Part shown: piece by piece, positions 1 to 64,000 of the stretch
Numbering within the stretch: position 1 is the first letter of the stretch
Layout: every line of letters begins with the position of its first letter
NCBI RefSeq assembly: GCF_018156225.1
Contig: NZ_JAGTAR010000013.1
Coordinates: 62,001-126,000 of the forward strand
Direction of reading: 5' to 3'
Length of the DNA: 64,000 nt
From: Carboxylicivirga sediminis
Lineage (GTDB): Bacteria; Bacteroidota; Bacteroidia; Bacteroidales; Marinilabiliaceae
Translations under genes and position numbers: made by a program
Notes under the pieces: generated by a model
Told to the model about the DNA's origin: nothing
What the model saw: the letters and a program-made list of their open reading frames with translations, nothing else
Database searches by the model: none

Positions 1-85
1 CAATAATTAGTACTTTGTTATTTCCTGCATTAGAGTGATAACAACCCAATATAACAAACAGCATTAATACAAATAAATTTTTCAT
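1..85 (-). CDS. 5' end of a lipoprotein gene (partial, runs off window)
   Basis: An ATG at position 85 opens a frame that is unbroken to the window edge and gives 28 residues. It starts with a Lys-rich tip, a hydrophobic stretch and a lipobox-like VILGC, with the putative lipidated Cys at residue 15. This looks like a type II signal peptide for the periplasm or outer membrane. The mature part is cut off after about 13 residues, so no function can be given. It is transcribed in the same direction as the rest of the first 47 kb. Confidence 0.5.
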   Translation of the reverse strand, partial: MKNLFVLMLFVILGCYHSNAGNNKVLII

Positions 86-173
86 CTTCCTCTACTTATA
101 AATTACGCGTGTATACGGTATTTAATTTCAATTAATATCAACGTTTAATCATACATAATCCAGCTCAAAATAT

Positions 174-202
174 CGTTGCCCGCTTTAAAAAAAGGGGCAA
201 CG
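174..202 (-). terminator. Stem-loop after small secreted protein gene
   Basis: CGTTGCCC pairs perfectly with GGGCAACG across a 13-nt A/T-rich loop. It lies about 20 nt past the stop codon of the minus-strand gene ending at 223. The U-tract after the stem is weak (ATATTTTGA on the minus strand), so it may be a poor terminator or an mRNA-stabilising hairpin. Confidence 0.45.
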
Positions 203-222
203 AAACTCTTATTGACAATAGC

Positions 223-591
223 TTACCCTTTTGCTTTTTTCATAGTAATGGGAATATCTCCTTCTGGGGTAACAGCATTACCTGCTAATTGACCATTTTT
301 CAGCTCTAATTGCACCTCAACTTCTTCATATTGCACCTCAACTTTAAAGCTTACTTTATTGCCTTCAATTTTTAATGCAAAACCATTCACATCTTCATAC
401 TCAAATACCAGCTTAACCTTTATTTCATTGCTGTCATTGAAAAAAACTGCTTTTCCAACCTGATACTCATAGGGGGCATGCTCAACATCAAACTCCCAAC
501 TACCAATAACTTCCTTTTCTATTCCTTCCGCTTTTAAGTTCATTGTACTTACTAAAACCAATGAAACAAAAATTAACATCGCTCTTTTCAT
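223..591 (-). CDS. Small secreted protein of unknown function
   Basis: The product is 122 aa with a clear N-terminal signal peptide ending near NLKAEG (residues 1-22). The mature part is about 100 residues, rich in Val, Glu and Lys with alternating polar and hydrophobic residues, so it is probably an all-beta domain. It contains GSWEFDVEHAPYEYQVGKAVF and ends with a basic Lys tail. This layout resembles small Bacteroidota periplasmic proteins that occur beside sugar-responsive or envelope genes, but I do not recognise a named family. It stands alone between the edge lipoprotein and the LytTR gene. Confidence 0.6.
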   Translation of the reverse strand: MKRAMLIFVSLVLVSTMNLKAEGIEKEVIGSWEFDVEHAPYEYQVGKAVFFNDSNEIKVKLVFEYEDVNGFALKIEGNKVSFKVEVQYEEVEVQLELKNGQLAGNAVTPEGDIPITMKKAKG

Positions 592-746
592 TCTAACTTA
601 CTTTTTAAATTTATAAAACTATTATTTCAGATGGCCTATTACAATTAAGTTTCTATGCCTCCTAATCTGTTAGAAACAAATTTATAAACGTAATTGCAAT
701 GTAAAAAACTAAAGGGATAAACGGAACATATCAGGGATGAATGGTT

Positions 747-1565
747 CTACATATCCAGAATATCGATAAACTGTGGGGTGTAGCTTCTAGATACGGGAAG
801 TAGAGTATCCACTTCCTTAACTTTAATTTTATAACCACGTCCTACTTTTCTAATCCAGTCAATATTTTCTACATTGATAGCGAATGAACGATGGCAGCGT
901 AGCAATCCCTGAGACTGAAACTCTGACTGTACAATCTTCAAGGAGCTTCGTACCATTTCAGATTTAACGTTCCCCTTCTCAAGGTAAAAAATGGTAATAT
1001 AATTGTCTGTTGATTCCAGATAAAGCACGTTATCTCGCCGAATACTAATTTTAATTTGCCCTCTCTCGTCCTTAAAATTAAACATTTCAATTTTGTTTAT
1101 GTCTTCCCTAGTATCTGATTTATTAGCAGTGAAAACATAAAGAATTAGCAGTGAAAACAAATAGGGAAATATAACTATCAACAAAACATACTTAAAACTA
1201 TTAATCCACTCGGTGACATAAGAATACCCTTCCTCACCATAAATAAATGATAATGCAAATGTCAGAATAATAATCTCTGAGAAAAGCCACAACGTTAAAT
1301 TTCCAAGTTTGAAAGAATGCGATTTTGCAAAGAAATACATTCCTCCTTGAGATATACTCATTACAATAGCACCAATCAGAATAAACCCATTAATACCTAA
1401 TGAAGAAATCCAATATGGTGAAGCAATCCATTCGGACATATTAAATGCCTTGAGGCCTATTAGTAAAAATGTGCAAAGGCTCAATGTGACCAATAAATGT
1501 ATTAACCGATATCGTAACTCATTAAAAAATGACAGCTCTATGTTTATCAAGGCACCTTTCTTCAT
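747..1565 (-). CDS. Membrane-bound LytTR-family transcriptional regulator
   Basis: The protein has 272 aa. Residues about 20-150 contain four hydrophobic segments that look like a membrane sensor. Residues about 165-270 form a LytTR DNA-binding domain: the typical strands NVLYLESTDNYITIFY, LRCHRSFAINVENIDWI and GRGYKIKV are visible. There is no receiver domain, so it is not a classical response regulator. Such fused membrane-LytTR proteins in Bacteroidota are thought to sense membrane or envelope signals directly, but the signal here is unknown. A terminator separates it from the PUL upstream, so it is probably an independent gene. Confidence 0.85.
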   Translation of the reverse strand: MKKGALINIELSFFNELRYRLIHLLVTLSLCTFLLIGLKAFNMSEWIASPYWISSLGINGFILIGAIVMSISQGGMYFFAKSHSFKLGNLTLWLFSEIIILTFALSFIYGEEGYSYVTEWINSFKYVLLIVIFPYLFSLLILYVFTANKSDTREDINKIEMFNFKDERGQIKISIRRDNVLYLESTDNYITIFYLEKGNVKSEMVRSSLKIVQSEFQSQGLLRCHRSFAINVENIDWIRKVGRGYKIKVKEVDTLLPVSRSYTPQFIDILDM

Positions 1566-1750
1566 TTAACCATTTTTATTCTTGCAAAAATATTTAAGGT
1601 CTTTGAAAACAACGTGTCAATCTATAAATTTATTTAAAAAAAAGAATCAATCAGCACAAAACCTATATCAATTCACTAAATGAAAACTACTTCGTACTCC
1701 TTCAGGCTATAAACACCTCCTTACATCAAACAATATTGACTATCATTAAA

Positions 1751-1786
1751 AACAAAAAAGTCCACAGAATGATTCTGCAGACTTCT
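1751..1786 (-). terminator. Rho-independent terminator at the 3' end of the PUL
   Basis: On the minus strand a stem of AAGTCTGCAGAAT against ATTCTGTGGACTT (two mismatches) is followed at once by TTTTTTGTT. It lies 22 nt after the stop of the GH95 gene ending at 1808 and marks the end of the PUL transcript. Confidence 0.8.
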
Positions 1787-1807
1787 TTGTCAAAAAATCA
1801 TTTATAA

Positions 1808-4150
1808 TTATTGTATTCTGATATAGCCTTCATCAGGTAGTTCAAAAGCGACAACCTCACCATTTAACATGTACTTTCCTACTTGCCCAGGCTGCCCACT
1901 AATCATTGCGATAACAACTTGACCATTTTGCCACTTAATATCAACCACATAATTGCCCCTTGCTTTGAGTCCCTTGATAGATCCATTGCGCCAATTTTGT
2001 GGTAAAGCTGGCAATAACTCAATGACACCTGTATGCGACTGCAGTAACATTTCAGCAATACCTGCACATCCCCCCATATTACCATCTAATTGAAAGGGTG
2101 GATGAGCACATAACAGATTTGGATAACTGCCACCACCAGATAGCATATCGTACCCTTCATCTTGAGTAGGCTTTAATAAACGACGAAATAAGAGATAGGC
2201 ACGTTCTCCATCTTTCAAACGAGCCCAAAAGTTAACTTTCCAGGCCAGCGACCAGCCTGTTCCATTATCTCCCCTTGCATTTAAACTAACCTTAGCAGCT
2301 TCAGCTAATCTTGGTGTATCTTCAACCGTAATCTGTTTGCCCGGGTGAAGAGCATATAAATGAGAAACATGCCGATGTTTACTATTGGGGTCATCCACAT
2401 CTTCCTTCCATTCCTGAAGCTGATTCCATTTACCTATTTGCGGAGGGCAAATACGATCTCGAATACCAATGGCTTCTTTCATGAAATTTGCGTCCACATT
2501 AAGCTGTTCACATGCCAGAACACAATTGTTTAATAAGTCCCATGCAATCTGATGATCCATTGATGCTCCGGTAGATATTCCGCCATGCTCAGGTGAATAG
2601 GATGGCATTGAAACTAAGTTACCATCATTATCCTCAACCAGATAATCCATCCAAAACAAAGCAGCTTCCTTCATAATTGGATATCCTACTTCCTTTAAGA
2701 ATACCTTATCCTGAGTAAATTCAAAATGCTCCCATATATGCTGACATAACCAAGCCGCTCCGGCAGGAAAAAAGCCCCATGGAAGTCCCCAACCTTGTGC
2801 AGTGTAGCCAAATTGATTATTCATGGTATTAACAACCCATCCTCTGGCATTGAAATAATTCTGTGCTGTTACCTTACCTGGTTCAACAAGACTTTCCATA
2901 TAGGTAAAAAGAGGCAAATGACACTCGCTAAGATTCGTAACCTCAGCTGGCCAATACAACATTTGCTGGTTAATATTCATGTGATAATCACAAGCCCATG
3001 GAGGGTTTGTACTATTATTCCACTTTCCCTGCAGATTTAAAGGCATAGTACCCGGACGAGAGGCATTGATCATTAAATAGCGACTATATTGAAAGTAAAG
3101 GGATTCCAATCCTGGATCATTCACGCCCTGATTGTATTCAATTAACCTTTTGTCTGTAGGCACACTGTTTCGTTCTCTTTCTCCTCCTAATTCAATTTCT
3201 ACACGATTAAATAGGCTCTGATAATCCTTTAAATATGCATCGAAGATACTATTATAAGATTTACTAATAATAGACTTGACAACAGCTGTATTTTGACTAA
3301 CAAAATCATTTCCTTTATAATGAGGATATTCCATTATATAGTCTGTTGCTGCCGTATGATAAATTATTAATTCACGAGCATTTTTTACGGATATTACTCC
3401 TTCATCATACGCCGCTTCGCCGTCAGTATCGATAACCATGCATGTTTCAAAACTCATATTATTATCTGTAACAACACCTTGGTATCTGAAGATATTACCA
3501 GCAAATTCTTCTTTATACTTTTTATGTGGATTTACATATTCAATTGCATAATCAGTTTTTGAATCACATTTAAAACGATATACCAATACCTTATCCTGAT
3601 AAGATCCAAAAAAGGTTCTTTCATGCTTTACACCACCAGCCAGGTAATTAACATGTGCCAATCCTGTTGACAGGTCCAGCGTGCGAGAATAATCCCTAAC
3701 CCTATCACTTTGTTTGACTTTCACAAACACGTCCCCCATGGTTTGTTGAGCCCCATAATCACCGAAATCACATCCCTCTTTTTCATGAATAACTCCAGTT
3801 AAATGTTTTGAAGCCAAACGATGGGCATCCCTGTTTTGACCTTGCCTGAGAAGATTACGTATTTCTGGCAAATACTCAGATGCTCCTTTTTGATTACCAT
3901 AATTATATTTGGGATGAGAACCTGGTCCACCCGACCATAACGATTCCTCAGTAAATTGAATCTGCTCTGTATCAAACCCACCAAAAAACATGGCTCCCAT
4001 ATACCCATTACCAAATGGTAAGGCCTCTGTCATCCAGTTCTGAGCTGGTTCAGTATACCAAAGCTCTAGATTATCACCTTCTTTCTCTGTGCCTTTCATC
4101 TGAATTATTGTGAAAAGCATAAAGAGGCAAGTAAATAGCACTTGTTTCAT
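1808..4150 (-). CDS. GH95 alpha-L-fucosidase (or alpha-L-galactosidase)
   Basis: The product is about 780 aa with a signal peptide (MKQVLFTCLFMLFTIIQMKG), so it is periplasmic or surface exposed. I chose the ATG at 4150; a GTG at 4156 adds two residues. The family signatures are all present: the N-terminal block LPFGNGYMGAMFFGG, the central motif MNINQQMLYWPAE holding both Asn that prime the catalytic water (about N392 and N394), SPEHG with the general acid Glu (about E521), and QLDGNMGG with the activating Asp (about D689). GH95 enzymes invert alpha-1,2-linked L-fucose and sometimes L-galactose. It is the last gene of the PUL, 25 bp after the DUF6067-type gene, and its product would feed the fucose catabolic genes at 49-55 kb. 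Confidence 0.9.
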   Translation of the reverse strand: MKQVLFTCLFMLFTIIQMKGTEKEGDNLELWYTEPAQNWMTEALPFGNGYMGAMFFGGFDTEQIQFTEESLWSGGPGSHPKYNYGNQKGASEYLPEIRNLLRQGQNRDAHRLASKHLTGVIHEKEGCDFGDYGAQQTMGDVFVKVKQSDRVRDYSRTLDLSTGLAHVNYLAGGVKHERTFFGSYQDKVLVYRFKCDSKTDYAIEYVNPHKKYKEEFAGNIFRYQGVVTDNNMSFETCMVIDTDGEAAYDEGVISVKNARELIIYHTAATDYIMEYPHYKGNDFVSQNTAVVKSIISKSYNSIFDAYLKDYQSLFNRVEIELGGERERNSVPTDKRLIEYNQGVNDPGLESLYFQYSRYLMINASRPGTMPLNLQGKWNNSTNPPWACDYHMNINQQMLYWPAEVTNLSECHLPLFTYMESLVEPGKVTAQNYFNARGWVVNTMNNQFGYTAQGWGLPWGFFPAGAAWLCQHIWEHFEFTQDKVFLKEVGYPIMKEAALFWMDYLVEDNDGNLVSMPSYSPEHGGISTGASMDHQIAWDLLNNCVLACEQLNVDANFMKEAIGIRDRICPPQIGKWNQLQEWKEDVDDPNSKHRHVSHLYALHPGKQITVEDTPRLAEAAKVSLNARGDNGTGWSLAWKVNFWARLKDGERAYLLFRRLLKPTQDEGYDMLSGGGSYPNLLCAHPPFQLDGNMGGCAGIAEMLLQSHTGVIELLPALPQNWRNGSIKGLKARGNYVVDIKWQNGQVVIAMISGQPGQVGKYMLNGEVVAFELPDEGYIRIQ

Positions 4151-4175
4151 AAACACTTATTTTAATAAATTCTGT

Positions 4176-7145
4176 TTATTCGGAAATAATAATCATCCAC
4201 CCTTTTTTGGCCTCTATTGTAATAGTATCATCGACTCTAAAAGCCTGCGCTTTCTGAAAATCCTTTACTTCAGGTGCCATTAAGCTTACTTTTCCTTTAG
4301 CCAAATCCAAGCTATTCCAATCAATGTTTAATTGGCACTTTTGTGTTTTATCAGAAAAATTGCCCAAAGCCACTAAAATTTTACCATTCTTTTTATAAAC
4401 TGTTGCTTTCACATTCGAATTGTTGGTTGTGACAAATGGCTTCTTTTCCCAAAATCCAATCATTTCAGAAGTATGAATGCCAAAATCATCCCAAACTTTC
4501 CAGATAGGTCGAGGATCGCATAAGACTCCATCTGTCACCCAGGGATGTCGCACTGTCATGCCATAAAGCATGCCCAACCAACGGTTTCCTCCTCGGTGTA
4601 ACATATCACCCATTAATCCAAAAGGAATACCTGAAACTTCCACAAGCCAGTTCTCAGGAGGCATCTGATCATAATGAAAACTCTCACCGAACCATAATTT
4701 ATCCAGATAGGGGAAATACTCTGTATACTGTGTTGCAGGTCCCTTTGAAAAACCAGTATTTGAATGCAAATCAAGAATACACCCGGGTTTTTCTCTATCA
4801 AGTACTTTTCTCATGCGTTTTACAATACGTCTGTCATAAGAAACATCATCCAAATATAATCCGTCAATATCTACGTTACGCACCAGCCAGGCTAATCCTT
4901 CAATATAATAATTGTACCAACGAGAGTCTGATGGCGTATTAACAATAGAAGCATCTGCACTTTTTTCAGGGAAATACTGATACCATTGAGGATGATAACC
5001 ATCAATCAAGTGTTCACGCAACCAAGGGTAGCCACCTCCCTTACCATCACCCAGAATCTCATGTCCCAAACTACGTAAAGCCCATATTTCTGTGGTATAA
5101 TTTGTTAACTCCCTTACTGTATTATAGATCTTAACTTTCTGACCTTTTTCATGCATATCATTTATAAAGCCTTTCATCTCATCAACAGCTATAAATGGAT
5201 AGTTGATATGAGGATTATACTCATTGGCATGATGAACATTGATAATTTTAACACCTGCATCAAAGTCTTCTTGAGTAGGCATTGGAGCACCACCATTGTG
5301 ATAATAACGGTCAACAAACTGGCTTTCATAGTTAATTTTCTTGACAGGAGTCATTAGGAAAGCCCATTCAAAATCTATAGATTCACCTTTTTTAATAGTC
5401 CTTTTACCACTGTAGCAAATTGCTTTCACCTGTGATGTTTGTGTTTCTATTTTAAAACCACCTTTACCATCATTATCCCAACTCAAGGGGTATTCAGGCT
5501 GATAAAGATTTAACAATGGTCCGTTGTATTCACTACCGCGTAATTCACACCACATACCACCTTTAGCATCTCCAATCCAAAAACTATCATGTGGACCTTT
5601 CCACTTTGCCTGATGATTTTGTGGTACTTTACTTCCTGGTAATCCCATACCCATCATATAGCGAGCAATTGACTTTTTCAAGGGAATCTCCAATCGAACG
5701 TCGTCCAACTTTACGTCTTCAGTTGCAGTTAAGTTTATTTTGTAATGCATATATCCATCAGACTCCAGGGTACCTTCTGCTAGTACTTCAATACCAGCTA
5801 CATTATCTTCCCATCTGCCCTTCATTACACCTGCACTATTCTTAAGTACTTCTATATCATTCATTCCACTCAAACCGGCTTCTTGCTTTTGGGTTTTGAG
5901 TTTAAAAGCAATCGGCCCAGCTAATATCTCCGTTCCATACACCTGCATACTTTCTGGCATCCCATTCATATTCAGGCGAACGACTTTACCTGAACAATCG
6001 TACATGTAATCATTAATGGCTTTAATTGGCTCGTAACCACCAGTTGCTTCATCATCAATACCTAAAGTCGAGTTGAGCCACCTTAACCTAGAATGTCTCC
6101 ATGGTTCACTATCACCGCGATCGGCCAGCACCTCATCTTCAACTTTTATTTTAACTTTTGCTACCTGAGGTTTACAATTATCAGAAGTAACTATTACTTC
6201 TCCAATATAAACACCTGCTTTTGCTGTTTCTGGTATGTCAACGCCAATCCATAAAGCCTGTACCTTACCAGTTTCAACATCCACTGTTTTTGTAAACGTT
6301 TTTCCAAACGGATCAACACCACCAGTATTAAAACATGTCAGTTGATTACTACTAATTGAATGATTACCATTTTTTAAATCCGAGAACTGCACCTGTATGT
6401 TTTTAACATCTTTAGCTGAGGCATAAACACCTAATTGAAAAGCATAATATTCATTTTGCATTGCCTTTCCTTCAAAGTCAAGTCCTTTATCTTCGATAAT
6501 CCACTTCACAGGTATTTCATCCAGCATTCTAATCGGATCTTTTCTATCTTCTGAAAAGATTATATAATCGTCATTCTTATCAGCTAAAAATTTCGATTTT
6601 TCTGCTTTTGTAGGAATAAGTTCCATTGGATAGAAACTATCAAATTGGGTGCGGGACTGGATGGCTTCCACATTAGCATTTGGAAGTTGCTGAAGCACAC
6701 TACTATCAGAAAGCTTATTATCCTTCACCCAAGCTACTGATGCACTCTCTGGCCTTAAGTAACCCTTATTATAGAATCCATACTCCTCTTGTATTTTAAA
6801 AGGCGCATAATAGAAATAATAGGTTCCTTTTTTTTGAACAGGACCAAAAGCAATCTTACAGCGCTCATTATCCACTGCTATTCTATGAATATTTTTAATT
6901 GTGTCACCTGTTTCAGCATTTACAATAACAAACTTTTTCTTTTCTGGATTGGCATCATGACGACGCCAAAGCAGATCAAGTTTAACAACATCTGCAGGCG
7001 CATCAACCTGTATTACTGCGCGGTGATGACCATAATAATCAGCCCAAGGTGTTTTTGGTACTGAATATGGTATCTGCTCCACCTGACTTGTAACTGTGCA
7101 TTGTGTCAGTGCAATCAATGAAATCAATAAAATTAACTGTCTCAT
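4176..7145 (-). CDS. DUF6067-type putative glycoside hydrolase
   Basis: The protein has 989 aa with an N-terminal signal peptide. The first half (about residues 50-590) is beta-rich and looks like accessory and jelly-roll domains. The second half (about 600-930) reads like a TIM barrel, with strand-end motifs such as INVHHANEYNPHINYPF, VDIDGLYLDDVSYDRR and CILDLHSNTG. The Asp-Asp of LYLDDV and the Glu of KLWFGESFHYD are candidate catalytic residues by position only. From memory it matches the DUF6067 family of Bacteroidota PULs; the substrate is not known to me. It is translationally close to its neighbours (gaps of 39 and 25 bp) and is co-transcribed with GH2 and the GH43-like gene. Confidence 0.65.
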   Translation of the reverse strand: MRQLILLISLIALTQCTVTSQVEQIPYSVPKTPWADYYGHHRAVIQVDAPADVVKLDLLWRRHDANPEKKKFVIVNAETGDTIKNIHRIAVDNERCKIAFGPVQKKGTYYFYYAPFKIQEEYGFYNKGYLRPESASVAWVKDNKLSDSSVLQQLPNANVEAIQSRTQFDSFYPMELIPTKAEKSKFLADKNDDYIIFSEDRKDPIRMLDEIPVKWIIEDKGLDFEGKAMQNEYYAFQLGVYASAKDVKNIQVQFSDLKNGNHSISSNQLTCFNTGGVDPFGKTFTKTVDVETGKVQALWIGVDIPETAKAGVYIGEVIVTSDNCKPQVAKVKIKVEDEVLADRGDSEPWRHSRLRWLNSTLGIDDEATGGYEPIKAINDYMYDCSGKVVRLNMNGMPESMQVYGTEILAGPIAFKLKTQKQEAGLSGMNDIEVLKNSAGVMKGRWEDNVAGIEVLAEGTLESDGYMHYKINLTATEDVKLDDVRLEIPLKKSIARYMMGMGLPGSKVPQNHQAKWKGPHDSFWIGDAKGGMWCELRGSEYNGPLLNLYQPEYPLSWDNDGKGGFKIETQTSQVKAICYSGKRTIKKGESIDFEWAFLMTPVKKINYESQFVDRYYHNGGAPMPTQEDFDAGVKIINVHHANEYNPHINYPFIAVDEMKGFINDMHEKGQKVKIYNTVRELTNYTTEIWALRSLGHEILGDGKGGGYPWLREHLIDGYHPQWYQYFPEKSADASIVNTPSDSRWYNYYIEGLAWLVRNVDIDGLYLDDVSYDRRIVKRMRKVLDREKPGCILDLHSNTGFSKGPATQYTEYFPYLDKLWFGESFHYDQMPPENWLVEVSGIPFGLMGDMLHRGGNRWLGMLYGMTVRHPWVTDGVLCDPRPIWKVWDDFGIHTSEMIGFWEKKPFVTTNNSNVKATVYKKNGKILVALGNFSDKTQKCQLNIDWNSLDLAKGKVSLMAPEVKDFQKAQAFRVDDTITIEAKKGWMIIISE

Positions 7146-7184
7146 TTTGTCTACTTTTTATATTTAAATCCTAATTAAATCATC

Positions 7185-8843
7185 CTACTCATTCACAAAC
7201 ACCTCTCCGGTAATCTCTTCGATCGTTCTTTCATGTTCTGTAATTCTAACAATTAAGTGCCTCATCCCTTTTTCCAGTTTTTTATCCAACGGCAGGTTCA
7301 TAAGGATTTTCTCATAAGGTTCAATCTGCTTAATTGATCCAGAAACAAGTTCAACAATTCCATTTTTTGTATCTTCAAATACACTCAGTTTTGCTTCACA
7401 AGAGCTTTGTTGCCCAAAGTTTTGCACCTCAATCGATAAACTCATTTGATTATTATCATTTTGCACTTTTGGCAAACGAGCTGAAAGAGCTGGCTCCAAA
7501 TAGTCTACCCACGGTAAGCGTGCATAAGCAAATAATAACTGCCCTTTGGACATCTCACCAACAAGTTTAATAACAAAATTATCGTCTGTCACACCATTAC
7601 CCTGAGCATCAAAAACTAAAATTAGATCATTACCATCGATGCGAGAATCAATAACCTTACACCCGCCTCCAAAATTAACTTTCTCAGATGCACCTAAACG
7701 TAAACTTTCCAGCTTGATATCGGTATGAGGATTAAATCCTTCCTCAGCCATTATCTTTACTTTAATAGTTTTGGTTTGAGCATGAATCTTACTATTATCC
7801 AAAACAGTCATTAGTCGACCGACCGTTAGTGGAATACAGATATGCTTTGAACTGTGGTTATCATTGGCCAAATCGTTCCATTTAATGGTGTCAATAACTG
7901 CGAAGTGTGCCTGTGTTGCCCTGCCATATTCATCTTGCAACATCTTAATACGCTCATATTTAAACCAGTTTTCTTTTACGCCATCAGTATAAGTAGTTAT
8001 ACCCGGCATGTAGGCTTCACCCGGTTCAACCTTCCATTTTATTCCATCCTTCGAGCGAAGGTAGTATGCTATCCGTCCATACCAATCATTTACAATCATG
8101 TGATACTGAACATTGGTTTTCCAGATAACAGGATCTTCAAACCGTCCTTCAACAGAAGGGTAAGCGCTTTTCTGTGTTACCTGATTCCATGGTGATAAAC
8201 CTGTCTGACTTATCCAAACGCCACCGCCTCGGCACACCATTAAGTATGAACCGTCTTCCCGTTTAGCAAAAGTTAGATTTGATAAACCATCGTGCACATT
8301 TCTATCCCGACGATCGAATTGAAATTGCTTGTATTCCCATGGGCCATTTAACGAATCAGAAATGTAATATCCTCTAATTACATAAATTACATAACGACCA
8401 TCATTTAATTTATATAGTTCAGGATTATGGCCTTTACCAATAATTTGTTGTACAGTGTATGGCCCCAATGAGTTTGTTCCAATAGCATGAACCACTTCCG
8501 AATCGGGCCAAGCCATATGCCCCTTTTCGGCACTTTCAGGCCATCTACAAACAAACAAATGGTAAACACCCATATTATCTTTAATCGCATTACCTCCCCA
8601 ATAGGAATATTCATCCTCTTCTAATCCGTTATCAACGTATCGAGGAACCACATCACCAGCCCCCCAGGTATCTGCCGTAAGTTCTCCATTAGTTGGAATG
8701 GGCAAGAAGCGATCCATAAAGCGTCCTCCTTTAACAAGGCTCTTCCACTCCGCAGGCCGTTCGCGTTCAATAATTTGTGCGTCAACTGAAGCAATCAAAC
8801 TAAATAATATTACTGGTATCCACCAATTTCTTCTTAAAGTCAT
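7185..8843 (-). CDS. GH43-like five-bladed beta-propeller glycosidase
   Basis: About 552 aa from the ATG at 8843, which puts a normal signal peptide (MTLRRNWWIPVILFSLIASVDAQ) at the very N-terminus; an ATG at 8879 would add 12 residues. The first 350 residues carry propeller-type repeats: VVHAIGTNSLGPYTV, YVIYVIRGYYISDSLNGPWEY, FEDPVIWKTNVQYHMIVNDW and YYLRSKDGIKWK. These resemble the GH43/GH117-type propeller fold, with the Asp of FEDPV and the Glu next to it as plausible catalytic or structural residues. The last 170 residues form a beta-sandwich. I cannot assign a subfamily or substrate. It is encoded 38 bp downstream of the GH2 gene. Confidence 0.6.
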   Translation of the reverse strand: MTLRRNWWIPVILFSLIASVDAQIIERERPAEWKSLVKGGRFMDRFLPIPTNGELTADTWGAGDVVPRYVDNGLEEDEYSYWGGNAIKDNMGVYHLFVCRWPESAEKGHMAWPDSEVVHAIGTNSLGPYTVQQIIGKGHNPELYKLNDGRYVIYVIRGYYISDSLNGPWEYKQFQFDRRDRNVHDGLSNLTFAKREDGSYLMVCRGGGVWISQTGLSPWNQVTQKSAYPSVEGRFEDPVIWKTNVQYHMIVNDWYGRIAYYLRSKDGIKWKVEPGEAYMPGITTYTDGVKENWFKYERIKMLQDEYGRATQAHFAVIDTIKWNDLANDNHSSKHICIPLTVGRLMTVLDNSKIHAQTKTIKVKIMAEEGFNPHTDIKLESLRLGASEKVNFGGGCKVIDSRIDGNDLILVFDAQGNGVTDDNFVIKLVGEMSKGQLLFAYARLPWVDYLEPALSARLPKVQNDNNQMSLSIEVQNFGQQSSCEAKLSVFEDTKNGIVELVSGSIKQIEPYEKILMNLPLDKKLEKGMRHLIVRITEHERTIEEITGEVFVNE

Positions 8844-8917
8844 AATACTTTCTATATCTGTTTTATTTTTTAACTTCATTTAAATAGGCTTTGAATGAAT
8901 CTGTCAGCTATTCAACT

Positions 8918-12088
<3,171 letters not shown>

Positions 12089-12122
12089 TTATATATGGTG
12101 AATTTCTTTTGCTACCAGAAAC

Positions 12123-13700
12123 TTATGGTTTATTCTTTTGGGTATTAAAAACCTCTGCAGGGAAACGATAAGCCACACCAATCCTATCAAAGTATTTAAA
12201 ATGGCTATTGAGCTTATTGGTAAAATCCTTCCAGCTTCTATTCTGAGAACCCGACCATCCTGCTTCAGCCAATGCCATACCTCTTGGCCAGGTCATGTAA
12301 AAGGCGCGTTCAATATCTTTAACATATTCACCCCACAAGGATGCTTCAACGCCAATAATATGATCACTCTTTTTAACTCCCATTGCAGGGTTAAACTGAT
12401 ATACCTGCTCCAACGAAAGTATCGGCATCCAATCACAGGTTTCCTCACCTTTAGCCTGAGGATAGTCAAAATAAGCATGCTCTCCAGGACATGAAATCAG
12501 TTTATACCCCATTTTTCTGGATTTTTTAATCACCTTTGATGACAAGCCCATACGCCAGGTATACATCGTACTATTTTCAGGATAAAAAGGCACATCCAAC
12601 TCATACCATATCAATGGTCTTTTATTATTTTTTTGCAATGATTGGTTAACGCGTTTAAAGAAATAGCTCATCAGATACTGCGGTGTATCCTCGCCGAGAG
12701 ATTTCAGCTTTTTCTGGCACTTAGGGCATTCCTTCCAATGATCGAGCGGTGCTTCGTCTCCTCCAATATGAAACTCATCACCAGGAAATACCTCAGCCAG
12801 TTCTGCTATAACATCATCTAAAAATGTAAATACTTCATCATTACCGGCACATAAAAGGTTTTTAGATACTCCTGGTGTTGTCCTCACTTCCAACTCTTCA
12901 TCAAAACAAGTTAAATGCGGATAGGCAACAATAGCAGCAACACTATGGCCAGGCACATCAATCTCTGGTATTATTGTTACATGACGCTTAGCAGCATAAG
13001 CAACTAACTCTTTCATATCCTGCTGTGAATAAAAGCCAGAATGTGGTACTCCATCCCCCTCAGTCTCTTTTCGAACGGAACCAAGCTCTGTTAATAATGG
13101 GTATTTTTTTACTTCAATCCGCCATCCCTGATCATCACTCAAGTGTAAATGCAACCTATTATATTTGTATTTAGCCATAACATCAACATACTGCTTAAGT
13201 CCTTCCAGCTTTAAAAAGTGACGAGCAGGATCAAGCATTAGTGCCCGGTATTCATATTTCGGCTTATCAATTATCTTAACACAAGAAACCGTGTTTTCTA
13301 TTGCATGATAACTTCCCCACATCCATTGCTGAAGACTTTGAATACCATAAAAAACACCGGTGGCACTTCCCCCTTTAATTACTATCTGATTCTTATCAAT
13401 TTCCAATGCATATGCCTCCCTATCAGTCATGCTTTCATCTACGAGCAATTTAATAGAGTTGCTGAGTTTTTCATTTGTAACAACTCCTGCCTGGATACTA
13501 AAATTTGAACTTAGCATATCTGTCAGGTATGAGGCTTCAAATTGTAAGTATGAATCTGATAATATAGATTGTTTGGCAGGTGAGAATTTAAAAACTCCTT
13601 CACGTTTCTGTAATTCTGATGGCTCAGGAATAATTTTATGCTCTTGAGCTAAAAGATTAACTGCTATTAGCAGCATTATAAGTAATGATATTTTCTTCAT
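12123..13700 (-). CDS. GH20 beta-N-acetylhexosaminidase
   Basis: About 525 aa from the ATG at 13700, which starts directly with the signal peptide MKKISLLIMLLIAVNLLAQ; an upstream TTG start overlapping the GH89 gene is much less likely. Residues about 25-140 form the GH20b N-terminal domain and about 145-500 the GH20 barrel. The substrate-assisted catalytic pair is in EFHIGGDEAPLDHW (about D315 and E316), and the start of the barrel is marked by RALMLDPARHFL. The protein ends right after the barrel without a C-terminal module. It releases terminal beta-GlcNAc or beta-GalNAc and is co-transcribed with GH89 and GH2. Confidence 0.92.
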   Translation of the reverse strand: MKKISLLIMLLIAVNLLAQEHKIIPEPSELQKREGVFKFSPAKQSILSDSYLQFEASYLTDMLSSNFSIQAGVVTNEKLSNSIKLLVDESMTDREAYALEIDKNQIVIKGGSATGVFYGIQSLQQWMWGSYHAIENTVSCVKIIDKPKYEYRALMLDPARHFLKLEGLKQYVDVMAKYKYNRLHLHLSDDQGWRIEVKKYPLLTELGSVRKETEGDGVPHSGFYSQQDMKELVAYAAKRHVTIIPEIDVPGHSVAAIVAYPHLTCFDEELEVRTTPGVSKNLLCAGNDEVFTFLDDVIAELAEVFPGDEFHIGGDEAPLDHWKECPKCQKKLKSLGEDTPQYLMSYFFKRVNQSLQKNNKRPLIWYELDVPFYPENSTMYTWRMGLSSKVIKKSRKMGYKLISCPGEHAYFDYPQAKGEETCDWMPILSLEQVYQFNPAMGVKKSDHIIGVEASLWGEYVKDIERAFYMTWPRGMALAEAGWSGSQNRSWKDFTNKLNSHFKYFDRIGVAYRFPAEVFNTQKNKP

Positions 13701-13756
13701 ATTCCTTAATTTTATGTCTAGCTTTTCGTTTATCAACAACTCTTGATTTATGCCAA

Positions 13757-15931
13757 TCAATTATGGAAATACTTCATGCCTAAATAGTACACTACATCAA
13801 GTTCATTTTCCTGTGCTTCACTAGGATATTCTTCATCACTCAACACCCACTTTTCTTCGAAACTAAAGAAATCAGGTATTCTTGGATCATTTCCGTCAAG
13901 GACACCTCTTGCATAATCGATAAACATCCTCCATCGCTCACGATAATAGTCATTTAACAAACCTGAATATTCTCTATATGCATAATCATTTACAACATGT
14001 TTTTCATTGGTCCAAACAGTTATCAATCGACGGGCATTTTCTTCAAAATTCGTCATCTCGCTTTGCGATTGTGCTCTTTTCTTTGCTTTTTCCAACCATG
14101 AGCCAAGTAAAAACTCTTTTCTTGAGCTCATCAATAAATCCATATCAGAAATTAAGTCGAGCATTTTGCCGGCCATAACATTAAAATTATTAATATCCTT
14201 ATTGTCGAATGCGACCTGAAGTTTGTTGTACACTTCCCTTCCGTGATTTGCCATAACCTGTCGCGTTAGATTCACAAGATCGCAACGAAAACAATCAGAA
14301 TCAGCAAATTGATGTCTGTTTTTGAAGAACATTTCCCAGGCGAGCAACAATTTCTCAGGAGAATAATCCATGTCGCCATAACCCCAGGTTGAAACCTTTG
14401 TAACATTCCATGCTGGACGGGCACATAATACCGACTCAAATGGTGGACTGCCATGATCGCCACTGGCATGTCTGTATTGTGAGTTATATATGGTATTTCT
14501 CATGATTTGCCAAGCCTGCAATATTTCACTATTGATTTTTCCATAACGACTGCTTACGTACATTTCTAGCCAATCATCCATATCAACAGTATCTTTCTCC
14601 CATGCCAGATCAAATATTAGATCATAGATAACCGCATCCTGCTCAATCCCCTCAGGCGTAGCACCTAAGCCTTTCATCTTATTTCCATTGGGATGTTTTA
14701 AGGCAAACATAATATCTCGGTTCGTTTGATCTAACTTTGCTGTCATGCCTGTTTGTCCACCAAAATTTGGAATCTCACTCCAAATCCAGTTATGGCCTTC
14801 AAAACTGCTTTTGCGAGCCCATTCCGAGGCCTTACCTCCCCATTGAGGCAAGGCTTCTGCATATAAATCAACCACAAGAGCTTTACCCTTAGGTATTCCT
14901 TTAAGTAACTTCTTGGTAGGATTTTCACCCCAGGCTTGCAACACCCATGTACTTCCTGGGTTATTGGCCTTCATTGCGGCATAAATTCCCTTAGCTGCTT
15001 TCGTTACATTAACTCCCTCTGAGGTTCCTCCTTCATGAAACGGGTCGCCCTGGTAATAATCAGAAATACCATAGAGTAACCTTTGTTCTTCATAATATAT
15101 AGCTGCTATTTCGCTGAATAGCGGATCATCAGGCAACAAAAAACCAGGACGGTTAAAGTTTAACCATTTCCCCGGATTATGAATTTTAGCGGTAGGATGT
15201 TTAATCTTTAATGAATTAGGTACCATACCATAAAAACCTTGAAAAACAGGTTGCATACCTAATTCTTTCATTCTACTTACAATCTTCTTTTGCAAGTCAC
15301 TTTGCTTATCAATCCATTCTTGTGATACCGGACCACCCCAGCTTTCCAGATTTCCTAACAACCACCAACCGGTGTAAGATGGTCCAGGTAAAAAAGCAGT
15401 AATTTCATCCTCGGAATAATTCAACCTCCTTAAAGTATTCTGCCAAACAGCCTCCTGGCCAACTAATGCCAATGGCAGATTGATACCATGCAAGGCCATC
15501 CAGTCAATCTCTTTTTCCCAACGTTCCCAATCCCAAAAAGACATTGAATAATTAAATGTACAATAGTTTAAATAATAACGCTGGTCAAACGTTGCTATCT
15601 TTCTAATCTTTTGTTCAATTACAGGCAATCGTTCACCTATGTGCAACTGTTGTCCATTCCATGAAAAGCTTGAATTACAGAAATTTCTTAAATAATAGTG
15701 TAAAGCGTATGCCATTACAAGGGCTGAATTCCCTCGTACAACCAGCTTCTCATTTACTGTTTGCAATTCAAAAACATCATTCCCATTATCATCCGGAATC
15801 ATTTGAAATTCGACCTCAACTTCCCTTTCTGGCATTAACCGGCTTAATAAAGCATAAGCAGCATCCACTTCACTTGACAAAACAGGATGAACGCTTAGCG
15901 TAATTAAAATCGCTACGAATATCTTTCTCAT
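13757..15931 (-). CDS. GH89 alpha-N-acetylglucosaminidase (NAGLU family)
   Basis: The product is 724 aa with a signal peptide (residues 1-19). It has the three NAGLU regions: a small N-terminal domain (20-105), a TIM barrel (115-450) and an all-helical C-terminal domain (455-720). Family blocks are clear: YYLNYCTFNYSMSFWDWERWEKEIDWMAL (only part needed: NYSMSFWDWERWE), QGDPFHEGG with the presumed acid/base (E300) and GATPEGIEQD with the presumed nucleophile (E427). The spacing between these two Glu is close to that of the human enzyme. GH89 removes terminal alpha-linked GlcNAc, which is rare: it caps some gastric-type mucin O-glycans and occurs in heparan-type chains. It lies 32 bp after the GH5 gene. 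Confidence 0.92.
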   Translation of the reverse strand: MRKIFVAILITLSVHPVLSSEVDAAYALLSRLMPEREVEVEFQMIPDDNGNDVFELQTVNEKLVVRGNSALVMAYALHYYLRNFCNSSFSWNGQQLHIGERLPVIEQKIRKIATFDQRYYLNYCTFNYSMSFWDWERWEKEIDWMALHGINLPLALVGQEAVWQNTLRRLNYSEDEITAFLPGPSYTGWWLLGNLESWGGPVSQEWIDKQSDLQKKIVSRMKELGMQPVFQGFYGMVPNSLKIKHPTAKIHNPGKWLNFNRPGFLLPDDPLFSEIAAIYYEEQRLLYGISDYYQGDPFHEGGTSEGVNVTKAAKGIYAAMKANNPGSTWVLQAWGENPTKKLLKGIPKGKALVVDLYAEALPQWGGKASEWARKSSFEGHNWIWSEIPNFGGQTGMTAKLDQTNRDIMFALKHPNGNKMKGLGATPEGIEQDAVIYDLIFDLAWEKDTVDMDDWLEMYVSSRYGKINSEILQAWQIMRNTIYNSQYRHASGDHGSPPFESVLCARPAWNVTKVSTWGYGDMDYSPEKLLLAWEMFFKNRHQFADSDCFRCDLVNLTRQVMANHGREVYNKLQVAFDNKDINNFNVMAGKMLDLISDMDLLMSSRKEFLLGSWLEKAKKRAQSQSEMTNFEENARRLITVWTNEKHVVNDYAYREYSGLLNDYYRERWRMFIDYARGVLDGNDPRIPDFFSFEEKWVLSDEEYPSEAQENELDVVYYLGMKYFHN

Positions 15932-15963
15932 AATACTAGCATCGTTATTTCAATGTTATAATC

Positions 15964-18042
15964 TCATTCTTTATTTCTGCGAATTACGATACGTTGTTTT
16001 ATTGACTTATCTTTTGGAGTATAGTACAACATATCAGCATCGTTGTTAAACATTAGTGTTCCCCCTGTAGCATATACTTCATATCCATTTTGAAAATGCC
16101 ATTCTGGTAAAAAAACTTCTGTAGGCAACTCACAATTTACACCAGGATTAAACTCAAGCTCCATTTCGCCTTTTTCACTTGAAAAGGAGTATTTGACAAG
16201 TTGACCATTGACACGATATGGGTACGGACGTACTACAGCATCAAGAGCACGTCCTCCTGAATTAAGGTCATTAGCATCTAATACCTGCGAAAGGCTAAAT
16301 ACCGATAAGTCCTCCCCATTCCATTGATCTCCTCTTTCGTTTGTATTATCAGCTGTATAGTTCCATAAGGTATAGTGCAATAAATTATCTTCTATAGCTG
16401 AAAAACACCGCTCCAATGCTTTATTCTGGACTGAATAATCGCCCGTTTCATATGCCGTTCTATTATTCATATCAAAAGGTATCCCGAATTCACCTAATAA
16501 AGTGACCGCATCCTTTCCGTATCGCATTTTGGTATCCTTTTGCATCTGGCTAAGAAAGTCGACAAATGCAGCATACACCTGTCTCTTTCCTAATAGTATT
16601 TCATCATTTAACAGTCCTAGCCAAGGCACATATCTTTTAGTTACAAGTGTTGCATCGTCATACCAGTGAGAGCCATCAACCAGATTACTGATTTCCTGTT
16701 CCTTTAACATAGGGAGTTTATGAGGTAATGGAAACAACACATTATCCACACATAAAAACCAGTCTGGATCAATGCTATGTATAGCCTTCTGATAGGCCTT
16801 TATAAAAGGGATATAGTAATCATTATTAAAGTTCACATTTTTACCGTTAACTCTAGTAAAATAGTCAGGCTTCAATAGTTTAGGCTCTTCCCCATCACGT
16901 AGTTGCCATATCCCGGCTTCTTTCCAAATATCTTGTTCTGCTTTTTTCCATGCCAATTTTCGTTCACGATTAACAAGTACTTTTCCTTTATCTATCAAAG
17001 ACACCTTACCCAATTCATATTCTTGTACCTCTTGAGGAATCCCTGCACCTAACAGCATACCCTGAAATGGGGTTGGTGTCAGTCCTACAACACTTGTTGG
17101 GAAAGGTTGGGATAAATCATTAACCCCAACATACCCTGAAGATGGTTCATTCATTAATTCAAAGCCGACAACATTGGGCAATTCCTTTAGCTCGTTTGCC
17201 AGTACTGCCATTGAATTTATATAATGCGATTGCAAGAAATCCTGAATAGGAATGGAATCATTCACTGTTACGTGCGGAGCAAAATCATTACCAGCAAAGA
17301 ACAAGGTAAACATAGTGCAGGAAGCCAGTTTATAATAATTTGAAAACCATACCATTTGAGGATATGGATCACCAAATATATTATGAACGAAAGCTGCATC
17401 TGTTTCTAAAAAATTTTTGACGTTAAATCCTGCTGCTTCAAATGTCCATAAAGGTGCACCATCGCCACCACTATATCGACTCCATAAATCCTGATGAGGA
17501 TCAATAAACACATTTATATCATAGGCAGCAGCTTTGGTAATGAGTTCTTTCACATATTTGATGTACTCATAATCATATATTCCCGGCCCAGAATGTTCAA
17601 TGGCTTCCCATGTAACAATAAAGCGCACAAAATGAAATCCCCATTTTTTTAATCTTTTAAAATGCTTGTCTGCTTCATTTATTGGGAATGGGCGTCCAAC
17701 AAAAGAGATATCAGTACCATTAAAAAAACCTTCTTTAACATGACTTCCGATATTAGGTATATATGGCACCTTGCTGCTCCCGCCAAGATTGATCCCTCTC
17801 AAAAAGAGTGTCCGGCCATCCTGCGAACAAAATTGCCCTTCCTTGACTTGAATATTTTTACCTTCACCAATACTATCCTTTGCATTGTATTCTGGAATAT
17901 TATTAGATAATGTTAAAATCAGCCCCTCTACATCTTTGGCTTTGTGATTCTCAGCTCCAGTAAAAAAGAGTACATAGACAATGCAAATTAAGAGTATGGC
18001 TACACTCATCAGAATTTTATACAATCGGCTCCTCATCTTCAA
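15964..18042 (-). CDS. GH5 hydrolase of the endoglycoceramidase-related type
   Basis: The protein has 692 aa with one N-terminal hydrophobic segment (residues 9-28) that is either an uncleaved anchor or a signal peptide. The TIM barrel spans about 75-560. The acid/base Glu is in FELMNEPSSGY (E299) and the nucleophile in TLLGEFGIPF (E518); a C-terminal beta domain (590-690) follows. Motifs such as WEAIEHSGPGIYD, DPHQDLWSRYSGGDGAP and TPFQGMLLGAGIP recall, from memory, the GH5_12 endoglycoceramidase-related group that acts on glucosylceramide or steryl glucosides. That would imply a glycolipid or a beta-glucoside with a bulky aglycone, but the substrate in this PUL is inferred only. Confidence 0.75.
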   Translation of the reverse strand: MKMRSRLYKILMSVAILLICIVYVLFFTGAENHKAKDVEGLILTLSNNIPEYNAKDSIGEGKNIQVKEGQFCSQDGRTLFLRGINLGGSSKVPYIPNIGSHVKEGFFNGTDISFVGRPFPINEADKHFKRLKKWGFHFVRFIVTWEAIEHSGPGIYDYEYIKYVKELITKAAAYDINVFIDPHQDLWSRYSGGDGAPLWTFEAAGFNVKNFLETDAAFVHNIFGDPYPQMVWFSNYYKLASCTMFTLFFAGNDFAPHVTVNDSIPIQDFLQSHYINSMAVLANELKELPNVVGFELMNEPSSGYVGVNDLSQPFPTSVVGLTPTPFQGMLLGAGIPQEVQEYELGKVSLIDKGKVLVNRERKLAWKKAEQDIWKEAGIWQLRDGEEPKLLKPDYFTRVNGKNVNFNNDYYIPFIKAYQKAIHSIDPDWFLCVDNVLFPLPHKLPMLKEQEISNLVDGSHWYDDATLVTKRYVPWLGLLNDEILLGKRQVYAAFVDFLSQMQKDTKMRYGKDAVTLLGEFGIPFDMNNRTAYETGDYSVQNKALERCFSAIEDNLLHYTLWNYTADNTNERGDQWNGEDLSVFSLSQVLDANDLNSGGRALDAVVRPYPYRVNGQLVKYSFSSEKGEMELEFNPGVNCELPTEVFLPEWHFQNGYEVYATGGTLMFNNDADMLYYTPKDKSIKQRIVIRRNKE

Positions 18043-18220
18043 ATTGTTTTATTGAGTTGTTAATTATTCACATCCAAAAGTATTGTTTGTTAATTCAAAA
18101 CACCTCTTCTCGGTATGTATAGCCATATTATGGTATGAATGATAGCACATATTACTTTACAATTCATCCTATTGATATAATTATTGAATACAACCGGAAA
18201 TGAGTATTAACTCATCACAA

Positions 18221-20647
18221 TTATTCTCTTATTGAAAACCAACGTTTCGCATTCATACAATCGCCTGAAATCGTATAGTAGTATTCATTTGCTGATACTC
18301 CTTCACCAAGATGAATAGTAAATAATTTTTTGTCATCAATAATTTCTTGTTCTACTTCAAATCCAGGTGCATTCATAGTGATGCGTGATAGTTCATACTG
18401 CCTGGAATCATCACTCCAGGGAGAATACAAAGACACTTCTACTTTTATTTCTTTACCGTCCATCCTTTGTTGAATTAATGGCAATGGTTTACAATTTTTA
18501 AAAGGAAATAGAACAGCTGACATTGGAAACTTTAGTTGTACCTGACCAGCTTCGTTCTTTACATCTATTTCGGTCTCTCTCATTTGCAATGTTTCCAAAT
18601 TAAACTCATATACCTTCTTAACACCCTTAGGTACTTCAGGTAATTGCACCAAAACATCTTCACGCAAAGGCTCACCATCTACATGTCCTCCTGTTAAGAC
18701 CCAATAGCTATCCGATTTCCATAAATGTCCCATCCATTTTGAATTGTTTAATGCAACAGGATCCCATTCGCTTATTTCACCATAAATTACAGCGTCTTGT
18801 AAAGTACCAGCCAACTCATGCCATAATAATTCGCGATTGTTTTCTTCAGTAAAATCATCTGGTTTTTCTGCTCCTATATTCCCCCAGGCCCAGTCTTTTC
18901 TTAAACTTTCTGTTTTGGCCATTATGGCTCCCTTAAAAGCTGCTTCCGAAGCACTCGCATGATAGGATAAAGGCAAATAATCTGGCAATGCCACCTTCAT
19001 AGCATCTATCTCATGACCAGAACAATCCATCACCAGTGCTCCATTTGTACTTTCACTGAAGTAATCCATGAAGAATTCAGTGGATATGAATAAATCCGGA
19101 TTAATTGAATCAGTTGCCTGACGCACTCGCTTCAACATTGTTCGCATCCATTTATTGCTATTATATGGACTCTCGTGGTGATGCTCAGGATTGAAACATG
19201 GTTTAAATGGAAAGCCCAGTTCATCAAGTCTTATTTCATCAACCCCTGCTTTGGCCAACATGCAACAAACGCGAATAATATTATCCTGCCACGGTTTATA
19301 TCCAGGACAACAAAAAGCACCATAAATATTATCCCCATTTCGATAATCCATTAGTGGTACTCCTCTTTCATTTTTTACAATTGCATATTTTTTCCATTCG
19401 CCCTTTAGCAAAGGGCTATCTTTTCTTATACCATAACCGGCAACATACATACCGACTCTTCTGCCATACTTGTGACACTCTTCAACACCCCGAGTAAAAT
19501 CCTCAAGCCCGCCTAAATCAGACCTGAATCCAATAAAACCAGAGGACATCCATGGCCCATATGTTTCAGGCCAAAGATTAACGCCTTCATTCCACATAGC
19601 AATCTCCATACAATCATTATATGTACCTCGATAAGCATCATGAAGTTGCCTAAAGGATTTGAATAATTCTTCACCTTTAACGCGCTTATTAGAAGAAACG
19701 GTTTCTTGCGATGGCAACCACGTACTTGCACGTTTTACCACCTCCTTTTTATACCAGGCTGGCACTTTCTGAGTTTCTACATTGGTACTAAACCATTCCC
19801 CATAGGCTCTTGCCGCTTTTCGCCAGTTACCATTAAAAGCCATTATTCTATTTTCCGGCCAAGAAAAAGCTTTTCCTTTAGTTAGAGTTTGTTCATCAAA
19901 GTATAGTACATTGAGACCTCCATCTGGAACGCAAGAATATATTTTATTTGTGAACAAAGTATCCATTGTGACGATAGCCAATCCTTCCTTTACTATTGGA
20001 TCATATACACATTGCCACTGCATCATAACATTCTGCCCATAAACACCTCCTGTTACATTCTCCCAAGCTTTTTCGCCAGGATATCCCCTATCCCACATAT
20101 TAACCATTAAGTTAGAGTTAGCATCTGTCCCAAGACATATGCCTGATAAATAAGGGAAAGCCGCATAGACTGATACATCGTCATGACTTACATTCCTTAC
20201 TTCTAAATGGCTATCAAAGCTCTCTTTCCCGTGATCAAGCCTTATCGACAATGCTATCTCAAGAGGCACTTCTTTAGCTTTATAAGTAAGCCTTAAAGTT
20301 CCGTTTGATTGTTCTTTTTCAAATGAACTATTTAAAAGATAACAATTTGAAGGCTCAACAATTACTCCTCCGTAATCATTGTCATGAGCTCCTGCTTTTA
20401 ACTTAGGCATAGTTGTTGTGTTGACAAAAAGGCGAAATATGCTTGCCTTACCCTCATTTTTTAGATAGTTGTCATTGGTACCTTTATTTATTAATTTTAG
20501 TAGTTGTCCGTTATTTTTGCTAAAATGAATGGCCAATTTATCATTTTCTATACCAACACTATTTTCATTATCAATAGTAAAAACTGAAGTTTGTGGATGA
20601 CATGAAACAAGAAAAACACTCAGACAAATAATTACTAGTATTCTCAT
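18221..20647 (-). CDS. DUF6259-type TIM-barrel lipoprotein, putative glycosidase
   Basis: The protein has 808 aa. Its lipobox (FLVSC, Cys16) predicts a lipid-anchored envelope protein. Residues about 25-260 form a mutarotase-like beta domain, and about 290-640 resemble a GH36-like barrel: NEGVNLWPETYGPW, RRVGMYVAGYGIR, GVDEIRLDELGFPF, LFISTEFFMDYF and ALVMDCSGHEID. The Asp of IRLDELG and the Glu of STEFFMD are possible catalytic residues by position. From memory it matches DUF6259 proteins, whose activity is unknown to me. It is flanked by gaps of 221 bp (with a strong stem-loop) and 178 bp, so its expression may differ from the adjacent genes. Confidence 0.65.
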   Translation of the reverse strand: MRILVIICLSVFLVSCHPQTSVFTIDNENSVGIENDKLAIHFSKNNGQLLKLINKGTNDNYLKNEGKASIFRLFVNTTTMPKLKAGAHDNDYGGVIVEPSNCYLLNSSFEKEQSNGTLRLTYKAKEVPLEIALSIRLDHGKESFDSHLEVRNVSHDDVSVYAAFPYLSGICLGTDANSNLMVNMWDRGYPGEKAWENVTGGVYGQNVMMQWQCVYDPIVKEGLAIVTMDTLFTNKIYSCVPDGGLNVLYFDEQTLTKGKAFSWPENRIMAFNGNWRKAARAYGEWFSTNVETQKVPAWYKKEVVKRASTWLPSQETVSSNKRVKGEELFKSFRQLHDAYRGTYNDCMEIAMWNEGVNLWPETYGPWMSSGFIGFRSDLGGLEDFTRGVEECHKYGRRVGMYVAGYGIRKDSPLLKGEWKKYAIVKNERGVPLMDYRNGDNIYGAFCCPGYKPWQDNIIRVCCMLAKAGVDEIRLDELGFPFKPCFNPEHHHESPYNSNKWMRTMLKRVRQATDSINPDLFISTEFFMDYFSESTNGALVMDCSGHEIDAMKVALPDYLPLSYHASASEAAFKGAIMAKTESLRKDWAWGNIGAEKPDDFTEENNRELLWHELAGTLQDAVIYGEISEWDPVALNNSKWMGHLWKSDSYWVLTGGHVDGEPLREDVLVQLPEVPKGVKKVYEFNLETLQMRETEIDVKNEAGQVQLKFPMSAVLFPFKNCKPLPLIQQRMDGKEIKVEVSLYSPWSDDSRQYELSRITMNAPGFEVEQEIIDDKKLFTIHLGEGVSANEYYYTISGDCMNAKRWFSIRE

Positions 20648-20713
20648 TTTTTTTTTGAATTTAGTGCCGCCAATAACTCAAATTGACACAATTATAATGT
20701 AGAGATATATAAT

Positions 20714-20750
20714 ATTGACTCACCGTTTAATAGAGAAACGGTGAGTCAAT
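20714..20750 (-). terminator. Strong intercistronic stem-loop
   Basis: A perfect 15-bp stem (ATTGACTCACCGTTT against AAACGGTGAGTCAAT) with a 7-nt loop lies between the divergent GH95 gene and the DUF6259-type gene. No T-run follows on the minus strand, so an mRNA-stabilising or attenuating role is as likely as full termination. Confidence 0.65.
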
Positions 20751-20868
20751 CATTCTAATAAGATTTAGAACCTATCATAGAAAACCAATCAGCTAGCCTG
20801 AGCAAGCAAGAACGCTATACGTCACCTATCCAGACAGTAGACTGAAACTCTAAGTCATTAAATAGTTG

Positions 20869-23166
20869 TTAATTAACATTGGCAACAAGCACATCGCCTT
20901 TCTTTAATTTGATCGTTAATATGCCGTTTTGCTCAGTAAACTCATGACTACATTTAAATTTGGAGTCAAAAGGATTTTGAAGTTGAATTTCGCCATCAGC
21001 ATTAGCCATTATTTCAATGTTATCGACTTTTCCCATCTTCATTTCTGCAGAAACCAGAAATGCCCCATAAGTTCTTAGTTTATTAAAACTAACATCCTTC
21101 CAGTCGGATGGCAGTGCCGGAAATAGTTTTACAATGCCCGTATGGCTTTGAATAAGCATATCCTGGATGGCTGATGCAAATGCAAAATTTCCTTCCAAGG
21201 TAAAAGGACGATATGTCATATTTGAGTATCCCGCCTGACACTGATCTCCATTCGCATGGAATGAGTTCTTCAGACAAAAACATTCTGCAAAAATACGTAA
21301 CACACGAGCAGCATTATCACCATCGAATGCACGTGCATATAGATTACCTTGCCAACTGAATGAATAACCTGTCCATGCTCCAGAACCTTGAGCCTCTAGG
21401 TTTTGCAGTGTGTTATTTATCGTTTTGGCATCCTCTGAACCATTGGAAATATCGATTAAACCAAGCGGGTGAAAACCCATAAGGTGAGAGAAATGACGAT
21501 GCGATTCATGATATGTTACTTCTGGGGCAAACATTAATCCTGTTTCCTCATCAATAGCCAGTTCCGGCCATTCTGACAATATCTGTAACCATTTATCAGC
21601 ATCTTCCTTTAAACCAAGTTCTGCAGCAAGTTCTGCGGCTTTTTCATAGTTCCACCGAATAAGAGCCAAATCAAAATTTGTAGTTTCTGAGAACCAGGCT
21701 TTGGCAGAGTTATCATATATCTCAGGACTAGAGCTAATCAAGAGTTTTCTGCGCCCCTTTTCATCTTTAACTGCCATTTCATCAAGATAAATTGCTACAT
21801 CTTTTAACCAAGGATAGGCTTTCTGCTCAAGAAAATCTCTGTCCATAGTATATTGCCAATGTAAATAAAAGTGATGCCCCAACCAGGATGCCACCGTTTG
21901 TCCAAAAGAATACTGAATCCATCCCCCCATCGGTTCTCCATCTAATGTACTCACTCCTGGCACGTTCATTCCATTTACATCAAAATAATCTCTGGTATAT
22001 TTTTTAAACACATCGCGGTGCTCCCACAACCAGTTAATAAACCCTTCTTCTAGATTTAAATAGTTACCTGTATAGGCGGGCCAGTAACTTAATTGAGTAT
22101 TTAGATCATGGTGAAAATCACCTTTCCATGGTGGTAACTTACCATGATCAGCTGTCCAAACGGCCTGTAAGGAAATAGGTGGAGCATCGGCTCTGGCGGC
22201 TGAACCAAATTTGTACATCTCAAGATAATACTGACGTTCAAGTAAATCATCAGGAATGCTGATTGATGATTGCGCCCAATAGTTCTTCCACCACAACAAA
22301 TGCCCTTCTTTGGCAGATAGATAACCTTCTGATACTGCGTTGGCAACAACCTCTTCTGCCTTAACGCTCGCTTTCACTTTTTCATTCTCTGATGAAATTG
22401 ACCAACATCCAGTTAGCGTTTGAGCTCCTTTTTCCCATTGAGTATATATCTGATATTTAAAATCATTCCACCCATTTTGGTTGTAGCAGATGTTATCATC
22501 ACCTTTTGTTATTACACCTTGTTTGTAACCTAATTGGTTAAGGTCGGTCTTTGCCTGACTTGTATACCCTTCTTCATTAGGGCGGTCATATGACGGAGAA
22601 ATCATTTCGATAGAAAGTTCTTCAGGCAGATTCTCAAACTGATACCAACCAACTGGCTCACTGGCATGAACAAAAGTTGTTAACCTGGCTCCATTTATCC
22701 ATTCTACAGTACAAATGGCAGATGAAACATCTAAATCAACTTTTTTCACATCACCTAATGCATCAATATTAAACTCAATAGCTCCTGCAGGGATTTTTGA
22801 TGGCGCTGGCAATTTATCGTATGGCACATCAAAAGCTTCCTGAACCTTATTGTATTCACCGGCTTTCCAATGTTTATAAACATCCTTAAACTTCCATTTA
22901 TCAAAGTCGATGTTCTCCATTGGCCTCAAGTCCCACAAATCTGCTCTATCCAATGAGAATCTCAAACGTCCGCTCTTTTGCCAAACCAGGTTGCCAACTG
23001 TGGCATTTCCAAGTGGAATTGCTTCATCCCACACATGCGCCAGTTTTTCAAACTCAAGACCATGCTTTGCATAGCTATTGGGACTTGATTTTTGCGATTG
23101 TTGACACGAAATAAACATGCCAATAACGATCAAAACACTTAATCCAATTTTTGTGAAGTTCTTCAT
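20869..23166 (-). CDS. Divergent GH95-like glycoside hydrolase lipoprotein
   Basis: About 765 aa from the ATG at 23166, which gives a lipoprotein signal (IGMFISC, Cys21); a start at 23241 would overlap the upstream gene and bury the signal peptide. GH95 architecture is visible: N-terminal beta domain with WDEAIPLGNATVGN, then the (alpha/alpha) barrel. The catalytic neighbourhood is altered relative to the paralogue at 1808-4150. The two-Asn motif reads HHDLNTQLSYWP (first Asn replaced by Asp, about D354; second kept, about N356). SPE is kept (about E482). The activating Asp of QLDGN is replaced by Glu in FTLEGNF (about E658). It may act on a different sugar or linkage. The mutarotase-like gene ends 7 bp upstream. 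Confidence 0.75.
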   Translation of the reverse strand: MKNFTKIGLSVLIVIGMFISCQQSQKSSPNSYAKHGLEFEKLAHVWDEAIPLGNATVGNLVWQKSGRLRFSLDRADLWDLRPMENIDFDKWKFKDVYKHWKAGEYNKVQEAFDVPYDKLPAPSKIPAGAIEFNIDALGDVKKVDLDVSSAICTVEWINGARLTTFVHASEPVGWYQFENLPEELSIEMISPSYDRPNEEGYTSQAKTDLNQLGYKQGVITKGDDNICYNQNGWNDFKYQIYTQWEKGAQTLTGCWSISSENEKVKASVKAEEVVANAVSEGYLSAKEGHLLWWKNYWAQSSISIPDDLLERQYYLEMYKFGSAARADAPPISLQAVWTADHGKLPPWKGDFHHDLNTQLSYWPAYTGNYLNLEEGFINWLWEHRDVFKKYTRDYFDVNGMNVPGVSTLDGEPMGGWIQYSFGQTVASWLGHHFYLHWQYTMDRDFLEQKAYPWLKDVAIYLDEMAVKDEKGRRKLLISSSPEIYDNSAKAWFSETTNFDLALIRWNYEKAAELAAELGLKEDADKWLQILSEWPELAIDEETGLMFAPEVTYHESHRHFSHLMGFHPLGLIDISNGSEDAKTINNTLQNLEAQGSGAWTGYSFSWQGNLYARAFDGDNAARVLRIFAECFCLKNSFHANGDQCQAGYSNMTYRPFTLEGNFAFASAIQDMLIQSHTGIVKLFPALPSDWKDVSFNKLRTYGAFLVSAEMKMGKVDNIEIMANADGEIQLQNPFDSKFKCSHEFTEQNGILTIKLKKGDVLVANVN

Positions 23167-23173
23167 TATTCTC

Positions 23174-24172
23174 TTAGAATTTATTAAACTGATATTTTCT
23201 TTTCCACGTAAATGATTGTCCACTATCCAATGTAAATTCAATCATTGGCTCTGTGCATAATGCTAATTTCCATAGGTATATAAAAAATGGGCCACACTTC
23301 TTATCTTCAATAACCTTAACTGAAGTGCTTGTATTAGAATTAACTACAAAATATTCCTGCGCGTTTTTGCACTTAATATGCCCCCCTATCCATTCTGACT
23401 TAAAATCAATTACATTAATCTTAATTTCATTCTCCTCAAAACTGATTCGGGAATCAAACTTATCGACCGGTTCTACCTTATCTGAGAAAACAATTTTATA
23501 ATCTTGACCGATGAAATTCTTATCAAAACAGAAGAAATTATGACAATATGGATTAGCATCAATCTTCTTATCACCGCAATTCTTTAGGCTATGAATTATT
23601 TCCAATTCAGCTTTATCATCGGTAAGTCGGATTTCTTTCTCATATTCGTAGGCATAACCAAAGTCCGTTACCAGGTTTTGCTTGAAAACGATACAATTAT
23701 CTTCTGTATGTATATCCCATTTACCAGGCTTTATGATTTTGTATGGATAATCCCAGAAATATGGTTCCTGACTAGCTCGCTGCAAAACACCTACGCCTAT
23801 CTTAACAAATGGCTCTCCAACTTTTGCTTCATCATAACCAAGAGGATTACGAAACTCTTCTGCTGTTCCTGTACCTGTCCCCGGTACTAACGGATCATGG
23901 ACACCACCATTCGCTGTTCCGTTATACATTTGCCATGATTGAAGAAATTCATGCTCTCCGTATTCAATTTGAGCAATCATACCAGACCAATCAAAACGTG
24001 TGCTTCTGTAATAACCATTGTGTTCATCAGGCATTAAGACAGTTATTTTGATCGAATCATTTTGAAGAATAACCATAGGGTATTCCTGATTTGTTTTTAA
24101 ACCTGAGTCAGCTAATAACCTTTCTGAAGTCCAACAGAGCCCAATTAAAAATATTATAATAATTCGATACAT
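23174..24172 (-). CDS. Secreted galactose-mutarotase-fold protein
   Basis: The protein has 332 aa with a signal peptide (residues 1-21). Its features point to an aldose-epimerase-like beta-sandwich: IKITVLMPDEHNGYYRSTRFDWSG near the N-terminus, YEYEKEIRLTDDKAELEIIHSLKN in the middle, and the His of ANPYCHNFF in a position where mutarotases carry a catalytic His. It may interconvert anomers of released sugars in the periplasm or simply bind sugar. It is 7 bp upstream of the divergent GH95 gene, so the two are surely co-expressed. Confidence 0.65.
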   Translation of the reverse strand: MYRIIIIFLIGLCWTSERLLADSGLKTNQEYPMVILQNDSIKITVLMPDEHNGYYRSTRFDWSGMIAQIEYGEHEFLQSWQMYNGTANGGVHDPLVPGTGTGTAEEFRNPLGYDEAKVGEPFVKIGVGVLQRASQEPYFWDYPYKIIKPGKWDIHTEDNCIVFKQNLVTDFGYAYEYEKEIRLTDDKAELEIIHSLKNCGDKKIDANPYCHNFFCFDKNFIGQDYKIVFSDKVEPVDKFDSRISFEENEIKINVIDFKSEWIGGHIKCKNAQEYFVVNSNTSTSVKVIEDKKCGPFFIYLWKLALCTEPMIEFTLDSGQSFTWKRKYQFNKF

Positions 24173-24315
24173 CGCTTAAATCAATTAGTAGTTAGCACTA
24201 CTTATAAAGACACATGTAGCATCAAAAAGCCTAGGTGTTTTTGATGAAACTTTTTAAATGTTGCAAACTAAGGGTGATAATTTTTTTTTATTACTATTAA
24301 AATAGTTCAGCCATA

Positions 24316-24346
24316 ATAAATCACACATTACTGATATGTGATTTAT
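24316..24346 (-). terminator. Intercistronic stem-loop
   Basis: ATAAATCACACAT pairs with ATATGTGATTTAT (one mismatch) around a short loop. It lies between the unassigned hydrolase gene and the mutarotase-like gene in a 209-bp gap. The minus strand has no long T-run after the stem, so the role in termination or stability is uncertain. Confidence 0.5.
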
Positions 24347-24381
24347 TTAATACTTTACAATTAATTATTGTCAAAAAATAT

Positions 24382-27249
24382 CTATTGCCCTTGAATTAGC
24401 CTATATTTTAATACCGACTTATTTTTATGCTTCACCTGAATCTTCCCGTCAACTATATTATAAGGTACGTACTCAATAGGCCGATCGTTTATATCAAGTG
24501 CCTGTATTAAAATATTGGTTGTTAAACCCAAGACTGATGGATTAAATTCAACAATTTCGAAATCCTTAGCAGGAATAATTTCCCAACCGAAGGTTTCGTT
24601 TTTAAAGTATACTTTTCCATCACATCTAAAACTTTCATTTTCAAACACTGTCGCATGTGAATCAATATATATTTGATTGGCAGCCTGATTAAACTCTGCC
24701 AATCCTTTTGACTTCCACTTGCTTGACTGTCCATACACCGAGATTAGATCATATTCAGGATGATATGCCAAAAATCCATGTTCTGGTAAATCATACTTAA
24801 TACCTTTTGCATCAACTGTCCATACCTGGTCTGAGAAATTCACAAAAACCTTTAGGCCTGAAGAATAGTCAACAGAAAGTTTAGCTTGCTTGAGCAAATC
24901 CTTTTTGATAGCTTCAGAAGAGCTAACATAGTTAATTCCATCAAAGTATTTAATGCCAGAGACTGGAATCATTGAATAATATTGCTGTAACGGTTGAAGC
25001 ATCGCATAGCGTTTTATTCGCTCAGTAATATCTCCATTGATTAGTCCAATGTGGCCATACGCTAATGTATATGCCAGATACTCCACCCCTTCCACATAAA
25101 CGTTTCCAGCATCCATCTCAAGGGGGTGTATTTTTAATAACTGAAAATCTGGAAAAACATCAATCTTATTGAGTTTTGGGTTGAAATTTGCATAATTTCC
25201 ATCCACTAACCCTGCATACCACCAATGATAGTTACCTTCCGAGTAAACCGGCCCATGATAGGCTTTTTTCTCATTCATCAAAACCAGGCCGTAACATTCA
25301 TAGCTGCGCCTAAAAGTTGCTGCACCTGGTACTCTATGATCATAATCCACCCTTGCCACTGGTGAAACAGCTGTATGTACATCACAGTAACTATGATTGG
25401 TTCCAAACTCTTGGTGTATTAGTGGAGCAAATTTCTTTTGCTGCTCAACAGCTATCATTGGTTTTGGGGAGTAACATCGTGACCAACTAACTTCCCAAGC
25501 TCCATTTGGTTCCCGTTTAATCCAATCAGGATTCCAGTTGGCATTAACCGGTGCAAAATCTGTATAGTTAGAGTACAGACCAACAAGCCATCCTTTACTT
25601 TTTATGTTTTCCACCAAGTCTTGTACAGCTGCATTACCTCCTCTCCCCGGAGCTGATTCTGTTCTAAAAGTGTAACTCTCACCACCATCACGCCAAATAC
25701 CTTCATGATATCGTACGGCAACTTCTTTTAAACCTAAAGCTCTTAATTCTTTAGCTTGTTGTTTAAGGTAATCATGGTCTGGTGTACCTTCCACCATCCA
25801 AAGACGATGAGCCATAATAGAACGCATTGGAGACTTAGGGTTGTCCACTGTGGGTAATACCTCTTGTACATCGGGTGAAATATTTATAAACAGCTTCTCT
25901 CTTACCGGATTTCTAACCCCATTTGTTTTGGGAATGTATTTGACCCCATTATTGTAGCTTGCCCAGCCATCTTTGATATGATGACGACCAGGCGTAAAGT
26001 CCGATGCATCCGAGTAATACCAATCAAATTGCTTGAAGAAAAATAAATCATTACTGTATAATATCTGTGGAACACGATGGTCCCCATAGGTTAAAAACGG
26101 TACAGTGATGAGCTTTGCCTGTTCTTCAACTTTCGTCCTTCCAAGGTTTATAGAGCTAACATGACCTTCTTGACTCTTTTCATGTATACCTATAATTACT
26201 GATTTCTGCTTGATCGTATACCAAACATTAAACTTTACTTTCTTATGATTGTAAATAGCCAATGCTTCTACAAAGAGTGTATCGTTCTTAATTTTTGTTT
26301 TTTTAATATCCCATTCAACTAATTCTGCACTATCGAATTCAAGCTTAGCACCTTCATTAATGGGAATAACCTTATTGTTATATACTAATTTCAACCCATT
26401 TAAAAGGCCATGTTCAAGATTTAATTCATATCTAAATGATTGATCAGTGCCATCGTATTGCAGGGAGTAAGTCTCTCCTAATTTATTTATTGTATTTGAA
26501 TATTTACTCTTATTATCTGGTAAGATCGTCACATCTCTTAAAGGGAAAGGTAATTTATCGGGCCACTTTTCGTACTCAATCGGTTTAAGCTGTTCTTTAT
26601 AAACATAAATAGGCCCTAAAAAATAATTTAGCTCTAAATCAGTTATATTTCTTCGTCCTTTAAAGCGAACCCCTATAAATTTGGCAGGCAATTTAATATC
26701 TTCATTGAGCTTAATGTGGCTTAAATGCCAATACTTATGAATCATACCAGGATAACCTGCCTGAGTAAAGTCCAGCTCGTGAAGCTGTCCATTTGCTCCC
26801 TCAACAAGTGCAAAATGCCTCATTGCAGTCTCCCATTTTGGTTCGCCCCATAGCCAATGTGCTCCATAATTCCAGAAATCAATACAATCCCATGAATTGT
26901 CTATTACAATTGGCTTTTTGAGTTTTACCGTGATAGAAGCTTTCTTATCGGTTGCTTTAAAGTTTAATTTGCCACAATATTTACGATACAGCTGTTGTTC
27001 TTGCGTCTTTGTTAATGTCGCAATGCTGTTTTCTGTTTCCAATTCCCAAATCTTATCATCTTCGAAAGTAACCAAGGGAACTCTCGCTTCATTTCGATTA
27101 GCCATTTCATAAGGAGTGTTAGCCTGATGTCTGAACGGCTTGGTACTATCTTGTAGAGTACCTTGTGCACTTGTTGAATTAGAATTCAAAATAATTACAC
27201 TCAACAAAAAAAGAGCATTAATAACGCTAAACTGTCTAAGCAAAATCAT
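24382..27249 (-). CDS. Large putative glycoside hydrolase, family not recognised
   Basis: About 955 aa from the ATG at 27249, which begins with a signal peptide (MILLRQFSVINALFLLSVII) and cleavage near TSAQG. An upstream GTG adds 38 residues that are not signal-like and would run into the stem-loop. The N-terminal third is beta-rich with carbohydrate-binding character (VIDNSWDCIDFWNYGAHW), and the middle has a mutarotase-like domain. The section about 490-800 looks like a TIM barrel: MVEGTPDHDYLKQQAKELRA, LKEVAVRYHEGIWRDGG, GWLVGLYSNYTDFAP, NHSYCDVHTAVSP and HGPVYSEGNYHWWYAG. The Asp of YCDVHT and the Glu of VYSEGNYHW are candidate catalytic residues. I know no named family that fits. Confidence 0.6.
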   Translation of the reverse strand: MILLRQFSVINALFLLSVIILNSNSTSAQGTLQDSTKPFRHQANTPYEMANRNEARVPLVTFEDDKIWELETENSIATLTKTQEQQLYRKYCGKLNFKATDKKASITVKLKKPIVIDNSWDCIDFWNYGAHWLWGEPKWETAMRHFALVEGANGQLHELDFTQAGYPGMIHKYWHLSHIKLNEDIKLPAKFIGVRFKGRRNITDLELNYFLGPIYVYKEQLKPIEYEKWPDKLPFPLRDVTILPDNKSKYSNTINKLGETYSLQYDGTDQSFRYELNLEHGLLNGLKLVYNNKVIPINEGAKLEFDSAELVEWDIKKTKIKNDTLFVEALAIYNHKKVKFNVWYTIKQKSVIIGIHEKSQEGHVSSINLGRTKVEEQAKLITVPFLTYGDHRVPQILYSNDLFFFKQFDWYYSDASDFTPGRHHIKDGWASYNNGVKYIPKTNGVRNPVREKLFINISPDVQEVLPTVDNPKSPMRSIMAHRLWMVEGTPDHDYLKQQAKELRALGLKEVAVRYHEGIWRDGGESYTFRTESAPGRGGNAAVQDLVENIKSKGWLVGLYSNYTDFAPVNANWNPDWIKREPNGAWEVSWSRCYSPKPMIAVEQQKKFAPLIHQEFGTNHSYCDVHTAVSPVARVDYDHRVPGAATFRRSYECYGLVLMNEKKAYHGPVYSEGNYHWWYAGLVDGNYANFNPKLNKIDVFPDFQLLKIHPLEMDAGNVYVEGVEYLAYTLAYGHIGLINGDITERIKRYAMLQPLQQYYSMIPVSGIKYFDGINYVSSSEAIKKDLLKQAKLSVDYSSGLKVFVNFSDQVWTVDAKGIKYDLPEHGFLAYHPEYDLISVYGQSSKWKSKGLAEFNQAANQIYIDSHATVFENESFRCDGKVYFKNETFGWEIIPAKDFEIVEFNPSVLGLTTNILIQALDINDRPIEYVPYNIVDGKIQVKHKNKSVLKYRLIQGQ

Positions 27250-27350
27250 AGCAAACTGATATATTAACACTTTATACCCAAGGAGTAGCTTTAAACCTAA
27301 CGATAGGTGTAAAGTGAGATAATTGAAAATAATTACATCGAAAGGATGTT

Positions 27351-27387
27351 TAATCAAACTCACTACCCGAAGTAGTGAGTTTGATTA
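27351..27387 (-). terminator. Strong stem-loop behind the susCD block
   Basis: A perfect 16-bp stem (TAATCAAACTCACTAC against GTAGTGAGTTTGATTA) with a 5-nt loop lies 31 nt after the stop of the FN3-like lipoprotein gene. It has only a short A/T stretch behind it. Its position matches hairpins that let susCD mRNA accumulate above the downstream enzyme mRNA, as inferred from other PULs. Confidence 0.7.
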
Positions 27388-27417
27388 TCTAATGTAACTT
27401 AAATGTCACTAGAGATT

Positions 27418-27861
27418 TTAATAGTCACTTAAATTATTACTTATTCTGGTTGGGTAACTGTAACCAACTATGCCATCCGCATTAATCGCATACATACGAA
27501 TGATGTATGCAGTATCTTTAACAGCGAACCCTTCAATAAGAGCAGTAACAGCACCAATTCCTGTTTCTTCAATTTCCCCAACAACCTTCACTGCATCACC
27601 GTCAAGTTCAGGAAATTGCATTTCTAACAAAGATTCGGTGGTCTTTAACTGCCACAATACTCCAACCTCCTGAATCGGAGCTCCCCCATCGGTATAAACA
27701 CGACATCCCACTTCTGCAGATGTTTCGGTTATAATAGGACTTTTACTCTCATCAAGTAATATATTGGGTCGCGATAATGTTGGTGCTTCAATATCTTCAT
27801 CGCAACTACTAAATGTAAGCAGGGAAAACACTGCAATAAATGTTAATATATATTTATACAT
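27418..27861 (-). CDS. Small FN3-like surface lipoprotein (SusE-position)
   Basis: The protein has 147 aa with a lipoprotein signal (LLTFSSC, Cys20). The mature part is a single FN3/Ig-like domain ending in the typical pattern DTAYIIRMYAINADGIVGYSYP. It is encoded 15 bp after susD, where PULs usually carry a glycan-binding SusE/SusF-type or spacer lipoprotein. It is much shorter than SusE, so a single binding or scaffolding domain is the most that can be claimed. Confidence 0.7.
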   Translation of the reverse strand: MYKYILTFIAVFSLLTFSSCDEDIEAPTLSRPNILLDESKSPIITETSAEVGCRVYTDGGAPIQEVGVLWQLKTTESLLEMQFPELDGDAVKVVGEIEETGIGAVTALIEGFAVKDTAYIIRMYAINADGIVGYSYPTRISNNLSDY

Positions 27862-27876
27862 AGTCTTGACTTTTAA

Positions 27877-29502
27877 TTAATTGTAACCATTATTCTGCTT
27901 CATATTCGTATTTGAATTCATTTCTTCTCGAGGAATAGGCCAAACATAATCACGAGAAGAATTAAAAGAACGAATATCGAGAACTTTCGTTTTATATTGC
28001 CATTTATCTGTTGTTCCCATACCATCTCCAGGATAGGACATATCTTGTAAATAGGTTGCATCATATCCATGAACATCCTTCATCACATCCTCCATAATTC
28101 CCCATCGTCTGATATCATTTAATCGGTGTCCTTCAAAAACAAACTCTATGCGTCTTTCATTTCTAATAACGTCACGCATCTCGTCCTTACTTAAGCCAGG
28201 CATCGCATTAGTAAGTGTTGTCATACCAGCACGTACTCGCAACTCATCAATTGCTGCATATACGCTCATATCTGGGCCTGCTGCTTCATTTTGTGCTTCT
28301 GCATAGTTTAATAAAACTTCTGCATATCGAATAAAAAGTTTATTGGTTCCTTCACTCTTAGTTCTATCAAGAGCTTTACCATTATTAATCCATTTCTTTG
28401 GTTTAAACCCAGAACCACCTAAAATCCAGTTCTCTTCGAATCGTAAATTTACACGTCCCCAAAACTCTATTGTCCATGGAGCACCGGGATAATAAATTGA
28501 TGCCTCTAGGCGTGGATCTCTATTCATATAAGGATTTTCAGGATCATAACCTGAATTAGGATCGGTTATAGGCAGCCCATTAGCCATGTAATAAGATTCA
28601 GCTAACTCTAAGGTTGGTAGAAAAGATGGCCACCATTCCATTAAAGGCATTTGAAAAAAAGATGGATTGATTTGAGGTGTATAATGAACTTCAAAAATAG
28701 CTTCTGTTCCCGATACTTCAACCTCATTTTCTTCTAAGAATAATCCCTCATAATCCGAATATAAACTATACTTTCCAAGATCCATACAATCTTGTGCAGC
28801 TTTTGCCGCATTAACCCATTGCTTGTCATATAGGTAAACACGTGACAAAAATGAATAAGCAGCACCGCGTGTTATACGCCCTTGATCATCAGGACCATCA
28901 TAACTTTCTGGTAAAATTGGAATAATATCATTAAGATCCTCGATTATTTGCGCAATTATATCTGCTTTTGCAGTTCTTGCCGGCTCTTTATTTTCTAAAT
29001 CCGGTGCATCTAAAATTAATGGTACATCACCGAAAAAGTTAACTAAATCATGATAATACCAGGCACGCAAAAACTTTACTTCTGCAATGTAACGAGGAAT
29101 TTTATTAGAAATAAGTGTCGATTTTTCAATTGCATCTAAAAAAGCATTAGCTCGTGCTATGCCTGAATAATTTCGTTTCCAATGGGCTTCAACCCTGAAG
29201 TTCTCAGCTGTAACAGTTCCTCTGGCAAAATCAGTTGCTCCTTCCCAGGGAGAACGGTTAAAAGCATTATCTGTCATTACATCGTAATACATTGGATAGA
29301 CTCTTAACCACAAATTATCATCACTGCTAAAGTCAATGTTATTGTAGACCCCATTTACAACAGTTTCCACTTGTTTCTCAGTCTTCATAAAATCTTCTGG
29401 TCGACTAAAGTCTTTCGGTTCAGTATCCAGATAGTCTGCACATGCGCTCATTACAAGAGCGATGACTAATATATTTAGTTTACTAATAATCGTTCTCATC
29501 AT
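27877..29502 (-). CDS. SusD/RagB-family glycan-binding lipoprotein
   Basis: The protein has 541 aa with a lipoprotein signal (IALVMSAC, Cys21). The SusD-like N-terminal TPR region (DYLDTEPKDFSRPEDF, YNNIDFSSDDNLWLRVYPMYYDVMTDNAF, FLRAWYYHDLVNFFGDVPL) and the RagB C-terminal domain (RYAEVLLNYAEAQNEA, ELRVRAGM, RNERRIEFVFEGHRLNDIRRWG) are complete. It sits on the outer leaflet as a lid on SusC and binds the glycan. Its double ATG lies directly after the SusC stop codon with no gap, so the two are translationally coupled. Confidence 0.96.
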   Translation of the reverse strand: MMRTIISKLNILVIALVMSACADYLDTEPKDFSRPEDFMKTEKQVETVVNGVYNNIDFSSDDNLWLRVYPMYYDVMTDNAFNRSPWEGATDFARGTVTAENFRVEAHWKRNYSGIARANAFLDAIEKSTLISNKIPRYIAEVKFLRAWYYHDLVNFFGDVPLILDAPDLENKEPARTAKADIIAQIIEDLNDIIPILPESYDGPDDQGRITRGAAYSFLSRVYLYDKQWVNAAKAAQDCMDLGKYSLYSDYEGLFLEENEVEVSGTEAIFEVHYTPQINPSFFQMPLMEWWPSFLPTLELAESYYMANGLPITDPNSGYDPENPYMNRDPRLEASIYYPGAPWTIEFWGRVNLRFEENWILGGSGFKPKKWINNGKALDRTKSEGTNKLFIRYAEVLLNYAEAQNEAAGPDMSVYAAIDELRVRAGMTTLTNAMPGLSKDEMRDVIRNERRIEFVFEGHRLNDIRRWGIMEDVMKDVHGYDATYLQDMSYPGDGMGTTDKWQYKTKVLDIRSFNSSRDYVWPIPREEMNSNTNMKQNNGYN

Positions 29503-32500
29503 TTAAAATTTAACGTTTACACCCATTGAAAATATTCTCGTCTGTGGATATTGCAGAGTATTTGTTGTAGTACTAGGCTTTTCAGGATCAAAGCCATAGC
29601 GCATTTTTGTCCATGTTAGTGCATTCTGTATATTTCCATATACACGAACATGAGAAACCCCAATACCTTCGAGCAAACGTTTTGGAATAGTATAACCTAG
29701 AGTTACATTTTTCAAACGCAGATAAGAAGCATCCTCCATGTAGTAATCTGAAACTATATTAAACCTGTTTGGCTCACTGTATAATCTTTGGATATTACTA
29801 TCTGGATTGTCTTCTGACCAAGCGTTACGATACCAAGCCCCAGTTGCAGCAGCTCCTCCATGAAAAGGGGCGGTGATCATTCCCTGATTAAGTGAATTAA
29901 CTCCAAATACGCCTTGGAAGAATAGTCCTAAATCCCAGTTGCGCCACCCCAAGTCAAGGTTACTCGAAAATACCCAATCGGGATAAGGTTTGCCCAATAA
30001 TGTTCTATCATCAGCTGTTATAACTCCATCTCCATTTAGATCAGCAAATTTGATATCTCCAGGTTGAGCAACCATACCAGCATAAGCATTACCAATCTCT
30101 GTATTAAGATGATTATCTATATCAGCTTGAGATCTATATAGTCCTTCCGTTTTAAATCCATAAAAAGAATTAAAAGGTTTACCTACTTCCCAAATTAAGT
30201 TATTGTCAAAAATTATAAAATCCTGACCACCTAAATCAGTGATCTCATTTTTAGTACTTGATGCGGTAACACTGGCTTTAATATCGAGTGCCTTATACTT
30301 TCCAACATAGGTTGCCATCATCTCTACTCCCCTATTCTCCATTGCTGCAGCATTTACAAATGGAGCCTCTGATAAACCTAGAGTACCTGACACTGGAAGT
30401 TGCATCAGAATATCCTTATTTGTTTTAACGAAGTAATCAAATGTGGCAGTAATCTTATTTTTAATAACTCCAATATCAAAACCCATATTTAATTGTTCTG
30501 AAGTCTCCCATGTGGTAGAACGATCTGCAAGCCTTGTAATTGCGGCAGCAGAATACAAGGTATTATTAAAATTATAAGTCAAATCAGAATTCATTCTATT
30601 ACTTGCAGCATAATAATCACCTATTGCTTCGTTTCCTAATTGCCCCCAAGAAGCTCTTAACTTCAAATTGGCCAACCAATCTACCGACTCAAGAAATGAT
30701 TCTTCTGATACACGCCAACCAATCGAAGCTGACGGGAAAGTACCCCATTTATCTTCAAACCTTGAACTACCATCTCGACGCACTGTTGCCTCCAGCATGT
30801 ATTTATTTAAGATATTTAAATTCAAACGTCCATAATATGATAGCCATGACCCTTCATATGCTGAAGAACCATTTTTCTGAGTCGCTGGATCTCCAATGCC
30901 CATACTTGGTACATTAACTGGAAAATTAGCTCTACTCATAGAATACTGCTTATAACTTAATTCACGAGCTTCAAAACCAGCTAAAGCATTTAAATCAACA
31001 CTCTCTCCTATTTTTGTAGAATAATTTATCTGTGAATCAGTCATCTTGGTTAAGGATGTTTCTCTATAGTTCTCCAAACTTGCCTGAGTTGGAGTGCCCT
31101 TTTGCAACTGACCATTATCTTGTAATGAATAAAAAGTCAAAGAAGGATTCCATATCTCCAATTCATTAGATGAACTATACAAATTATAAGAAGCATCAAT
31201 TTTTAAGCCCTTAAGAACTTCCAGGCTAGCTGCCATTCGGATATTTATAGGTGTCGATTGCGTTTGTCTATATCCTCCTTCTTCCTTTGCGGCCCAATTA
31301 CTTCCATACCCAGTATAGCCAACAGTTGGTATATATTTTCGTACAGTCGACGGAGCAACATAAACATTATAAATTGCATTATCCATACCTGCAACCACAT
31401 CATTTGTTGTCTGATCATAACCGGACAAATTAAGATCTAATCGTAACTTATCTTTGAGAAAATAGGAAGTGAAATTAGATCGAATAGTCAGCTTCTTAGT
31501 ATCATTTCCATCCACAATACCGTCCTGATTAAGGTACCCTACAGAAACAGAATACAGGAGGTTATCTGAGCCACCAGATATATTAACATGATTATCATAA
31601 ATCGCTGCCGATCTAAATGTATCAGAAATCCAATCATAATTAGTTGGATACATCATTGGGTCGACATTGTTTCTATAATTATACATGTATTCTTCATTAT
31701 ACCAGGTAGGGTATTGACCATTATTCGAATTTGCTTCAGCTTGTGCACGTAACTCGAGGTACTCGACGCCTTTCAGGACATCCGGCATTTCCGTCACCTG
31801 TTGTACACCGGCATATCCTTTGTAGTCTACTTTCATTTGACCAGACTTACCTTTTTTCGTTGTAATTAATATTACACCGTTAGATGCTCTGTTACCATAT
31901 ATGGCAGTTGATGCTGCATCCTTTAGAATTGAAATATTCTCCAAATCCTTAGGATTTACATCTGCAAGATCGCCTACCATCCCATCAATAATTACCAATG
32001 GCTTACTATTACCAAAAGTTCCAATACCACGAATTAGTATTTGGGCATCATCATTTCCAGGCTGTCCTGAAGTTTGCGAGATAAAGGCACCAGCAACCTG
32101 ACCTTGAAGTGCTGCACTTGTATTGGTTAAAGGCCTGCTTTGCAATCCTTCTGGCATTACAGATTCTACCGCCCCGGTAAGGTTGGCCTTTTTCTGAGTA
32201 CCATAACCAACAACAACAACTTCATCCAATCCTGTTGACTCCTCAACTAAAGTAATATTGATATTTGTTCGATTGGCAACTTGAATAGTTTGCGTATTAA
32301 AGCCAATAAAAGAAAATGTTAAGGCGGATTCCCCTGAACTAACTTCAATAGAATAGCTACCATCGATTCCTGTAATAACTCCATTCATTCGATTTGCTTG
32401 TTCAAAAACATTAGCACCGGGAATAGGTTCACCATTAGAATCTGTAACAACCCCTTTCACAGTTATTTGAACTTGCTGATCATTGATTATAGTTTCATTA

Positions 32501-32865
32501 TTTTCTTTAGGTAAGAAAATAATGAAATCATCCTGAATTCGATATACAAATTCTGACCCCCTCAATACTTCATCCAAAAGAGTAGTAACCTCCTCTTGTC
32601 GTGAATTTATAGTCACAGTTCTTCCTATATCTATCATATCAGAACTATACACAAATCGATAATCACACTGATTCTCGATAGCTTCAAGCACTTCAACAAC
32701 TGACGCGTTTTTAACATTTAAATTTACTTTGCTTCGTTGTGCATTAACACCGGCTGAAAGATGTAAACTGAACACGAGTAAGAAAAATGATAAGATTTTC
32801 ATGACCCTTAGGATTTTTTTCACCTCTGAAGTCATCGGAGGTTTAATAATTCGCCATTTTTTCAT
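29503..32865 (-). CDS. SusC-type TonB-dependent transporter with STN signalling domain
   Basis: The protein has 1120 aa. A signal peptide (about residues 22-42) is followed by an STN domain (about 48-115), a carboxypeptidase-regulatory-like domain (130-215), a plug (220-335) with EVVVVGYGTQKKANLTGAV and LVIIDGMVGDLADVNPKDLENISILKD split over it, and the 22-strand barrel ending in a terminal Phe (GVNVKF). It imports oligosaccharides across the outer membrane together with SusD. The STN domain, rare in the simplest SusC proteins, signals to FecR, matching the adjacent fecR and ECF sigma genes. Two alternative Met codons lie in the first 22 residues. Confidence 0.96.
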   Translation of the reverse strand: MKKWRIIKPPMTSEVKKILRVMKILSFFLLVFSLHLSAGVNAQRSKVNLNVKNASVVEVLEAIENQCDYRFVYSSDMIDIGRTVTINSRQEEVTTLLDEVLRGSEFVYRIQDDFIIFLPKENNETIINDQQVQITVKGVVTDSNGEPIPGANVFEQANRMNGVITGIDGSYSIEVSSGESALTFSFIGFNTQTIQVANRTNINITLVEESTGLDEVVVVGYGTQKKANLTGAVESVMPEGLQSRPLTNTSAALQGQVAGAFISQTSGQPGNDDAQILIRGIGTFGNSKPLVIIDGMVGDLADVNPKDLENISILKDAASTAIYGNRASNGVILITTKKGKSGQMKVDYKGYAGVQQVTEMPDVLKGVEYLELRAQAEANSNNGQYPTWYNEEYMYNYRNNVDPMMYPTNYDWISDTFRSAAIYDNHVNISGGSDNLLYSVSVGYLNQDGIVDGNDTKKLTIRSNFTSYFLKDKLRLDLNLSGYDQTTNDVVAGMDNAIYNVYVAPSTVRKYIPTVGYTGYGSNWAAKEEGGYRQTQSTPINIRMAASLEVLKGLKIDASYNLYSSSNELEIWNPSLTFYSLQDNGQLQKGTPTQASLENYRETSLTKMTDSQINYSTKIGESVDLNALAGFEARELSYKQYSMSRANFPVNVPSMGIGDPATQKNGSSAYEGSWLSYYGRLNLNILNKYMLEATVRRDGSSRFEDKWGTFPSASIGWRVSEESFLESVDWLANLKLRASWGQLGNEAIGDYYAASNRMNSDLTYNFNNTLYSAAAITRLADRSTTWETSEQLNMGFDIGVIKNKITATFDYFVKTNKDILMQLPVSGTLGLSEAPFVNAAAMENRGVEMMATYVGKYKALDIKASVTASSTKNEITDLGGQDFIIFDNNLIWEVGKPFNSFYGFKTEGLYRSQADIDNHLNTEIGNAYAGMVAQPGDIKFADLNGDGVITADDRTLLGKPYPDWVFSSNLDLGWRNWDLGLFFQGVFGVNSLNQGMITAPFHGGAAATGAWYRNAWSEDNPDSNIQRLYSEPNRFNIVSDYYMEDASYLRLKNVTLGYTIPKRLLEGIGVSHVRVYGNIQNALTWTKMRYGFDPEKPSTTTNTLQYPQTRIFSMGVNVKF

Positions 32866-32907
32866 AAATTTAACTCTTAATTTATATTAAACTGAATATT
32901 TAGTTTT

Positions 32908-32938
32908 AACAGGAGAGGGCTCGCAAAACTCTCCTGTT
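32908..32938 (-). terminator. Stem-loop between fecR and susC
   Basis: AACAGGAGAG pairs with CTCTCCTGTT around an 11-nt loop, 3 nt beyond the fecR stop codon. A short A/T stretch follows on the minus strand. It could separate the regulator transcript from the susCD transcript. Confidence 0.55.
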
Positions 32939-32940
32939 TT

Positions 32941-33915
32941 TTATCTAATCAAACTAATCCTTTTTTCATCAAGAACCACCTTGTATGCTGTTCTTTCTTT
33001 AGTTATAACAATAGGCATTGATAACTGTATTACATCTAATATATCTGCTAGTGTATCATCTTTAACTGTTAATGATACCTTAAGATTCCTTAATGAATCA
33101 TTAGCATCCAATTCGAATTTCACTCCATACCTCAATCCCAATTCAACGAAGAATTTATCTAACGCAATATTCTTAACTTGTAAGTCTTCCTTTGACCAAA
33201 CTATGTTTTCCCATGAAGTTACCTTATCTACATGTAGTTCATTCAATGAATAGGTATAACTTGCTAATTCACCAGGTACAAGGATTTGTTTAAAATCCTT
33301 ATTCACATCATGTGTAAGCATCACACTACCCTCTTCCAGTAAAACATCAACATTCTCTGAATCTGAATTGACATTAAATTTAGTACCCAAAACCTCAATA
33401 TTTATCGGCCCACTATTGACAATAAACTTCAAATTATCAGGTCTAATATCAAAGAAAGCTTCGCCCTCCATGCTTACTCGCCGACTAAAAATAAATTGAA
33501 GTGGATTATACGAAAGTGTAGTATTCTCATTCAATATTACTTTGCTACTATCAGGCAAAGTGACTTCCAATTTCTGTTTTAACCTAGTTTGCACCAGAAC
33601 ATCCTGATTCATCGCTGTACTGTAAAACAAGATAGTAGTAACACATAAAGCTGTTATAACAACTGAAGCAACAGTTAACAGAAATATTTTCAGCTTTCTA
33701 TTGGAATATCTCTTCAAAACAACTGTCTTTTCAAACTCCTTCCAAGCATTGTCTGTTCGAAAATGATAAACTTTCTTTGAATCCAACTTCCACTTCTCTT
33801 TTTGCAGCTGAAAGTATTCCCTGTTTTTGTTTGAAGCTCTTATAAACTTCAGCAGTTCAGATTGTTCATCTGGCGATGCAGTTCCTTGTAAATATTTGGT
33901 GATTTTGCTTTCCAT
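32941..33915 (-). CDS. FecR-family anti-sigma factor
   Basis: The protein has 324 aa. A cytoplasmic N-terminal region (1-72) is followed by one membrane span (about 75-98), the periplasmic FecR domain (about 110-210, with VTLPDSSKVILNENTTLSYN and VSMEGEAFFDI) and a C-terminal DUF4974-type domain (about 250-320). It holds its sigma factor inactive until the STN domain of the loaded SusC contacts it. It is encoded 155 bp after the sigma gene and 75 bp before susC. Confidence 0.93.
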   Translation of the reverse strand: MESKITKYLQGTASPDEQSELLKFIRASNKNREYFQLQKEKWKLDSKKVYHFRTDNAWKEFEKTVVLKRYSNRKLKIFLLTVASVVITALCVTTILFYSTAMNQDVLVQTRLKQKLEVTLPDSSKVILNENTTLSYNPLQFIFSRRVSMEGEAFFDIRPDNLKFIVNSGPINIEVLGTKFNVNSDSENVDVLLEEGSVMLTHDVNKDFKQILVPGELASYTYSLNELHVDKVTSWENIVWSKEDLQVKNIALDKFFVELGLRYGVKFELDANDSLRNLKVSLTVKDDTLADILDVIQLSMPIVITKERTAYKVVLDEKRISLIR

Positions 33916-34070
33916 TTTGAGTTTTGTATTGATATATTAAATACACATACAAATTGCAAAACCCTACTTTTAGAAAAAAAAAAATCGAAACAATATAAAA
34001 AAGAAGCAGAAGTCCCCCTCAACTCAATCTTCAATATAAAATAGCTTTACAACAAGCTATAGAAAGAACC

Positions 34071-34688
34071 CTATAGCATTGGAAGATTAATACAACCAAT
34101 CAAAATAGCCGGAATTAAAGATTGCCCTGGATATTTACTTTCGATATGAATGCGTATATGCTTCTTTGCATTAGAAATGTGTCTTTCGATAGCCTTAACT
34201 GATATATTAAGCTCCTCGGCAACCTCTTTTTGCAAACGTCCTTCAAATTTACACATCTCAAACACTTCCCGGCACTTTGGAGATAATTGTTCACACGCCT
34301 CTTTCAACTCTCGCTGTATAAGATACTCTATAGGCTCTTCCTCAAATCCATTAAAGTCATTTTCGCTTAAAAACTGCACATCTTTTATTTCTTTGGCGAT
34401 ACAATTTAAGTGCCTATTATGTATTTCTTTATCCCGAAGATAATTTATACAGCGATTACGAATTGACTTAAAAACAAAAGATTCTATTGACTTTTCCAAT
34501 CTCAGTTCACATCTATTATTCCAAATATTAATAAACGAATCTTGAACTATGTCCTTTACATCATCTTCATCTTTAACAAACAACGAAACATAATTAAAAA
34601 GTCGCATGTATGAATTTCGATAAAAGTGTTCAAATGCATTGACATCACCTTTTCTAATCAACTCGAACAATAGCTTATCTACAGACAT
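34071..34688 (-). CDS. ECF sigma-70 factor (Bacteroidota PUL type)
   Basis: The protein has 205 aa. Region 2 is visible around FEHFYRNSYMRLFNYVSLFV and DIVQDSFINIWNN, and region 4 around LSPKCREVFEMCKFEGRLQ and VAEELNISVKAIERHISNA. It directs RNA polymerase to PUL promoters once released by the FecR protein encoded next to it. The C-terminal tail after residue 185 is hydrophobic, as is common in this group. An 80-bp gap separates it from the DUF5107 gene. Confidence 0.93.
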   Translation of the reverse strand: MSVDKLLFELIRKGDVNAFEHFYRNSYMRLFNYVSLFVKDEDDVKDIVQDSFINIWNNRCELRLEKSIESFVFKSIRNRCINYLRDKEIHNRHLNCIAKEIKDVQFLSENDFNGFEEEPIEYLIQRELKEACEQLSPKCREVFEMCKFEGRLQKEVAEELNISVKAIERHISNAKKHIRIHIESKYPGQSLIPAILIGCINLPML

Positions 34689-34768
34689 ATCAATTACGTA
34701 AGATATTATAACTATAGGCTTTCAATCTATTAAACACAATATTTTTCAAAGAAGGCTCCAAAAGACTG

Positions 34769-37700
34769 CTAATTTTGAACAAACTTATTGATAAGACCTA
34801 ATTGCAATAATTTGGTATAAAAATCTTTGGTAATAAAAAACTCTACATCAACAAACTTAGTATCATATGCCTGAACTGTTGTATTAGAACTTAAAATCTG
34901 AGCTTCTAACCGCATGGCATCGCTTCCCGCATATACATTTTTCACCCACTGAATATATAAATTATCTGGTTCTTTTTTAATTGCATCTTCAATAATCGCA
35001 TTCGCTTCGTATTGATTATTCCGACTATGCACTAATACTTGCCACAATAGTTTTGAACTTTCGTTAAGGTATTGTGGTGTTTGATGCCCCATTACCTTCT
35101 CATAACAAGCCTTTGCTTCCTCCTTCTTACCAAGGTTTTCATTAGCTATAGCTATCAGAAAATCATCAAGCCTCTCATCAACATCATAATGTTTACCAAC
35201 ACCTAAATTTAATGGCCATAACTTAGCCTTATTGGCATAATCTATTACGTAGCTGTATTGTCCTCTTTCAAGCGCCCTCATAGCTAAACGCAAACATACC
35301 TCATGGTAAATATTTCTTCCTTCTGTAGCCCCCTCATAAGGCATTACGTCAAAGTTCTCCAAGAATGAAAGACATTTATCAAACTTTTCTTGTTTCATAA
35401 GAGCGTTGGCATACAGCATTCCAAATTTGGCATTTTCAGGATAACGCTTGTGATACTTCTTAGCCAAATTCTCTGCCCTAACAAGATCTTTGCTTGCTAT
35501 TGCATTCTCTATGAGCAATAAATTCAACCGCCAATCGTCACTATCAATTTCTAACGCACGCTTTAAACACGCCTGCTTTACACCTTCATCACCTACAAAT
35601 AAATTAATCTTGGACAGATAATATGCCACAAAATCAGGCTCCTCGTCACATGCTACAAAACACTGCCTTGCCTCTTCTAAACATCCTATATGCCAATTAA
35701 TTAAACCTGCATAATAAGACATTTGCCAACTAAACTTCTCCTTCAAGAGGATGTTTATTACTTTTAAAGTTTCTTTTCGATGAGGAAAGACGTGTGCTGC
35801 GGATAATTTGCTTAACTGTTCTAAAAGCTCTTTTCTGTTTTCAGGATTTAAATAAGCCAACCACAATTTAATTATAGGATGGTCAACCTTATATGAGTCT
35901 AATATTTGTATTGCTTCTTTTTTTTGACCAACCTGATCGTATCTAATTGCCAAATCTAAAACTGTCTCGAAAGGCAGTTCATTCGAGATATTGCTTAACC
36001 ACTGTTCATTGACCTTTTCTCCGTCATAGTGTTCTTCAAAAGCAACAAAGGCATTGCAGGCATCAAGATTATCTAATTTTTCTAAAGTCTCATTATACTT
36101 CGACAGATCATTATTAAGGCGACTGGCAATAACCACCAGCTCCAACGCTCTAGTGTTAGTACCATTAAATAACAATGCCTTATTAGCAAATCGTATTGTC
36201 TCATTGAGTTGCTGCTCTTGCAAACATATCTCCGCTAATTTTGTGTAAGCTGCAAAACGATACTCAGGAGACTGAGCTGAAATTGAAAACCCACTTTTAG
36301 CTTCATCCAACTTGCCTAAATCTTTATTGACCATCCCATAAATATAATTTCCCAATGGGTCATATGTATCAATAGCAAGTGCTTGGAGGCTATATTCCAG
36401 AGCAGTTTCATACTTAGCCTTTCGATAATTCCCAAGTGCTAATCTGCCAACCACAGGTAACAAAGTGGACTCTTTTACATAGGCAGATTCATAAGCCTCC
36501 ATAGCTTCTTCATAACGTCGTTGTTTTTCTAACTCCAACCCTTTAACATACAACCCATAAGCACTATTCCAGTTGAATTCTTTTAGTGGAACAGTTGGGC
36601 GTTCCAAAAACTGTTCGACACTTTTTGAATCGTATTTTAATAGCTGTCTGCCTATTTCAATAGTAAAATCGCTATTTATATCAATTTTTATTTTTCGCTT
36701 ATACAATTGCAGTGGATTTAAATTAACAGCTTCCTCAAAAAGTTTAACCCCACCGCTTGAAATCACTATATCCGTTTCTAGTTTTTGAAGAGGGCTCAAA
36801 TAAAGTTCAAAACCATCAGCTTCTTGTTTCACATTTAACACTCCATATTCGGAAGCAGCAACCATGCCCTTGGTTTCTTTTAATGGGAACCATAATTCGC
36901 GCATTATATCAGAATCGTAAGGCATAAACTCTCTATGTTTAAATGGTGTGAATGTACTGCTATGGGCCGCTTGGTTAAATAATTTTCCTGCCTGATATTC
37001 GATGTACTGTCCATCTCCATCCGACAATAAATCTTCCCAAATCATCCCCTGATCTGAAAGCCCCCAAATCCAGATTTTTTTACCTGGCTTATCATCATAA
37101 TCGGCATAATGTCCAAAACCAAAATTATCATCATGCCAATAGCCCCCGAAAATATTTGCATAGGCATTCAATACATGGTACGATTTATAAATTCCAAAAT
37201 TATTTTGTTCATACATGGCAATGTGTTTGCCATTATCGTATGGCCAATCTCCAACTTCACCTCCATGGCCTATTCTTTTGTTCCCCGGATAGATAAACTC
37301 AAGATTCCCATTGGCTTTTGCTGCCGCATTCATCCAATGGTAATAGGTAATGGGTACATCAGAAGTATTATGCCAAGAGGCAATTGTTTCAAAGTAAGCT
37401 TTATCTTTGTCAAGCTTTATCTCCACATTCCATCGGGAACCTGATGGTAGATCAATTGCTCCTACTACACAAGAAACGCTACCATCTTCATTTTCTTTAA
37501 GAATATAATCCACAGGTGTGGCACATGTTGGTATATGCCCGATATCGCCAAAGTTATATTCTAATCCTCCAGAAGACCAGGCACCACGCATTGCTACATC
37601 TCTGAACTTAACACTATGATTGTAATACAAAAACTCTTTCCCTGTCGATTTTTCAATTGCACCCCAAATTTTCCCGCCAATATCTGGGCAAACGAACACT

Positions 37701-37930
37701 TTAACAAAATCATTTTCAAGCACAACCATCTTCCATTCCTTTACAGCTCCATCTTTCTCGTAACCATCAAACCTAAAATAAGGATATATCCGATCCGGAT
37801 TAACAACCGGATTTGGATCATAAAATGAATAAGTATTCATTGCAATCCATTGTTCACTTATGGTTGCCTTTTGGGCTATATTAACTGAAGCTACACTTAA
37901 CATGGCTATTAAAACTAAAAATGATTTCAT
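34769..37930 (-). CDS. DUF5107 domain protein with TPR repeats
   Basis: The protein has 1053 aa with a signal peptide (residues 1-19). Residues about 50-360 form the DUF5107 domain, a mutarotase-like beta-sandwich: VKVFVCPDIGGKIWGAIEKSTG, GLEYNFGDIGHIPTCATPVDY, TYYHWMNAAAKAN and HREFMPYDSDIMRELWFP are characteristic. Residues about 440-1000 contain many TPR-type helices (YEEAMEAYESAY, ALEYSLQALAIDTYDPLGNY, RAENLAKKYHKRYPENAKFGMLYANAL). Such proteins accompany PULs, and the fold suggests sugar binding plus protein scaffolding, but no activity is known to me. It is the first gene of the minus-strand PUL, and its stop codon lies 80 bp before the sigma gene. Confidence 0.8.
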   Translation of the reverse strand: MKSFLVLIAMLSVASVNIAQKATISEQWIAMNTYSFYDPNPVVNPDRIYPYFRFDGYEKDGAVKEWKMVVLENDFVKVFVCPDIGGKIWGAIEKSTGKEFLYYNHSVKFRDVAMRGAWSSGGLEYNFGDIGHIPTCATPVDYILKENEDGSVSCVVGAIDLPSGSRWNVEIKLDKDKAYFETIASWHNTSDVPITYYHWMNAAAKANGNLEFIYPGNKRIGHGGEVGDWPYDNGKHIAMYEQNNFGIYKSYHVLNAYANIFGGYWHDDNFGFGHYADYDDKPGKKIWIWGLSDQGMIWEDLLSDGDGQYIEYQAGKLFNQAAHSSTFTPFKHREFMPYDSDIMRELWFPLKETKGMVAASEYGVLNVKQEADGFELYLSPLQKLETDIVISSGGVKLFEEAVNLNPLQLYKRKIKIDINSDFTIEIGRQLLKYDSKSVEQFLERPTVPLKEFNWNSAYGLYVKGLELEKQRRYEEAMEAYESAYVKESTLLPVVGRLALGNYRKAKYETALEYSLQALAIDTYDPLGNYIYGMVNKDLGKLDEAKSGFSISAQSPEYRFAAYTKLAEICLQEQQLNETIRFANKALLFNGTNTRALELVVIASRLNNDLSKYNETLEKLDNLDACNAFVAFEEHYDGEKVNEQWLSNISNELPFETVLDLAIRYDQVGQKKEAIQILDSYKVDHPIIKLWLAYLNPENRKELLEQLSKLSAAHVFPHRKETLKVINILLKEKFSWQMSYYAGLINWHIGCLEEARQCFVACDEEPDFVAYYLSKINLFVGDEGVKQACLKRALEIDSDDWRLNLLLIENAIASKDLVRAENLAKKYHKRYPENAKFGMLYANALMKQEKFDKCLSFLENFDVMPYEGATEGRNIYHEVCLRLAMRALERGQYSYVIDYANKAKLWPLNLGVGKHYDVDERLDDFLIAIANENLGKKEEAKACYEKVMGHQTPQYLNESSKLLWQVLVHSRNNQYEANAIIEDAIKKEPDNLYIQWVKNVYAGSDAMRLEAQILSSNTTVQAYDTKFVDVEFFITKDFYTKLLQLGLINKFVQN

Positions 37931-38253
37931 TATACTTATTTAAATGATTATAACCAGCGTCCATCGGTCATTACACATTCTTAAATATTGATAACGCTGC
38001 CTTTCTTATGCTGTAACTATTATTGCACTCGCTCTAAATAATGGATAGTATTAATATTTTACTTTTTTACTGTCCGAAATTAAGTTTTAATGTTTAAATA
38101 ACAAAACTTCTAATTATCCTATGAGGAGGAAACACGTCACAATTTTCACCTATCGGCAAAAGCTATCTTATTATATTAGTTATAGTTAAATACAAAAGAG
38201 GCTTAAAAAAGCCCCTTTTTAGTTTGAAGAACTATTCTACTGCACGTTTACAG
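37931..38253. other. Gene-free gap between the PUL and the dehydrogenase operon
   Basis: This 323-bp A/T-rich stretch holds the terminator of the metabolic operon near its right end and presumably the promoter of the DUF5107 gene. I saw no convincing TTG/TAnnTTTG pair and no small gene in it. Confidence 0.5.
38192..38222 (-). terminator. Rho-independent terminator of the metabolic operon
   Basis: On the minus strand AAAAGGGGCTT pairs with AAGCCTCTTTT (one mismatch) and is followed by TTTTGTATTTA. It lies about 34 nt after the stop of the aldolase gene that ends at 38254. Confidence 0.75.
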
Positions 38254-38919
38254 TTAAAACTTAATATCATATAAGCCTTTCGCATCTTTTTCAAACCACT
38301 CAATACTCATATCAGTCATAGGGTGGCTACGTAAACGCTCCAAAATTTCGAAATTAACAGTGGCTGCGTGACTCCCCATCATACTCACACGGTGCACCTG
38401 GTCAACGGTTTTAAAGCTAGCTGCCAAGACTTTAGTCGACAATCCGAAATATTCAATATTCTCAACAATATTCCCCACCACTTCGATTCCATGCGATGAA
38501 ATATTATCCAAACGATTAACGTATGGAGCAACCCAATCAGCTCCTGCACGAGCTGCTACCAAAGCCTGCTGCTGAGTAAAAATAGCAGTTGCTGTTACAT
38601 TGATACCTGCCTCCTTAATCATCGGCATGGCTCTATATCCTTCCTCAGATACCGGAATTTTAGCAAAGTAATTATTACCCAGGCCATACTTTGCTTTATA
38701 GGCTTTAGCCTCACGCAGCATATCTTCTGCCTTGTTACTAATCATCTGCACATGCAGCATTTTATCCTGCACAATCTCTATTAATTCAGGTAAGATAACA
38801 GACATAGGTTTGCCCGCCTGAGCAATAATAGTGGGATTGGTGGTAACACCCTCAAGAGGAAAGTAATAGAACAACTTCCTTAACTCCTCAATATTGGCTG
38901 TATCAGCTAAATAAATCAT
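38254..38919 (-). CDS. Fructose-6-phosphate aldolase / transaldolase-like enzyme
   Basis: The protein has 221 aa, the usual length of the FSA/TalC group rather than of full transaldolase. The Schiff-base Lys is in NYFAKIPVSEEG (K87), the N-terminal strand reads IYLADTANIEE with GVTTNPTII, and the Tyr-containing WVAPYVNRLDN motif is present. Family members cleave or form ketose phosphates through dihydroxyacetone. It is the last gene of the operon, 13 bp after the zinc dehydrogenase gene, and would split the ketose phosphate made by the two dehydrogenases. True transaldolase activity cannot be excluded. Confidence 0.85.
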   Translation of the reverse strand: MIYLADTANIEELRKLFYYFPLEGVTTNPTIIAQAGKPMSVILPELIEIVQDKMLHVQMISNKAEDMLREAKAYKAKYGLGNNYFAKIPVSEEGYRAMPMIKEAGINVTATAIFTQQQALVAARAGADWVAPYVNRLDNISSHGIEVVGNIVENIEYFGLSTKVLAASFKTVDQVHRVSMMGSHAATVNFEILERLRSHPMTDMSIEWFEKDAKGLYDIKF

Positions 38920-38932
38920 ATAAAATCAGTTA

Positions 38933-40210
38933 TTATTTCAAACCTGCAAAGTTAGCTATTAAGTAGGCTTCTGCCTCAACATTCCATAAACCATTATGCT
39001 TATCACACAGTTTAGCCAGATTCGCATAGACCGTATTCTCTCGACCTAACACTTTGAAATCGACAATAGCGGTCAAAGGCATTTCCACATGTGGATATAT
39101 CAACTTTTTACCTCCTGATATATTTGGCAAGTCAAGCGTTGCCTCTGGTACCACATTTAATCCTCCAATGTGTGTCACTAATCCTGCAGGATCAAGACCT
39201 TTGGTCATAATTTCCAAGGCTTCTTTCATATCATACGTATTGCCACCTGATGTACCAACAATATGCGTATAAGCATAGTGTACGTTGTAAAAATTCATCT
39301 TAGCTGAGAAATCGGTATTAGATGGCCCAGCAAAAAAGTTTAAGCAGCCGTCAAAACCGAGTATGGCATCACCCTGCTCAATTACCTGGGGAACCGGTGC
39401 AAATACAAAAACATCGTTATAACCATCTCCTCCAGTTAATTCACGAAGATCTTCTACAGCATCACCCATTGTCGATGTATTAACATAGCGCAAGTCAATG
39501 CCTCGTGATTTGGCAAACTCAACCGTGTACAAACTTGCTGCTCTGTCCAAACGCTCCTGATCAATATCGGTTACCACCAAAAGCGATGGTTTACGATCTT
39601 CGCGACGTAAGGCATAATTAATAGCGGCCAAGCCCATTGGGCCAACACCTGCAAGAATAGCCATTTTACCTCCGTCCACAATCTCCATATCATGCACATA
39701 ACTGCCTGCCTTAGTATGATAATTGGCATGCATCGCACCAATTACACAACTTAAAGGTTCAGCTAAAGATGCTGGATAAAAACCAGGCCCATCATATGCC
39801 AAAAGACAATCCTGAACCAACACATCTTTAGGAATAATCACATAGGTGGCGTCTCCTCCTATATGCTGATATGAGTAACCTGGAGCACTAAGTACACCAA
39901 CCGGACCATCTTCATAATAAATAGCTGGCTGAATAGAAAATTTCTGCCCTGGTTTGAATTTATCAGTCCAGTTAGCGCCAACTTCAACAATTTCACCGGC
40001 AAACTCATGACCAATGATAATCGGACTTTCAGCTATATCATCAGGCACACGCTTATGGTCTGTTGCCTGATTGGCAGCCTTATAACTCGACATGCATAAA
40101 CTATCGGTCACTACCTTGGCCAATACCTCATCTTCTGTAATCGGAGGCAATTCAAACTCTTCAATGCGAAGGTCTTTTTTACCGTATAATCGTACTGCTT
40201 TTGTTTTCAT
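38933..40210 (-). CDS. SorE-like zinc-dependent ketose/polyol-phosphate dehydrogenase
   Basis: The protein has 425 aa and is a medium-chain dehydrogenase. Catalytic zinc ligands are likely Cys39 (DSLCMSSYK) and His68-Glu69 (IIGHEFAGEIVEVG). The four-Cys structural zinc lobe is absent. The Rossmann domain starts near MAILAGVGPMGLAAINYAL. From memory the whole sequence, including LEPLSCVIGAMHANYH-type and LNFFAGPSNTDFSAKMNFY-type segments, is close to L-sorbose-1-phosphate reductase (SorE). It would interconvert a ketose phosphate and a hexitol phosphate with NAD(P)H. It is followed 13 bp later by the FSA-type aldolase. Confidence 0.8.
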   Translation of the reverse strand: MKTKAVRLYGKKDLRIEEFELPPITEDEVLAKVVTDSLCMSSYKAANQATDHKRVPDDIAESPIIIGHEFAGEIVEVGANWTDKFKPGQKFSIQPAIYYEDGPVGVLSAPGYSYQHIGGDATYVIIPKDVLVQDCLLAYDGPGFYPASLAEPLSCVIGAMHANYHTKAGSYVHDMEIVDGGKMAILAGVGPMGLAAINYALRREDRKPSLLVVTDIDQERLDRAASLYTVEFAKSRGIDLRYVNTSTMGDAVEDLRELTGGDGYNDVFVFAPVPQVIEQGDAILGFDGCLNFFAGPSNTDFSAKMNFYNVHYAYTHIVGTSGGNTYDMKEALEIMTKGLDPAGLVTHIGGLNVVPEATLDLPNISGGKKLIYPHVEMPLTAIVDFKVLGRENTVYANLAKLCDKHNGLWNVEAEAYLIANFAGLK

Positions 40211-40252
40211 ATTTCTTTAGACATTCATCATCATTCAAATATCATATATCAT

Positions 40253-41374
40253 TTACCTCAACATCTCCTGACCTCCGGTAACCGGCACAGCCTGTCCTGT
40301 TTCGTATTCCTGATCAATCACGTAAACAATGGCTTTGGTGACGTCTTTAACCCGACAGCCGCGACCGGCTGGAACCTGCTTCTCATAATGTGCCTGTACA
40401 TCGGCAATAGATTTTGCTCCTGGCACCTTGCCTGCTTTTAAGTACTGAACAAATAGTCCATTCTCAGGATCACTCCACAATGGCCCGTCAAAGAAATTTC
40501 CAGGACAAATAGAATTTACTTTAATATTATGTGGCATCAATTCCAAGGCAAATGACTGGGTGAGACCAATGCCACCAAATTTGCCGCCGGCATATGCAAA
40601 ATTGCGGTTACTGCCCTTCAGCCCTGATTTGGAATTAACCTGAATAATATCCATGTAGTGTTCGGGAGCTGCCAGTGCCTGCAATTTCATTACACGAGAA
40701 GCATGTTTGGCACAATAAAAATAACCAGTGTAGTTCACTTTAGTCATTAAATCAAAGGTATCCGGGTCCATTTCGTCAAGACCACCGGCTCGAAGTATAC
40801 CTGCATTACTAATGATGGCGTCAACACCACCTAATTGTAAAACTGTTTGATCAATCAAATGACGTACCGAGCCAGAATCTCCCACATTGGTTTTTATAAA
40901 GATGGCTTTATTGTTTTTCCCTTTACCATTTAGTTTATCCACCATCTGTTGGCCTGCCTGTTCATTTAAATCAGCTACAACAACATGGGCACCTTTATCA
41001 AACAGCTCTTCGGCTACTCCCCCACCAAATCCCTGAGCTCCACCCGTTACAATGATGATTCGATTACCAACAACTTCATTACTTTCCTTACTGAAGGCAT
41101 CAACAAGAATAGCTCCTTTATTCTTAACAACAACAGCTATTACAGCCTCTTTCTTCTGACTGATTTTTTGTTTCAGCTCAGCAATCAACTGCTCTTCATT
41201 TTCGGATACATCTATTTGAATACAATTGTTTGCATCGATAGATTTATCAATCTGTTTAAGGGCCTCAATTGAATCTACCGCCTTACCGTTTTCATTTACT
41301 ATCCCCTTACATATCACCAGACCTCGCTCCGACAAGCACATTCGGGTTATTGCCAATATATCAATCAACTCCAT
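40253..41374 (-). CDS. SrlD-like short-chain dehydrogenase with N-terminal extension
   Basis: The protein has 373 aa. The SDR domain covers about residues 105-373: the nucleotide motif is IIVTGGAQGFGGG, the catalytic Tyr-x-x-x-Lys is in NFAYAGGKFGG with the preceding Ser in IIQVNSKSG, and the C-terminus ends in TGQAVPVTGGQEML. The segment HYEKQVPAGRGC matches the VPLKRGC region of sorbitol-6-phosphate dehydrogenase, so a hexitol-phosphate substrate is likely. The first 100 residues are an unrecognised alpha/beta extension not found in SrlD. The start overlaps the PHP gene stop by 14 bp, which indicates translational coupling. Confidence 0.8.
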   Translation of the reverse strand: MELIDILAITRMCLSERGLVICKGIVNENGKAVDSIEALKQIDKSIDANNCIQIDVSENEEQLIAELKQKISQKKEAVIAVVVKNKGAILVDAFSKESNEVVGNRIIIVTGGAQGFGGGVAEELFDKGAHVVVADLNEQAGQQMVDKLNGKGKNNKAIFIKTNVGDSGSVRHLIDQTVLQLGGVDAIISNAGILRAGGLDEMDPDTFDLMTKVNYTGYFYCAKHASRVMKLQALAAPEHYMDIIQVNSKSGLKGSNRNFAYAGGKFGGIGLTQSFALELMPHNIKVNSICPGNFFDGPLWSDPENGLFVQYLKAGKVPGAKSIADVQAHYEKQVPAGRGCRVKDVTKAIVYVIDQEYETGQAVPVTGGQEMLR

Positions 41375-42596
41375 GAAGTTCTTTTTTACAGGTTACATGT
41401 TTAATTATCGAATTACCTAACTGGTAATATTTATGTCGCTGACTTGCATCAAACACACCCTGTTCATCCAGAATACCTTTACCTCTTTCGGCAAAAAGAT
41501 GTTGGTGAGCTGCCAGTATACAAGCGCCTTCGTAATTTATCTGCAGTAGTTCATCATCCAATTTTTCATTGCCTTTAGCCATTACTTCAACAGGCTGCTT
41601 ACCAGGACTATTGTGCTCGGTTCCGAAACTCACTACAAACCCTTCCTTTCTCAGGAAAGTAGCATATTCTTTTAATGTCTGATGTGAATTTCGGGTCGGG
41701 ATCAATTCGATCGAATAGATATTCCGGCGTTTAAGATCAGCCGCAACCTTATGCAACTCCCTTTCAAAATCGGTAAACCCCTTTACTGCATCAGCCAAAA
41801 ATGGATAGGTTGGTACACCTCCTGCCTTCAATATAATTTGCTTAATCACACTTGTTTCGGCAAAAGCCTCCGTACTCTCCTCCACATAGGCAGGCTTACC
41901 TGCTTTGAGCAATGCACTGCGAATTTCATTTTCCATTCCGGCCGATGAATGCAGATTACTTTCAAAACACTTATTACCAAAAAGTATCAGGTAAAATCCC
42001 AACAAACGTTCGGTTGAATGATAATGCCTTTCGGCCAGCAATCGCACTGCCAATGCCAGGTGACGCTCGCGAACATGACCTTCGCTTAGGTTTTTCTTAA
42101 TCGCTTCAAAGCTCAACTCATAACCAAAACCCACCTCGTTGAACCAATCATTTAATTTAAGCGTCATCTCTTCTGAACGCTTATTATTCAGCTTCATAAT
42201 CTTATCAAGAATAGCCTGATCATCATCAGATAATACCGAAGGAAATGCGAGTGCCTTGCCACTTAAATAAATCCTTCCCGGATTGGAAGGATCATTGATT
42301 AACAAACCATTTTTCTTATCGTCGCGGTTAATACCAATAAACTCAACATTAAACAGTGGGTAAAGTCCCCGCTTAAAAGCCCCATCACACCACTGTTCAT
42401 ATGCCTCAAAAGTATTGAAATCATTCACACCCACAACCTGCACATTTTCCTCAACAGCCTGATCCAGCGCTTCATCAATCGACATAAATGCACTAAATGA
42501 ATAAGGTGTATGCAAATGGTTATTGACCAGCAATGGTTGATTCTCACCCGAATGTATTTCAGGTGAGAAATCTTTCATGTATTTTAAATAGCTCAT
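41361..42596 (-). CDS. PHP-domain metal-dependent hydrolase-like protein
   Basis: The protein has 411 aa. A PHP-type first motif is visible (VNNHLHTPYSFSAF, His27 and His29). Further candidate metal ligands are the Glu of LFNVEFIGI, the Asp of GVNDFNTFE and the His of FGTEHNSPG. This fits a phosphoesterase or related hydrolase of the PHP superfamily, although the second motif lacks the usual Asp-His pair, so activity may differ. The middle third (about 120-300) is helical. It lies 12 bp downstream of the fused E1 gene and overlaps the SDR gene, so it belongs to the pathway; a sugar phosphate is a reasonable guess for its substrate. Confidence 0.7.
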   Translation of the reverse strand: MSYLKYMKDFSPEIHSGENQPLLVNNHLHTPYSFSAFMSIDEALDQAVEENVQVVGVNDFNTFEAYEQWCDGAFKRGLYPLFNVEFIGINRDDKKNGLLINDPSNPGRIYLSGKALAFPSVLSDDDQAILDKIMKLNNKRSEEMTLKLNDWFNEVGFGYELSFEAIKKNLSEGHVRERHLALAVRLLAERHYHSTERLLGFYLILFGNKCFESNLHSSAGMENEIRSALLKAGKPAYVEESTEAFAETSVIKQIILKAGGVPTYPFLADAVKGFTDFERELHKVAADLKRRNIYSIELIPTRNSHQTLKEYATFLRKEGFVVSFGTEHNSPGKQPVEVMAKGNEKLDDELLQINYEGACILAAHQHLFAERGKGILDEQGVFDASQRHKYYQLGNSIIKHVTCKKELHGVD

Positions 42597-42607
42597 AACA
42601 GGCCGAA

Positions 42608-45076
42608 TTAAATACCCAGTTTTGAACGACGAATTATCTCCGCATTGGTGAAATTATTGCTAACCATATGACCTTTTAACGGCACAATCTTTTCATGAAT
42701 AGCATCTAACAACCATTCTTTTGTGGGGAAGAAATAGTCTTCCAACTCATAGGCTGGTGTAATCCAGTTGCGCGAACCAACCACTACAGGTGGTGCATCC
42801 AACTCGTCAAAGGCCAATTCGGTAATGCGCTGAGCCATGTCTTTTAAGAATGAACCTCGCTCATTGGCATCACTGGTTAATAAAATTCGACCAGTTTTCT
42901 TCAAGCTTTCTATAACCGGCTCGTAGTTAAACGGTACTATGGAACGGGCATCAATTACTTCGGCCGACATGCCATACTTCTCTTCCAGCTCTTTAGCCGC
43001 TTCCAATGCGCGATAAACAGTGGCTCCAATTGATAGTATGGTAATGTCTTTACCTTCTTTCTTCACATCCGGCTCACCAAACGGAATCTCGTAATATTCC
43101 TCAGGCACACCACCTTGATGGAACTGCTCGCCAATATCGTAAATACGCTGACTCTCGAAGAAAATAACCGGGTCGGTTCCCTGGAGAGCGCTATTCATCA
43201 ATCCTTTTGCATCATATGGCGTTGCCGGGAAACATACTTTCAAGCCCGGTATATGCGCAACCAATGATGACCAATCCTGTGAGTGTTGCGCCCCGTATTT
43301 GGAACCTACTGACACGCGAATGACCACTGGCATCTTAATCACATTACCCGACATGGCCTGCCACTTAGGTAACTGGTTAAACACCTCATCGCCACATCGA
43401 CCTAAGAAATCGCAATACATGATTTCAGGAATAACACGACCACCACACATGGCATATCCAATGGCTGTACCAATAATAGAAGCCTCAGAAATAGGCGAGT
43501 TGAACAAGCGCTGATAAGGCAAAGCTTCGGTCAATCCGCGGTACACGGCAAAAGCACCACCCCAATCACGGTTTTCTTCACCGTAAGCAACTAATGTTGG
43601 ATCTTTATAGAAACGATCAACAATGGCTTCAAATAAACCATCGCGCAGCTGATACTGCTTAATTTTTGAGAATGGCTTGCCATTGGCATCAAAAGCAAAG
43701 CGCTCTTTCTTGGCAATTTGCTGCACACGAGGGTTTTCTTCCATCGGATGATTGACTTCCACCGGACGATCTTCCATCTTGTCTTCGCTGCCTTCAGAGA
43801 ACATCATCTCACCGATTATCTCCGGATGCTTCACCAAATCCATACGTGGCGAAACCTCTTCGTCGATGGCTAAGGTCATTGAGTACTTCATCAACTCAGT
43901 CACATCTGCCTTAATGCTATCTAGCTCATCCTGGCCGGCAATACCTGCTTTCACCAACTCAGCTCCATAAGATGCAATACAATCCTGTTGTTCCCATGCC
44001 TCAATCTCTTCCTTGCTACGGTACGACGACGCATCAGATGGTGAATGCCCACTATAACGATAGGTCAGTACATCTAATAATACCGGACCTTTTTTATCCT
44101 TTAATAATTCGAGTTTGCGCTGATAAGCATCAATCACTGCCAATGGGTTATAGCCATCTACACGCTCGGCATGCATGCTATCGCGGTTTACACCTGCTCC
44201 GATACGCGCAGCAATGTCGTAACCCATGGTTTCACCACACGTTTGACCCCCCATACCATATTGGTTGTTCATGATGTTGAAGATGATTGGCAAACCACCC
44301 TTATAGGCGCCTTCCCACAGTTGCTCAAACTGATCCATGGATGCAAAAGCCAAACCCTCCCATACAGGACCACAAGCCATGGATGCATCACCAATGTTGG
44401 CAACCACAACACCTTCTTTCTTGTTCACCTTTTTGAATAACGCAGCACCAACGGCAATATCGCCAGAACCACCAACAATGGCATTGTTTGGATAAACACC
44501 AAATGGCGTAAAGAAGGCATGCATTGATCCACCTAAACCTTTGTTAAAACCAGTTTCGCGGGCAAAAATCTCGGCCAGTGTTCCATATACCAGGAAACGG
44601 CGGGCCAAGGATTTTAGATCACCCTGATGGTTTTCAGATACAATTTTCAATATGGTTCCATCGAAGAAAGTTTTCATCACCTCCATTAAGGCCTCATCAT
44701 CCATTTTATGAATGGCCGACATGCCTTTTGCTAAAATCTCACCATGTGAACGATGCGAACCAAAAATAAAATCCTGCTCATCGAGATGATAAGCCATACC
44801 AACTGCGGCTGATTCCTGACCAATGGACAAGTGAGCCGGACCGGGATGGTTATAGCCAATCCCCTGGTACTCTCCCTTTATTTTAATTTCATTCAACATG
44901 GTTTCGAACTCACGAATCAAAACCATATCGTGGTAGATACCGACAAACTGTTCTTTAGAGAAATTTACTTTTTCCTCTTCAATGGTTTTATCGTATTGAT
45001 TAACCGGTATATCTTTAAATTCAATTTTGCTTGCTTGACGAACCTTGGTAGGATCTATAAATTGTGACTTTGGCAT
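42608..45076 (-). CDS. Fused 2-oxoacid dehydrogenase E1 (alpha-beta)
   Basis: The protein has 822 aa. Residues about 40-430 are the thiamine-diphosphate-binding E1 alpha domain: the cofactor motif runs from IGDASMACG (about 229) to IMNNQYGMG (about 270), and HRSHGEILAKG is typical. Residues about 490-815 are E1 beta, with GEENRDWGGAF, SPISEASIIGTAIGYA and VGSKYGAQHSQDWSS. It decarboxylates a 2-oxoacid or cleaves an acyloin and passes the acyl group to E2. The fused form is common in Bacteroidota. The substrate cannot be told from the sequence: pyruvate, branched-chain oxoacids or acetoin-type compounds are all possible. Gaps to E3 and PHP genes are 31 and 11 bp. Confidence 0.9.
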   Translation of the reverse strand: MPKSQFIDPTKVRQASKIEFKDIPVNQYDKTIEEEKVNFSKEQFVGIYHDMVLIREFETMLNEIKIKGEYQGIGYNHPGPAHLSIGQESAAVGMAYHLDEQDFIFGSHRSHGEILAKGMSAIHKMDDEALMEVMKTFFDGTILKIVSENHQGDLKSLARRFLVYGTLAEIFARETGFNKGLGGSMHAFFTPFGVYPNNAIVGGSGDIAVGAALFKKVNKKEGVVVANIGDASMACGPVWEGLAFASMDQFEQLWEGAYKGGLPIIFNIMNNQYGMGGQTCGETMGYDIAARIGAGVNRDSMHAERVDGYNPLAVIDAYQRKLELLKDKKGPVLLDVLTYRYSGHSPSDASSYRSKEEIEAWEQQDCIASYGAELVKAGIAGQDELDSIKADVTELMKYSMTLAIDEEVSPRMDLVKHPEIIGEMMFSEGSEDKMEDRPVEVNHPMEENPRVQQIAKKERFAFDANGKPFSKIKQYQLRDGLFEAIVDRFYKDPTLVAYGEENRDWGGAFAVYRGLTEALPYQRLFNSPISEASIIGTAIGYAMCGGRVIPEIMYCDFLGRCGDEVFNQLPKWQAMSGNVIKMPVVIRVSVGSKYGAQHSQDWSSLVAHIPGLKVCFPATPYDAKGLMNSALQGTDPVIFFESQRIYDIGEQFHQGGVPEEYYEIPFGEPDVKKEGKDITILSIGATVYRALEAAKELEEKYGMSAEVIDARSIVPFNYEPVIESLKKTGRILLTSDANERGSFLKDMAQRITELAFDELDAPPVVVGSRNWITPAYELEDYFFPTKEWLLDAIHEKIVPLKGHMVSNNFTNAEIIRRSKLGI

Positions 45077-45107
45077 TTTTCTATACTTTTATTATTAGCA
45101 ATTGAGA

Positions 45108-46475
45108 TTAATGGGAATGAGCAAATACTGTTTCCCTGAATATTTCTGAAACAGTGGGGTGCGGAAACACGACCTGCTCCATTTCTTTAAGTGTCATTTC
45201 ATTTTCGATGGCCATACAGGCCCCATAGATCATCTCACTGGAAGGATTACCGAGCATATGTACACCCAGCACTTCGCCATATTTGGCACCAACCAGTACT
45301 TTACAAAGACCAGCACCACCTTCATTTTCGGCAATAAAACGACCAGCATAAGCCATTGGTAACTGAGCAACTTTCACCTCAATGCCTTTTGCTTTGGCTG
45401 TTTCTTCTGTTAATCCAACACCCGAAAACTCAGGATTGGTATAAACAACGCCTGGAATAGCATTGTAGCGCATTTGATCCTCTCCTCCACTCAGGTTATT
45501 CACAACCACTTCACCTTCGCGACTGGCTGTGTGTGCCAAAAGAGAAAAGCCGGTAACATCACCAGCGGCATAGACATTCGGAATGTTGGTACGCATTTTT
45601 ACATCCACTTTGATGCCACCTTTAAACAGTTCCACTCCCAGGTTCTCCAGGCCAAAACCATTGACTACAGGCCGGCGTCCAACGCTCATTAATATTTTAT
45701 CGCCTTGAATTTCATTTGTCTGTCCGTTTTTTTCGAAAAACACCTTATTGTCTTCAACCTTAATAACTTTAGATGTCAGGTTAAAGTCGATTCCTTTTTT
45801 AGCATATTGCTGACGTAACATGGCACTCATCTCAACATCCATACCCGTCAGAATCTCATCCAACATTTCCACAATGGTAACCTTAGTTCCGAGGCTATTA
45901 AAAAAGCTGGCGAATTCCATTCCAATAACTCCGCCACCAATAATCACCAACTCATCAGGCTGCTTTTCCAGTTGAAGGATTTCGCGGTTGGTTATTATAT
46001 TCGCATTGTCTTCCACTCCGGGTATTGGCGGGATAAAAGCTTCTGAACCCGTACAAATGAGCAGGTTCGAAGCCAATATCTCTCCTTCATGAAATGCTAA
46101 TTCGATACCCCGTTGGGTACGTCCTTTAATAAAAGCAGAGTCATTCATAACCTCTACCTTAAACTGTTTCATTTTGGCACCAACGCCTCCAACGAGTTTC
46201 TTAACCACCTTCTTTTTGCGTGCCATCATTTTGTCAAAACTGAAGGATAAATCACCTGCTTCAACACCATACTTATTGCCTGTCTTGGCATTATCGTACA
46301 GTTTGGCACTGTATAATAAGGTTTTGGTAGGCATACATCCTTCATTGAGGCACACGCCACCCAGTTCTTTCTTTTCAAAAAGTACAACTTTCAGTCCCTT
46401 GGCACCCGCACGCTCAGCCGCTACATATCCGGCTGGTCCACCTCCGATTATTGCTAAATCATATTTGTTTTCCAT
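45108..46475 (-). CDS. lpdA: Dihydrolipoyl dehydrogenase (E3)
   Basis: The protein has 455 aa. The FAD-binding motif IIGGGPAGYVAA, the redox-active disulfide in GGVCLNEGCMPTK (Cys42 and Cys47), the NAD-binding motif IGGGVIGMEFASFF and the C-terminal catalytic His-Glu in FPHPTVSEIFRE (about H439 and E444) are all intact. It re-oxidises the lipoyl arm of the E2 encoded 3 bp upstream. It is a complex-dedicated copy, since it lies between E2 and E1 in the operon. Confidence 0.95.
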   Translation of the reverse strand: MENKYDLAIIGGGPAGYVAAERAGAKGLKVVLFEKKELGGVCLNEGCMPTKTLLYSAKLYDNAKTGNKYGVEAGDLSFSFDKMMARKKKVVKKLVGGVGAKMKQFKVEVMNDSAFIKGRTQRGIELAFHEGEILASNLLICTGSEAFIPPIPGVEDNANIITNREILQLEKQPDELVIIGGGVIGMEFASFFNSLGTKVTIVEMLDEILTGMDVEMSAMLRQQYAKKGIDFNLTSKVIKVEDNKVFFEKNGQTNEIQGDKILMSVGRRPVVNGFGLENLGVELFKGGIKVDVKMRTNIPNVYAAGDVTGFSLLAHTASREGEVVVNNLSGGEDQMRYNAIPGVVYTNPEFSGVGLTEETAKAKGIEVKVAQLPMAYAGRFIAENEGGAGLCKVLVGAKYGEVLGVHMLGNPSSEMIYGACMAIENEMTLKEMEQVVFPHPTVSEIFRETVFAHSH

Positions 46476-46478
46476 GGC

Positions 46479-47789
46479 TTAAAAGTCAATTGTCAGGTTT
46501 TCAATTTCAATGGCAATTTGCTTCAGGAAGCGTGTTGCCAAGCCACCATCCAAAGCCTGGTGATCGTAAGTCAGACTGAGACCCATGTAAGGCACAAAAC
46601 CATAAGCTCCACCACCCAAATCGGCCGGACGAGGTACAATGGTGTTAACACCCAAAATGGCTACTTGTGGTAAGTTGATCACTGGTGTAAACATCTCCAC
46701 GCCGTAATTACCCAGGTTGGAAACAGTAAACGAAGCCGCTTCGGATGATAATAACTCGGGATCGATACTTCCCTGGCGGCATGATCCAGCCACTTCTTTA
46801 AACTGATTGGATAAACCTGCAATAGACAAGTCATCGGCATTTTTAATAACCGGTACCATCAGGCCCCGGTCGGTATCTACAGCCAAGCCTAAATGCACTT
46901 TATTAAAATACTTTACGCTATCGCCTAAAAAGTGAGCATTGGCATCTGGAAACTGTTTTAATGCTTTAATAAGCGCAAAACATACCATATCGTTGATGGT
47001 GATATTGGGCGCTCCTTCGGTAGCTTTCACTTGTTGACGCAATTCAAGCAAACGACGGGCATCGGCACTCAGATGGTGAGTTAACTGTGCTGAATTCTGC
47101 AAGGAAGCATGCATGGCCTTTGCTATCAGCTTGCGTATATTTGGTAATTTCTTAATCTCAAAATCGTTGGTATAAACCGGATTGGTCGAAAGATCAGCTG
47201 CTTTTACCATGCCATCTAAACCACTTCCCTTATCGGCCATTGCCAAACCTTCTTCTTTCATCACTTCTTTGGCCAGTGGGCTGGCCTTTGGCACCGAAAC
47301 CAGATAAGCTTCTATATCTCTGACGATGATTCGACCTTCGGGGCCCGAACCGTCGATTTTCTGATAAGGTACTGCTTCAGCATTAGCTAATCTCTTAGCT
47401 CGCGGCGATATCTTAACTTCCTCATCTGCTTCGCGTTCTTTCAGCACCACTTCCTGTTGAAGTTCTACTTTTTTCTCCTCAACAACTTCACTTTGGGCTT
47501 CGGCCACTTCTTTGGTGACACCACTATTCTGAAACGAGCTGATATCTTCACCGGCTTGCCCTACAACACCAATATTCTGAAGCACCGGAATTTCATCACC
47601 AGCTTCACAAAAGGTTGCCAATAATATGCCATCCTCCTCTGCTTCCTGCTCGAAAGAGGATTTATCGGTTTCATAGGCAAATAACATATCTCCTTTGCTG
47701 ATTTCATCTCCCACTTGTTTATACCAGTCGGTAAATATGCAGGATTCGACTGATTGCCCCTGACGAGGCATAATGATTGCGTTAGCCAT
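46479..47789 (-). CDS. Lipoyl-dependent acyltransferase (E2)
   Basis: The protein has 436 aa and is the first gene of the operon. One lipoyl domain (1-78) carries the lipoylated Lys43 in YETDKSSFEQ. After a charged linker come a peripheral-subunit-binding domain (about 127-163, ISPRAKRLANAEAVPYQKIDG) and a second shorter PSBD-like segment (about 169-200, ASPLAKEVMKEEGLA). The catalytic domain (about 210-436) has its His and Asp in YDHQALDGGLA (about H410 and D414). It transfers the acyl group made by E1 to CoA. The promoter and operator for the whole operon lie just upstream. Confidence 0.92.
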   Translation of the reverse strand: MANAIIMPRQGQSVESCIFTDWYKQVGDEISKGDMLFAYETDKSSFEQEAEEDGILLATFCEAGDEIPVLQNIGVVGQAGEDISSFQNSGVTKEVAEAQSEVVEEKKVELQQEVVLKEREADEEVKISPRAKRLANAEAVPYQKIDGSGPEGRIIVRDIEAYLVSVPKASPLAKEVMKEEGLAMADKGSGLDGMVKAADLSTNPVYTNDFEIKKLPNIRKLIAKAMHASLQNSAQLTHHLSADARRLLELRQQVKATEGAPNITINDMVCFALIKALKQFPDANAHFLGDSVKYFNKVHLGLAVDTDRGLMVPVIKNADDLSIAGLSNQFKEVAGSCRQGSIDPELLSSEAASFTVSNLGNYGVEMFTPVINLPQVAILGVNTIVPRPADLGGGAYGFVPYMGLSLTYDHQALDGGLATRFLKQIAIEIENLTIDF

Positions 47790-47808
47790 GATTCTTTTTG
47801 TTTTGAAC

Positions 47809-47839
47809 CAAAGATATTTGAGTGCACTTGTATATACAA
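47809..47839 (-). promoter_or_regulatory. Bacteroidota promoter for the E2 operon
   Basis: Reading the minus strand, a -33 TTG (47837-47839) is followed by a 20-nt spacer and the perfect -7 element TATCTTTG (47809-47816, TAnnTTTG consensus). The start codon of E2 follows 20 nt downstream. The -33 element is embedded in the palindromic operator at 47826-47841, which explains how GntR would block it. Confidence 0.75.
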
Positions 47840-47841
47840 GT
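47826..47841. promoter_or_regulatory. GntR operator copy 1 (perfect palindrome)
   Basis: The 16-bp sequence ACTTGTATATACAAGT is a perfect palindrome and fits the half-site pattern of HutC-type GntR regulators (TGTATATACA core). It overlaps the -33 element of the E2 operon promoter. A near-identical copy lies 75 bp away at the gntR promoter. Confidence 0.75.
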
Positions 47842-47900
47842 TAATCAGCTAAAACATATTATTTCACTCATTTATTGCAATTTAACACTACTTACAAGTT

Positions 47901-47916
47901 ACTTGTATATACATCT
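47901..47916. promoter_or_regulatory. GntR operator copy 2
   Basis: ACTTGTATATACATCT matches copy 1 in its first 13 bases, and a further ACAAGT half-site lies 2 nt upstream (47894-47899). It covers the -33 TTG of the gntR promoter, so the regulator probably controls its own synthesis. Confidence 0.7.
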
Positions 47917-47933
47917 ATAATCACTTATCTTTA
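47903..47933 (+). promoter_or_regulatory. Promoter of the GntR regulator gene
   Basis: A -33 TTG (47903-47905) is followed by a 20-nt spacer and TATCTTTA (47926-47933), one mismatch from TAnnTTTG. The layout mirrors the divergent E2 promoter exactly. The start codon is only 14 nt beyond the -7 box, so the leader would be very short. Confidence 0.6.
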
Positions 47934-47947
47934 CAAAAATTTAAAAA

Positions 47948-48664
47948 ATGGCAGTTAAGAAAGCTCTTCCCCCTTATAAAGTTTTATACGAACAACTACG
48001 AAAGCATATTACCGATGGTAACTATAAGCGAGGTGACATTCTGCCTTCCGAGAATGAGTTATGCACCACTCACCAGGTGACACGCCCCACAGTTCGCAAG
48101 GCCTTGGATCGCCTGGTACACGAAGGTTACATCCGCAAAAAGCAAGGAAAAGGGAGCATCGTACAGGGACAGCCGCAAGGCGTCGGCATCCTGTCGCTCT
48201 CGGGAACCACTTCTGCCATTGGTAAAGACAACCTGGAAACAAGAATAATTGTAAAACCTACCTTAATAAAATGTGATGATGCATTCGGCTTTCCATTGCT
48301 TGATTTTGAGAAGGAAGTGGGATGCTATCGACTGGAACGATTAAGGATTATGAATAAACAACCCATATTCTATGACATTACTTTGGTTCCAAACATAAAT
48401 TTACCTCGCTTTAGCAGTAGGAATTTTGAAAACCGTTCTTTGTTTGAGATTATGCGCACTTCATACCAAATTGAAATAAGCGGCGGCGAACAAAAGCTAA
48501 TGGCCATAACGGCAGACGATAAAGTTCAGCAATACTTTAATGTCGCAGCCGGCCACCCGATTTTACGTTTGGATCGAAAAATGGAAACCAGCGAAGAAGG
48601 CTTTTTCTTCTATAGCCAGGTGTATTGCAATACCGAGAATTATGGTTTATATGGCACCTTTTAA
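47948..48664 (+). CDS. GntR/HutC-family transcriptional regulator
   Basis: The protein has 238 aa. The winged helix is at residues about 8-75 (YEQLRKHITDGNYKRGDILPS, then TRPTVRKALDRLVHEGYIRKKQGKGS) and a UTRA ligand-binding domain follows at about 90-235 (CYRLERLRIMNKQPIFYDIT, IRLDRKM-type ending ILRLDRKMETSEEGFFFY). Ligands of this subfamily are usually sugar phosphates or similar pathway intermediates. It is divergent from the E2-to-aldolase operon with operators on both promoters, so it is very likely the local repressor of that operon. Confidence 0.92.
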   Translation: MAVKKALPPYKVLYEQLRKHITDGNYKRGDILPSENELCTTHQVTRPTVRKALDRLVHEGYIRKKQGKGSIVQGQPQGVGILSLSGTTSAIGKDNLETRIIVKPTLIKCDDAFGFPLLDFEKEVGCYRLERLRIMNKQPIFYDITLVPNINLPRFSSRNFENRSLFEIMRTSYQIEISGGEQKLMAITADDKVQQYFNVAAGHPILRLDRKMETSEEGFFFYSQVYCNTENYGLYGTF

Positions 48665-48791
48665 CACATGCTTGATTATAGCCCAGTATTGAATCATTCT
48701 GTTTATAACACGTCCTTTAAATATCAAAAAAAATCATCCCTTTTAAAACGGATGCTTATCTATTGTCAATATCATGCTTATATTTTTGGAA

Positions 48792-48835
48792 AAATGTAGT
48801 TATGTTTTATTCAAAACATAGGCATGTTTTTCTTG
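48792..48835 (+). repeat. Hairpin repeat, copy A
   Basis: TATGTTTTATTCAAAACATA forms a tight hairpin that is extended by imperfect arms and ends in GTTTTTCTT. About 26 of 31 positions from 48801 match the first hairpin of copy B at 56277-56307. It lies about 140 nt after the gntR stop codon and could serve as its terminator, or it may be a small dispersed palindromic element. Confidence 0.5.
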
Positions 48836-48984
48836 GAATATAGCTACTTTGCTTAACGACATTCGTTTATCGCCGATTTACTGATGCTTACCCAAACATC
48901 GACAGATAACCTAACTATTGGAATAATGCACATTAACATGGAAGATTTTGGCAAGAATATTGACAATCCATGCTTAATAATACA

Positions 48985-49018
48985 CAAAAAAAGAGGAAGA
49001 TTACCAGAACCTTCCTCA
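48985..49018 (-). terminator. Rho-independent terminator of the fuc operon
   Basis: On the minus strand GAGGAAG pairs with CTTCCTC around an 11-nt loop and is followed directly by TTTTTTTG. It lies about 67 nt after the stop codon of the aldolase gene. Confidence 0.85.
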
Positions 49019-49084
49019 CAATCCATAACTCAACTATACCATACTAGTCTACGGTTAAAAAAACACTGAGTCGTACCATATGTT

Positions 49085-50377
49085 TTAGCAGAATGTTTTT
49101 CTCAACTCGTCGATTTCATTATCGCTCATTGGCTCAAAAGACCCCAAAGAAGTACCCATCACCAATGATTTAGCACTAAACTCAGCAACCTCCAAACGAT
49201 CAAAGGCCTGAAGCAAATTATTACCTGTCATTAATACCGAATCGTTTTCAATAATAACTCCTGGATTATCTTTTGAAATCAATTCGGGCAATAAGTTATT
49301 TTGGGCAAAATGACTACCAAACGGCACATTGGCCATATCCTGTAAAAAGATCCAACTCTCAGGAATGGTTCTCACATCAAGTTTTTTGTGTGTTACGCCA
49401 TAGGCCATCAGGTATTCAGGTTGCGTTAAAATAATCGCATTAATTTCGGGATGCATCTCGTAAATCTTCTGATGCAACCAGGTTGACCGACTTGGTACTT
49501 TATCGGCTTCACATTTGCCATCTTTGACCTGCACAATATCGCTCTCCTGAATATCCCAACGCGTAGCATCGGTTGGTGTAATTAAAAAGTCATTGCCTTT
49601 CCAACGCACAGAGATAGTACCATATGTACTCATCATTAAACCCTGGTCACAGGCACGGCGCACCATGTCTTTTATCTCATGACGGATTCCTTTCTCATCA
49701 GATGTATAAACAACATTACTCATCTTTGGATAATCAGTTGGCACCTGGTTATTGAATGAATAGATCTGCTCCTCTGTCAGAAATTTCGGCTCACCAATTA
49801 TATTTGAGTTAATAAGCGTACGACAGGCAAACTCAAGAGTTTCAAAACGTTCATAGGCTTTAATCACGTTCTTTCCGCCAACCACAGCCCCATGGTTTTC
49901 CATGATTACCGAATCGAAACCATTTTTAAATTGCTCTGAAATTGAGTTACCAAGCTGGTTACTTCCCGGAATGTGATACTTAGCATAACCAATTGGGCCA
50001 CAAACCGATTTAACTTGCGGAATGACATTGGTATTTGGTATCTGGCGAACAATACTGAAAGCCACCAATGCCGGTGGATGAGCATGCACCACTGATTTTA
50101 AATCCGGGCGTTCTACATATATCGCCTTATGAAACGGATATTCCATCGATGGTTTGTGGGGACCAATAATTTCGCCGTCAGCCTTTACACACATGATGTC
50201 CCCTGGTTTTAACGAACCTTTATCAACACCCGATGGAGTTACCCACATATCTCCGCTCTCATCCATGATTGAGATGTTGCCACCAGACGTGGTGGTCAAT
50301 CCCTTTTTGTATATCCGGTTAATTATCATGATGATTTGGTCACGCGGATGTAACAAATTCAAATTTCTAACTGACAT
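49085..50377 (-). CDS. Double-domain class II aldolase (L-fuculose-phosphate aldolase-like)
   Basis: The protein has 430 aa, twice the length of FucA, and consists of two class II aldolase/adducin domains. The first (about 5-215) keeps the active site: GLTTTSGGNISI, the catalytic Glu of SMEYPFHK (E79), the zinc ligands of VVHAHPPALVA (H98, H100) and the third His of MENHGAVVGG (H162). The second (about 235-430) has lost them: the corresponding stretches read SRSTWLHQK, ILTQPEYLMA and IENDSVLMTG. It is the last gene of the fuc operon and presumably cleaves L-fuculose-1-phosphate to DHAP and L-lactaldehyde, with the second domain having a structural or regulatory role. Confidence 0.85.
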   Translation of the reverse strand: MSVRNLNLLHPRDQIIMIINRIYKKGLTTTSGGNISIMDESGDMWVTPSGVDKGSLKPGDIMCVKADGEIIGPHKPSMEYPFHKAIYVERPDLKSVVHAHPPALVAFSIVRQIPNTNVIPQVKSVCGPIGYAKYHIPGSNQLGNSISEQFKNGFDSVIMENHGAVVGGKNVIKAYERFETLEFACRTLINSNIIGEPKFLTEEQIYSFNNQVPTDYPKMSNVVYTSDEKGIRHEIKDMVRRACDQGLMMSTYGTISVRWKGNDFLITPTDATRWDIQESDIVQVKDGKCEADKVPSRSTWLHQKIYEMHPEINAIILTQPEYLMAYGVTHKKLDVRTIPESWIFLQDMANVPFGSHFAQNNLLPELISKDNPGVIIENDSVLMTGNNLLQAFDRLEVAEFSAKSLVMGTSLGSFEPMSDNEIDELRKTFC

Positions 50378-50430
50378 AGTCTACTGTTATTTATCTAAAT
50401 TATTTAATATCAATCTGATATCCTTGCACT

Positions 50431-51735
50431 CTATATGTTATTTACTGCCAATTTCTTATATGAGTAGTGTCCATATATTGCAATCACCACAAAGCATAGC
50501 ATGGGTAATATAAATGAAGCATTTACAGCTGGCAACCAACCAACAGTCTCAAAATCTATTATCATGGCCTGCAACATTGGCATAATTGCCCCTCCTACAA
50601 TTGCCATCACCAATCCTGCCGATCCCATTGTTGTATCCTGACCTACATTCCCTAAAGCAATACCATAAATTGTTGGGAACATTAAAGACATAAAAACAGA
50701 AGTTGCCACTAAGCAATACAGACCTGGTAAGCCAACTATTAAGATGGCTCCTGTTGTAGTTACGATACCTCCTAAGGCAAACCACATCAGCAATCTGCTT
50801 GCATTTACGTATTTCAGAATAATTGTACTTGCCAATCGACTGACAATAAACAGACCCATGGCCACCATATTATGATACTGACCTGCCTCTTTTGTAAGTC
50901 CCAGATTTTCGGCATATTGAATAATAAATGTCCAACACATGATTTGCGCCGCAACATATGCTATTTGGGCTATCACACCTGAACGGTACACCTTATTTTT
51001 CAGCAATCGTTTCATTGACTGTAAAGGATGAATGTGTGTCTGATGCGCTGTATCAGGCATTTTAACTACTGCTATAACCACAAGCATCACTAATACAACA
51101 AGGCCTAACGCTACATATGGATCTCTTATGATAGCTAAATCATGTAATCTATCTGTTGCTTTGGTCATTTCATCCAAAGACGAAAAATCAATTTTATTTC
51201 CTAACTCATCAAAGTGTTTATCTGCATCTAAGTTGGCCAAAACAACTTTAGCAGCAACAATCATCCCAAGGAATGATCCCATAGGATTAAAAGATTGAGC
51301 AAGGTTCAACCGCCTTGTCGATGTTTCCTGTGTTCCAAGTGAGAGTATAAAAGGATTAGCTGTTGTTTCAAGAAATGCCAAACCAAATGTTAGTATATAT
51401 AATGAACCAACAAAGAAAGAGAACATCTGGAACTGAGCAGCAGGATAAAATAAAAGTGCACCAGTTGCATATAATCCTAGTCCCAATAATATACCCTTTT
51501 TATAACTGTATTTTTGTGCGAATAATGCGGCCGGAATAGCCATGGTGGCATAACCACCATAAAAAGCAAATTGAATGAGTGTTGCTTTGGTATGCGTCAG
51601 CTCCATTACGGTTTTAAAAGCAGCTACCATTGGGTTGGTAATATCATTCGCAAATCCCCAGAGGGCAAACAGACTGGTTATTAACACAAATGGAACCAGG
51701 TATTTTTTTTCAAGTAATTTAGATGGATTTTTCAC
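50431..51735 (-). CDS. fucP: L-fucose:proton symporter
   Basis: The protein has 434 aa with about twelve membrane helices and belongs to the FucP branch of the major facilitator superfamily. Typical segments are SLFALWGFANDITNPMVAAFKT in helix 1, FAFYGGYATMAIPAALFAQKYSYKKGI in helices 2-3, and ETTANPFILSLG, MSLMFPTIYGIALGNVG further on. It takes fucose into the cytoplasm. It lies between fucK (63 bp) and the aldolase gene (53 bp). Gluconate- or glucose/galactose-type FGHS transporters are the nearest alternatives, but the fuc context argues against them. Confidence 0.9.
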   Translation of the reverse strand: MKNPSKLLEKKYLVPFVLITSLFALWGFANDITNPMVAAFKTVMELTHTKATLIQFAFYGGYATMAIPAALFAQKYSYKKGILLGLGLYATGALLFYPAAQFQMFSFFVGSLYILTFGLAFLETTANPFILSLGTQETSTRRLNLAQSFNPMGSFLGMIVAAKVVLANLDADKHFDELGNKIDFSSLDEMTKATDRLHDLAIIRDPYVALGLVVLVMLVVIAVVKMPDTAHQTHIHPLQSMKRLLKNKVYRSGVIAQIAYVAAQIMCWTFIIQYAENLGLTKEAGQYHNMVAMGLFIVSRLASTIILKYVNASRLLMWFALGGIVTTTGAILIVGLPGLYCLVATSVFMSLMFPTIYGIALGNVGQDTTMGSAGLVMAIVGGAIMPMLQAMIIDFETVGWLPAVNASFILPMLCFVVIAIYGHYSYKKLAVNNI

Positions 51736-51798
51736 ATGTACATTTTTAAGGATTTATAATTGTTGATATCCCTTTTTGTATATCAAATATTGATTGGA

Positions 51799-53271
51799 TT
51801 ATCTATTCTTCTTGTAAGCAAGGTATTTCCCATAGAGCGCCTCATAAATTGGAGCATTATTAGAAGGATAAATTACACTTTCATTGTAATCGATCTGTTT
51901 TCGGGCTGCATCAACAGATTTATAAACTCCGGCACCGGTAAACACAAACATCGAAGCGCCCAATACGGTTGTTTCTTTTTGCTCAATAAACTGAATGGGA
52001 GTATTACACACATCGGCACGCAATTGGTTCCACAAACGGTTTTTAGAACCGCCACCAACACAAATAATCCGTTCAGCTTTAAACCCCCCTGCCGCCTCCA
52101 GTGCCTCCAATGCCTCACGTAAACGAAAGGCCATGCTTTCAAGGAATGCGCGGTAGATCTGACTTCGTTTGGTATTGATAGTTAAACCGGTAATAGTACC
52201 TCCATTGGTGCTGGTTCCATCATCATAAAAAGCAGAATCCACCATAATGCCATTAGCCCCTGGCAGTTCCTGCTCTGCTTCACTTATCATGGTTTCATAC
52301 AATTCGTCCCCCGTCAATTCGGAGTAATAATTTTTTGAGAACCACTCCAGTACACCTGACCCCAACCAGTTCTGACCGATATTAAACACCCCTTTGGTAG
52401 CATCAAGCTCCGTTGTCAGATTCTTTTCAAGCTCTTTGATGGTGGTGCGATGTCCTTTACTGCGTGTCATCAATATCTCCCAGGTACCTGAGCTCAATAC
52501 CGGTTGATTTAACTGTGCTCCTGAGCCGAAAATGGCGAACTGTGTATCATGGCCGGCCACAAAAACCGGAGTTCCTTCTGGCAGTCCTGTTAATGCTGCG
52601 GCTGATTGACTAATACTCCCAGCCTGCTCTCCCGGTTCAGCCAGTTCGCCAAACAAACCACGGTCGATACCAATCGCATTTAAAATCTCCTCCGAAAAAT
52701 CGCGCTTCACTAAATCACTCATCATGGATGTTCCCATCATGGTGGTATCATTCACCATCACGCCGGATAGTTTGTGTATCAGCAAAGAGGGAATAAAAAG
52801 GAATTGATGGGCCTTATCAATCACTTCGGGCCTGTGCTCCTTCAACCAAATCATTTTATTAATGGTATTGAAGGCATAGGGGTAAACACCTGACTTTTCG
52901 TAGAGTTTTTCTAATGGAACGTATTTACCAATGTTATCCATGATGGGGGCTGTACGCTGACATTGCCAGGAGATGACCGGATAAAGTAAGCTGCCATTTT
53001 CATCCACAAAAGCACCATCCACGCCAAAAGTGGTGACGGTAACACCGGCCACTCTTGACAAATCAATTTGCGTACTAACAATTTTTGCAGCCTTACACAA
53101 TTTACCCCACAACTTATCCAGATCCCAGATTCTTCCACCGAGGTAATTCGGATCTTCATCCGTTTCATTAGCCATAGCATGTGAGGCTATTATGTGACCT
53201 CTTGTATCTATGGCAATCACCCTGACATTGGTTGCTCCACAGTCAAAAACAATGGCTATATCTTTTTGCAT
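51799..53271 (-). CDS. fucK: L-fuculokinase (FGGY family)
   Basis: The protein has 490 aa. The N-terminal ATPase motif IVFDCGATNVRVIAID, the substrate-side motif VTTFGVDGAFVDENG and the second-domain motifs VAGHDTQFAIFGSGA, SSGTWEILM and CVGGGSKNRLWNQL match FucK strongly, more than rhamnulokinase. It phosphorylates L-fuculose at C1 using ATP. It follows fucI by 79 bp in the same operon. Confidence 0.92.
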   Translation of the reverse strand: MQKDIAIVFDCGATNVRVIAIDTRGHIIASHAMANETDEDPNYLGGRIWDLDKLWGKLCKAAKIVSTQIDLSRVAGVTVTTFGVDGAFVDENGSLLYPVISWQCQRTAPIMDNIGKYVPLEKLYEKSGVYPYAFNTINKMIWLKEHRPEVIDKAHQFLFIPSLLIHKLSGVMVNDTTMMGTSMMSDLVKRDFSEEILNAIGIDRGLFGELAEPGEQAGSISQSAAALTGLPEGTPVFVAGHDTQFAIFGSGAQLNQPVLSSGTWEILMTRSKGHRTTIKELEKNLTTELDATKGVFNIGQNWLGSGVLEWFSKNYYSELTGDELYETMISEAEQELPGANGIMVDSAFYDDGTSTNGGTITGLTINTKRSQIYRAFLESMAFRLREALEALEAAGGFKAERIICVGGGSKNRLWNQLRADVCNTPIQFIEQKETTVLGASMFVFTGAGVYKSVDAARKQIDYNESVIYPSNNAPIYEALYGKYLAYKKNR

Positions 53272-53350
53272 CGTAATGGTTTATAAACAAGATTGCGGAC
53301 TGGCAGATAGTTGACGCCATCTGCACCAGTCCTTGTCAATCTCAGGATAA

Positions 53351-55138
53351 TTATTTTATACCGTAAAGTGAACCGTAGTTGGCACATGCTCTGTAATCCG
53401 AGCCTTCTTTATCTTCGCCAAAGGCTGCCCATGCACTTGGGCGAAATACATCATCGTCGCTCACATTGTGCATACAGACTGGTATGCGAAGCATTGAGGC
53501 TAAGGTGATTAAATCGGCTCCAATGTGACCGTAACTGATGGCACCATGATTAGCTCCCCAGTTAGCCATTACCGAGTATACATCTTTAAAAGCCCCTTTA
53601 CCATTGACCCTTGGAACAAACCAGGTGGTAGGCCATGTAGGATTGGTTCGCTCGGTTAATACCTCGTGGATACCCTCTTCCAGCTCAACGGTCCATCCTT
53701 CTGCTATTTGCAGCACCGGCCCAAGGCCTTTCACCAGGTTAATGCGACTCATGGTCACCGGCATTTCCCCCTCGGTATTAAACTGAGAAGAAAAACCACC
53801 ACCACGGAAATACTCACGATCGGCCTGTGGCCATAAGGTGTTATCCAAACATTTTTGAGCTTCTTCCTCGGTAATTTCCCAGAAAGGCTTCATTGCCGGT
53901 TGTCCTTCAGCATCTCTTTGCTGGGCTGTTGCATCCAGTGTGGTAGAGCCTGAGTTAATCAGGTGGATAATCCCATTCTCTGCCAGTCCGCTCAAGGTTT
54001 TTCCGGTAACTCGTTTCACTGCATCAGGACTCCAGTAGGTGCGTACATCAGAGAATATCTGGGCAGTATTTGAAAGCAGATGACCGAATAACATCGGCAC
54101 TGCATTTAAACTGTCATTTTCGGTGGCCAGTACAAAAGCCTGACGGATGCCATTCCAGTCGAATGAGGAGTTAAGGATGGCTTCGGTATAATCAGCATTT
54201 GGCTGATAGTCGGTCCACTGGCGCTGCCCCTGGAATCCTCCCATAATGGCATTACGTCCCAATCCTTCTTCGCGGAAACCTTTTGCAATCACTTTTTCAT
54301 TGCCAATCATCATATCACGGCAAATCAGTGTCATTTTAACCACGGTTTCCCACTCGGCATCTTTACGCGACTGGTCAACCTGTTTCTCAGGCTTGTTGCG
54401 GTCTGCACCCTCTTTGCAATTTTTCTTTGTCCAAGCTAAAGCTTTTTCGTACTCATCCTTATCATAGATTTCTTCGTCGATGCGACGTAAAATCTCCGTT
54501 GAGTCAACAAACTCCGTGCGGATACCTAAATAATCCTGAAAGAAATCAGCATCTACCATTGAGCCGGCAATACCCATTGAACTATAACCGATAGACAGGT
54601 ATGATTTACCATTCATCTGGGCAACGGCCAAACCGGCTTTTACAAAGCGGATGATCTTCTCCTGCACATCAGCAGGAATAGTTGTATCACCCACATCCTG
54701 CACATCACGACCATAAATACCAAAGGTGGGCAATCCCTTTTGTGTATATCCGGCTAAAGCGGCCGCCAAATAAACCGCACCAGGACGCTCGGTTCCGTTA
54801 AAACCCCAAACAGCTTTGGGCAATAGGGGATCGGTATCCATCACTTCGGTACCATAGCACCAGCAAGGCGTTACAGTTAATGAAACACCAACTCCTTCTT
54901 TCTTGAATTTATTGGCGCACATGGCCGCTTCAGCCACACCACCAATACAAGTGTCGGCAATGACACATTCTACTTTTTCACCACTTGGGAATCGAAGTGT
55001 TTCCTCAATAAATTTAGCAGCTGCTTTCGCCAAATCCATCACCTGTGATTCCAGTGACTCTCTTACCCCGTTCTCGCGACCATCAATAACCGGTCTGATT
55101 CCAACCTTGGGCAAATCGCCTATTAACCTGTTAGCCAT
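53351..55138 (-). CDS. fucI: L-fucose isomerase
   Basis: The protein has 595 aa, close to the E. coli enzyme (591). Long near-identical blocks are visible: [66 protein letters not shown]-like [52 protein letters not shown] and [18 protein letters not shown]. The manganese ligands of the family fall in the [14 protein letters not shown] and NHGAI segments. It converts L-fucose to L-fuculose. It is the first gene of the fuc operon, divergent from the AraC regulator. Confidence 0.97.
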
Positions 55139-55223
55139 TTTGAATATCTTTAATTTCGTGTTTATTAATTTTTACTACACACAAAATTGATTCTAAATGC
55201 CTCAATAATAAATGGCTATTTTT

Positions 55224-55241
55224 AATAGATTTGTATCTATT
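55224..55241. promoter_or_regulatory. Palindrome overlapping the araC-type promoter
   Basis: AATAGAT-TTGT-ATCTATT is a perfect 7-bp inverted repeat with a 4-nt spacer. It contains TAGATTTG (55226-55233), an exact TAnnTTTG -7 box for the plus-strand AraC gene that starts 21 nt later. No -33 TTG at the right distance was found. The overlap suggests autoregulation or control of the divergent fucI promoter. Confidence 0.45.
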
Positions 55242-55254
55242 TTAAACATCAAAC

Positions 55255-56154
55255 ATGAATACTACTACCAACAGGCCATTAAAAGGTGACCCTTCGGAAA
55301 TCATCCAGGTCTTCCCAAAGTATGAAATTCAGATTCACTGCTGCCGCTACTGGTGGCTGCAAAACTGGGAATTCAACGATCTGTCATTTCCATTCTGGCG
55401 GATATATCACAATAGTTTTGAGGGCGCTGCCATTATCTACAACAATCAAAAGATACCTATTACGCCAGATAAACTGATTCTCATCGCCCCCAACACGTCG
55501 TATTCCACCTACATGTATAACAACTCGATTCCACAAACAGGATATTCGTTAAAAGGCGGACGCGTTAGTCAAATGCTACCATACAATGAGCAGTACCTGC
55601 TTCACTTATTTATCCATTTTAACCTGGGCATGCCATACGACAATGCCATTCCAGGCGTTTATGCCTTACCCATCAATAAAGAACTGGATGCCATGCTGGC
55701 AGGCATTAAAAAGCATTTGAATTACGAACATGCAAAGTTCAACTTTTATTCCACCTTAGCCATCAATACCATCATCAACCACCTGTTATCGTCATTACCC
55801 GAAGAAAGCTGGCAGAATACAAGTGCTGATTACCGCATTATTGATGTTATCAAACACATCGAAAACAATCTGACCAATGACTTAAGTAACCCTCAGCTAG
55901 CCCGGATTGCCAGCATGGCTACCAATGCTTTCACCAGGCTATTTACCCGGGAAGCAGGTATATCCCCTCAAAAATATGTCAAGAAGAAACGGATTGACAA
56001 AGCCTGTATTCTGCTGCATCACTCTACCCTGTCAATCGAAGAAATTGCTACTGCCTGTGGGTTTGCCGACCGCTACCACTTCACACGCATCTTCAATCAC
56101 GTTACAGGTTATTCGCCAGCGAAGTATAAAAAAGAATTTAGGATTAACTCGTAA
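55255..56154 (+). CDS. AraC-family regulator of the fuc operon
   Basis: The protein has 299 aa. Residues about 15-180 form a cupin-like ligand-binding region with WRIYHNSFEGAAIIYNNQKIPI and LILIAPNTSYSTYM. Residues about 195-295 hold the two helix-turn-helix motifs: LARIASMATNAFTRLFTREAG and IEEIATACGFADRYHFTRIF followed by TGYSPAKYKKE. It is divergent from fucI with a 116-bp shared promoter region, so it is most likely the fucose-responsive activator. The name fucR is not used because direct evidence is lacking. Confidence 0.9.
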   Translation: MNTTTNRPLKGDPSEIIQVFPKYEIQIHCCRYWWLQNWEFNDLSFPFWRIYHNSFEGAAIIYNNQKIPITPDKLILIAPNTSYSTYMYNNSIPQTGYSLKGGRVSQMLPYNEQYLLHLFIHFNLGMPYDNAIPGVYALPINKELDAMLAGIKKHLNYEHAKFNFYSTLAINTIINHLLSSLPEESWQNTSADYRIIDVIKHIENNLTNDLSNPQLARIASMATNAFTRLFTREAGISPQKYVKKKRIDKACILLHHSTLSIEEIATACGFADRYHFTRIFNHVTGYSPAKYKKEFRINS

Positions 56155-56264
56155 TGACACAAGTCTTTAAAGTGCATTTTTACACCGGGCAAAAAGCTGA
56201 AGCAAATGCTTAATAATTTAGAATACCAGAAAGTAGATTAATAACTTTCGACTACCTGCCCTAA

Positions 56265-56352
56265 AAAAAACGTGCCTATGTTTTAGTAAAAACGTAGGCA
56301 CGTTTTACTAAAAACATGCTTACGTTTTTGTCAAATCATAAGCATGTTTTTT
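56265..56352 (+). repeat. Hairpin repeat, copy B (two tandem hairpins)
   Basis: The first hairpin pairs AAAACGTGCCTATGTTTT with AAAACGTAGGCACGTTTT through a 3-nt loop (17 Watson-Crick pairs of 18 plus one G-U). The second pairs AAAAACATGCTTACG with a CATAAGCATGTTTTT-type arm and ends in six T. The first is related to copy A at 48.8 kb. The unit lies about 115 nt after the araC-type stop codon and may end that transcript; the doubled structure also resembles a small palindromic repeat element. Confidence 0.55.
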
Positions 56353-56431
56353 CACCCAAGTCATTATCCTTGACTACCAAATACATACAACACCACCAAA
56401 ATACGATGTAATTGAAGGTAATTTACCCCAA

Positions 56432-56466
56432 AAAACAGGCCATAAGGCCGGGCAAAAACCTGTTTT
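56432..56466. repeat. Stem-loop with nested GGCC repeat
   Basis: AAAACAGG pairs with CCTGTTTT and encloses GGCC-ataa-GGCC. It lies in the gene-free accessory interval. Neither strand carries a convincing U-tract, so its role is unknown. Confidence 0.4.
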
Positions 56467-56639
56467 CAACACCACATTTGCACTATTACAAGATGAACGC
56501 CAAACCCTTTATTTTATTAGCCCCGAGGCTTTCAATTCAAGTCCATCGCGGCATTTGATATGTCAACCGACCTGTTGCCCCTTCCACAGGGACGATTCCT
56601 CATCTCCATCGGCTCAATATGCTGCTCAACTGGCTTGGC

Positions 56640-56965
56640 TTAGCATCCCATCGACCTGGTTTTGTATTTCAAGAGGCTCGATAAGCAAAATAACAGGCCT
56701 GATTAAGCCGCCCATTGGCCAAATATCGGCTTCAAGAAGCCTGATAAACCGTTCCCGAGGCAAGGTACAACAGCCAAGAGGGCAAAAATCCCATTCAAGA
56801 GGGTTCGAATCGCTCTTCTGCATCCATCTCCTCCACCCCGCAAACCAGGTCAGAAGGCTGACCACCCAGGTTGTAAGCTTTATTACTTAGCTCATTTTCA
56901 TCCTAAGCCGGGTCATCTTCTTTATCCCATAGGTCAGCAAGCAAATGTCTTCGGTCAGAATCATT
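56640..56965. repeat. Degenerate 21-bp-periodic repeat region
   Basis: TTCAAG-A/G-A/G-G motifs begin at 56668, 56731 and 56794, spaced exactly 63 bp (3 x 21). Further right, units such as CTGACCACCCAGGTTGTAAGC and ATAGGTCAGCAAGCAA recur near the 21-bp register. The region looks like an older, mutated part of the array at 56966-57175. Short open frames here encode 7-residue repeats but are broken by stops, so I do not call a gene. Confidence 0.55.
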
Positions 56966-57175
56966 CTGACCCAGGTATTTTTGAATCTGACCTTGGTCAG
57001 AAAGCCGCTGACCCAAGTCGGAAGCCTTATGACCCAGGTCAGGAAGCTGCTGATCCAGGTATTTTTCAATCTGACCTTGGTCAGAAAGTCGCTGACCTAA
57101 GCCGGAAGCCTCATGACCCTGATCAGGAAGCCGCTGACCTAAGTCGGAAGCCTTATGACCCTGGTCAACACTACC
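56966..57175. repeat. Tandem array of 21-bp repeats (10 units)
   Basis: Ten units start at 56966, 56987, 57008, 57029, 57050, 57071, 57092, 57113, 57134 and 57155, so the period is exactly 21 bp with no indel. The consensus is close to CTGACCYARGTCRGAAGCC. Units 1-4 and 5-8 correspond pairwise, which gives an 84-bp higher-order repeat; units 9 and 10 repeat 3 and 4. The minus-strand frame of heptapeptides contains TAG stops in units 7 and 9, so the array is now non-coding. Confidence 0.85.
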
Positions 57176-57230
57176 CTAGCTTCCTTGCTTATGGCCAATG
57201 CTCATTGACATATCACCATCACATCAATCC

Positions 57231-57376
57231 ACCTCACTTCTCACCTCTCACCTCTCACTTTTTACTTTTCACTTTTCACTTTTCACTTCACTAAAACAAC
57301 CATCTTCTGCATTCCGCCTCACTACTGACCACTGACTGCTGACCACTAACTAATAACCACTGACCACTGACTACCT
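57231..57376. repeat. Low-complexity CT-rich and ACTGACC-rich DNA
   Basis: From 57231 to 57292 the plus strand is an almost pure pyrimidine-A run built from CTCACCTCTCAC and TTTTCACTTTTCAC units. From 57321 to 57376 it is built from ACTGACCACTGACT units. These are short microsatellite-like tracts in the gene-free interval before the defence gene. From 57377 to 57611 I see no feature. Confidence 0.7.
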
Positions 57377-57611
57377 CCCACTTATCAACTCCACCCCATC
57401 TTTTATCAACATAAGTATGTGCATCTCAAAATAAATTCTAAATTAGCAGGCACTAATCGGAAAAACTGCCCCCCTGACCGGGGATAATGTGAGCGTAATA
57501 AGGGGCAGCAAGCATAAAGGAATAATGAAAGTATAGGCACCTGGGTGTCGGAAGAAATGGCTATGCCTTAGCGGGTGATAGTAGTAATACCGGATATAAG
57601 GTTGGATATAA

Positions 57612-59324
57612 ATGAGTTGCCAAACATCAAAACGACATAACATGAGTTCAAACCATCAGATAATAATACAGACACTTGTAGAGCAAAAACATCAAGAATT
57701 AGCTCCTGAGATGTCATTATCAGATTTCTTTCACATTTATGCGACAGAGCAGATTTTAAAGGATTATGATTTAAACTATGATGAAATCGAAAATGGAATA
57801 ACTGATGGTGGGAATGATGGCGGAATTGATGGGATATATACTTTTGTTAATGGAGAACTCATCCAAAATTTGGATGATATAGTTGATTCAAAGAAGAATG
57901 CAATCCTTGAATTAATTATTTTGCAAACCAAATTTACAAATGGATTTAGTGAAACTCCAATTGAAAAATGTAACTCTTCGGCGATTGATATACTCGACTT
58001 ATCAAAAGATATAGATTCCTTAAGAACTGTATATAATCCTGAATTAATAAAACAAACAAAGGTTTTTCGTGAACAGTATAAAAGAATAATTTCAAAATTC
58101 CCTCTTTTGAGCATTTCTTATTTTTATTGCACTAAAGGTGTCGAAGTTCATCCTAATACAGATAGAAAGAAAGGCCTGCTTGAAAATACAATAAAAGGAT
58201 TGTTTTCCGATGCGAAGTATAATTTTGAATTTATCACTGCACAAAAATTACTTGAGATATCAAGAAAAGAACAAACCAGAGTAAAACAAATCGAACTAAA
58301 TGATAATCCAATATCTACAAGAGACGAAGGCTATATAGCAATTGCAACTTTGGAGTCTTATTTTAAATTTATTACCAACACCGACAAATTACTTTTAAAG
58401 TATTTCTTTGATGCTAATGTTAGAGATTATCAAGGTGGAGTTGAAGTAAACAAAGGAATAAAAGAAACGCTAAATACAGAAGGTGAGGAAGACTTTTGGT
58501 GGTTAAATAATGGAATAACAATTACAGCCTCAAAAGCAACCTATTCTGGAAAGACTCTAACTATTGAAGACCCTCAAATTGTTAACGGATTACAGACTTC
58601 TTTTGAGATATATAATTACTTTAAGAAAAATCCCGATAAAGCAGAGACTAGAAACTTGTTGGTAAGAGTAATTACTACAAAATCTGAAAAAAGTCGACTT
58701 AAAGTAATTCGTGCAACAAATAGTCAAACTCGAGTTCCGCTTGCTTCTCTGAGAGCTACAGAAGACATTCATAGAGATTTAGAGGATTTTCTAGCAACAA
58801 AAGGCTATTACTATGACAGAAGGAAAAACTATTATAAAAACCAAGGGAAACCGATTAATAAAATAATAAGCATAGAGTTCTTAGGTCAATCCGTAATGAG
58901 CATTGTATTACAAGAACCTGATTACGCAAGAGCTAGACCATCTTCGTTGCTAAAAAACGACTCTGATTATAAGCGTGTTTTTAGTCACGAGTATCCTATT
59001 GAGCTGTATTGGAAATGCGTTGAGATTCAAAAGCTGATAGAAGATAAGCTAAAAAAATGTGAGTATAATTTCACTACTACACAGATTGGTGATATAAAAT
59101 TTCATGTTGCGTTATATGCCAGTTCCATATTAACTAGAAAAGTATCTCCTTCACCGGCAGACTTGACTGGTATATCATTGAATGATTTGACCGATGACAT
59201 AATTAAACCAGCTATCGACAATGTAAATATTTTATATGATTCATTGGGTGGTACCAACGCTGTTGCAAAGGGGAAAGAATTAGTTTCAGAATTGAAAGAA
59301 TTATTAACTGAGAATGTCCAATAA
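57612..59324 (+). CDS. AIPR-family abortive-infection protein with nuclease-like N-terminus
   Basis: The protein has 570 aa from this ATG; a second ATG at 57642 (10 residues shorter) is equally possible. The N-terminal region has the look of a PD-(D/E)XK nuclease: DGGNDGGIDGIYTF (about D73) followed by ILELIILQTKF (E100, Q105, K107). Residues about 255-510 match the AIPR domain, with YFFDANVRDYQGG, DFWWLNNGITITAS, DPQIVNGLQTSFEIYNY and ATNSQTRVPLASLRATE. AIPR proteins cause abortive infection of phage-infected cells. No methylase or toxin partner is adjacent. The gene is A/T-rich compared with the plus-strand gene at 60332 and follows repeat-rich DNA, which suggests transfer. Confidence 0.85.
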   Translation: MSCQTSKRHNMSSNHQIIIQTLVEQKHQELAPEMSLSDFFHIYATEQILKDYDLNYDEIENGITDGGNDGGIDGIYTFVNGELIQNLDDIVDSKKNAILELIILQTKFTNGFSETPIEKCNSSAIDILDLSKDIDSLRTVYNPELIKQTKVFREQYKRIISKFPLLSISYFYCTKGVEVHPNTDRKKGLLENTIKGLFSDAKYNFEFITAQKLLEISRKEQTRVKQIELNDNPISTRDEGYIAIATLESYFKFITNTDKLLLKYFFDANVRDYQGGVEVNKGIKETLNTEGEEDFWWLNNGITITASKATYSGKTLTIEDPQIVNGLQTSFEIYNYFKKNPDKAETRNLLVRVITTKSEKSRLKVIRATNSQTRVPLASLRATEDIHRDLEDFLATKGYYYDRRKNYYKNQGKPINKIISIEFLGQSVMSIVLQEPDYARARPSSLLKNDSDYKRVFSHEYPIELYWKCVEIQKLIEDKLKKCEYNFTTTQIGDIKFHVALYASSILTRKVSPSPADLTGISLNDLTDDIIKPAIDNVNILYDSLGGTNAVAKGKELVSELKELLTENVQ

Positions 59325-59400
59325 CGGTTGGCAATAATAGCTACTAGTATTATGCCTGCTACAGGCGCAACACAAGCTATGCACCATACCCGAAACCGTT
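59323..59400 (+). other. attC-like folded element at the AIPR stop codon
   Basis: Three nested inverted repeats are visible: AACGGTT/AACCGTT (59323-59329 with 59394-59400), ATAGCT/AGCTAT (59337-59342 with 59375-59380) and GCCTG/CAGGC (59354-59358 with 59362-59366). The flanks between them are unequal in length, leaving unpaired bases. The AIPR stop codon TAA (59322-59324) overlaps the first arm and the next gene starts 11 nt after the last, as in gene cassettes. The core does not match the RYYYAAC/GTTRRRY consensus and no integrase is in the window. Confidence 0.45.
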
Positions 59401-59410
59401 TTACACAATT

Positions 59411-60222
59411 ATGAAAAAGTATATAAATACAATACTAGCAATCTTCATTATTACCTCATGCAATAGCGTAAGTAAGAAAAATGAGACTAAATCTACACTT
59501 GATACGATTAAAACAAAAGTTGAATTATCAGTTATACCTGTTAAGACCAATAAGAAAGTAATTACAATCGATTCATCGCTCATTTTTAATGCATGGGCGA
59601 CTGATAGAAGAGCCCCTCATGCTGATTTTTTAATCTCTAAAAATGAATTTGGGACTATTGAGGACTTCTATACTTATGAACTTATAGAGATACAATTAAA
59701 ATTCAATATGAAGATTCCATAGAATTTGGGATCATTAAGAAACTTACTAATGACACCCTAATTATTGCATGGAACGGAAAAGAACCTGAATTCACATATT
59801 TAGATTATAGAAATGGCTATGACTATAAAAGAGAACAGGTAATATCAATTATAGAATTTTACTCAACAAATTACGGGACACCAAATACAAGTCATGATTA
59901 TGTCGATAATCAATTAAATCCTGCATTATATACTCTGGCAGAAATGGTTGCCTATGAGAATGATGAAGAGTTGCTTGAACTATTTCTCGAAATGATTTTA
60001 GAATCAAATGGATCAGCAAATGAAACTCCAGCAGATATATTGGCATACATCTATATTTGTAATCATGAGTTAGTTTTAAGTAGACTTAAGAATCAATATA
60101 AGAACGATTATTTAGCAGAGTTGCTTGAATTTGGATTTCATAATTCAACACATGGAGAAGAAAATCTCGTTCAAAATTATGAACTATTAAAGGCGGAAGT
60201 AGATAGTTTACTAAGAAAATAA
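59411..60222 (+). pseudogene. Lipoprotein gene split by a single-base frameshift
   Basis: The 5' part (59411-59722, 103 codons) encodes a lipoprotein signal (IFIITSC, Cys17) and stops at TAG. From 59698 the next frame is open to 60222 without a stop. Adding one A to the run of four A at 59698-59701 would fuse them into one protein of about 270 aa reading LIEIQLKIQYEDSIEFG across the join. The C-terminal part (helical, with MVAYENDEELLELFLEMI) is not a known family to me. Either a true mutation in a short homopolymer or a sequencing error explains it. It is flanked by the attC-like element upstream. Confidence 0.7.
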
Positions 60223-60331
60223 ATGTGTGTAACTCGTCGCCGTAACGCATAATAGACAGTATTCACTTTGAGTAGCCACTCAAAAACAGAAAACCCCAAA
60301 TCCACCTATAAAAAATCTACAACACAAGAAA

Positions 60332-62239
60332 ATGACCAGACAAGAGCAACTAGAGTTTTGTAAGAAATGCACCAACCGGCAGAGCGATATTCACCAGGGC
60401 CTGCTGTGCCGCTTAACAGGTGAGAAGGCCGACTTTGAAACATCGTGCGAACACTTCAACCACGATGAATACGTGAAGGATACGGTGATTGATACGGCCA
60501 ATGACACCGACCAAAGCATTTTAAGAGGCCTTGATGCCAATAGCCTCAATCAACTAAAGGAACACCAGGATTTTTACTATGCCCTTATTGGTGGCTTACT
60601 GGCCAGCCTCATCAGCGGTGTGCTGTGGGCCGCCATCACCGTAAGTACCCAATACCAGATTGGTTACATGGCCATTGGTGTGGGGCTTATCGTGGGCTTT
60701 GCCGTTCGTTTCTTTGGTGCCGGCATCGACCATAAATTTGGTTTCCTGGGTGCAGGACTGGCTTTACTGGGCTGCTTAAGCGGCAACCTGTTTAGCGAGG
60801 TGGGCTTTTATGCCCATGCCGAGTCGTTAAGCTACATTGAGGTGCTCTCCTACCTCAACATCAACATCATCATCGATATACTGGTAGATTCCTTTAGCCC
60901 CATGGACATCCTGTTTTATGGCATCGCCGTTTTCGAAGGTTATAAACTGGCTTTCAGGCGGGTGTCGGAACTGGAAATAAAGATGATTCAGGACAATCAA
61001 TCGGAAGGCTTTCCGGCCAACTACAGGTTGCGCATGCCGCTGGTCATCGTTTCCATTGTGGCGATGGGCTTCTTCCTAATCACAGTTAATAACGGGGTCA
61101 GTGGCTTCCAGACCTACACCTATGAGTCGGGCAAGCGCATGTCGGAAGGTGAACTGGTGCACAGCAAAGAAAACGGCAAATGGACCTATTGGTATGAGAA
61201 TGGTAACACACAGCTGATTGCGCATTTTACCGAGGGCACACCCGATAGCTTATGGCAATGGTTCAACGAGTCGGGCCAGCTGATGCGGGAAGGTTATTAC
61301 CGCTCTGGGATCGAACATGGCCTGTGGATCAGCTATTACGATAACGGTGTTAAACTGGATTCAGGCCGCTATGAAGATGGCCGCATGACAGGCCTGTGGA
61401 AAAACTGGTATGAAACCTCGCAGCTGCAGCAGGAAGGCAACTACCACAGAAGCCAGCAGGAAGGCATTTGGAGGTCGTACCACGAAAATGGTCAGCTGGC
61501 ATCTGAAGGCATGATGAAAGCCGGTATGGCCCATGGCATCTGGAAGCATTATTTCGAAAGCGGTAAGCCCGAAAGCATCTTGAATCATAAAGATGAGGAA
61601 ACCGTATTGATTCAGGATGTATGGAACGAACAGGGCATTCAACTGGTCAAGGCAGGCAACGGACATTTTAAAACCTATTTTACGTCCGGACAATTACTGG
61701 CAGAGGGGCAGGTCAAAGAGGGGTTGCAGCAAGGTAAATGGCTAACCTACTACGAAAACGGCCAGCTACAGGAAGAAGGTATATATGCCAATAACATCTA
61801 TCAAATCAATCATTCGTGGGCTCCCGACGGTAAAGCCATGGTGGTGGATGGCAATGGCTATTACACCTCTTACTATGCCGATATGAAAAAGGTGCTGGAA
61901 TCGGGCTCTATCGTCGATGGATTGCGCGACGGCAACTGGATAACCCTGTACGAAACAAGCCAAAGCACCTACCTGGAGCATTTCTATGAGGCCGGTCGTG
62001 AGTCGGGCGAAATAAAATTCTATTTCGAAACAGGCGAACTGTACGCTTATGGCACAGTGGAAGACAATAAGAAAGAAGGCGAATGGACCTGGTACCATAA
62101 CAATGGCTTGGTTTCATCTACCGTTAATTTTATACAGGATAAAAAAGAAGGTATCCAAAGCATGTGGAATGAAGTGGGTGATCTAACCAAAGAAGAGTAT
62201 TACACCAATGGTGAGCTTACCGAAGAAAAGCTGTTTTAA
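60332..62239 (+). CDS. Membrane protein with zinc-ribbon-like N-terminus and MORN/YwqK repeats
   Basis: The protein has 635 aa. Residues 1-42 hold four Cys (C10, C13, C26, C39) in FCKKCTNR, GLLCRLTGEKADFE and SCEHF, a motif common in Bacteroidota membrane proteins and probably metal-binding. Residues about 80-255 carry several hydrophobic helices. Residues about 270-630 contain roughly a dozen 23-26-residue MORN-type repeats (EGELVHSKENGKWTYWYENG; QEGIWRSYHENGQLASEG; QGKWLTYYENGQLQEEG). The YwqK-like repeats suggest an extracytoplasmic recognition or structural surface; the activity is unknown. It is G/C-richer than its flanks. Confidence 0.75.
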   Translation: MTRQEQLEFCKKCTNRQSDIHQGLLCRLTGEKADFETSCEHFNHDEYVKDTVIDTANDTDQSILRGLDANSLNQLKEHQDFYYALIGGLLASLISGVLWAAITVSTQYQIGYMAIGVGLIVGFAVRFFGAGIDHKFGFLGAGLALLGCLSGNLFSEVGFYAHAESLSYIEVLSYLNINIIIDILVDSFSPMDILFYGIAVFEGYKLAFRRVSELEIKMIQDNQSEGFPANYRLRMPLVIVSIVAMGFFLITVNNGVSGFQTYTYESGKRMSEGELVHSKENGKWTYWYENGNTQLIAHFTEGTPDSLWQWFNESGQLMREGYYRSGIEHGLWISYYDNGVKLDSGRYEDGRMTGLWKNWYETSQLQQEGNYHRSQQEGIWRSYHENGQLASEGMMKAGMAHGIWKHYFESGKPESILNHKDEETVLIQDVWNEQGIQLVKAGNGHFKTYFTSGQLLAEGQVKEGLQQGKWLTYYENGQLQEEGIYANNIYQINHSWAPDGKAMVVDGNGYYTSYYADMKKVLESGSIVDGLRDGNWITLYETSQSTYLEHFYEAGRESGEIKFYFETGELYAYGTVEDNKKEGEWTWYHNNGLVSSTVNFIQDKKEGIQSMWNEVGDLTKEEYYTNGELTEEKLF

Positions 62240-62259
62240 AGCAACTAAGCATCACACAC

Positions 62260-62294
62260 AAAAGAGGCCGCCCATAACGGATGGCCTCTTTTTT
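62260..62294 (+). terminator. Rho-independent terminator
   Basis: AAAAGAGGCC pairs with GGCCTCTTTT around a 13-nt loop and is followed by more T. It lies 20 nt after the MORN-repeat gene. Confidence 0.9.
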
Positions 62295-62358
62295 CTATTT
62301 TCTTATTCTAACAGCCTATACTATTGTATCTTTAAGATACACATAAAATAACCTACCT

Positions 62359-63060
62359 ATGAAGTATATCAGCTTATTATTATGGGGATTGATAATTTCT
62401 TTTAGCCTATCAGCTCAGTTAAACAAGAGAACCATCAACCTTTCCGGCTCCATCGATGACAAATATGCTATTTTAATGACCTTGACTATTCAGGGAGAAA
62501 AAGTTATAGGCTTTTACTACTACGATAAATATAAATCGAAGATATTGTTGGAGGGTGAAATCAAGGACAACAAAGTTGTTTTAAATGAATCCCCTGGTTA
62601 TGAATCTGAATTCGAAATTGGCTTTATGGGTGATTTAGATGATAAGTCCTTTAGTGGGATATGGACAGATAAATCGCAGAACAAAACAATGAAGTTAAAC
62701 ACACTAATATATGCCAACAACACAATAAGTCAGGACATCAAAGTATCTGAAATTGAAGGCCGCTATGAAAGCAACCACAATTCGGAGAAATACCTTGGTG
62801 CAGTTGAGCTGGAACACATTGCAGACAATATTTTTACTTTTAACATCAGCAATGGAACAGAATCTGGCTGTGTTGGATATTTAAAAGGTTTAATCGAATT
62901 AACCAATCTTAAAGAAGGTATTTACGCAGGAGAGAACTGCAAAGAAATACAGTTTGCATTTTCAAATCAGATGCTTATTCTGACAGAGAAAAACTGTGAT
63001 TATCACGGCATGAACTGCCCATTTGAAGGGAGTTATAAAAAGGTAACACACAACAAGTAG
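62359..63060 (+). CDS. Secreted protein of unknown function
   Basis: The protein has 233 aa with a signal peptide (MKYISLLLWGLIISFSLSAQ). The mature part is rich in short beta segments (RTINLSGSIDDKYAILMTLTIQGEKVIGFYYYDKYKS) and has two similar halves, each built around GxxxxYYxG-like strands. Four Cys in the second half (SGCVGYLKG, ENCKEIQF, EKNCDYHGMNCPF) may form disulfides. No family was recognised. It ends 17 bp before the DUF2255 gene and is probably co-transcribed. Confidence 0.7.
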   Translation: MKYISLLLWGLIISFSLSAQLNKRTINLSGSIDDKYAILMTLTIQGEKVIGFYYYDKYKSKILLEGEIKDNKVVLNESPGYESEFEIGFMGDLDDKSFSGIWTDKSQNKTMKLNTLIYANNTISQDIKVSEIEGRYESNHNSEKYLGAVELEHIADNIFTFNISNGTESGCVGYLKGLIELTNLKEGIYAGENCKEIQFAFSNQMLILTEKNCDYHGMNCPFEGSYKKVTHNK

Positions 63061-63077
63061 TTATAAACTAATCAACA

Positions 63078-63470
63078 ATGAATAATTCACGACAATTCCC
63101 GATTGATTTTTACGAGTATTTAGAAGCCAATTCACTGATAGAAATTAAAGGCGGAACCAGCAGAGAAACATTCCTGAAAATATGGATGGTTCAGGTGGGT
63201 AATCGTGTATTTGCCCGAAGCTGGAATAAAAGTCCCAAAAGTTGGTTTACTGAGATATTAAAGACAGGCCTTGGCCAGATAAAGTACAACAACCGGGTTA
63301 TCAACATTCGTGGAAAGAAGGTGGATAAAGACGACGCCATTAACCTGCATATTGACAAAGCCTATCTGAATAAGTACAACCAGACGCATAACCTCAAATA
63401 TGCTATAGGCATTACTCAACCTGAATATGCCAATTATACCATGGAGTTCTTATTTGATAAAGAAGGATAA
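63078..63470 (+). CDS. DUF2255-family protein
   Basis: The protein has 130 aa without a signal peptide. The signature for DUF2255 is clear: IEIKGGTSR near the N-terminus, IWMVQVGNRVFARSWNKSPKSWF and VINIRGKKV. The family has a split-barrel-like fold and unknown function. It follows the secreted hypothetical by 17 bp and ends at a bidirectional stem-loop. Confidence 0.8.
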   Translation: MNNSRQFPIDFYEYLEANSLIEIKGGTSRETFLKIWMVQVGNRVFARSWNKSPKSWFTEILKTGLGQIKYNNRVINIRGKKVDKDDAINLHIDKAYLNKYNQTHNLKYAIGITQPEYANYTMEFLFDKEG

Positions 63471-63472
63471 AT

Positions 63473-63500
63473 AAAAAGGCTGCCCGATTTGGGCAGCCTC
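63473..63500 (-). terminator. Bidirectional stem-loop terminator
   Basis: GGCTGCCC pairs perfectly with GGGCAGCC around a 5-nt loop. On the minus strand it is followed by TTTTTATTT and so terminates the gene ending at 63523; on the plus strand it follows the DUF2255 gene by 7 nt. Confidence 0.8.
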
Positions 63501-63522
63501 ACTCTCTTATATCTTCAGGCTA

Positions 63523-64000
63523 CTAATAGCTATACTGTGCATTGTCAATAACTTTAAACTCTTCATCACCCAATAAGCGATAATGCACCTTAGGCCCGTT
63601 CCAGGCTTGCGGCCAGCCACCAATAATATTATTGAGATAAACCAGCTTAACCGGGTGCTTCCCTTTTGCCAGAGCAATGGTACTATTGTTGCGCGAGAAA
63701 CGTTTCACCTCACCATCGTTGTTAATTAACAGCTCCTCACCAATAAATAACTGGTCCAGGTTAGTCTGGAACTCATAGATACCTTCCTCTTCAATCATCA
63801 AATAACCAGTATATAAATGCGCCGACGGATCATTATAATCGCTTTGACGATATTTTGGGCCTTTGTTTTCAATAAAGCCATCGCGCGTTTGCCAGTCGGT
63901 CACTTTATCCAGTTCGGCCACTTTAATAAATGTACCCTCGGTGTATTGTTCCTTCAACCCCACTTTGCTGGTTTCCACATCTACCGCTGGTTTCACAGTC
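63523..64000 (-). CDS. 3' end of a PA14-like domain enzyme, probably GH20 (partial)
   Basis: The frame is open to the window edge, so only the last 157 or so residues are seen. They contain a PA14-like beta domain (GYLMIEEEGIYEFQTNLDQLFIGEELL, LAKGKHPVKLVYLNNIIGG) followed by WNGPKVHYRLLG and the C-terminus VIDNAQYSY. From memory this arrangement is common at the C-terminus of GH20 beta-hexosaminidases of Bacteroidota, but other PA14-bearing hydrolases cannot be excluded. The start codon and catalytic part are missing. Confidence 0.6.
   Translation of the reverse strand, partial: TVKPAVDVETSKVGLKEQYTEGTFIKVAELDKVTDWQTRDGFIENKGPKYRQSDYNDPSAHLYTGYLMIEEEGIYEFQTNLDQLFIGEELLINNDGEVKRFSRNNSTIALAKGKHPVKLVYLNNIIGGWPQAWNGPKVHYRLLGDEEFKVIDNAQYSY

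Follow-up and report, generated by a model that had tools for sequence, protein, structure and literature searches.

A SusC/SusD locus of Carboxylicivirga sediminis that may serve the use of a fucosylated, possibly lipid-linked glycan

The locus at positions 1808-37930 of the window (the whole stretch of 64,000 nucleotides of Carboxylicivirga sediminis DNA that was analysed) raises the question of which glycan it serves, and of what a GH5 enzyme might be doing there among a set of exo-glycosidases. An earlier note, made from the sequence alone, had proposed a PUL at this position with two GH95s, a GH89, a GH20, a GH2, a GH5, SusC/SusD and a sigma/FecR pair, and all of these were found when its 17 minus-strand ORFs were scanned against Pfam and NCBIfam (E up to 0.001). 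The 17 ORFs, a conserved neighbour and the fucose genes of the window are as follows.

34769..37930, minus strand: DUF5107 and TPR protein that opens the conserved block (PF17128, E 2e-115; 67% identity in C. mesophila)
34071..34688, minus strand: ECF sigma factor of the Bacteroidota type (TIGR02985, above cut-off; 66% in C. mesophila)
32941..33915, minus strand: FecR anti-sigma factor (PF04773/PF16344; 53% in C. mesophila)
29503..32865, minus strand: SusC/RagA TonB-dependent transporter (TIGR04056, 887 bits; 91% in C. mesophila)
27877..29502, minus strand: SusD-like lipoprotein (PF07980, E 1.1e-51; 94% in C. mesophila)
27418..27861, minus strand: 147-aa putative lipoprotein after SusD, of no recognised family (lipobox-like FSSC by eye; 89% in C. 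mesophila)
24382..27249 (listed ORF to 27363; likely ATG start 27249), minus strand: 993-aa GH129/GH101-like protein (profile and Foldseek)
23174..24172, minus strand: 332-aa protein, putatively mutarotase-like by eye (no Pfam or NCBIfam match; 69% in C. mesophila)
20869..23241, minus strand: GH95b, divergent GH95-like putative lipoprotein (PF22124, E 2.3e-53)
18221..20647, minus strand: DUF6259 putative lipoprotein (PF19773, E 3.8e-14; absent from the C. mesophila locus)
15964..18042, minus strand: GH5 of sterylglucosidase type with a GH5 C-terminal domain and a putative N-terminal membrane anchor (by eye)
13757..15931, minus strand: GH89, alpha-N-acetylglucosaminidase family (NAGLU domains PF05089/PF12972/PF12971; 88% in C. 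mesophila)
12123..13760, minus strand: GH20, beta-hexosaminidase family (PF00728, E 1.1e-106)
8918..12085, minus strand: GH2, LacZ-type beta-galactosidase family (PF02836/PF02929; NF052611 984.7 bits, narrowly missing the cut-off of 999)
7185..8879, minus strand: 564-aa secreted protein, putatively propeller-like by eye (no Pfam or NCBIfam match)
4176..7145, minus strand: PF19543 protein (1257 bits) with a GH123-type N-terminal domain, a mutarotase-like domain and a predicted TIM-barrel region
1808..4156, minus strand: GH95a (PF22124, E 1.6e-170)
747..1565, minus strand: LytTR membrane regulator next to the block and conserved with it (PF04397; 75% in C. mesophila)
49085..50377, minus strand: class II aldolase, FucA-like (PF00596)
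50431..51735, minus strand: FucP, L-fucose permease (TIGR00885, 544.8 bits, cut-off 280.4)
51799..53271, minus strand: FucK, L-fuculokinase (TIGR02628, 575.1 bits, cut-off 470.9)
53351..55138, minus strand: FucI, L-fucose isomerase (TIGR01089, 1055.8 bits, cut-off 850)

The locus has the composition of a PUL, with adjoining SusC and SusD, glycoside hydrolases and a regulator of its own, and it is conserved as a block. In C. mesophila 16 of the 17 ORFs, the GH5 included, are colinear with 53-94% protein identity, DUF6259 being the sole gene without a counterpart, so the grouping is not due to chance. Sulfatase, sialidase, glycopeptidase and lyase models match none of the 17 ORFs, nor was any lipid-metabolism gene recognised among them in the Pfam/NCBIfam scans. 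The earlier statement that no sulfatase is present therefore stands for these ORFs, although a phosphodiesterase/sulfatase-superfamily gene lies directly left of the block and true sulfatases adjoin related GH5 genes at three other loci (L012, L126 and L131), the first of which has a GH5, a sulfatase and a second GH5.

The exo-glycosidases give an outline of the likely substrate. GH95a has intact NIN, SPE and LDGN motifs of presumed function in this family, and GH95b, with its domain matched, has DLN and LEGN in place of NIN and LDGN, a motif set shared with the GH95 of a gammaproteobacterial locus (L018). The GH89 contains three NAGLU domains. Judged by family membership, alpha-GlcNAc, beta-HexNAc and beta-Gal would be the targets of the GH89, GH20 and GH2, respectively. 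Fucose as a component of the glycan, as the earlier note had supposed, is strongly supported by the two GH95s, by FucU (fucose mutarotase) 2.2 kb left of the window, and by FucP, FucK, FucI and the FucA-like aldolase at 49085-55138, so that fucose genes flank the PUL on both sides. The top model for the aldolase is OxoTetrPhDc, followed by L-fuculose-P aldolase, all under cut-off. The controls for fucose linkage are rough and fucP is above cut-off in 50 of 71 family genomes; its mere presence is therefore ordinary and only its position beside the GH5 is informative.

Several further proteins of the block, namely the GH129/GH101-like, PF19543, 564-aa, DUF6259, 332-aa and 147-aa proteins, had escaped the earlier note. 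With a profile of 6 relatives of the 993-aa protein, which has no Pfam match, the best PDB entry is an alpha-N-acetylgalactosaminidase (5wzn, E 1.5e-11), matched only at positions 290-426, which are part of the barrel; next come designed TIM barrels (2.3e-10) through repeated short matches. In Foldseek 10 of its 11 top rows are named GH101/EngBF (E down to 3.3e-8, TM 0.13-0.15, from a poor model of pLDDT 48.7). Residues D623 and E671 are invariant and have putative functional roles. The PF19543 protein (model pLDDT 54.6) aligns with the GH123 enzyme 5fqe over 192-358 (VIA Z 17.6, rmsd 2.8, 146 aligned), and such matches are confined to its N-terminal part, the barrel region of the model being of low confidence; with FpGalactosaminidase 8x1b the Z is 14.4 over 371 aligned positions, at an rmsd of 28.1. 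Given the quality of the models, the fold matches of both proteins serve as leads only. No credible PDB sequence match was obtained for the 564-aa protein and no usable one for DUF6259. Counting the genome under study, 3 of 247 class genomes have the 993-aa protein and 5 have the PF19543 protein; the 564-aa protein occurs in 3 of 247 phylum genomes, and DUF6259 relatives were found in its own genome alone among 247 class genomes.

The GH5 bears on how the glycan may be attached. It had been described as endoglycoceramidase-related, which is correct at the level of the family, but its nearest solved relatives are the fungal sterylglucosidases SglA (8exd, 427 bits) and Sgl1 (7lpo, 313 bits), with endoglycoceramidase II far behind at 53 bits. 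SglA of Aspergillus and Sgl1/EGCrP2 of Cryptococcus belong to GH5 subfamily 12, and Sgl1 has an enclosed, Y-shaped hydrophobic cavity that receives the sterol. The likeness to them, which is one of sequence, extends over most of the protein, and all 11 residues checked against Sgl1 are identical, including the equivalents of the two catalytic Glu, the glucose-site residues and the capping Trp584. In the portions available of two papers (PMC8497620, PMC10128061) this Trp reportedly excludes substrates that carry more than one sugar, and the cap is described as absent from bacterial endoglycoceramidase II. Although the protein shares the GH5 and C-terminal domains with endoglycoceramidases I and II, the low score and the retained Trp led us to reject the possibility that it is an endoglycoceramidase; it is predicted to be a sterylglucosidase-type enzyme with a pocket for one glucose. 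The window GH5 differs from the fungal enzymes in being bacterial and putatively membrane-anchored, and its gene shares a SusCD locus with those of exo-acting glycan hydrolases.

It is also one of many, as a search returned 206 related stretches, 80 of which were kept, and these establish a bacterial branch of the type. In an alignment of 86 rows, 8 of which are truncated readings and some of which represent one contig twice, the capping position is Trp in 79 and a gap in 7, that is, Trp in every filled row; the acid position has Glu in 81, a gap in 4 and Ser in 1, and the nucleophile position Glu in 79, a gap in 6 and Arg in 1. The sterylglucosidase papers, as far as their available text goes, term the enzyme fungus-specific, and the bacterial branch makes this distinction testable by simple assays.

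A closer endoglycoceramidase relative does occur nearby. Just left of the window and 7.3 kb from the block, a GH5 gene for a putative lipoprotein (L009:12875-14482) gives 113.7 bits with endoglycoceramidase II and 50.3 with SglA, the reverse of the in-locus GH5; endoglycoceramidase is thus the nearer relative of this protein and not of the other. The arrangement of FucU and this gene beside the block is the same in C. mesophila. The sterylglucosidase type is present in 6 of 71 family genomes, all 6 of which also have the endoglycoceramidase type, as against 4 of the 65 others (Fisher 1.5e-6, with kinship ignored). The association rests on two genera: within g1 it is 3/3 against 2/11 (p 0.027) and within g288 3/3 against 0/1 (p 0.25).

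Gene neighbourhoods elsewhere are partly in agreement. Genomes G630 and G633 have GH5, FucU and FucP side by side, and their endoglycoceramidase loci contain SusC and a sulfatase, that of G630 also a PI-PLC. Locus L014 combines a SusC fragment, SusD, a PKD protein, an endoglycoceramidase-type GH5, a GH29, an AraC-like gene and a sterylglucosidase-type GH5, and L018, from a gammaproteobacterial MAG, has the GH5 with oxidoreductase, dehydratase and hydrolase genes, FucP and its GH95. However, among 83 loci with this GH5, FucU or FucP was seen in 3, GH29 in 1 and a separate endoglycoceramidase-like GH5 in 2, so most copies are without a fucose or endoglycoceramidase link. The plasmid contexts of Rhizobium and Sphingobium lend no support to a lipid or fucose link, and neither do those of Chloroflexota, with FAD oxidoreductases and FGGY kinases below the fuculokinase cut-off. 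On the Rhizobium plasmids the GH5 adjoins sugar ABC transporter and kinase genes, which suggests small soluble glucosides as substrates of that branch.

We tentatively favour, at somewhat less than an even chance, a PUL directed at an animal-type glycan that is fucosylated and contains HexNAc and Gal, most likely linked to a lipid through beta-glucose, as in a glycosphingolipid or steryl glycolipid. The earlier note had offered blood-group, mucin O-glycan or glycolipid chains. The neighbourhoods favour a lipid-linked chain over the other two, although the in-locus GH5 is of sterylglucosidase type and not an endoglycoceramidase, and the GH129/GH101-like protein keeps O-glycans as an option. The genes present, their synteny, the conserved residues, the fucose genes and the joint occurrence of the two GH5 types were observed; activities, cellular locations, the order of action and attachment to a lipid are inferred. 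The substrate would be sensed by the sigma/FecR pair, with induction of SusC/SusD and import. Alpha-L-fucose might be removed by the GH95s, alpha-GlcNAc by the GH89, beta-HexNAc by the GH20 and beta-Gal by the GH2, with the GH129/GH101-like and PF19543 proteins possibly taking alpha-GalNAc or Gal-type caps. The putatively membrane-anchored sterylglucosidase-type GH5 could then take the last glucose off the aglycone, while the endoglycoceramidase-type putative lipoprotein may release whole chains from ceramide at the surface, and the freed fucose would pass to FucU, FucP, FucI, FucK and the FucA-like aldolase. A bolder and more doubtful proposal is that both GH5 types, the exo-glycosidases, SusCD and the L-fucose pathway form one glycolipid-utilisation island in which fucosylated glycolipids are eaten down to the bare lipid. 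Against attachment to a lipid stand the many GH5 copies without such neighbours, the lack of a recognised lipid-metabolism gene among the 17 ORFs, and the 4 genomes that have the endoglycoceramidase type without the other. Neither the window genome nor G618/C. mesophila gave a match to neutral ceramidase (PF04734), which also counts against it; the family was found in 4 of 71 family genomes, being 2 of the 6 with the sterylglucosidase type (G632, G633) and 2 of the 65 others.

Of the other readings, fucosylated protein O-glycans, such as marine-animal mucin-like glycoproteins with blood-group-like caps, are less likely. GH95, GH89, GH20 and GH2 together are a set known from mucin degradation, the 993-aa protein might take the core alpha-GalNAc, and the GH123-type domain of the PF19543 protein is consistent with this, as is its FpGalactosaminidase match, but for the high rmsd. 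The GH5 would then have to act on an unrelated glucoside, which sits poorly with its conservation in the block and its association with endoglycoceramidase-type GH5s and fucose genes, and the absence of sialidase, sulfatase and glycopeptidase matches among the 17 ORFs also counts against it. Sialidases, sulfatases or glycopeptidases are common in mucin O-glycan PULs, if not strictly required. The resemblance to gut Bacteroides mucin and host-glycan PULs lies in the ECF sigma/FecR pair, SusCD, GH95, GH89, GH20 and GH2; the window locus departs from them in its marine genus, the sterylglucosidase-type GH5, the L-fucose catabolism alongside and the lack of a sialidase or sulfatase match. Gastric mucin, which had been suggested as an inducer, is an improbable natural substrate since the genus includes marine-sediment members, according to the part available of PMC12325347. 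A mammalian-gut mucin PUL was considered and rejected, since among named relatives that have the block the closest is C. mesophila.

A bacterial or algal exopolysaccharide or capsule containing fucose or L-galactose, HexNAc and Gal is unlikely. GH95 enzymes can also act on L-galactose, and the GH5, whose clade occurs beside sugar ABC transporters in Rhizobium, could be a plain beta-glucosidase; the scarcity of fucose or endoglycoceramidase neighbours at most GH5 loci would fit, since those beside this block would be incidental. The linkage recurs, however, in separate lineages, and no lyase model matches the 17 ORFs. Algal polymer degradation has been predicted for the genus (PMC12325347, in the part available), which speaks for such a substrate. 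Less probable still is a substrate from marine invertebrates in the form of a soluble saponin (a steroidal or triterpenoid glycoside) or a steryl glycoside, in which the GH5 would sever the bond between sugar and aglycone. The sterylglucosidases are its best solved relatives and the residues are conserved, but HexNAc-acting enzymes are better suited to glycan chains, the endoglycoceramidase neighbours indicate ceramide lipids, and no steroid-degradation gene was recognised among the scanned window ORFs. Sphingobium gives the saponin role no support, as the available part of the tomatine paper (PMC10653915) names GH3, GH39, GH78 and GH106 and not GH5.

The known targets of PULs are polysaccharides and glycoproteins, and a SusCD locus tied to glycolipid-cleaving GH5s would broaden the range of their harvest and offer a way to study how glycolipids are turned over in marine sediment. 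If the proposal of a glycolipid-utilisation island is true, it would describe a SusCD system for membrane glycolipids and assign a role to a bacterial sterylglucosidase-type enzyme. In the literature, at the level of titles and abstracts, no PUL was found described that includes a sterylglucosidase or an endoglycoceramidase. The Marinilabiliaceae endoglycoceramidase loci L126 and L131, together with L014, resemble the window locus in combining SusC and an endoglycoceramidase-type GH5, with sulfatase/PI-PLC or GH29, but are without its exo-glycosidase set in the stretches examined. As far as the available part of PMC12325347 allows, the present locus may well be among the 2,154 Marinilabiliales PULs of that study.

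The GH5 enzyme inside the locus (15964-18042) has the domain pair common to endoglycoceramidases in a family scan, and to that extent its description in the earlier note as endoglycoceramidase-related stands; its nearest solved relatives, however, lie elsewhere. Against all solved structures Aspergillus SglA is the top match (427 bits) and Cryptococcus Sgl1 the second (313 bits), with endoglycoceramidase II far lower at 53 bits. When a one-residue offset in chain numbering is allowed for, the catalytic, glucose-site and capping-Trp residues of Sgl1 are identical at 11 of 11 positions in the structure-match alignment. Across 86 aligned bacterial rows, eight of them truncated readings and with some contigs present twice, the residue counts are W 79 and gap 7 for the capping Trp; E 81, gap 4 and S 1 for the acid Glu; E 79, gap 6 and R 1 for the nucleophile; and L 77, V or M 2 and gap 7 for Leu458. 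Because of the SglA and Sgl1 matches and these conserved residues, the enzyme is best read, from its sequence, as a glucosidase that would act on one glucose attached to an aglycone. An endo-acting enzyme is disfavoured by the higher scores of SglA and Sgl1 over endoglycoceramidase II and by the same residues.

A second GH5 lies just left of the window and, among solved structures, matches endoglycoceramidase II best (113.7 bits; SglA 50.3). Between this endoglycoceramidase (EGCase)-type gene and the locus is a FucU with 78% identity to that of another GH5 locus (L015), which scores over the L-fucose mutarotase cut-off. The order EGCase-type GH5, FucU, LytTR, block is the same in Carboxylicivirga mesophila.

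Features in and around the locus.
L009:12875-14482 (left of window), EGCase-type GH5
747-1565, LytTR regulator
1808-37930, minus strand, block of 17 ORFs
38254-47789, minus strand, metabolic cluster
47948-48664, GntR regulator adjoining the metabolic cluster
49085-55138, right of block, FucA-like aldolase, FucP, FucK and FucI (curated family models)

FucP, FucK and FucI exceed their curated cut-offs and the FucA-like aldolase falls below. Since L-fucose genes thus flank the locus on both sides, the earlier proposal that fucose is a released sugar gains support. The metabolic cluster, which also adjoins the block in C. mesophila, encodes a fructose-6-P aldolase/transaldolase-like protein, zinc ADH, SDR, a PHP-domain protein and 2-oxoacid dehydrogenase E1, E3 and E2. 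A type I phosphodiesterase/sulfatase-superfamily gene (L125:726-1586) lies between FucU and the locus and extends into the first bases of the window. Some 16-20 kb to the left of where the window starts there is a further sigma/FecR/SusC set (L009:3-4359), whose SusC has 32% identity to that of the block. The genome has another EGCase-type GH5 (G000:C67:79266-80816; 45% to the locus-side copy), as does C. mesophila elsewhere.

We read the locus as one that harvests a fucosylated HexNAc/Gal chain, and tentatively suggest that this chain is lipid-linked, is trimmed by exo-enzymes and loses its final glucose to the GH5. This could well be so, and is weakened by three observations: family scans recognised no lipid-related gene among the 17 block ORFs, neutral ceramidase has no match in the window genome or that of C. 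mesophila, and the same GH5 clade adjoins sugar ABC transporters in Rhizobium. The substrate might instead be protein O-glycans, which we consider rather unlikely, or a polysaccharide, which is improbable; a saponin or steryl glycoside as such, although matching the GH5 type, seems slightly less probable still. On the Rhizobium plasmids (L133, L134) the relatives (about 35%) adjoin kinase genes (glycerate kinase; DUF4147) as well as the transporters, and these neighbours hint that small soluble glucosides may be the substrate in that branch. Of the 71 family genomes, 4 have neutral ceramidase, and two of those (G632, G633) also carry the GH5.

Evidence from other genomes bears on the lipid-linked reading in both directions. 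The sterylglucosidase-type GH5 is present in six of the 71 family genomes and the EGCase type in ten, all six being within those ten (Fisher p 1.5e-6, kinship ignored); the co-occurrence is 3/3 vs 2/11 in genus g1 (p 0.027) and 3/3 vs 0/1 in genus g288 (p 0.25). In the 395-genome phylum sample the in-locus GH5 was found in two genomes, one being the window genome itself (E up to 1e-30). FucU and then FucP directly follow the sterylglucosidase-type GH5 in G630 and G633, whose EGCase loci combine a sulfatase with SusC and a protein judged SusD-like by eye, the G633 EGCase gene being broken up by masked bases. The G630 EGCase locus additionally has a second GH5 and a Ca-dependent phosphoinositide phospholipase C (L126:4281-5309), the latter between the sulfatase and that GH5. 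FucU adjoins GH5 in L017, which appears to be the G632 contig. Both GH5 types and a GH29 fucosidase form a single run in a Carboxylicivirga sp. (L014, apparently the G622 contig), in the order SusC fragment (by eye), SusD, PKD protein, EGCase-type GH5, GH29, AraC-like (by eye), sterylglucosidase-type GH5. A locus labelled Flavobacteriaceae (L012) carries GH5 together with a sulfatase and another GH5; the latter shares the domain pair and is termed EGCase-like at family level only. In a gammaproteobacterial MAG (L018), GH5 is accompanied by aldo/keto reductase, amidohydrolase, altronate-type dehydratase, SDR, FAH-family hydrolase, FucP and GH95 genes, the enzymes of which resemble a non-phosphorylating L-fucose pathway.

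Against this, such neighbours are few among the 83 GH5 loci surveyed (E up to 1e-12), many of which are short (3-22 kb) and three of which are fragments of a single genome: FucU or FucP in three (L015, L017, L018), GH95 in three (L011, L018, L038), a separate EGCase-like GH5 in two (L012, L014) and GH29 in one (L014). None of these genes was found in the Chloroflexota-labelled loci of the survey, and FucP is ordinary in the family (over cut-off in 50 of 71 genomes). An Anaerolineaceae locus (L078:4954-9862) has a glycerophosphate-oxidase-like protein, an FAD-linked oxidase and an FGGY kinase, then the same GH5.

PULs are already known as a kind of system. No description of one combining both GH5 types was found in the open-access literature searched, mostly by titles and abstract starts. 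A Marinilabiliales survey counts 2,154 PULs and may include the window locus without comment (PMC12325347).

The window genome is 5.8 Mb (window at 62001-126000 of contig C38), and the block runs on the minus strand from 37930 to 1808. Family scans of its 17 ORFs recovered every gene named previously and matched none to a sulfatase model, in agreement with the absence claimed. Sixteen of the ORFs and the LytTR regulator are colinear in C. mesophila, a member of the Marinilabiliaceae and, within the same genus, the closest genome with the locus.

Identity of the minus-strand block proteins to their C. mesophila counterparts.
SusD, 94% (protein identity)
SusC, 91%
147-aa lipoprotein, 89%
GH89, 88%
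PF19543 protein (4176-7145), 86%
GH95b (20869-23241), 82%
GH95a (1808-4156), 78%
993-aa protein (24382-27363), 77%
564-aa protein (7185-8879), 77%
in-locus GH5 (15964-18042), 76%
GH20, 72%
GH2, 72%
332-aa protein, 69%
DUF5107 protein, 67%
ECF sigma factor, 66%
FecR, 53%

The DUF6259 gene (18221-20647, between GH5 and GH95b) has no counterpart in the C. mesophila locus, and its protein no relatives outside its own genome among 247 class genomes. The 993-aa protein is present in 4 of 71 family genomes, and the 564-aa secreted protein, which has no family, in 3 of 247 phylum genomes, its own counted.

The best profile match of the 993-aa protein is the alpha-N-acetylgalactosaminidase 5wzn, a GH129 enzyme (E 1.5e-11, over part of the barrel only), followed by designed TIM barrels (2.3e-10, via repeated short matches) and, more weakly, the 3,6-anhydro-D-galactosidase 5opq (4.4e-5); its weak model gives GH101/EngBF in 10 of the 11 top Foldseek rows, where the TM-scores are low (0.13-0.15). 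Residues 192-358 of the PF19543 protein resemble GH123 enzymes in structure (Z 17.6, rmsd 2.8, 146 aligned) and in sequence profile, and are followed by a mutarotase-like domain (e.g. Z 15.4, rmsd 3.1, 203 aligned); the barrel region of the protein is modelled at low confidence. Alpha-GalNAc or Gal-type activities would be guesses for both proteins. In GH95b two conserved motif positions are replaced, and since the replacements are identical in C. mesophila and L018 it looks like a GH95 subtype rather than decay; the L018 enzyme has the same DLN/SPE/LEGN motif set.
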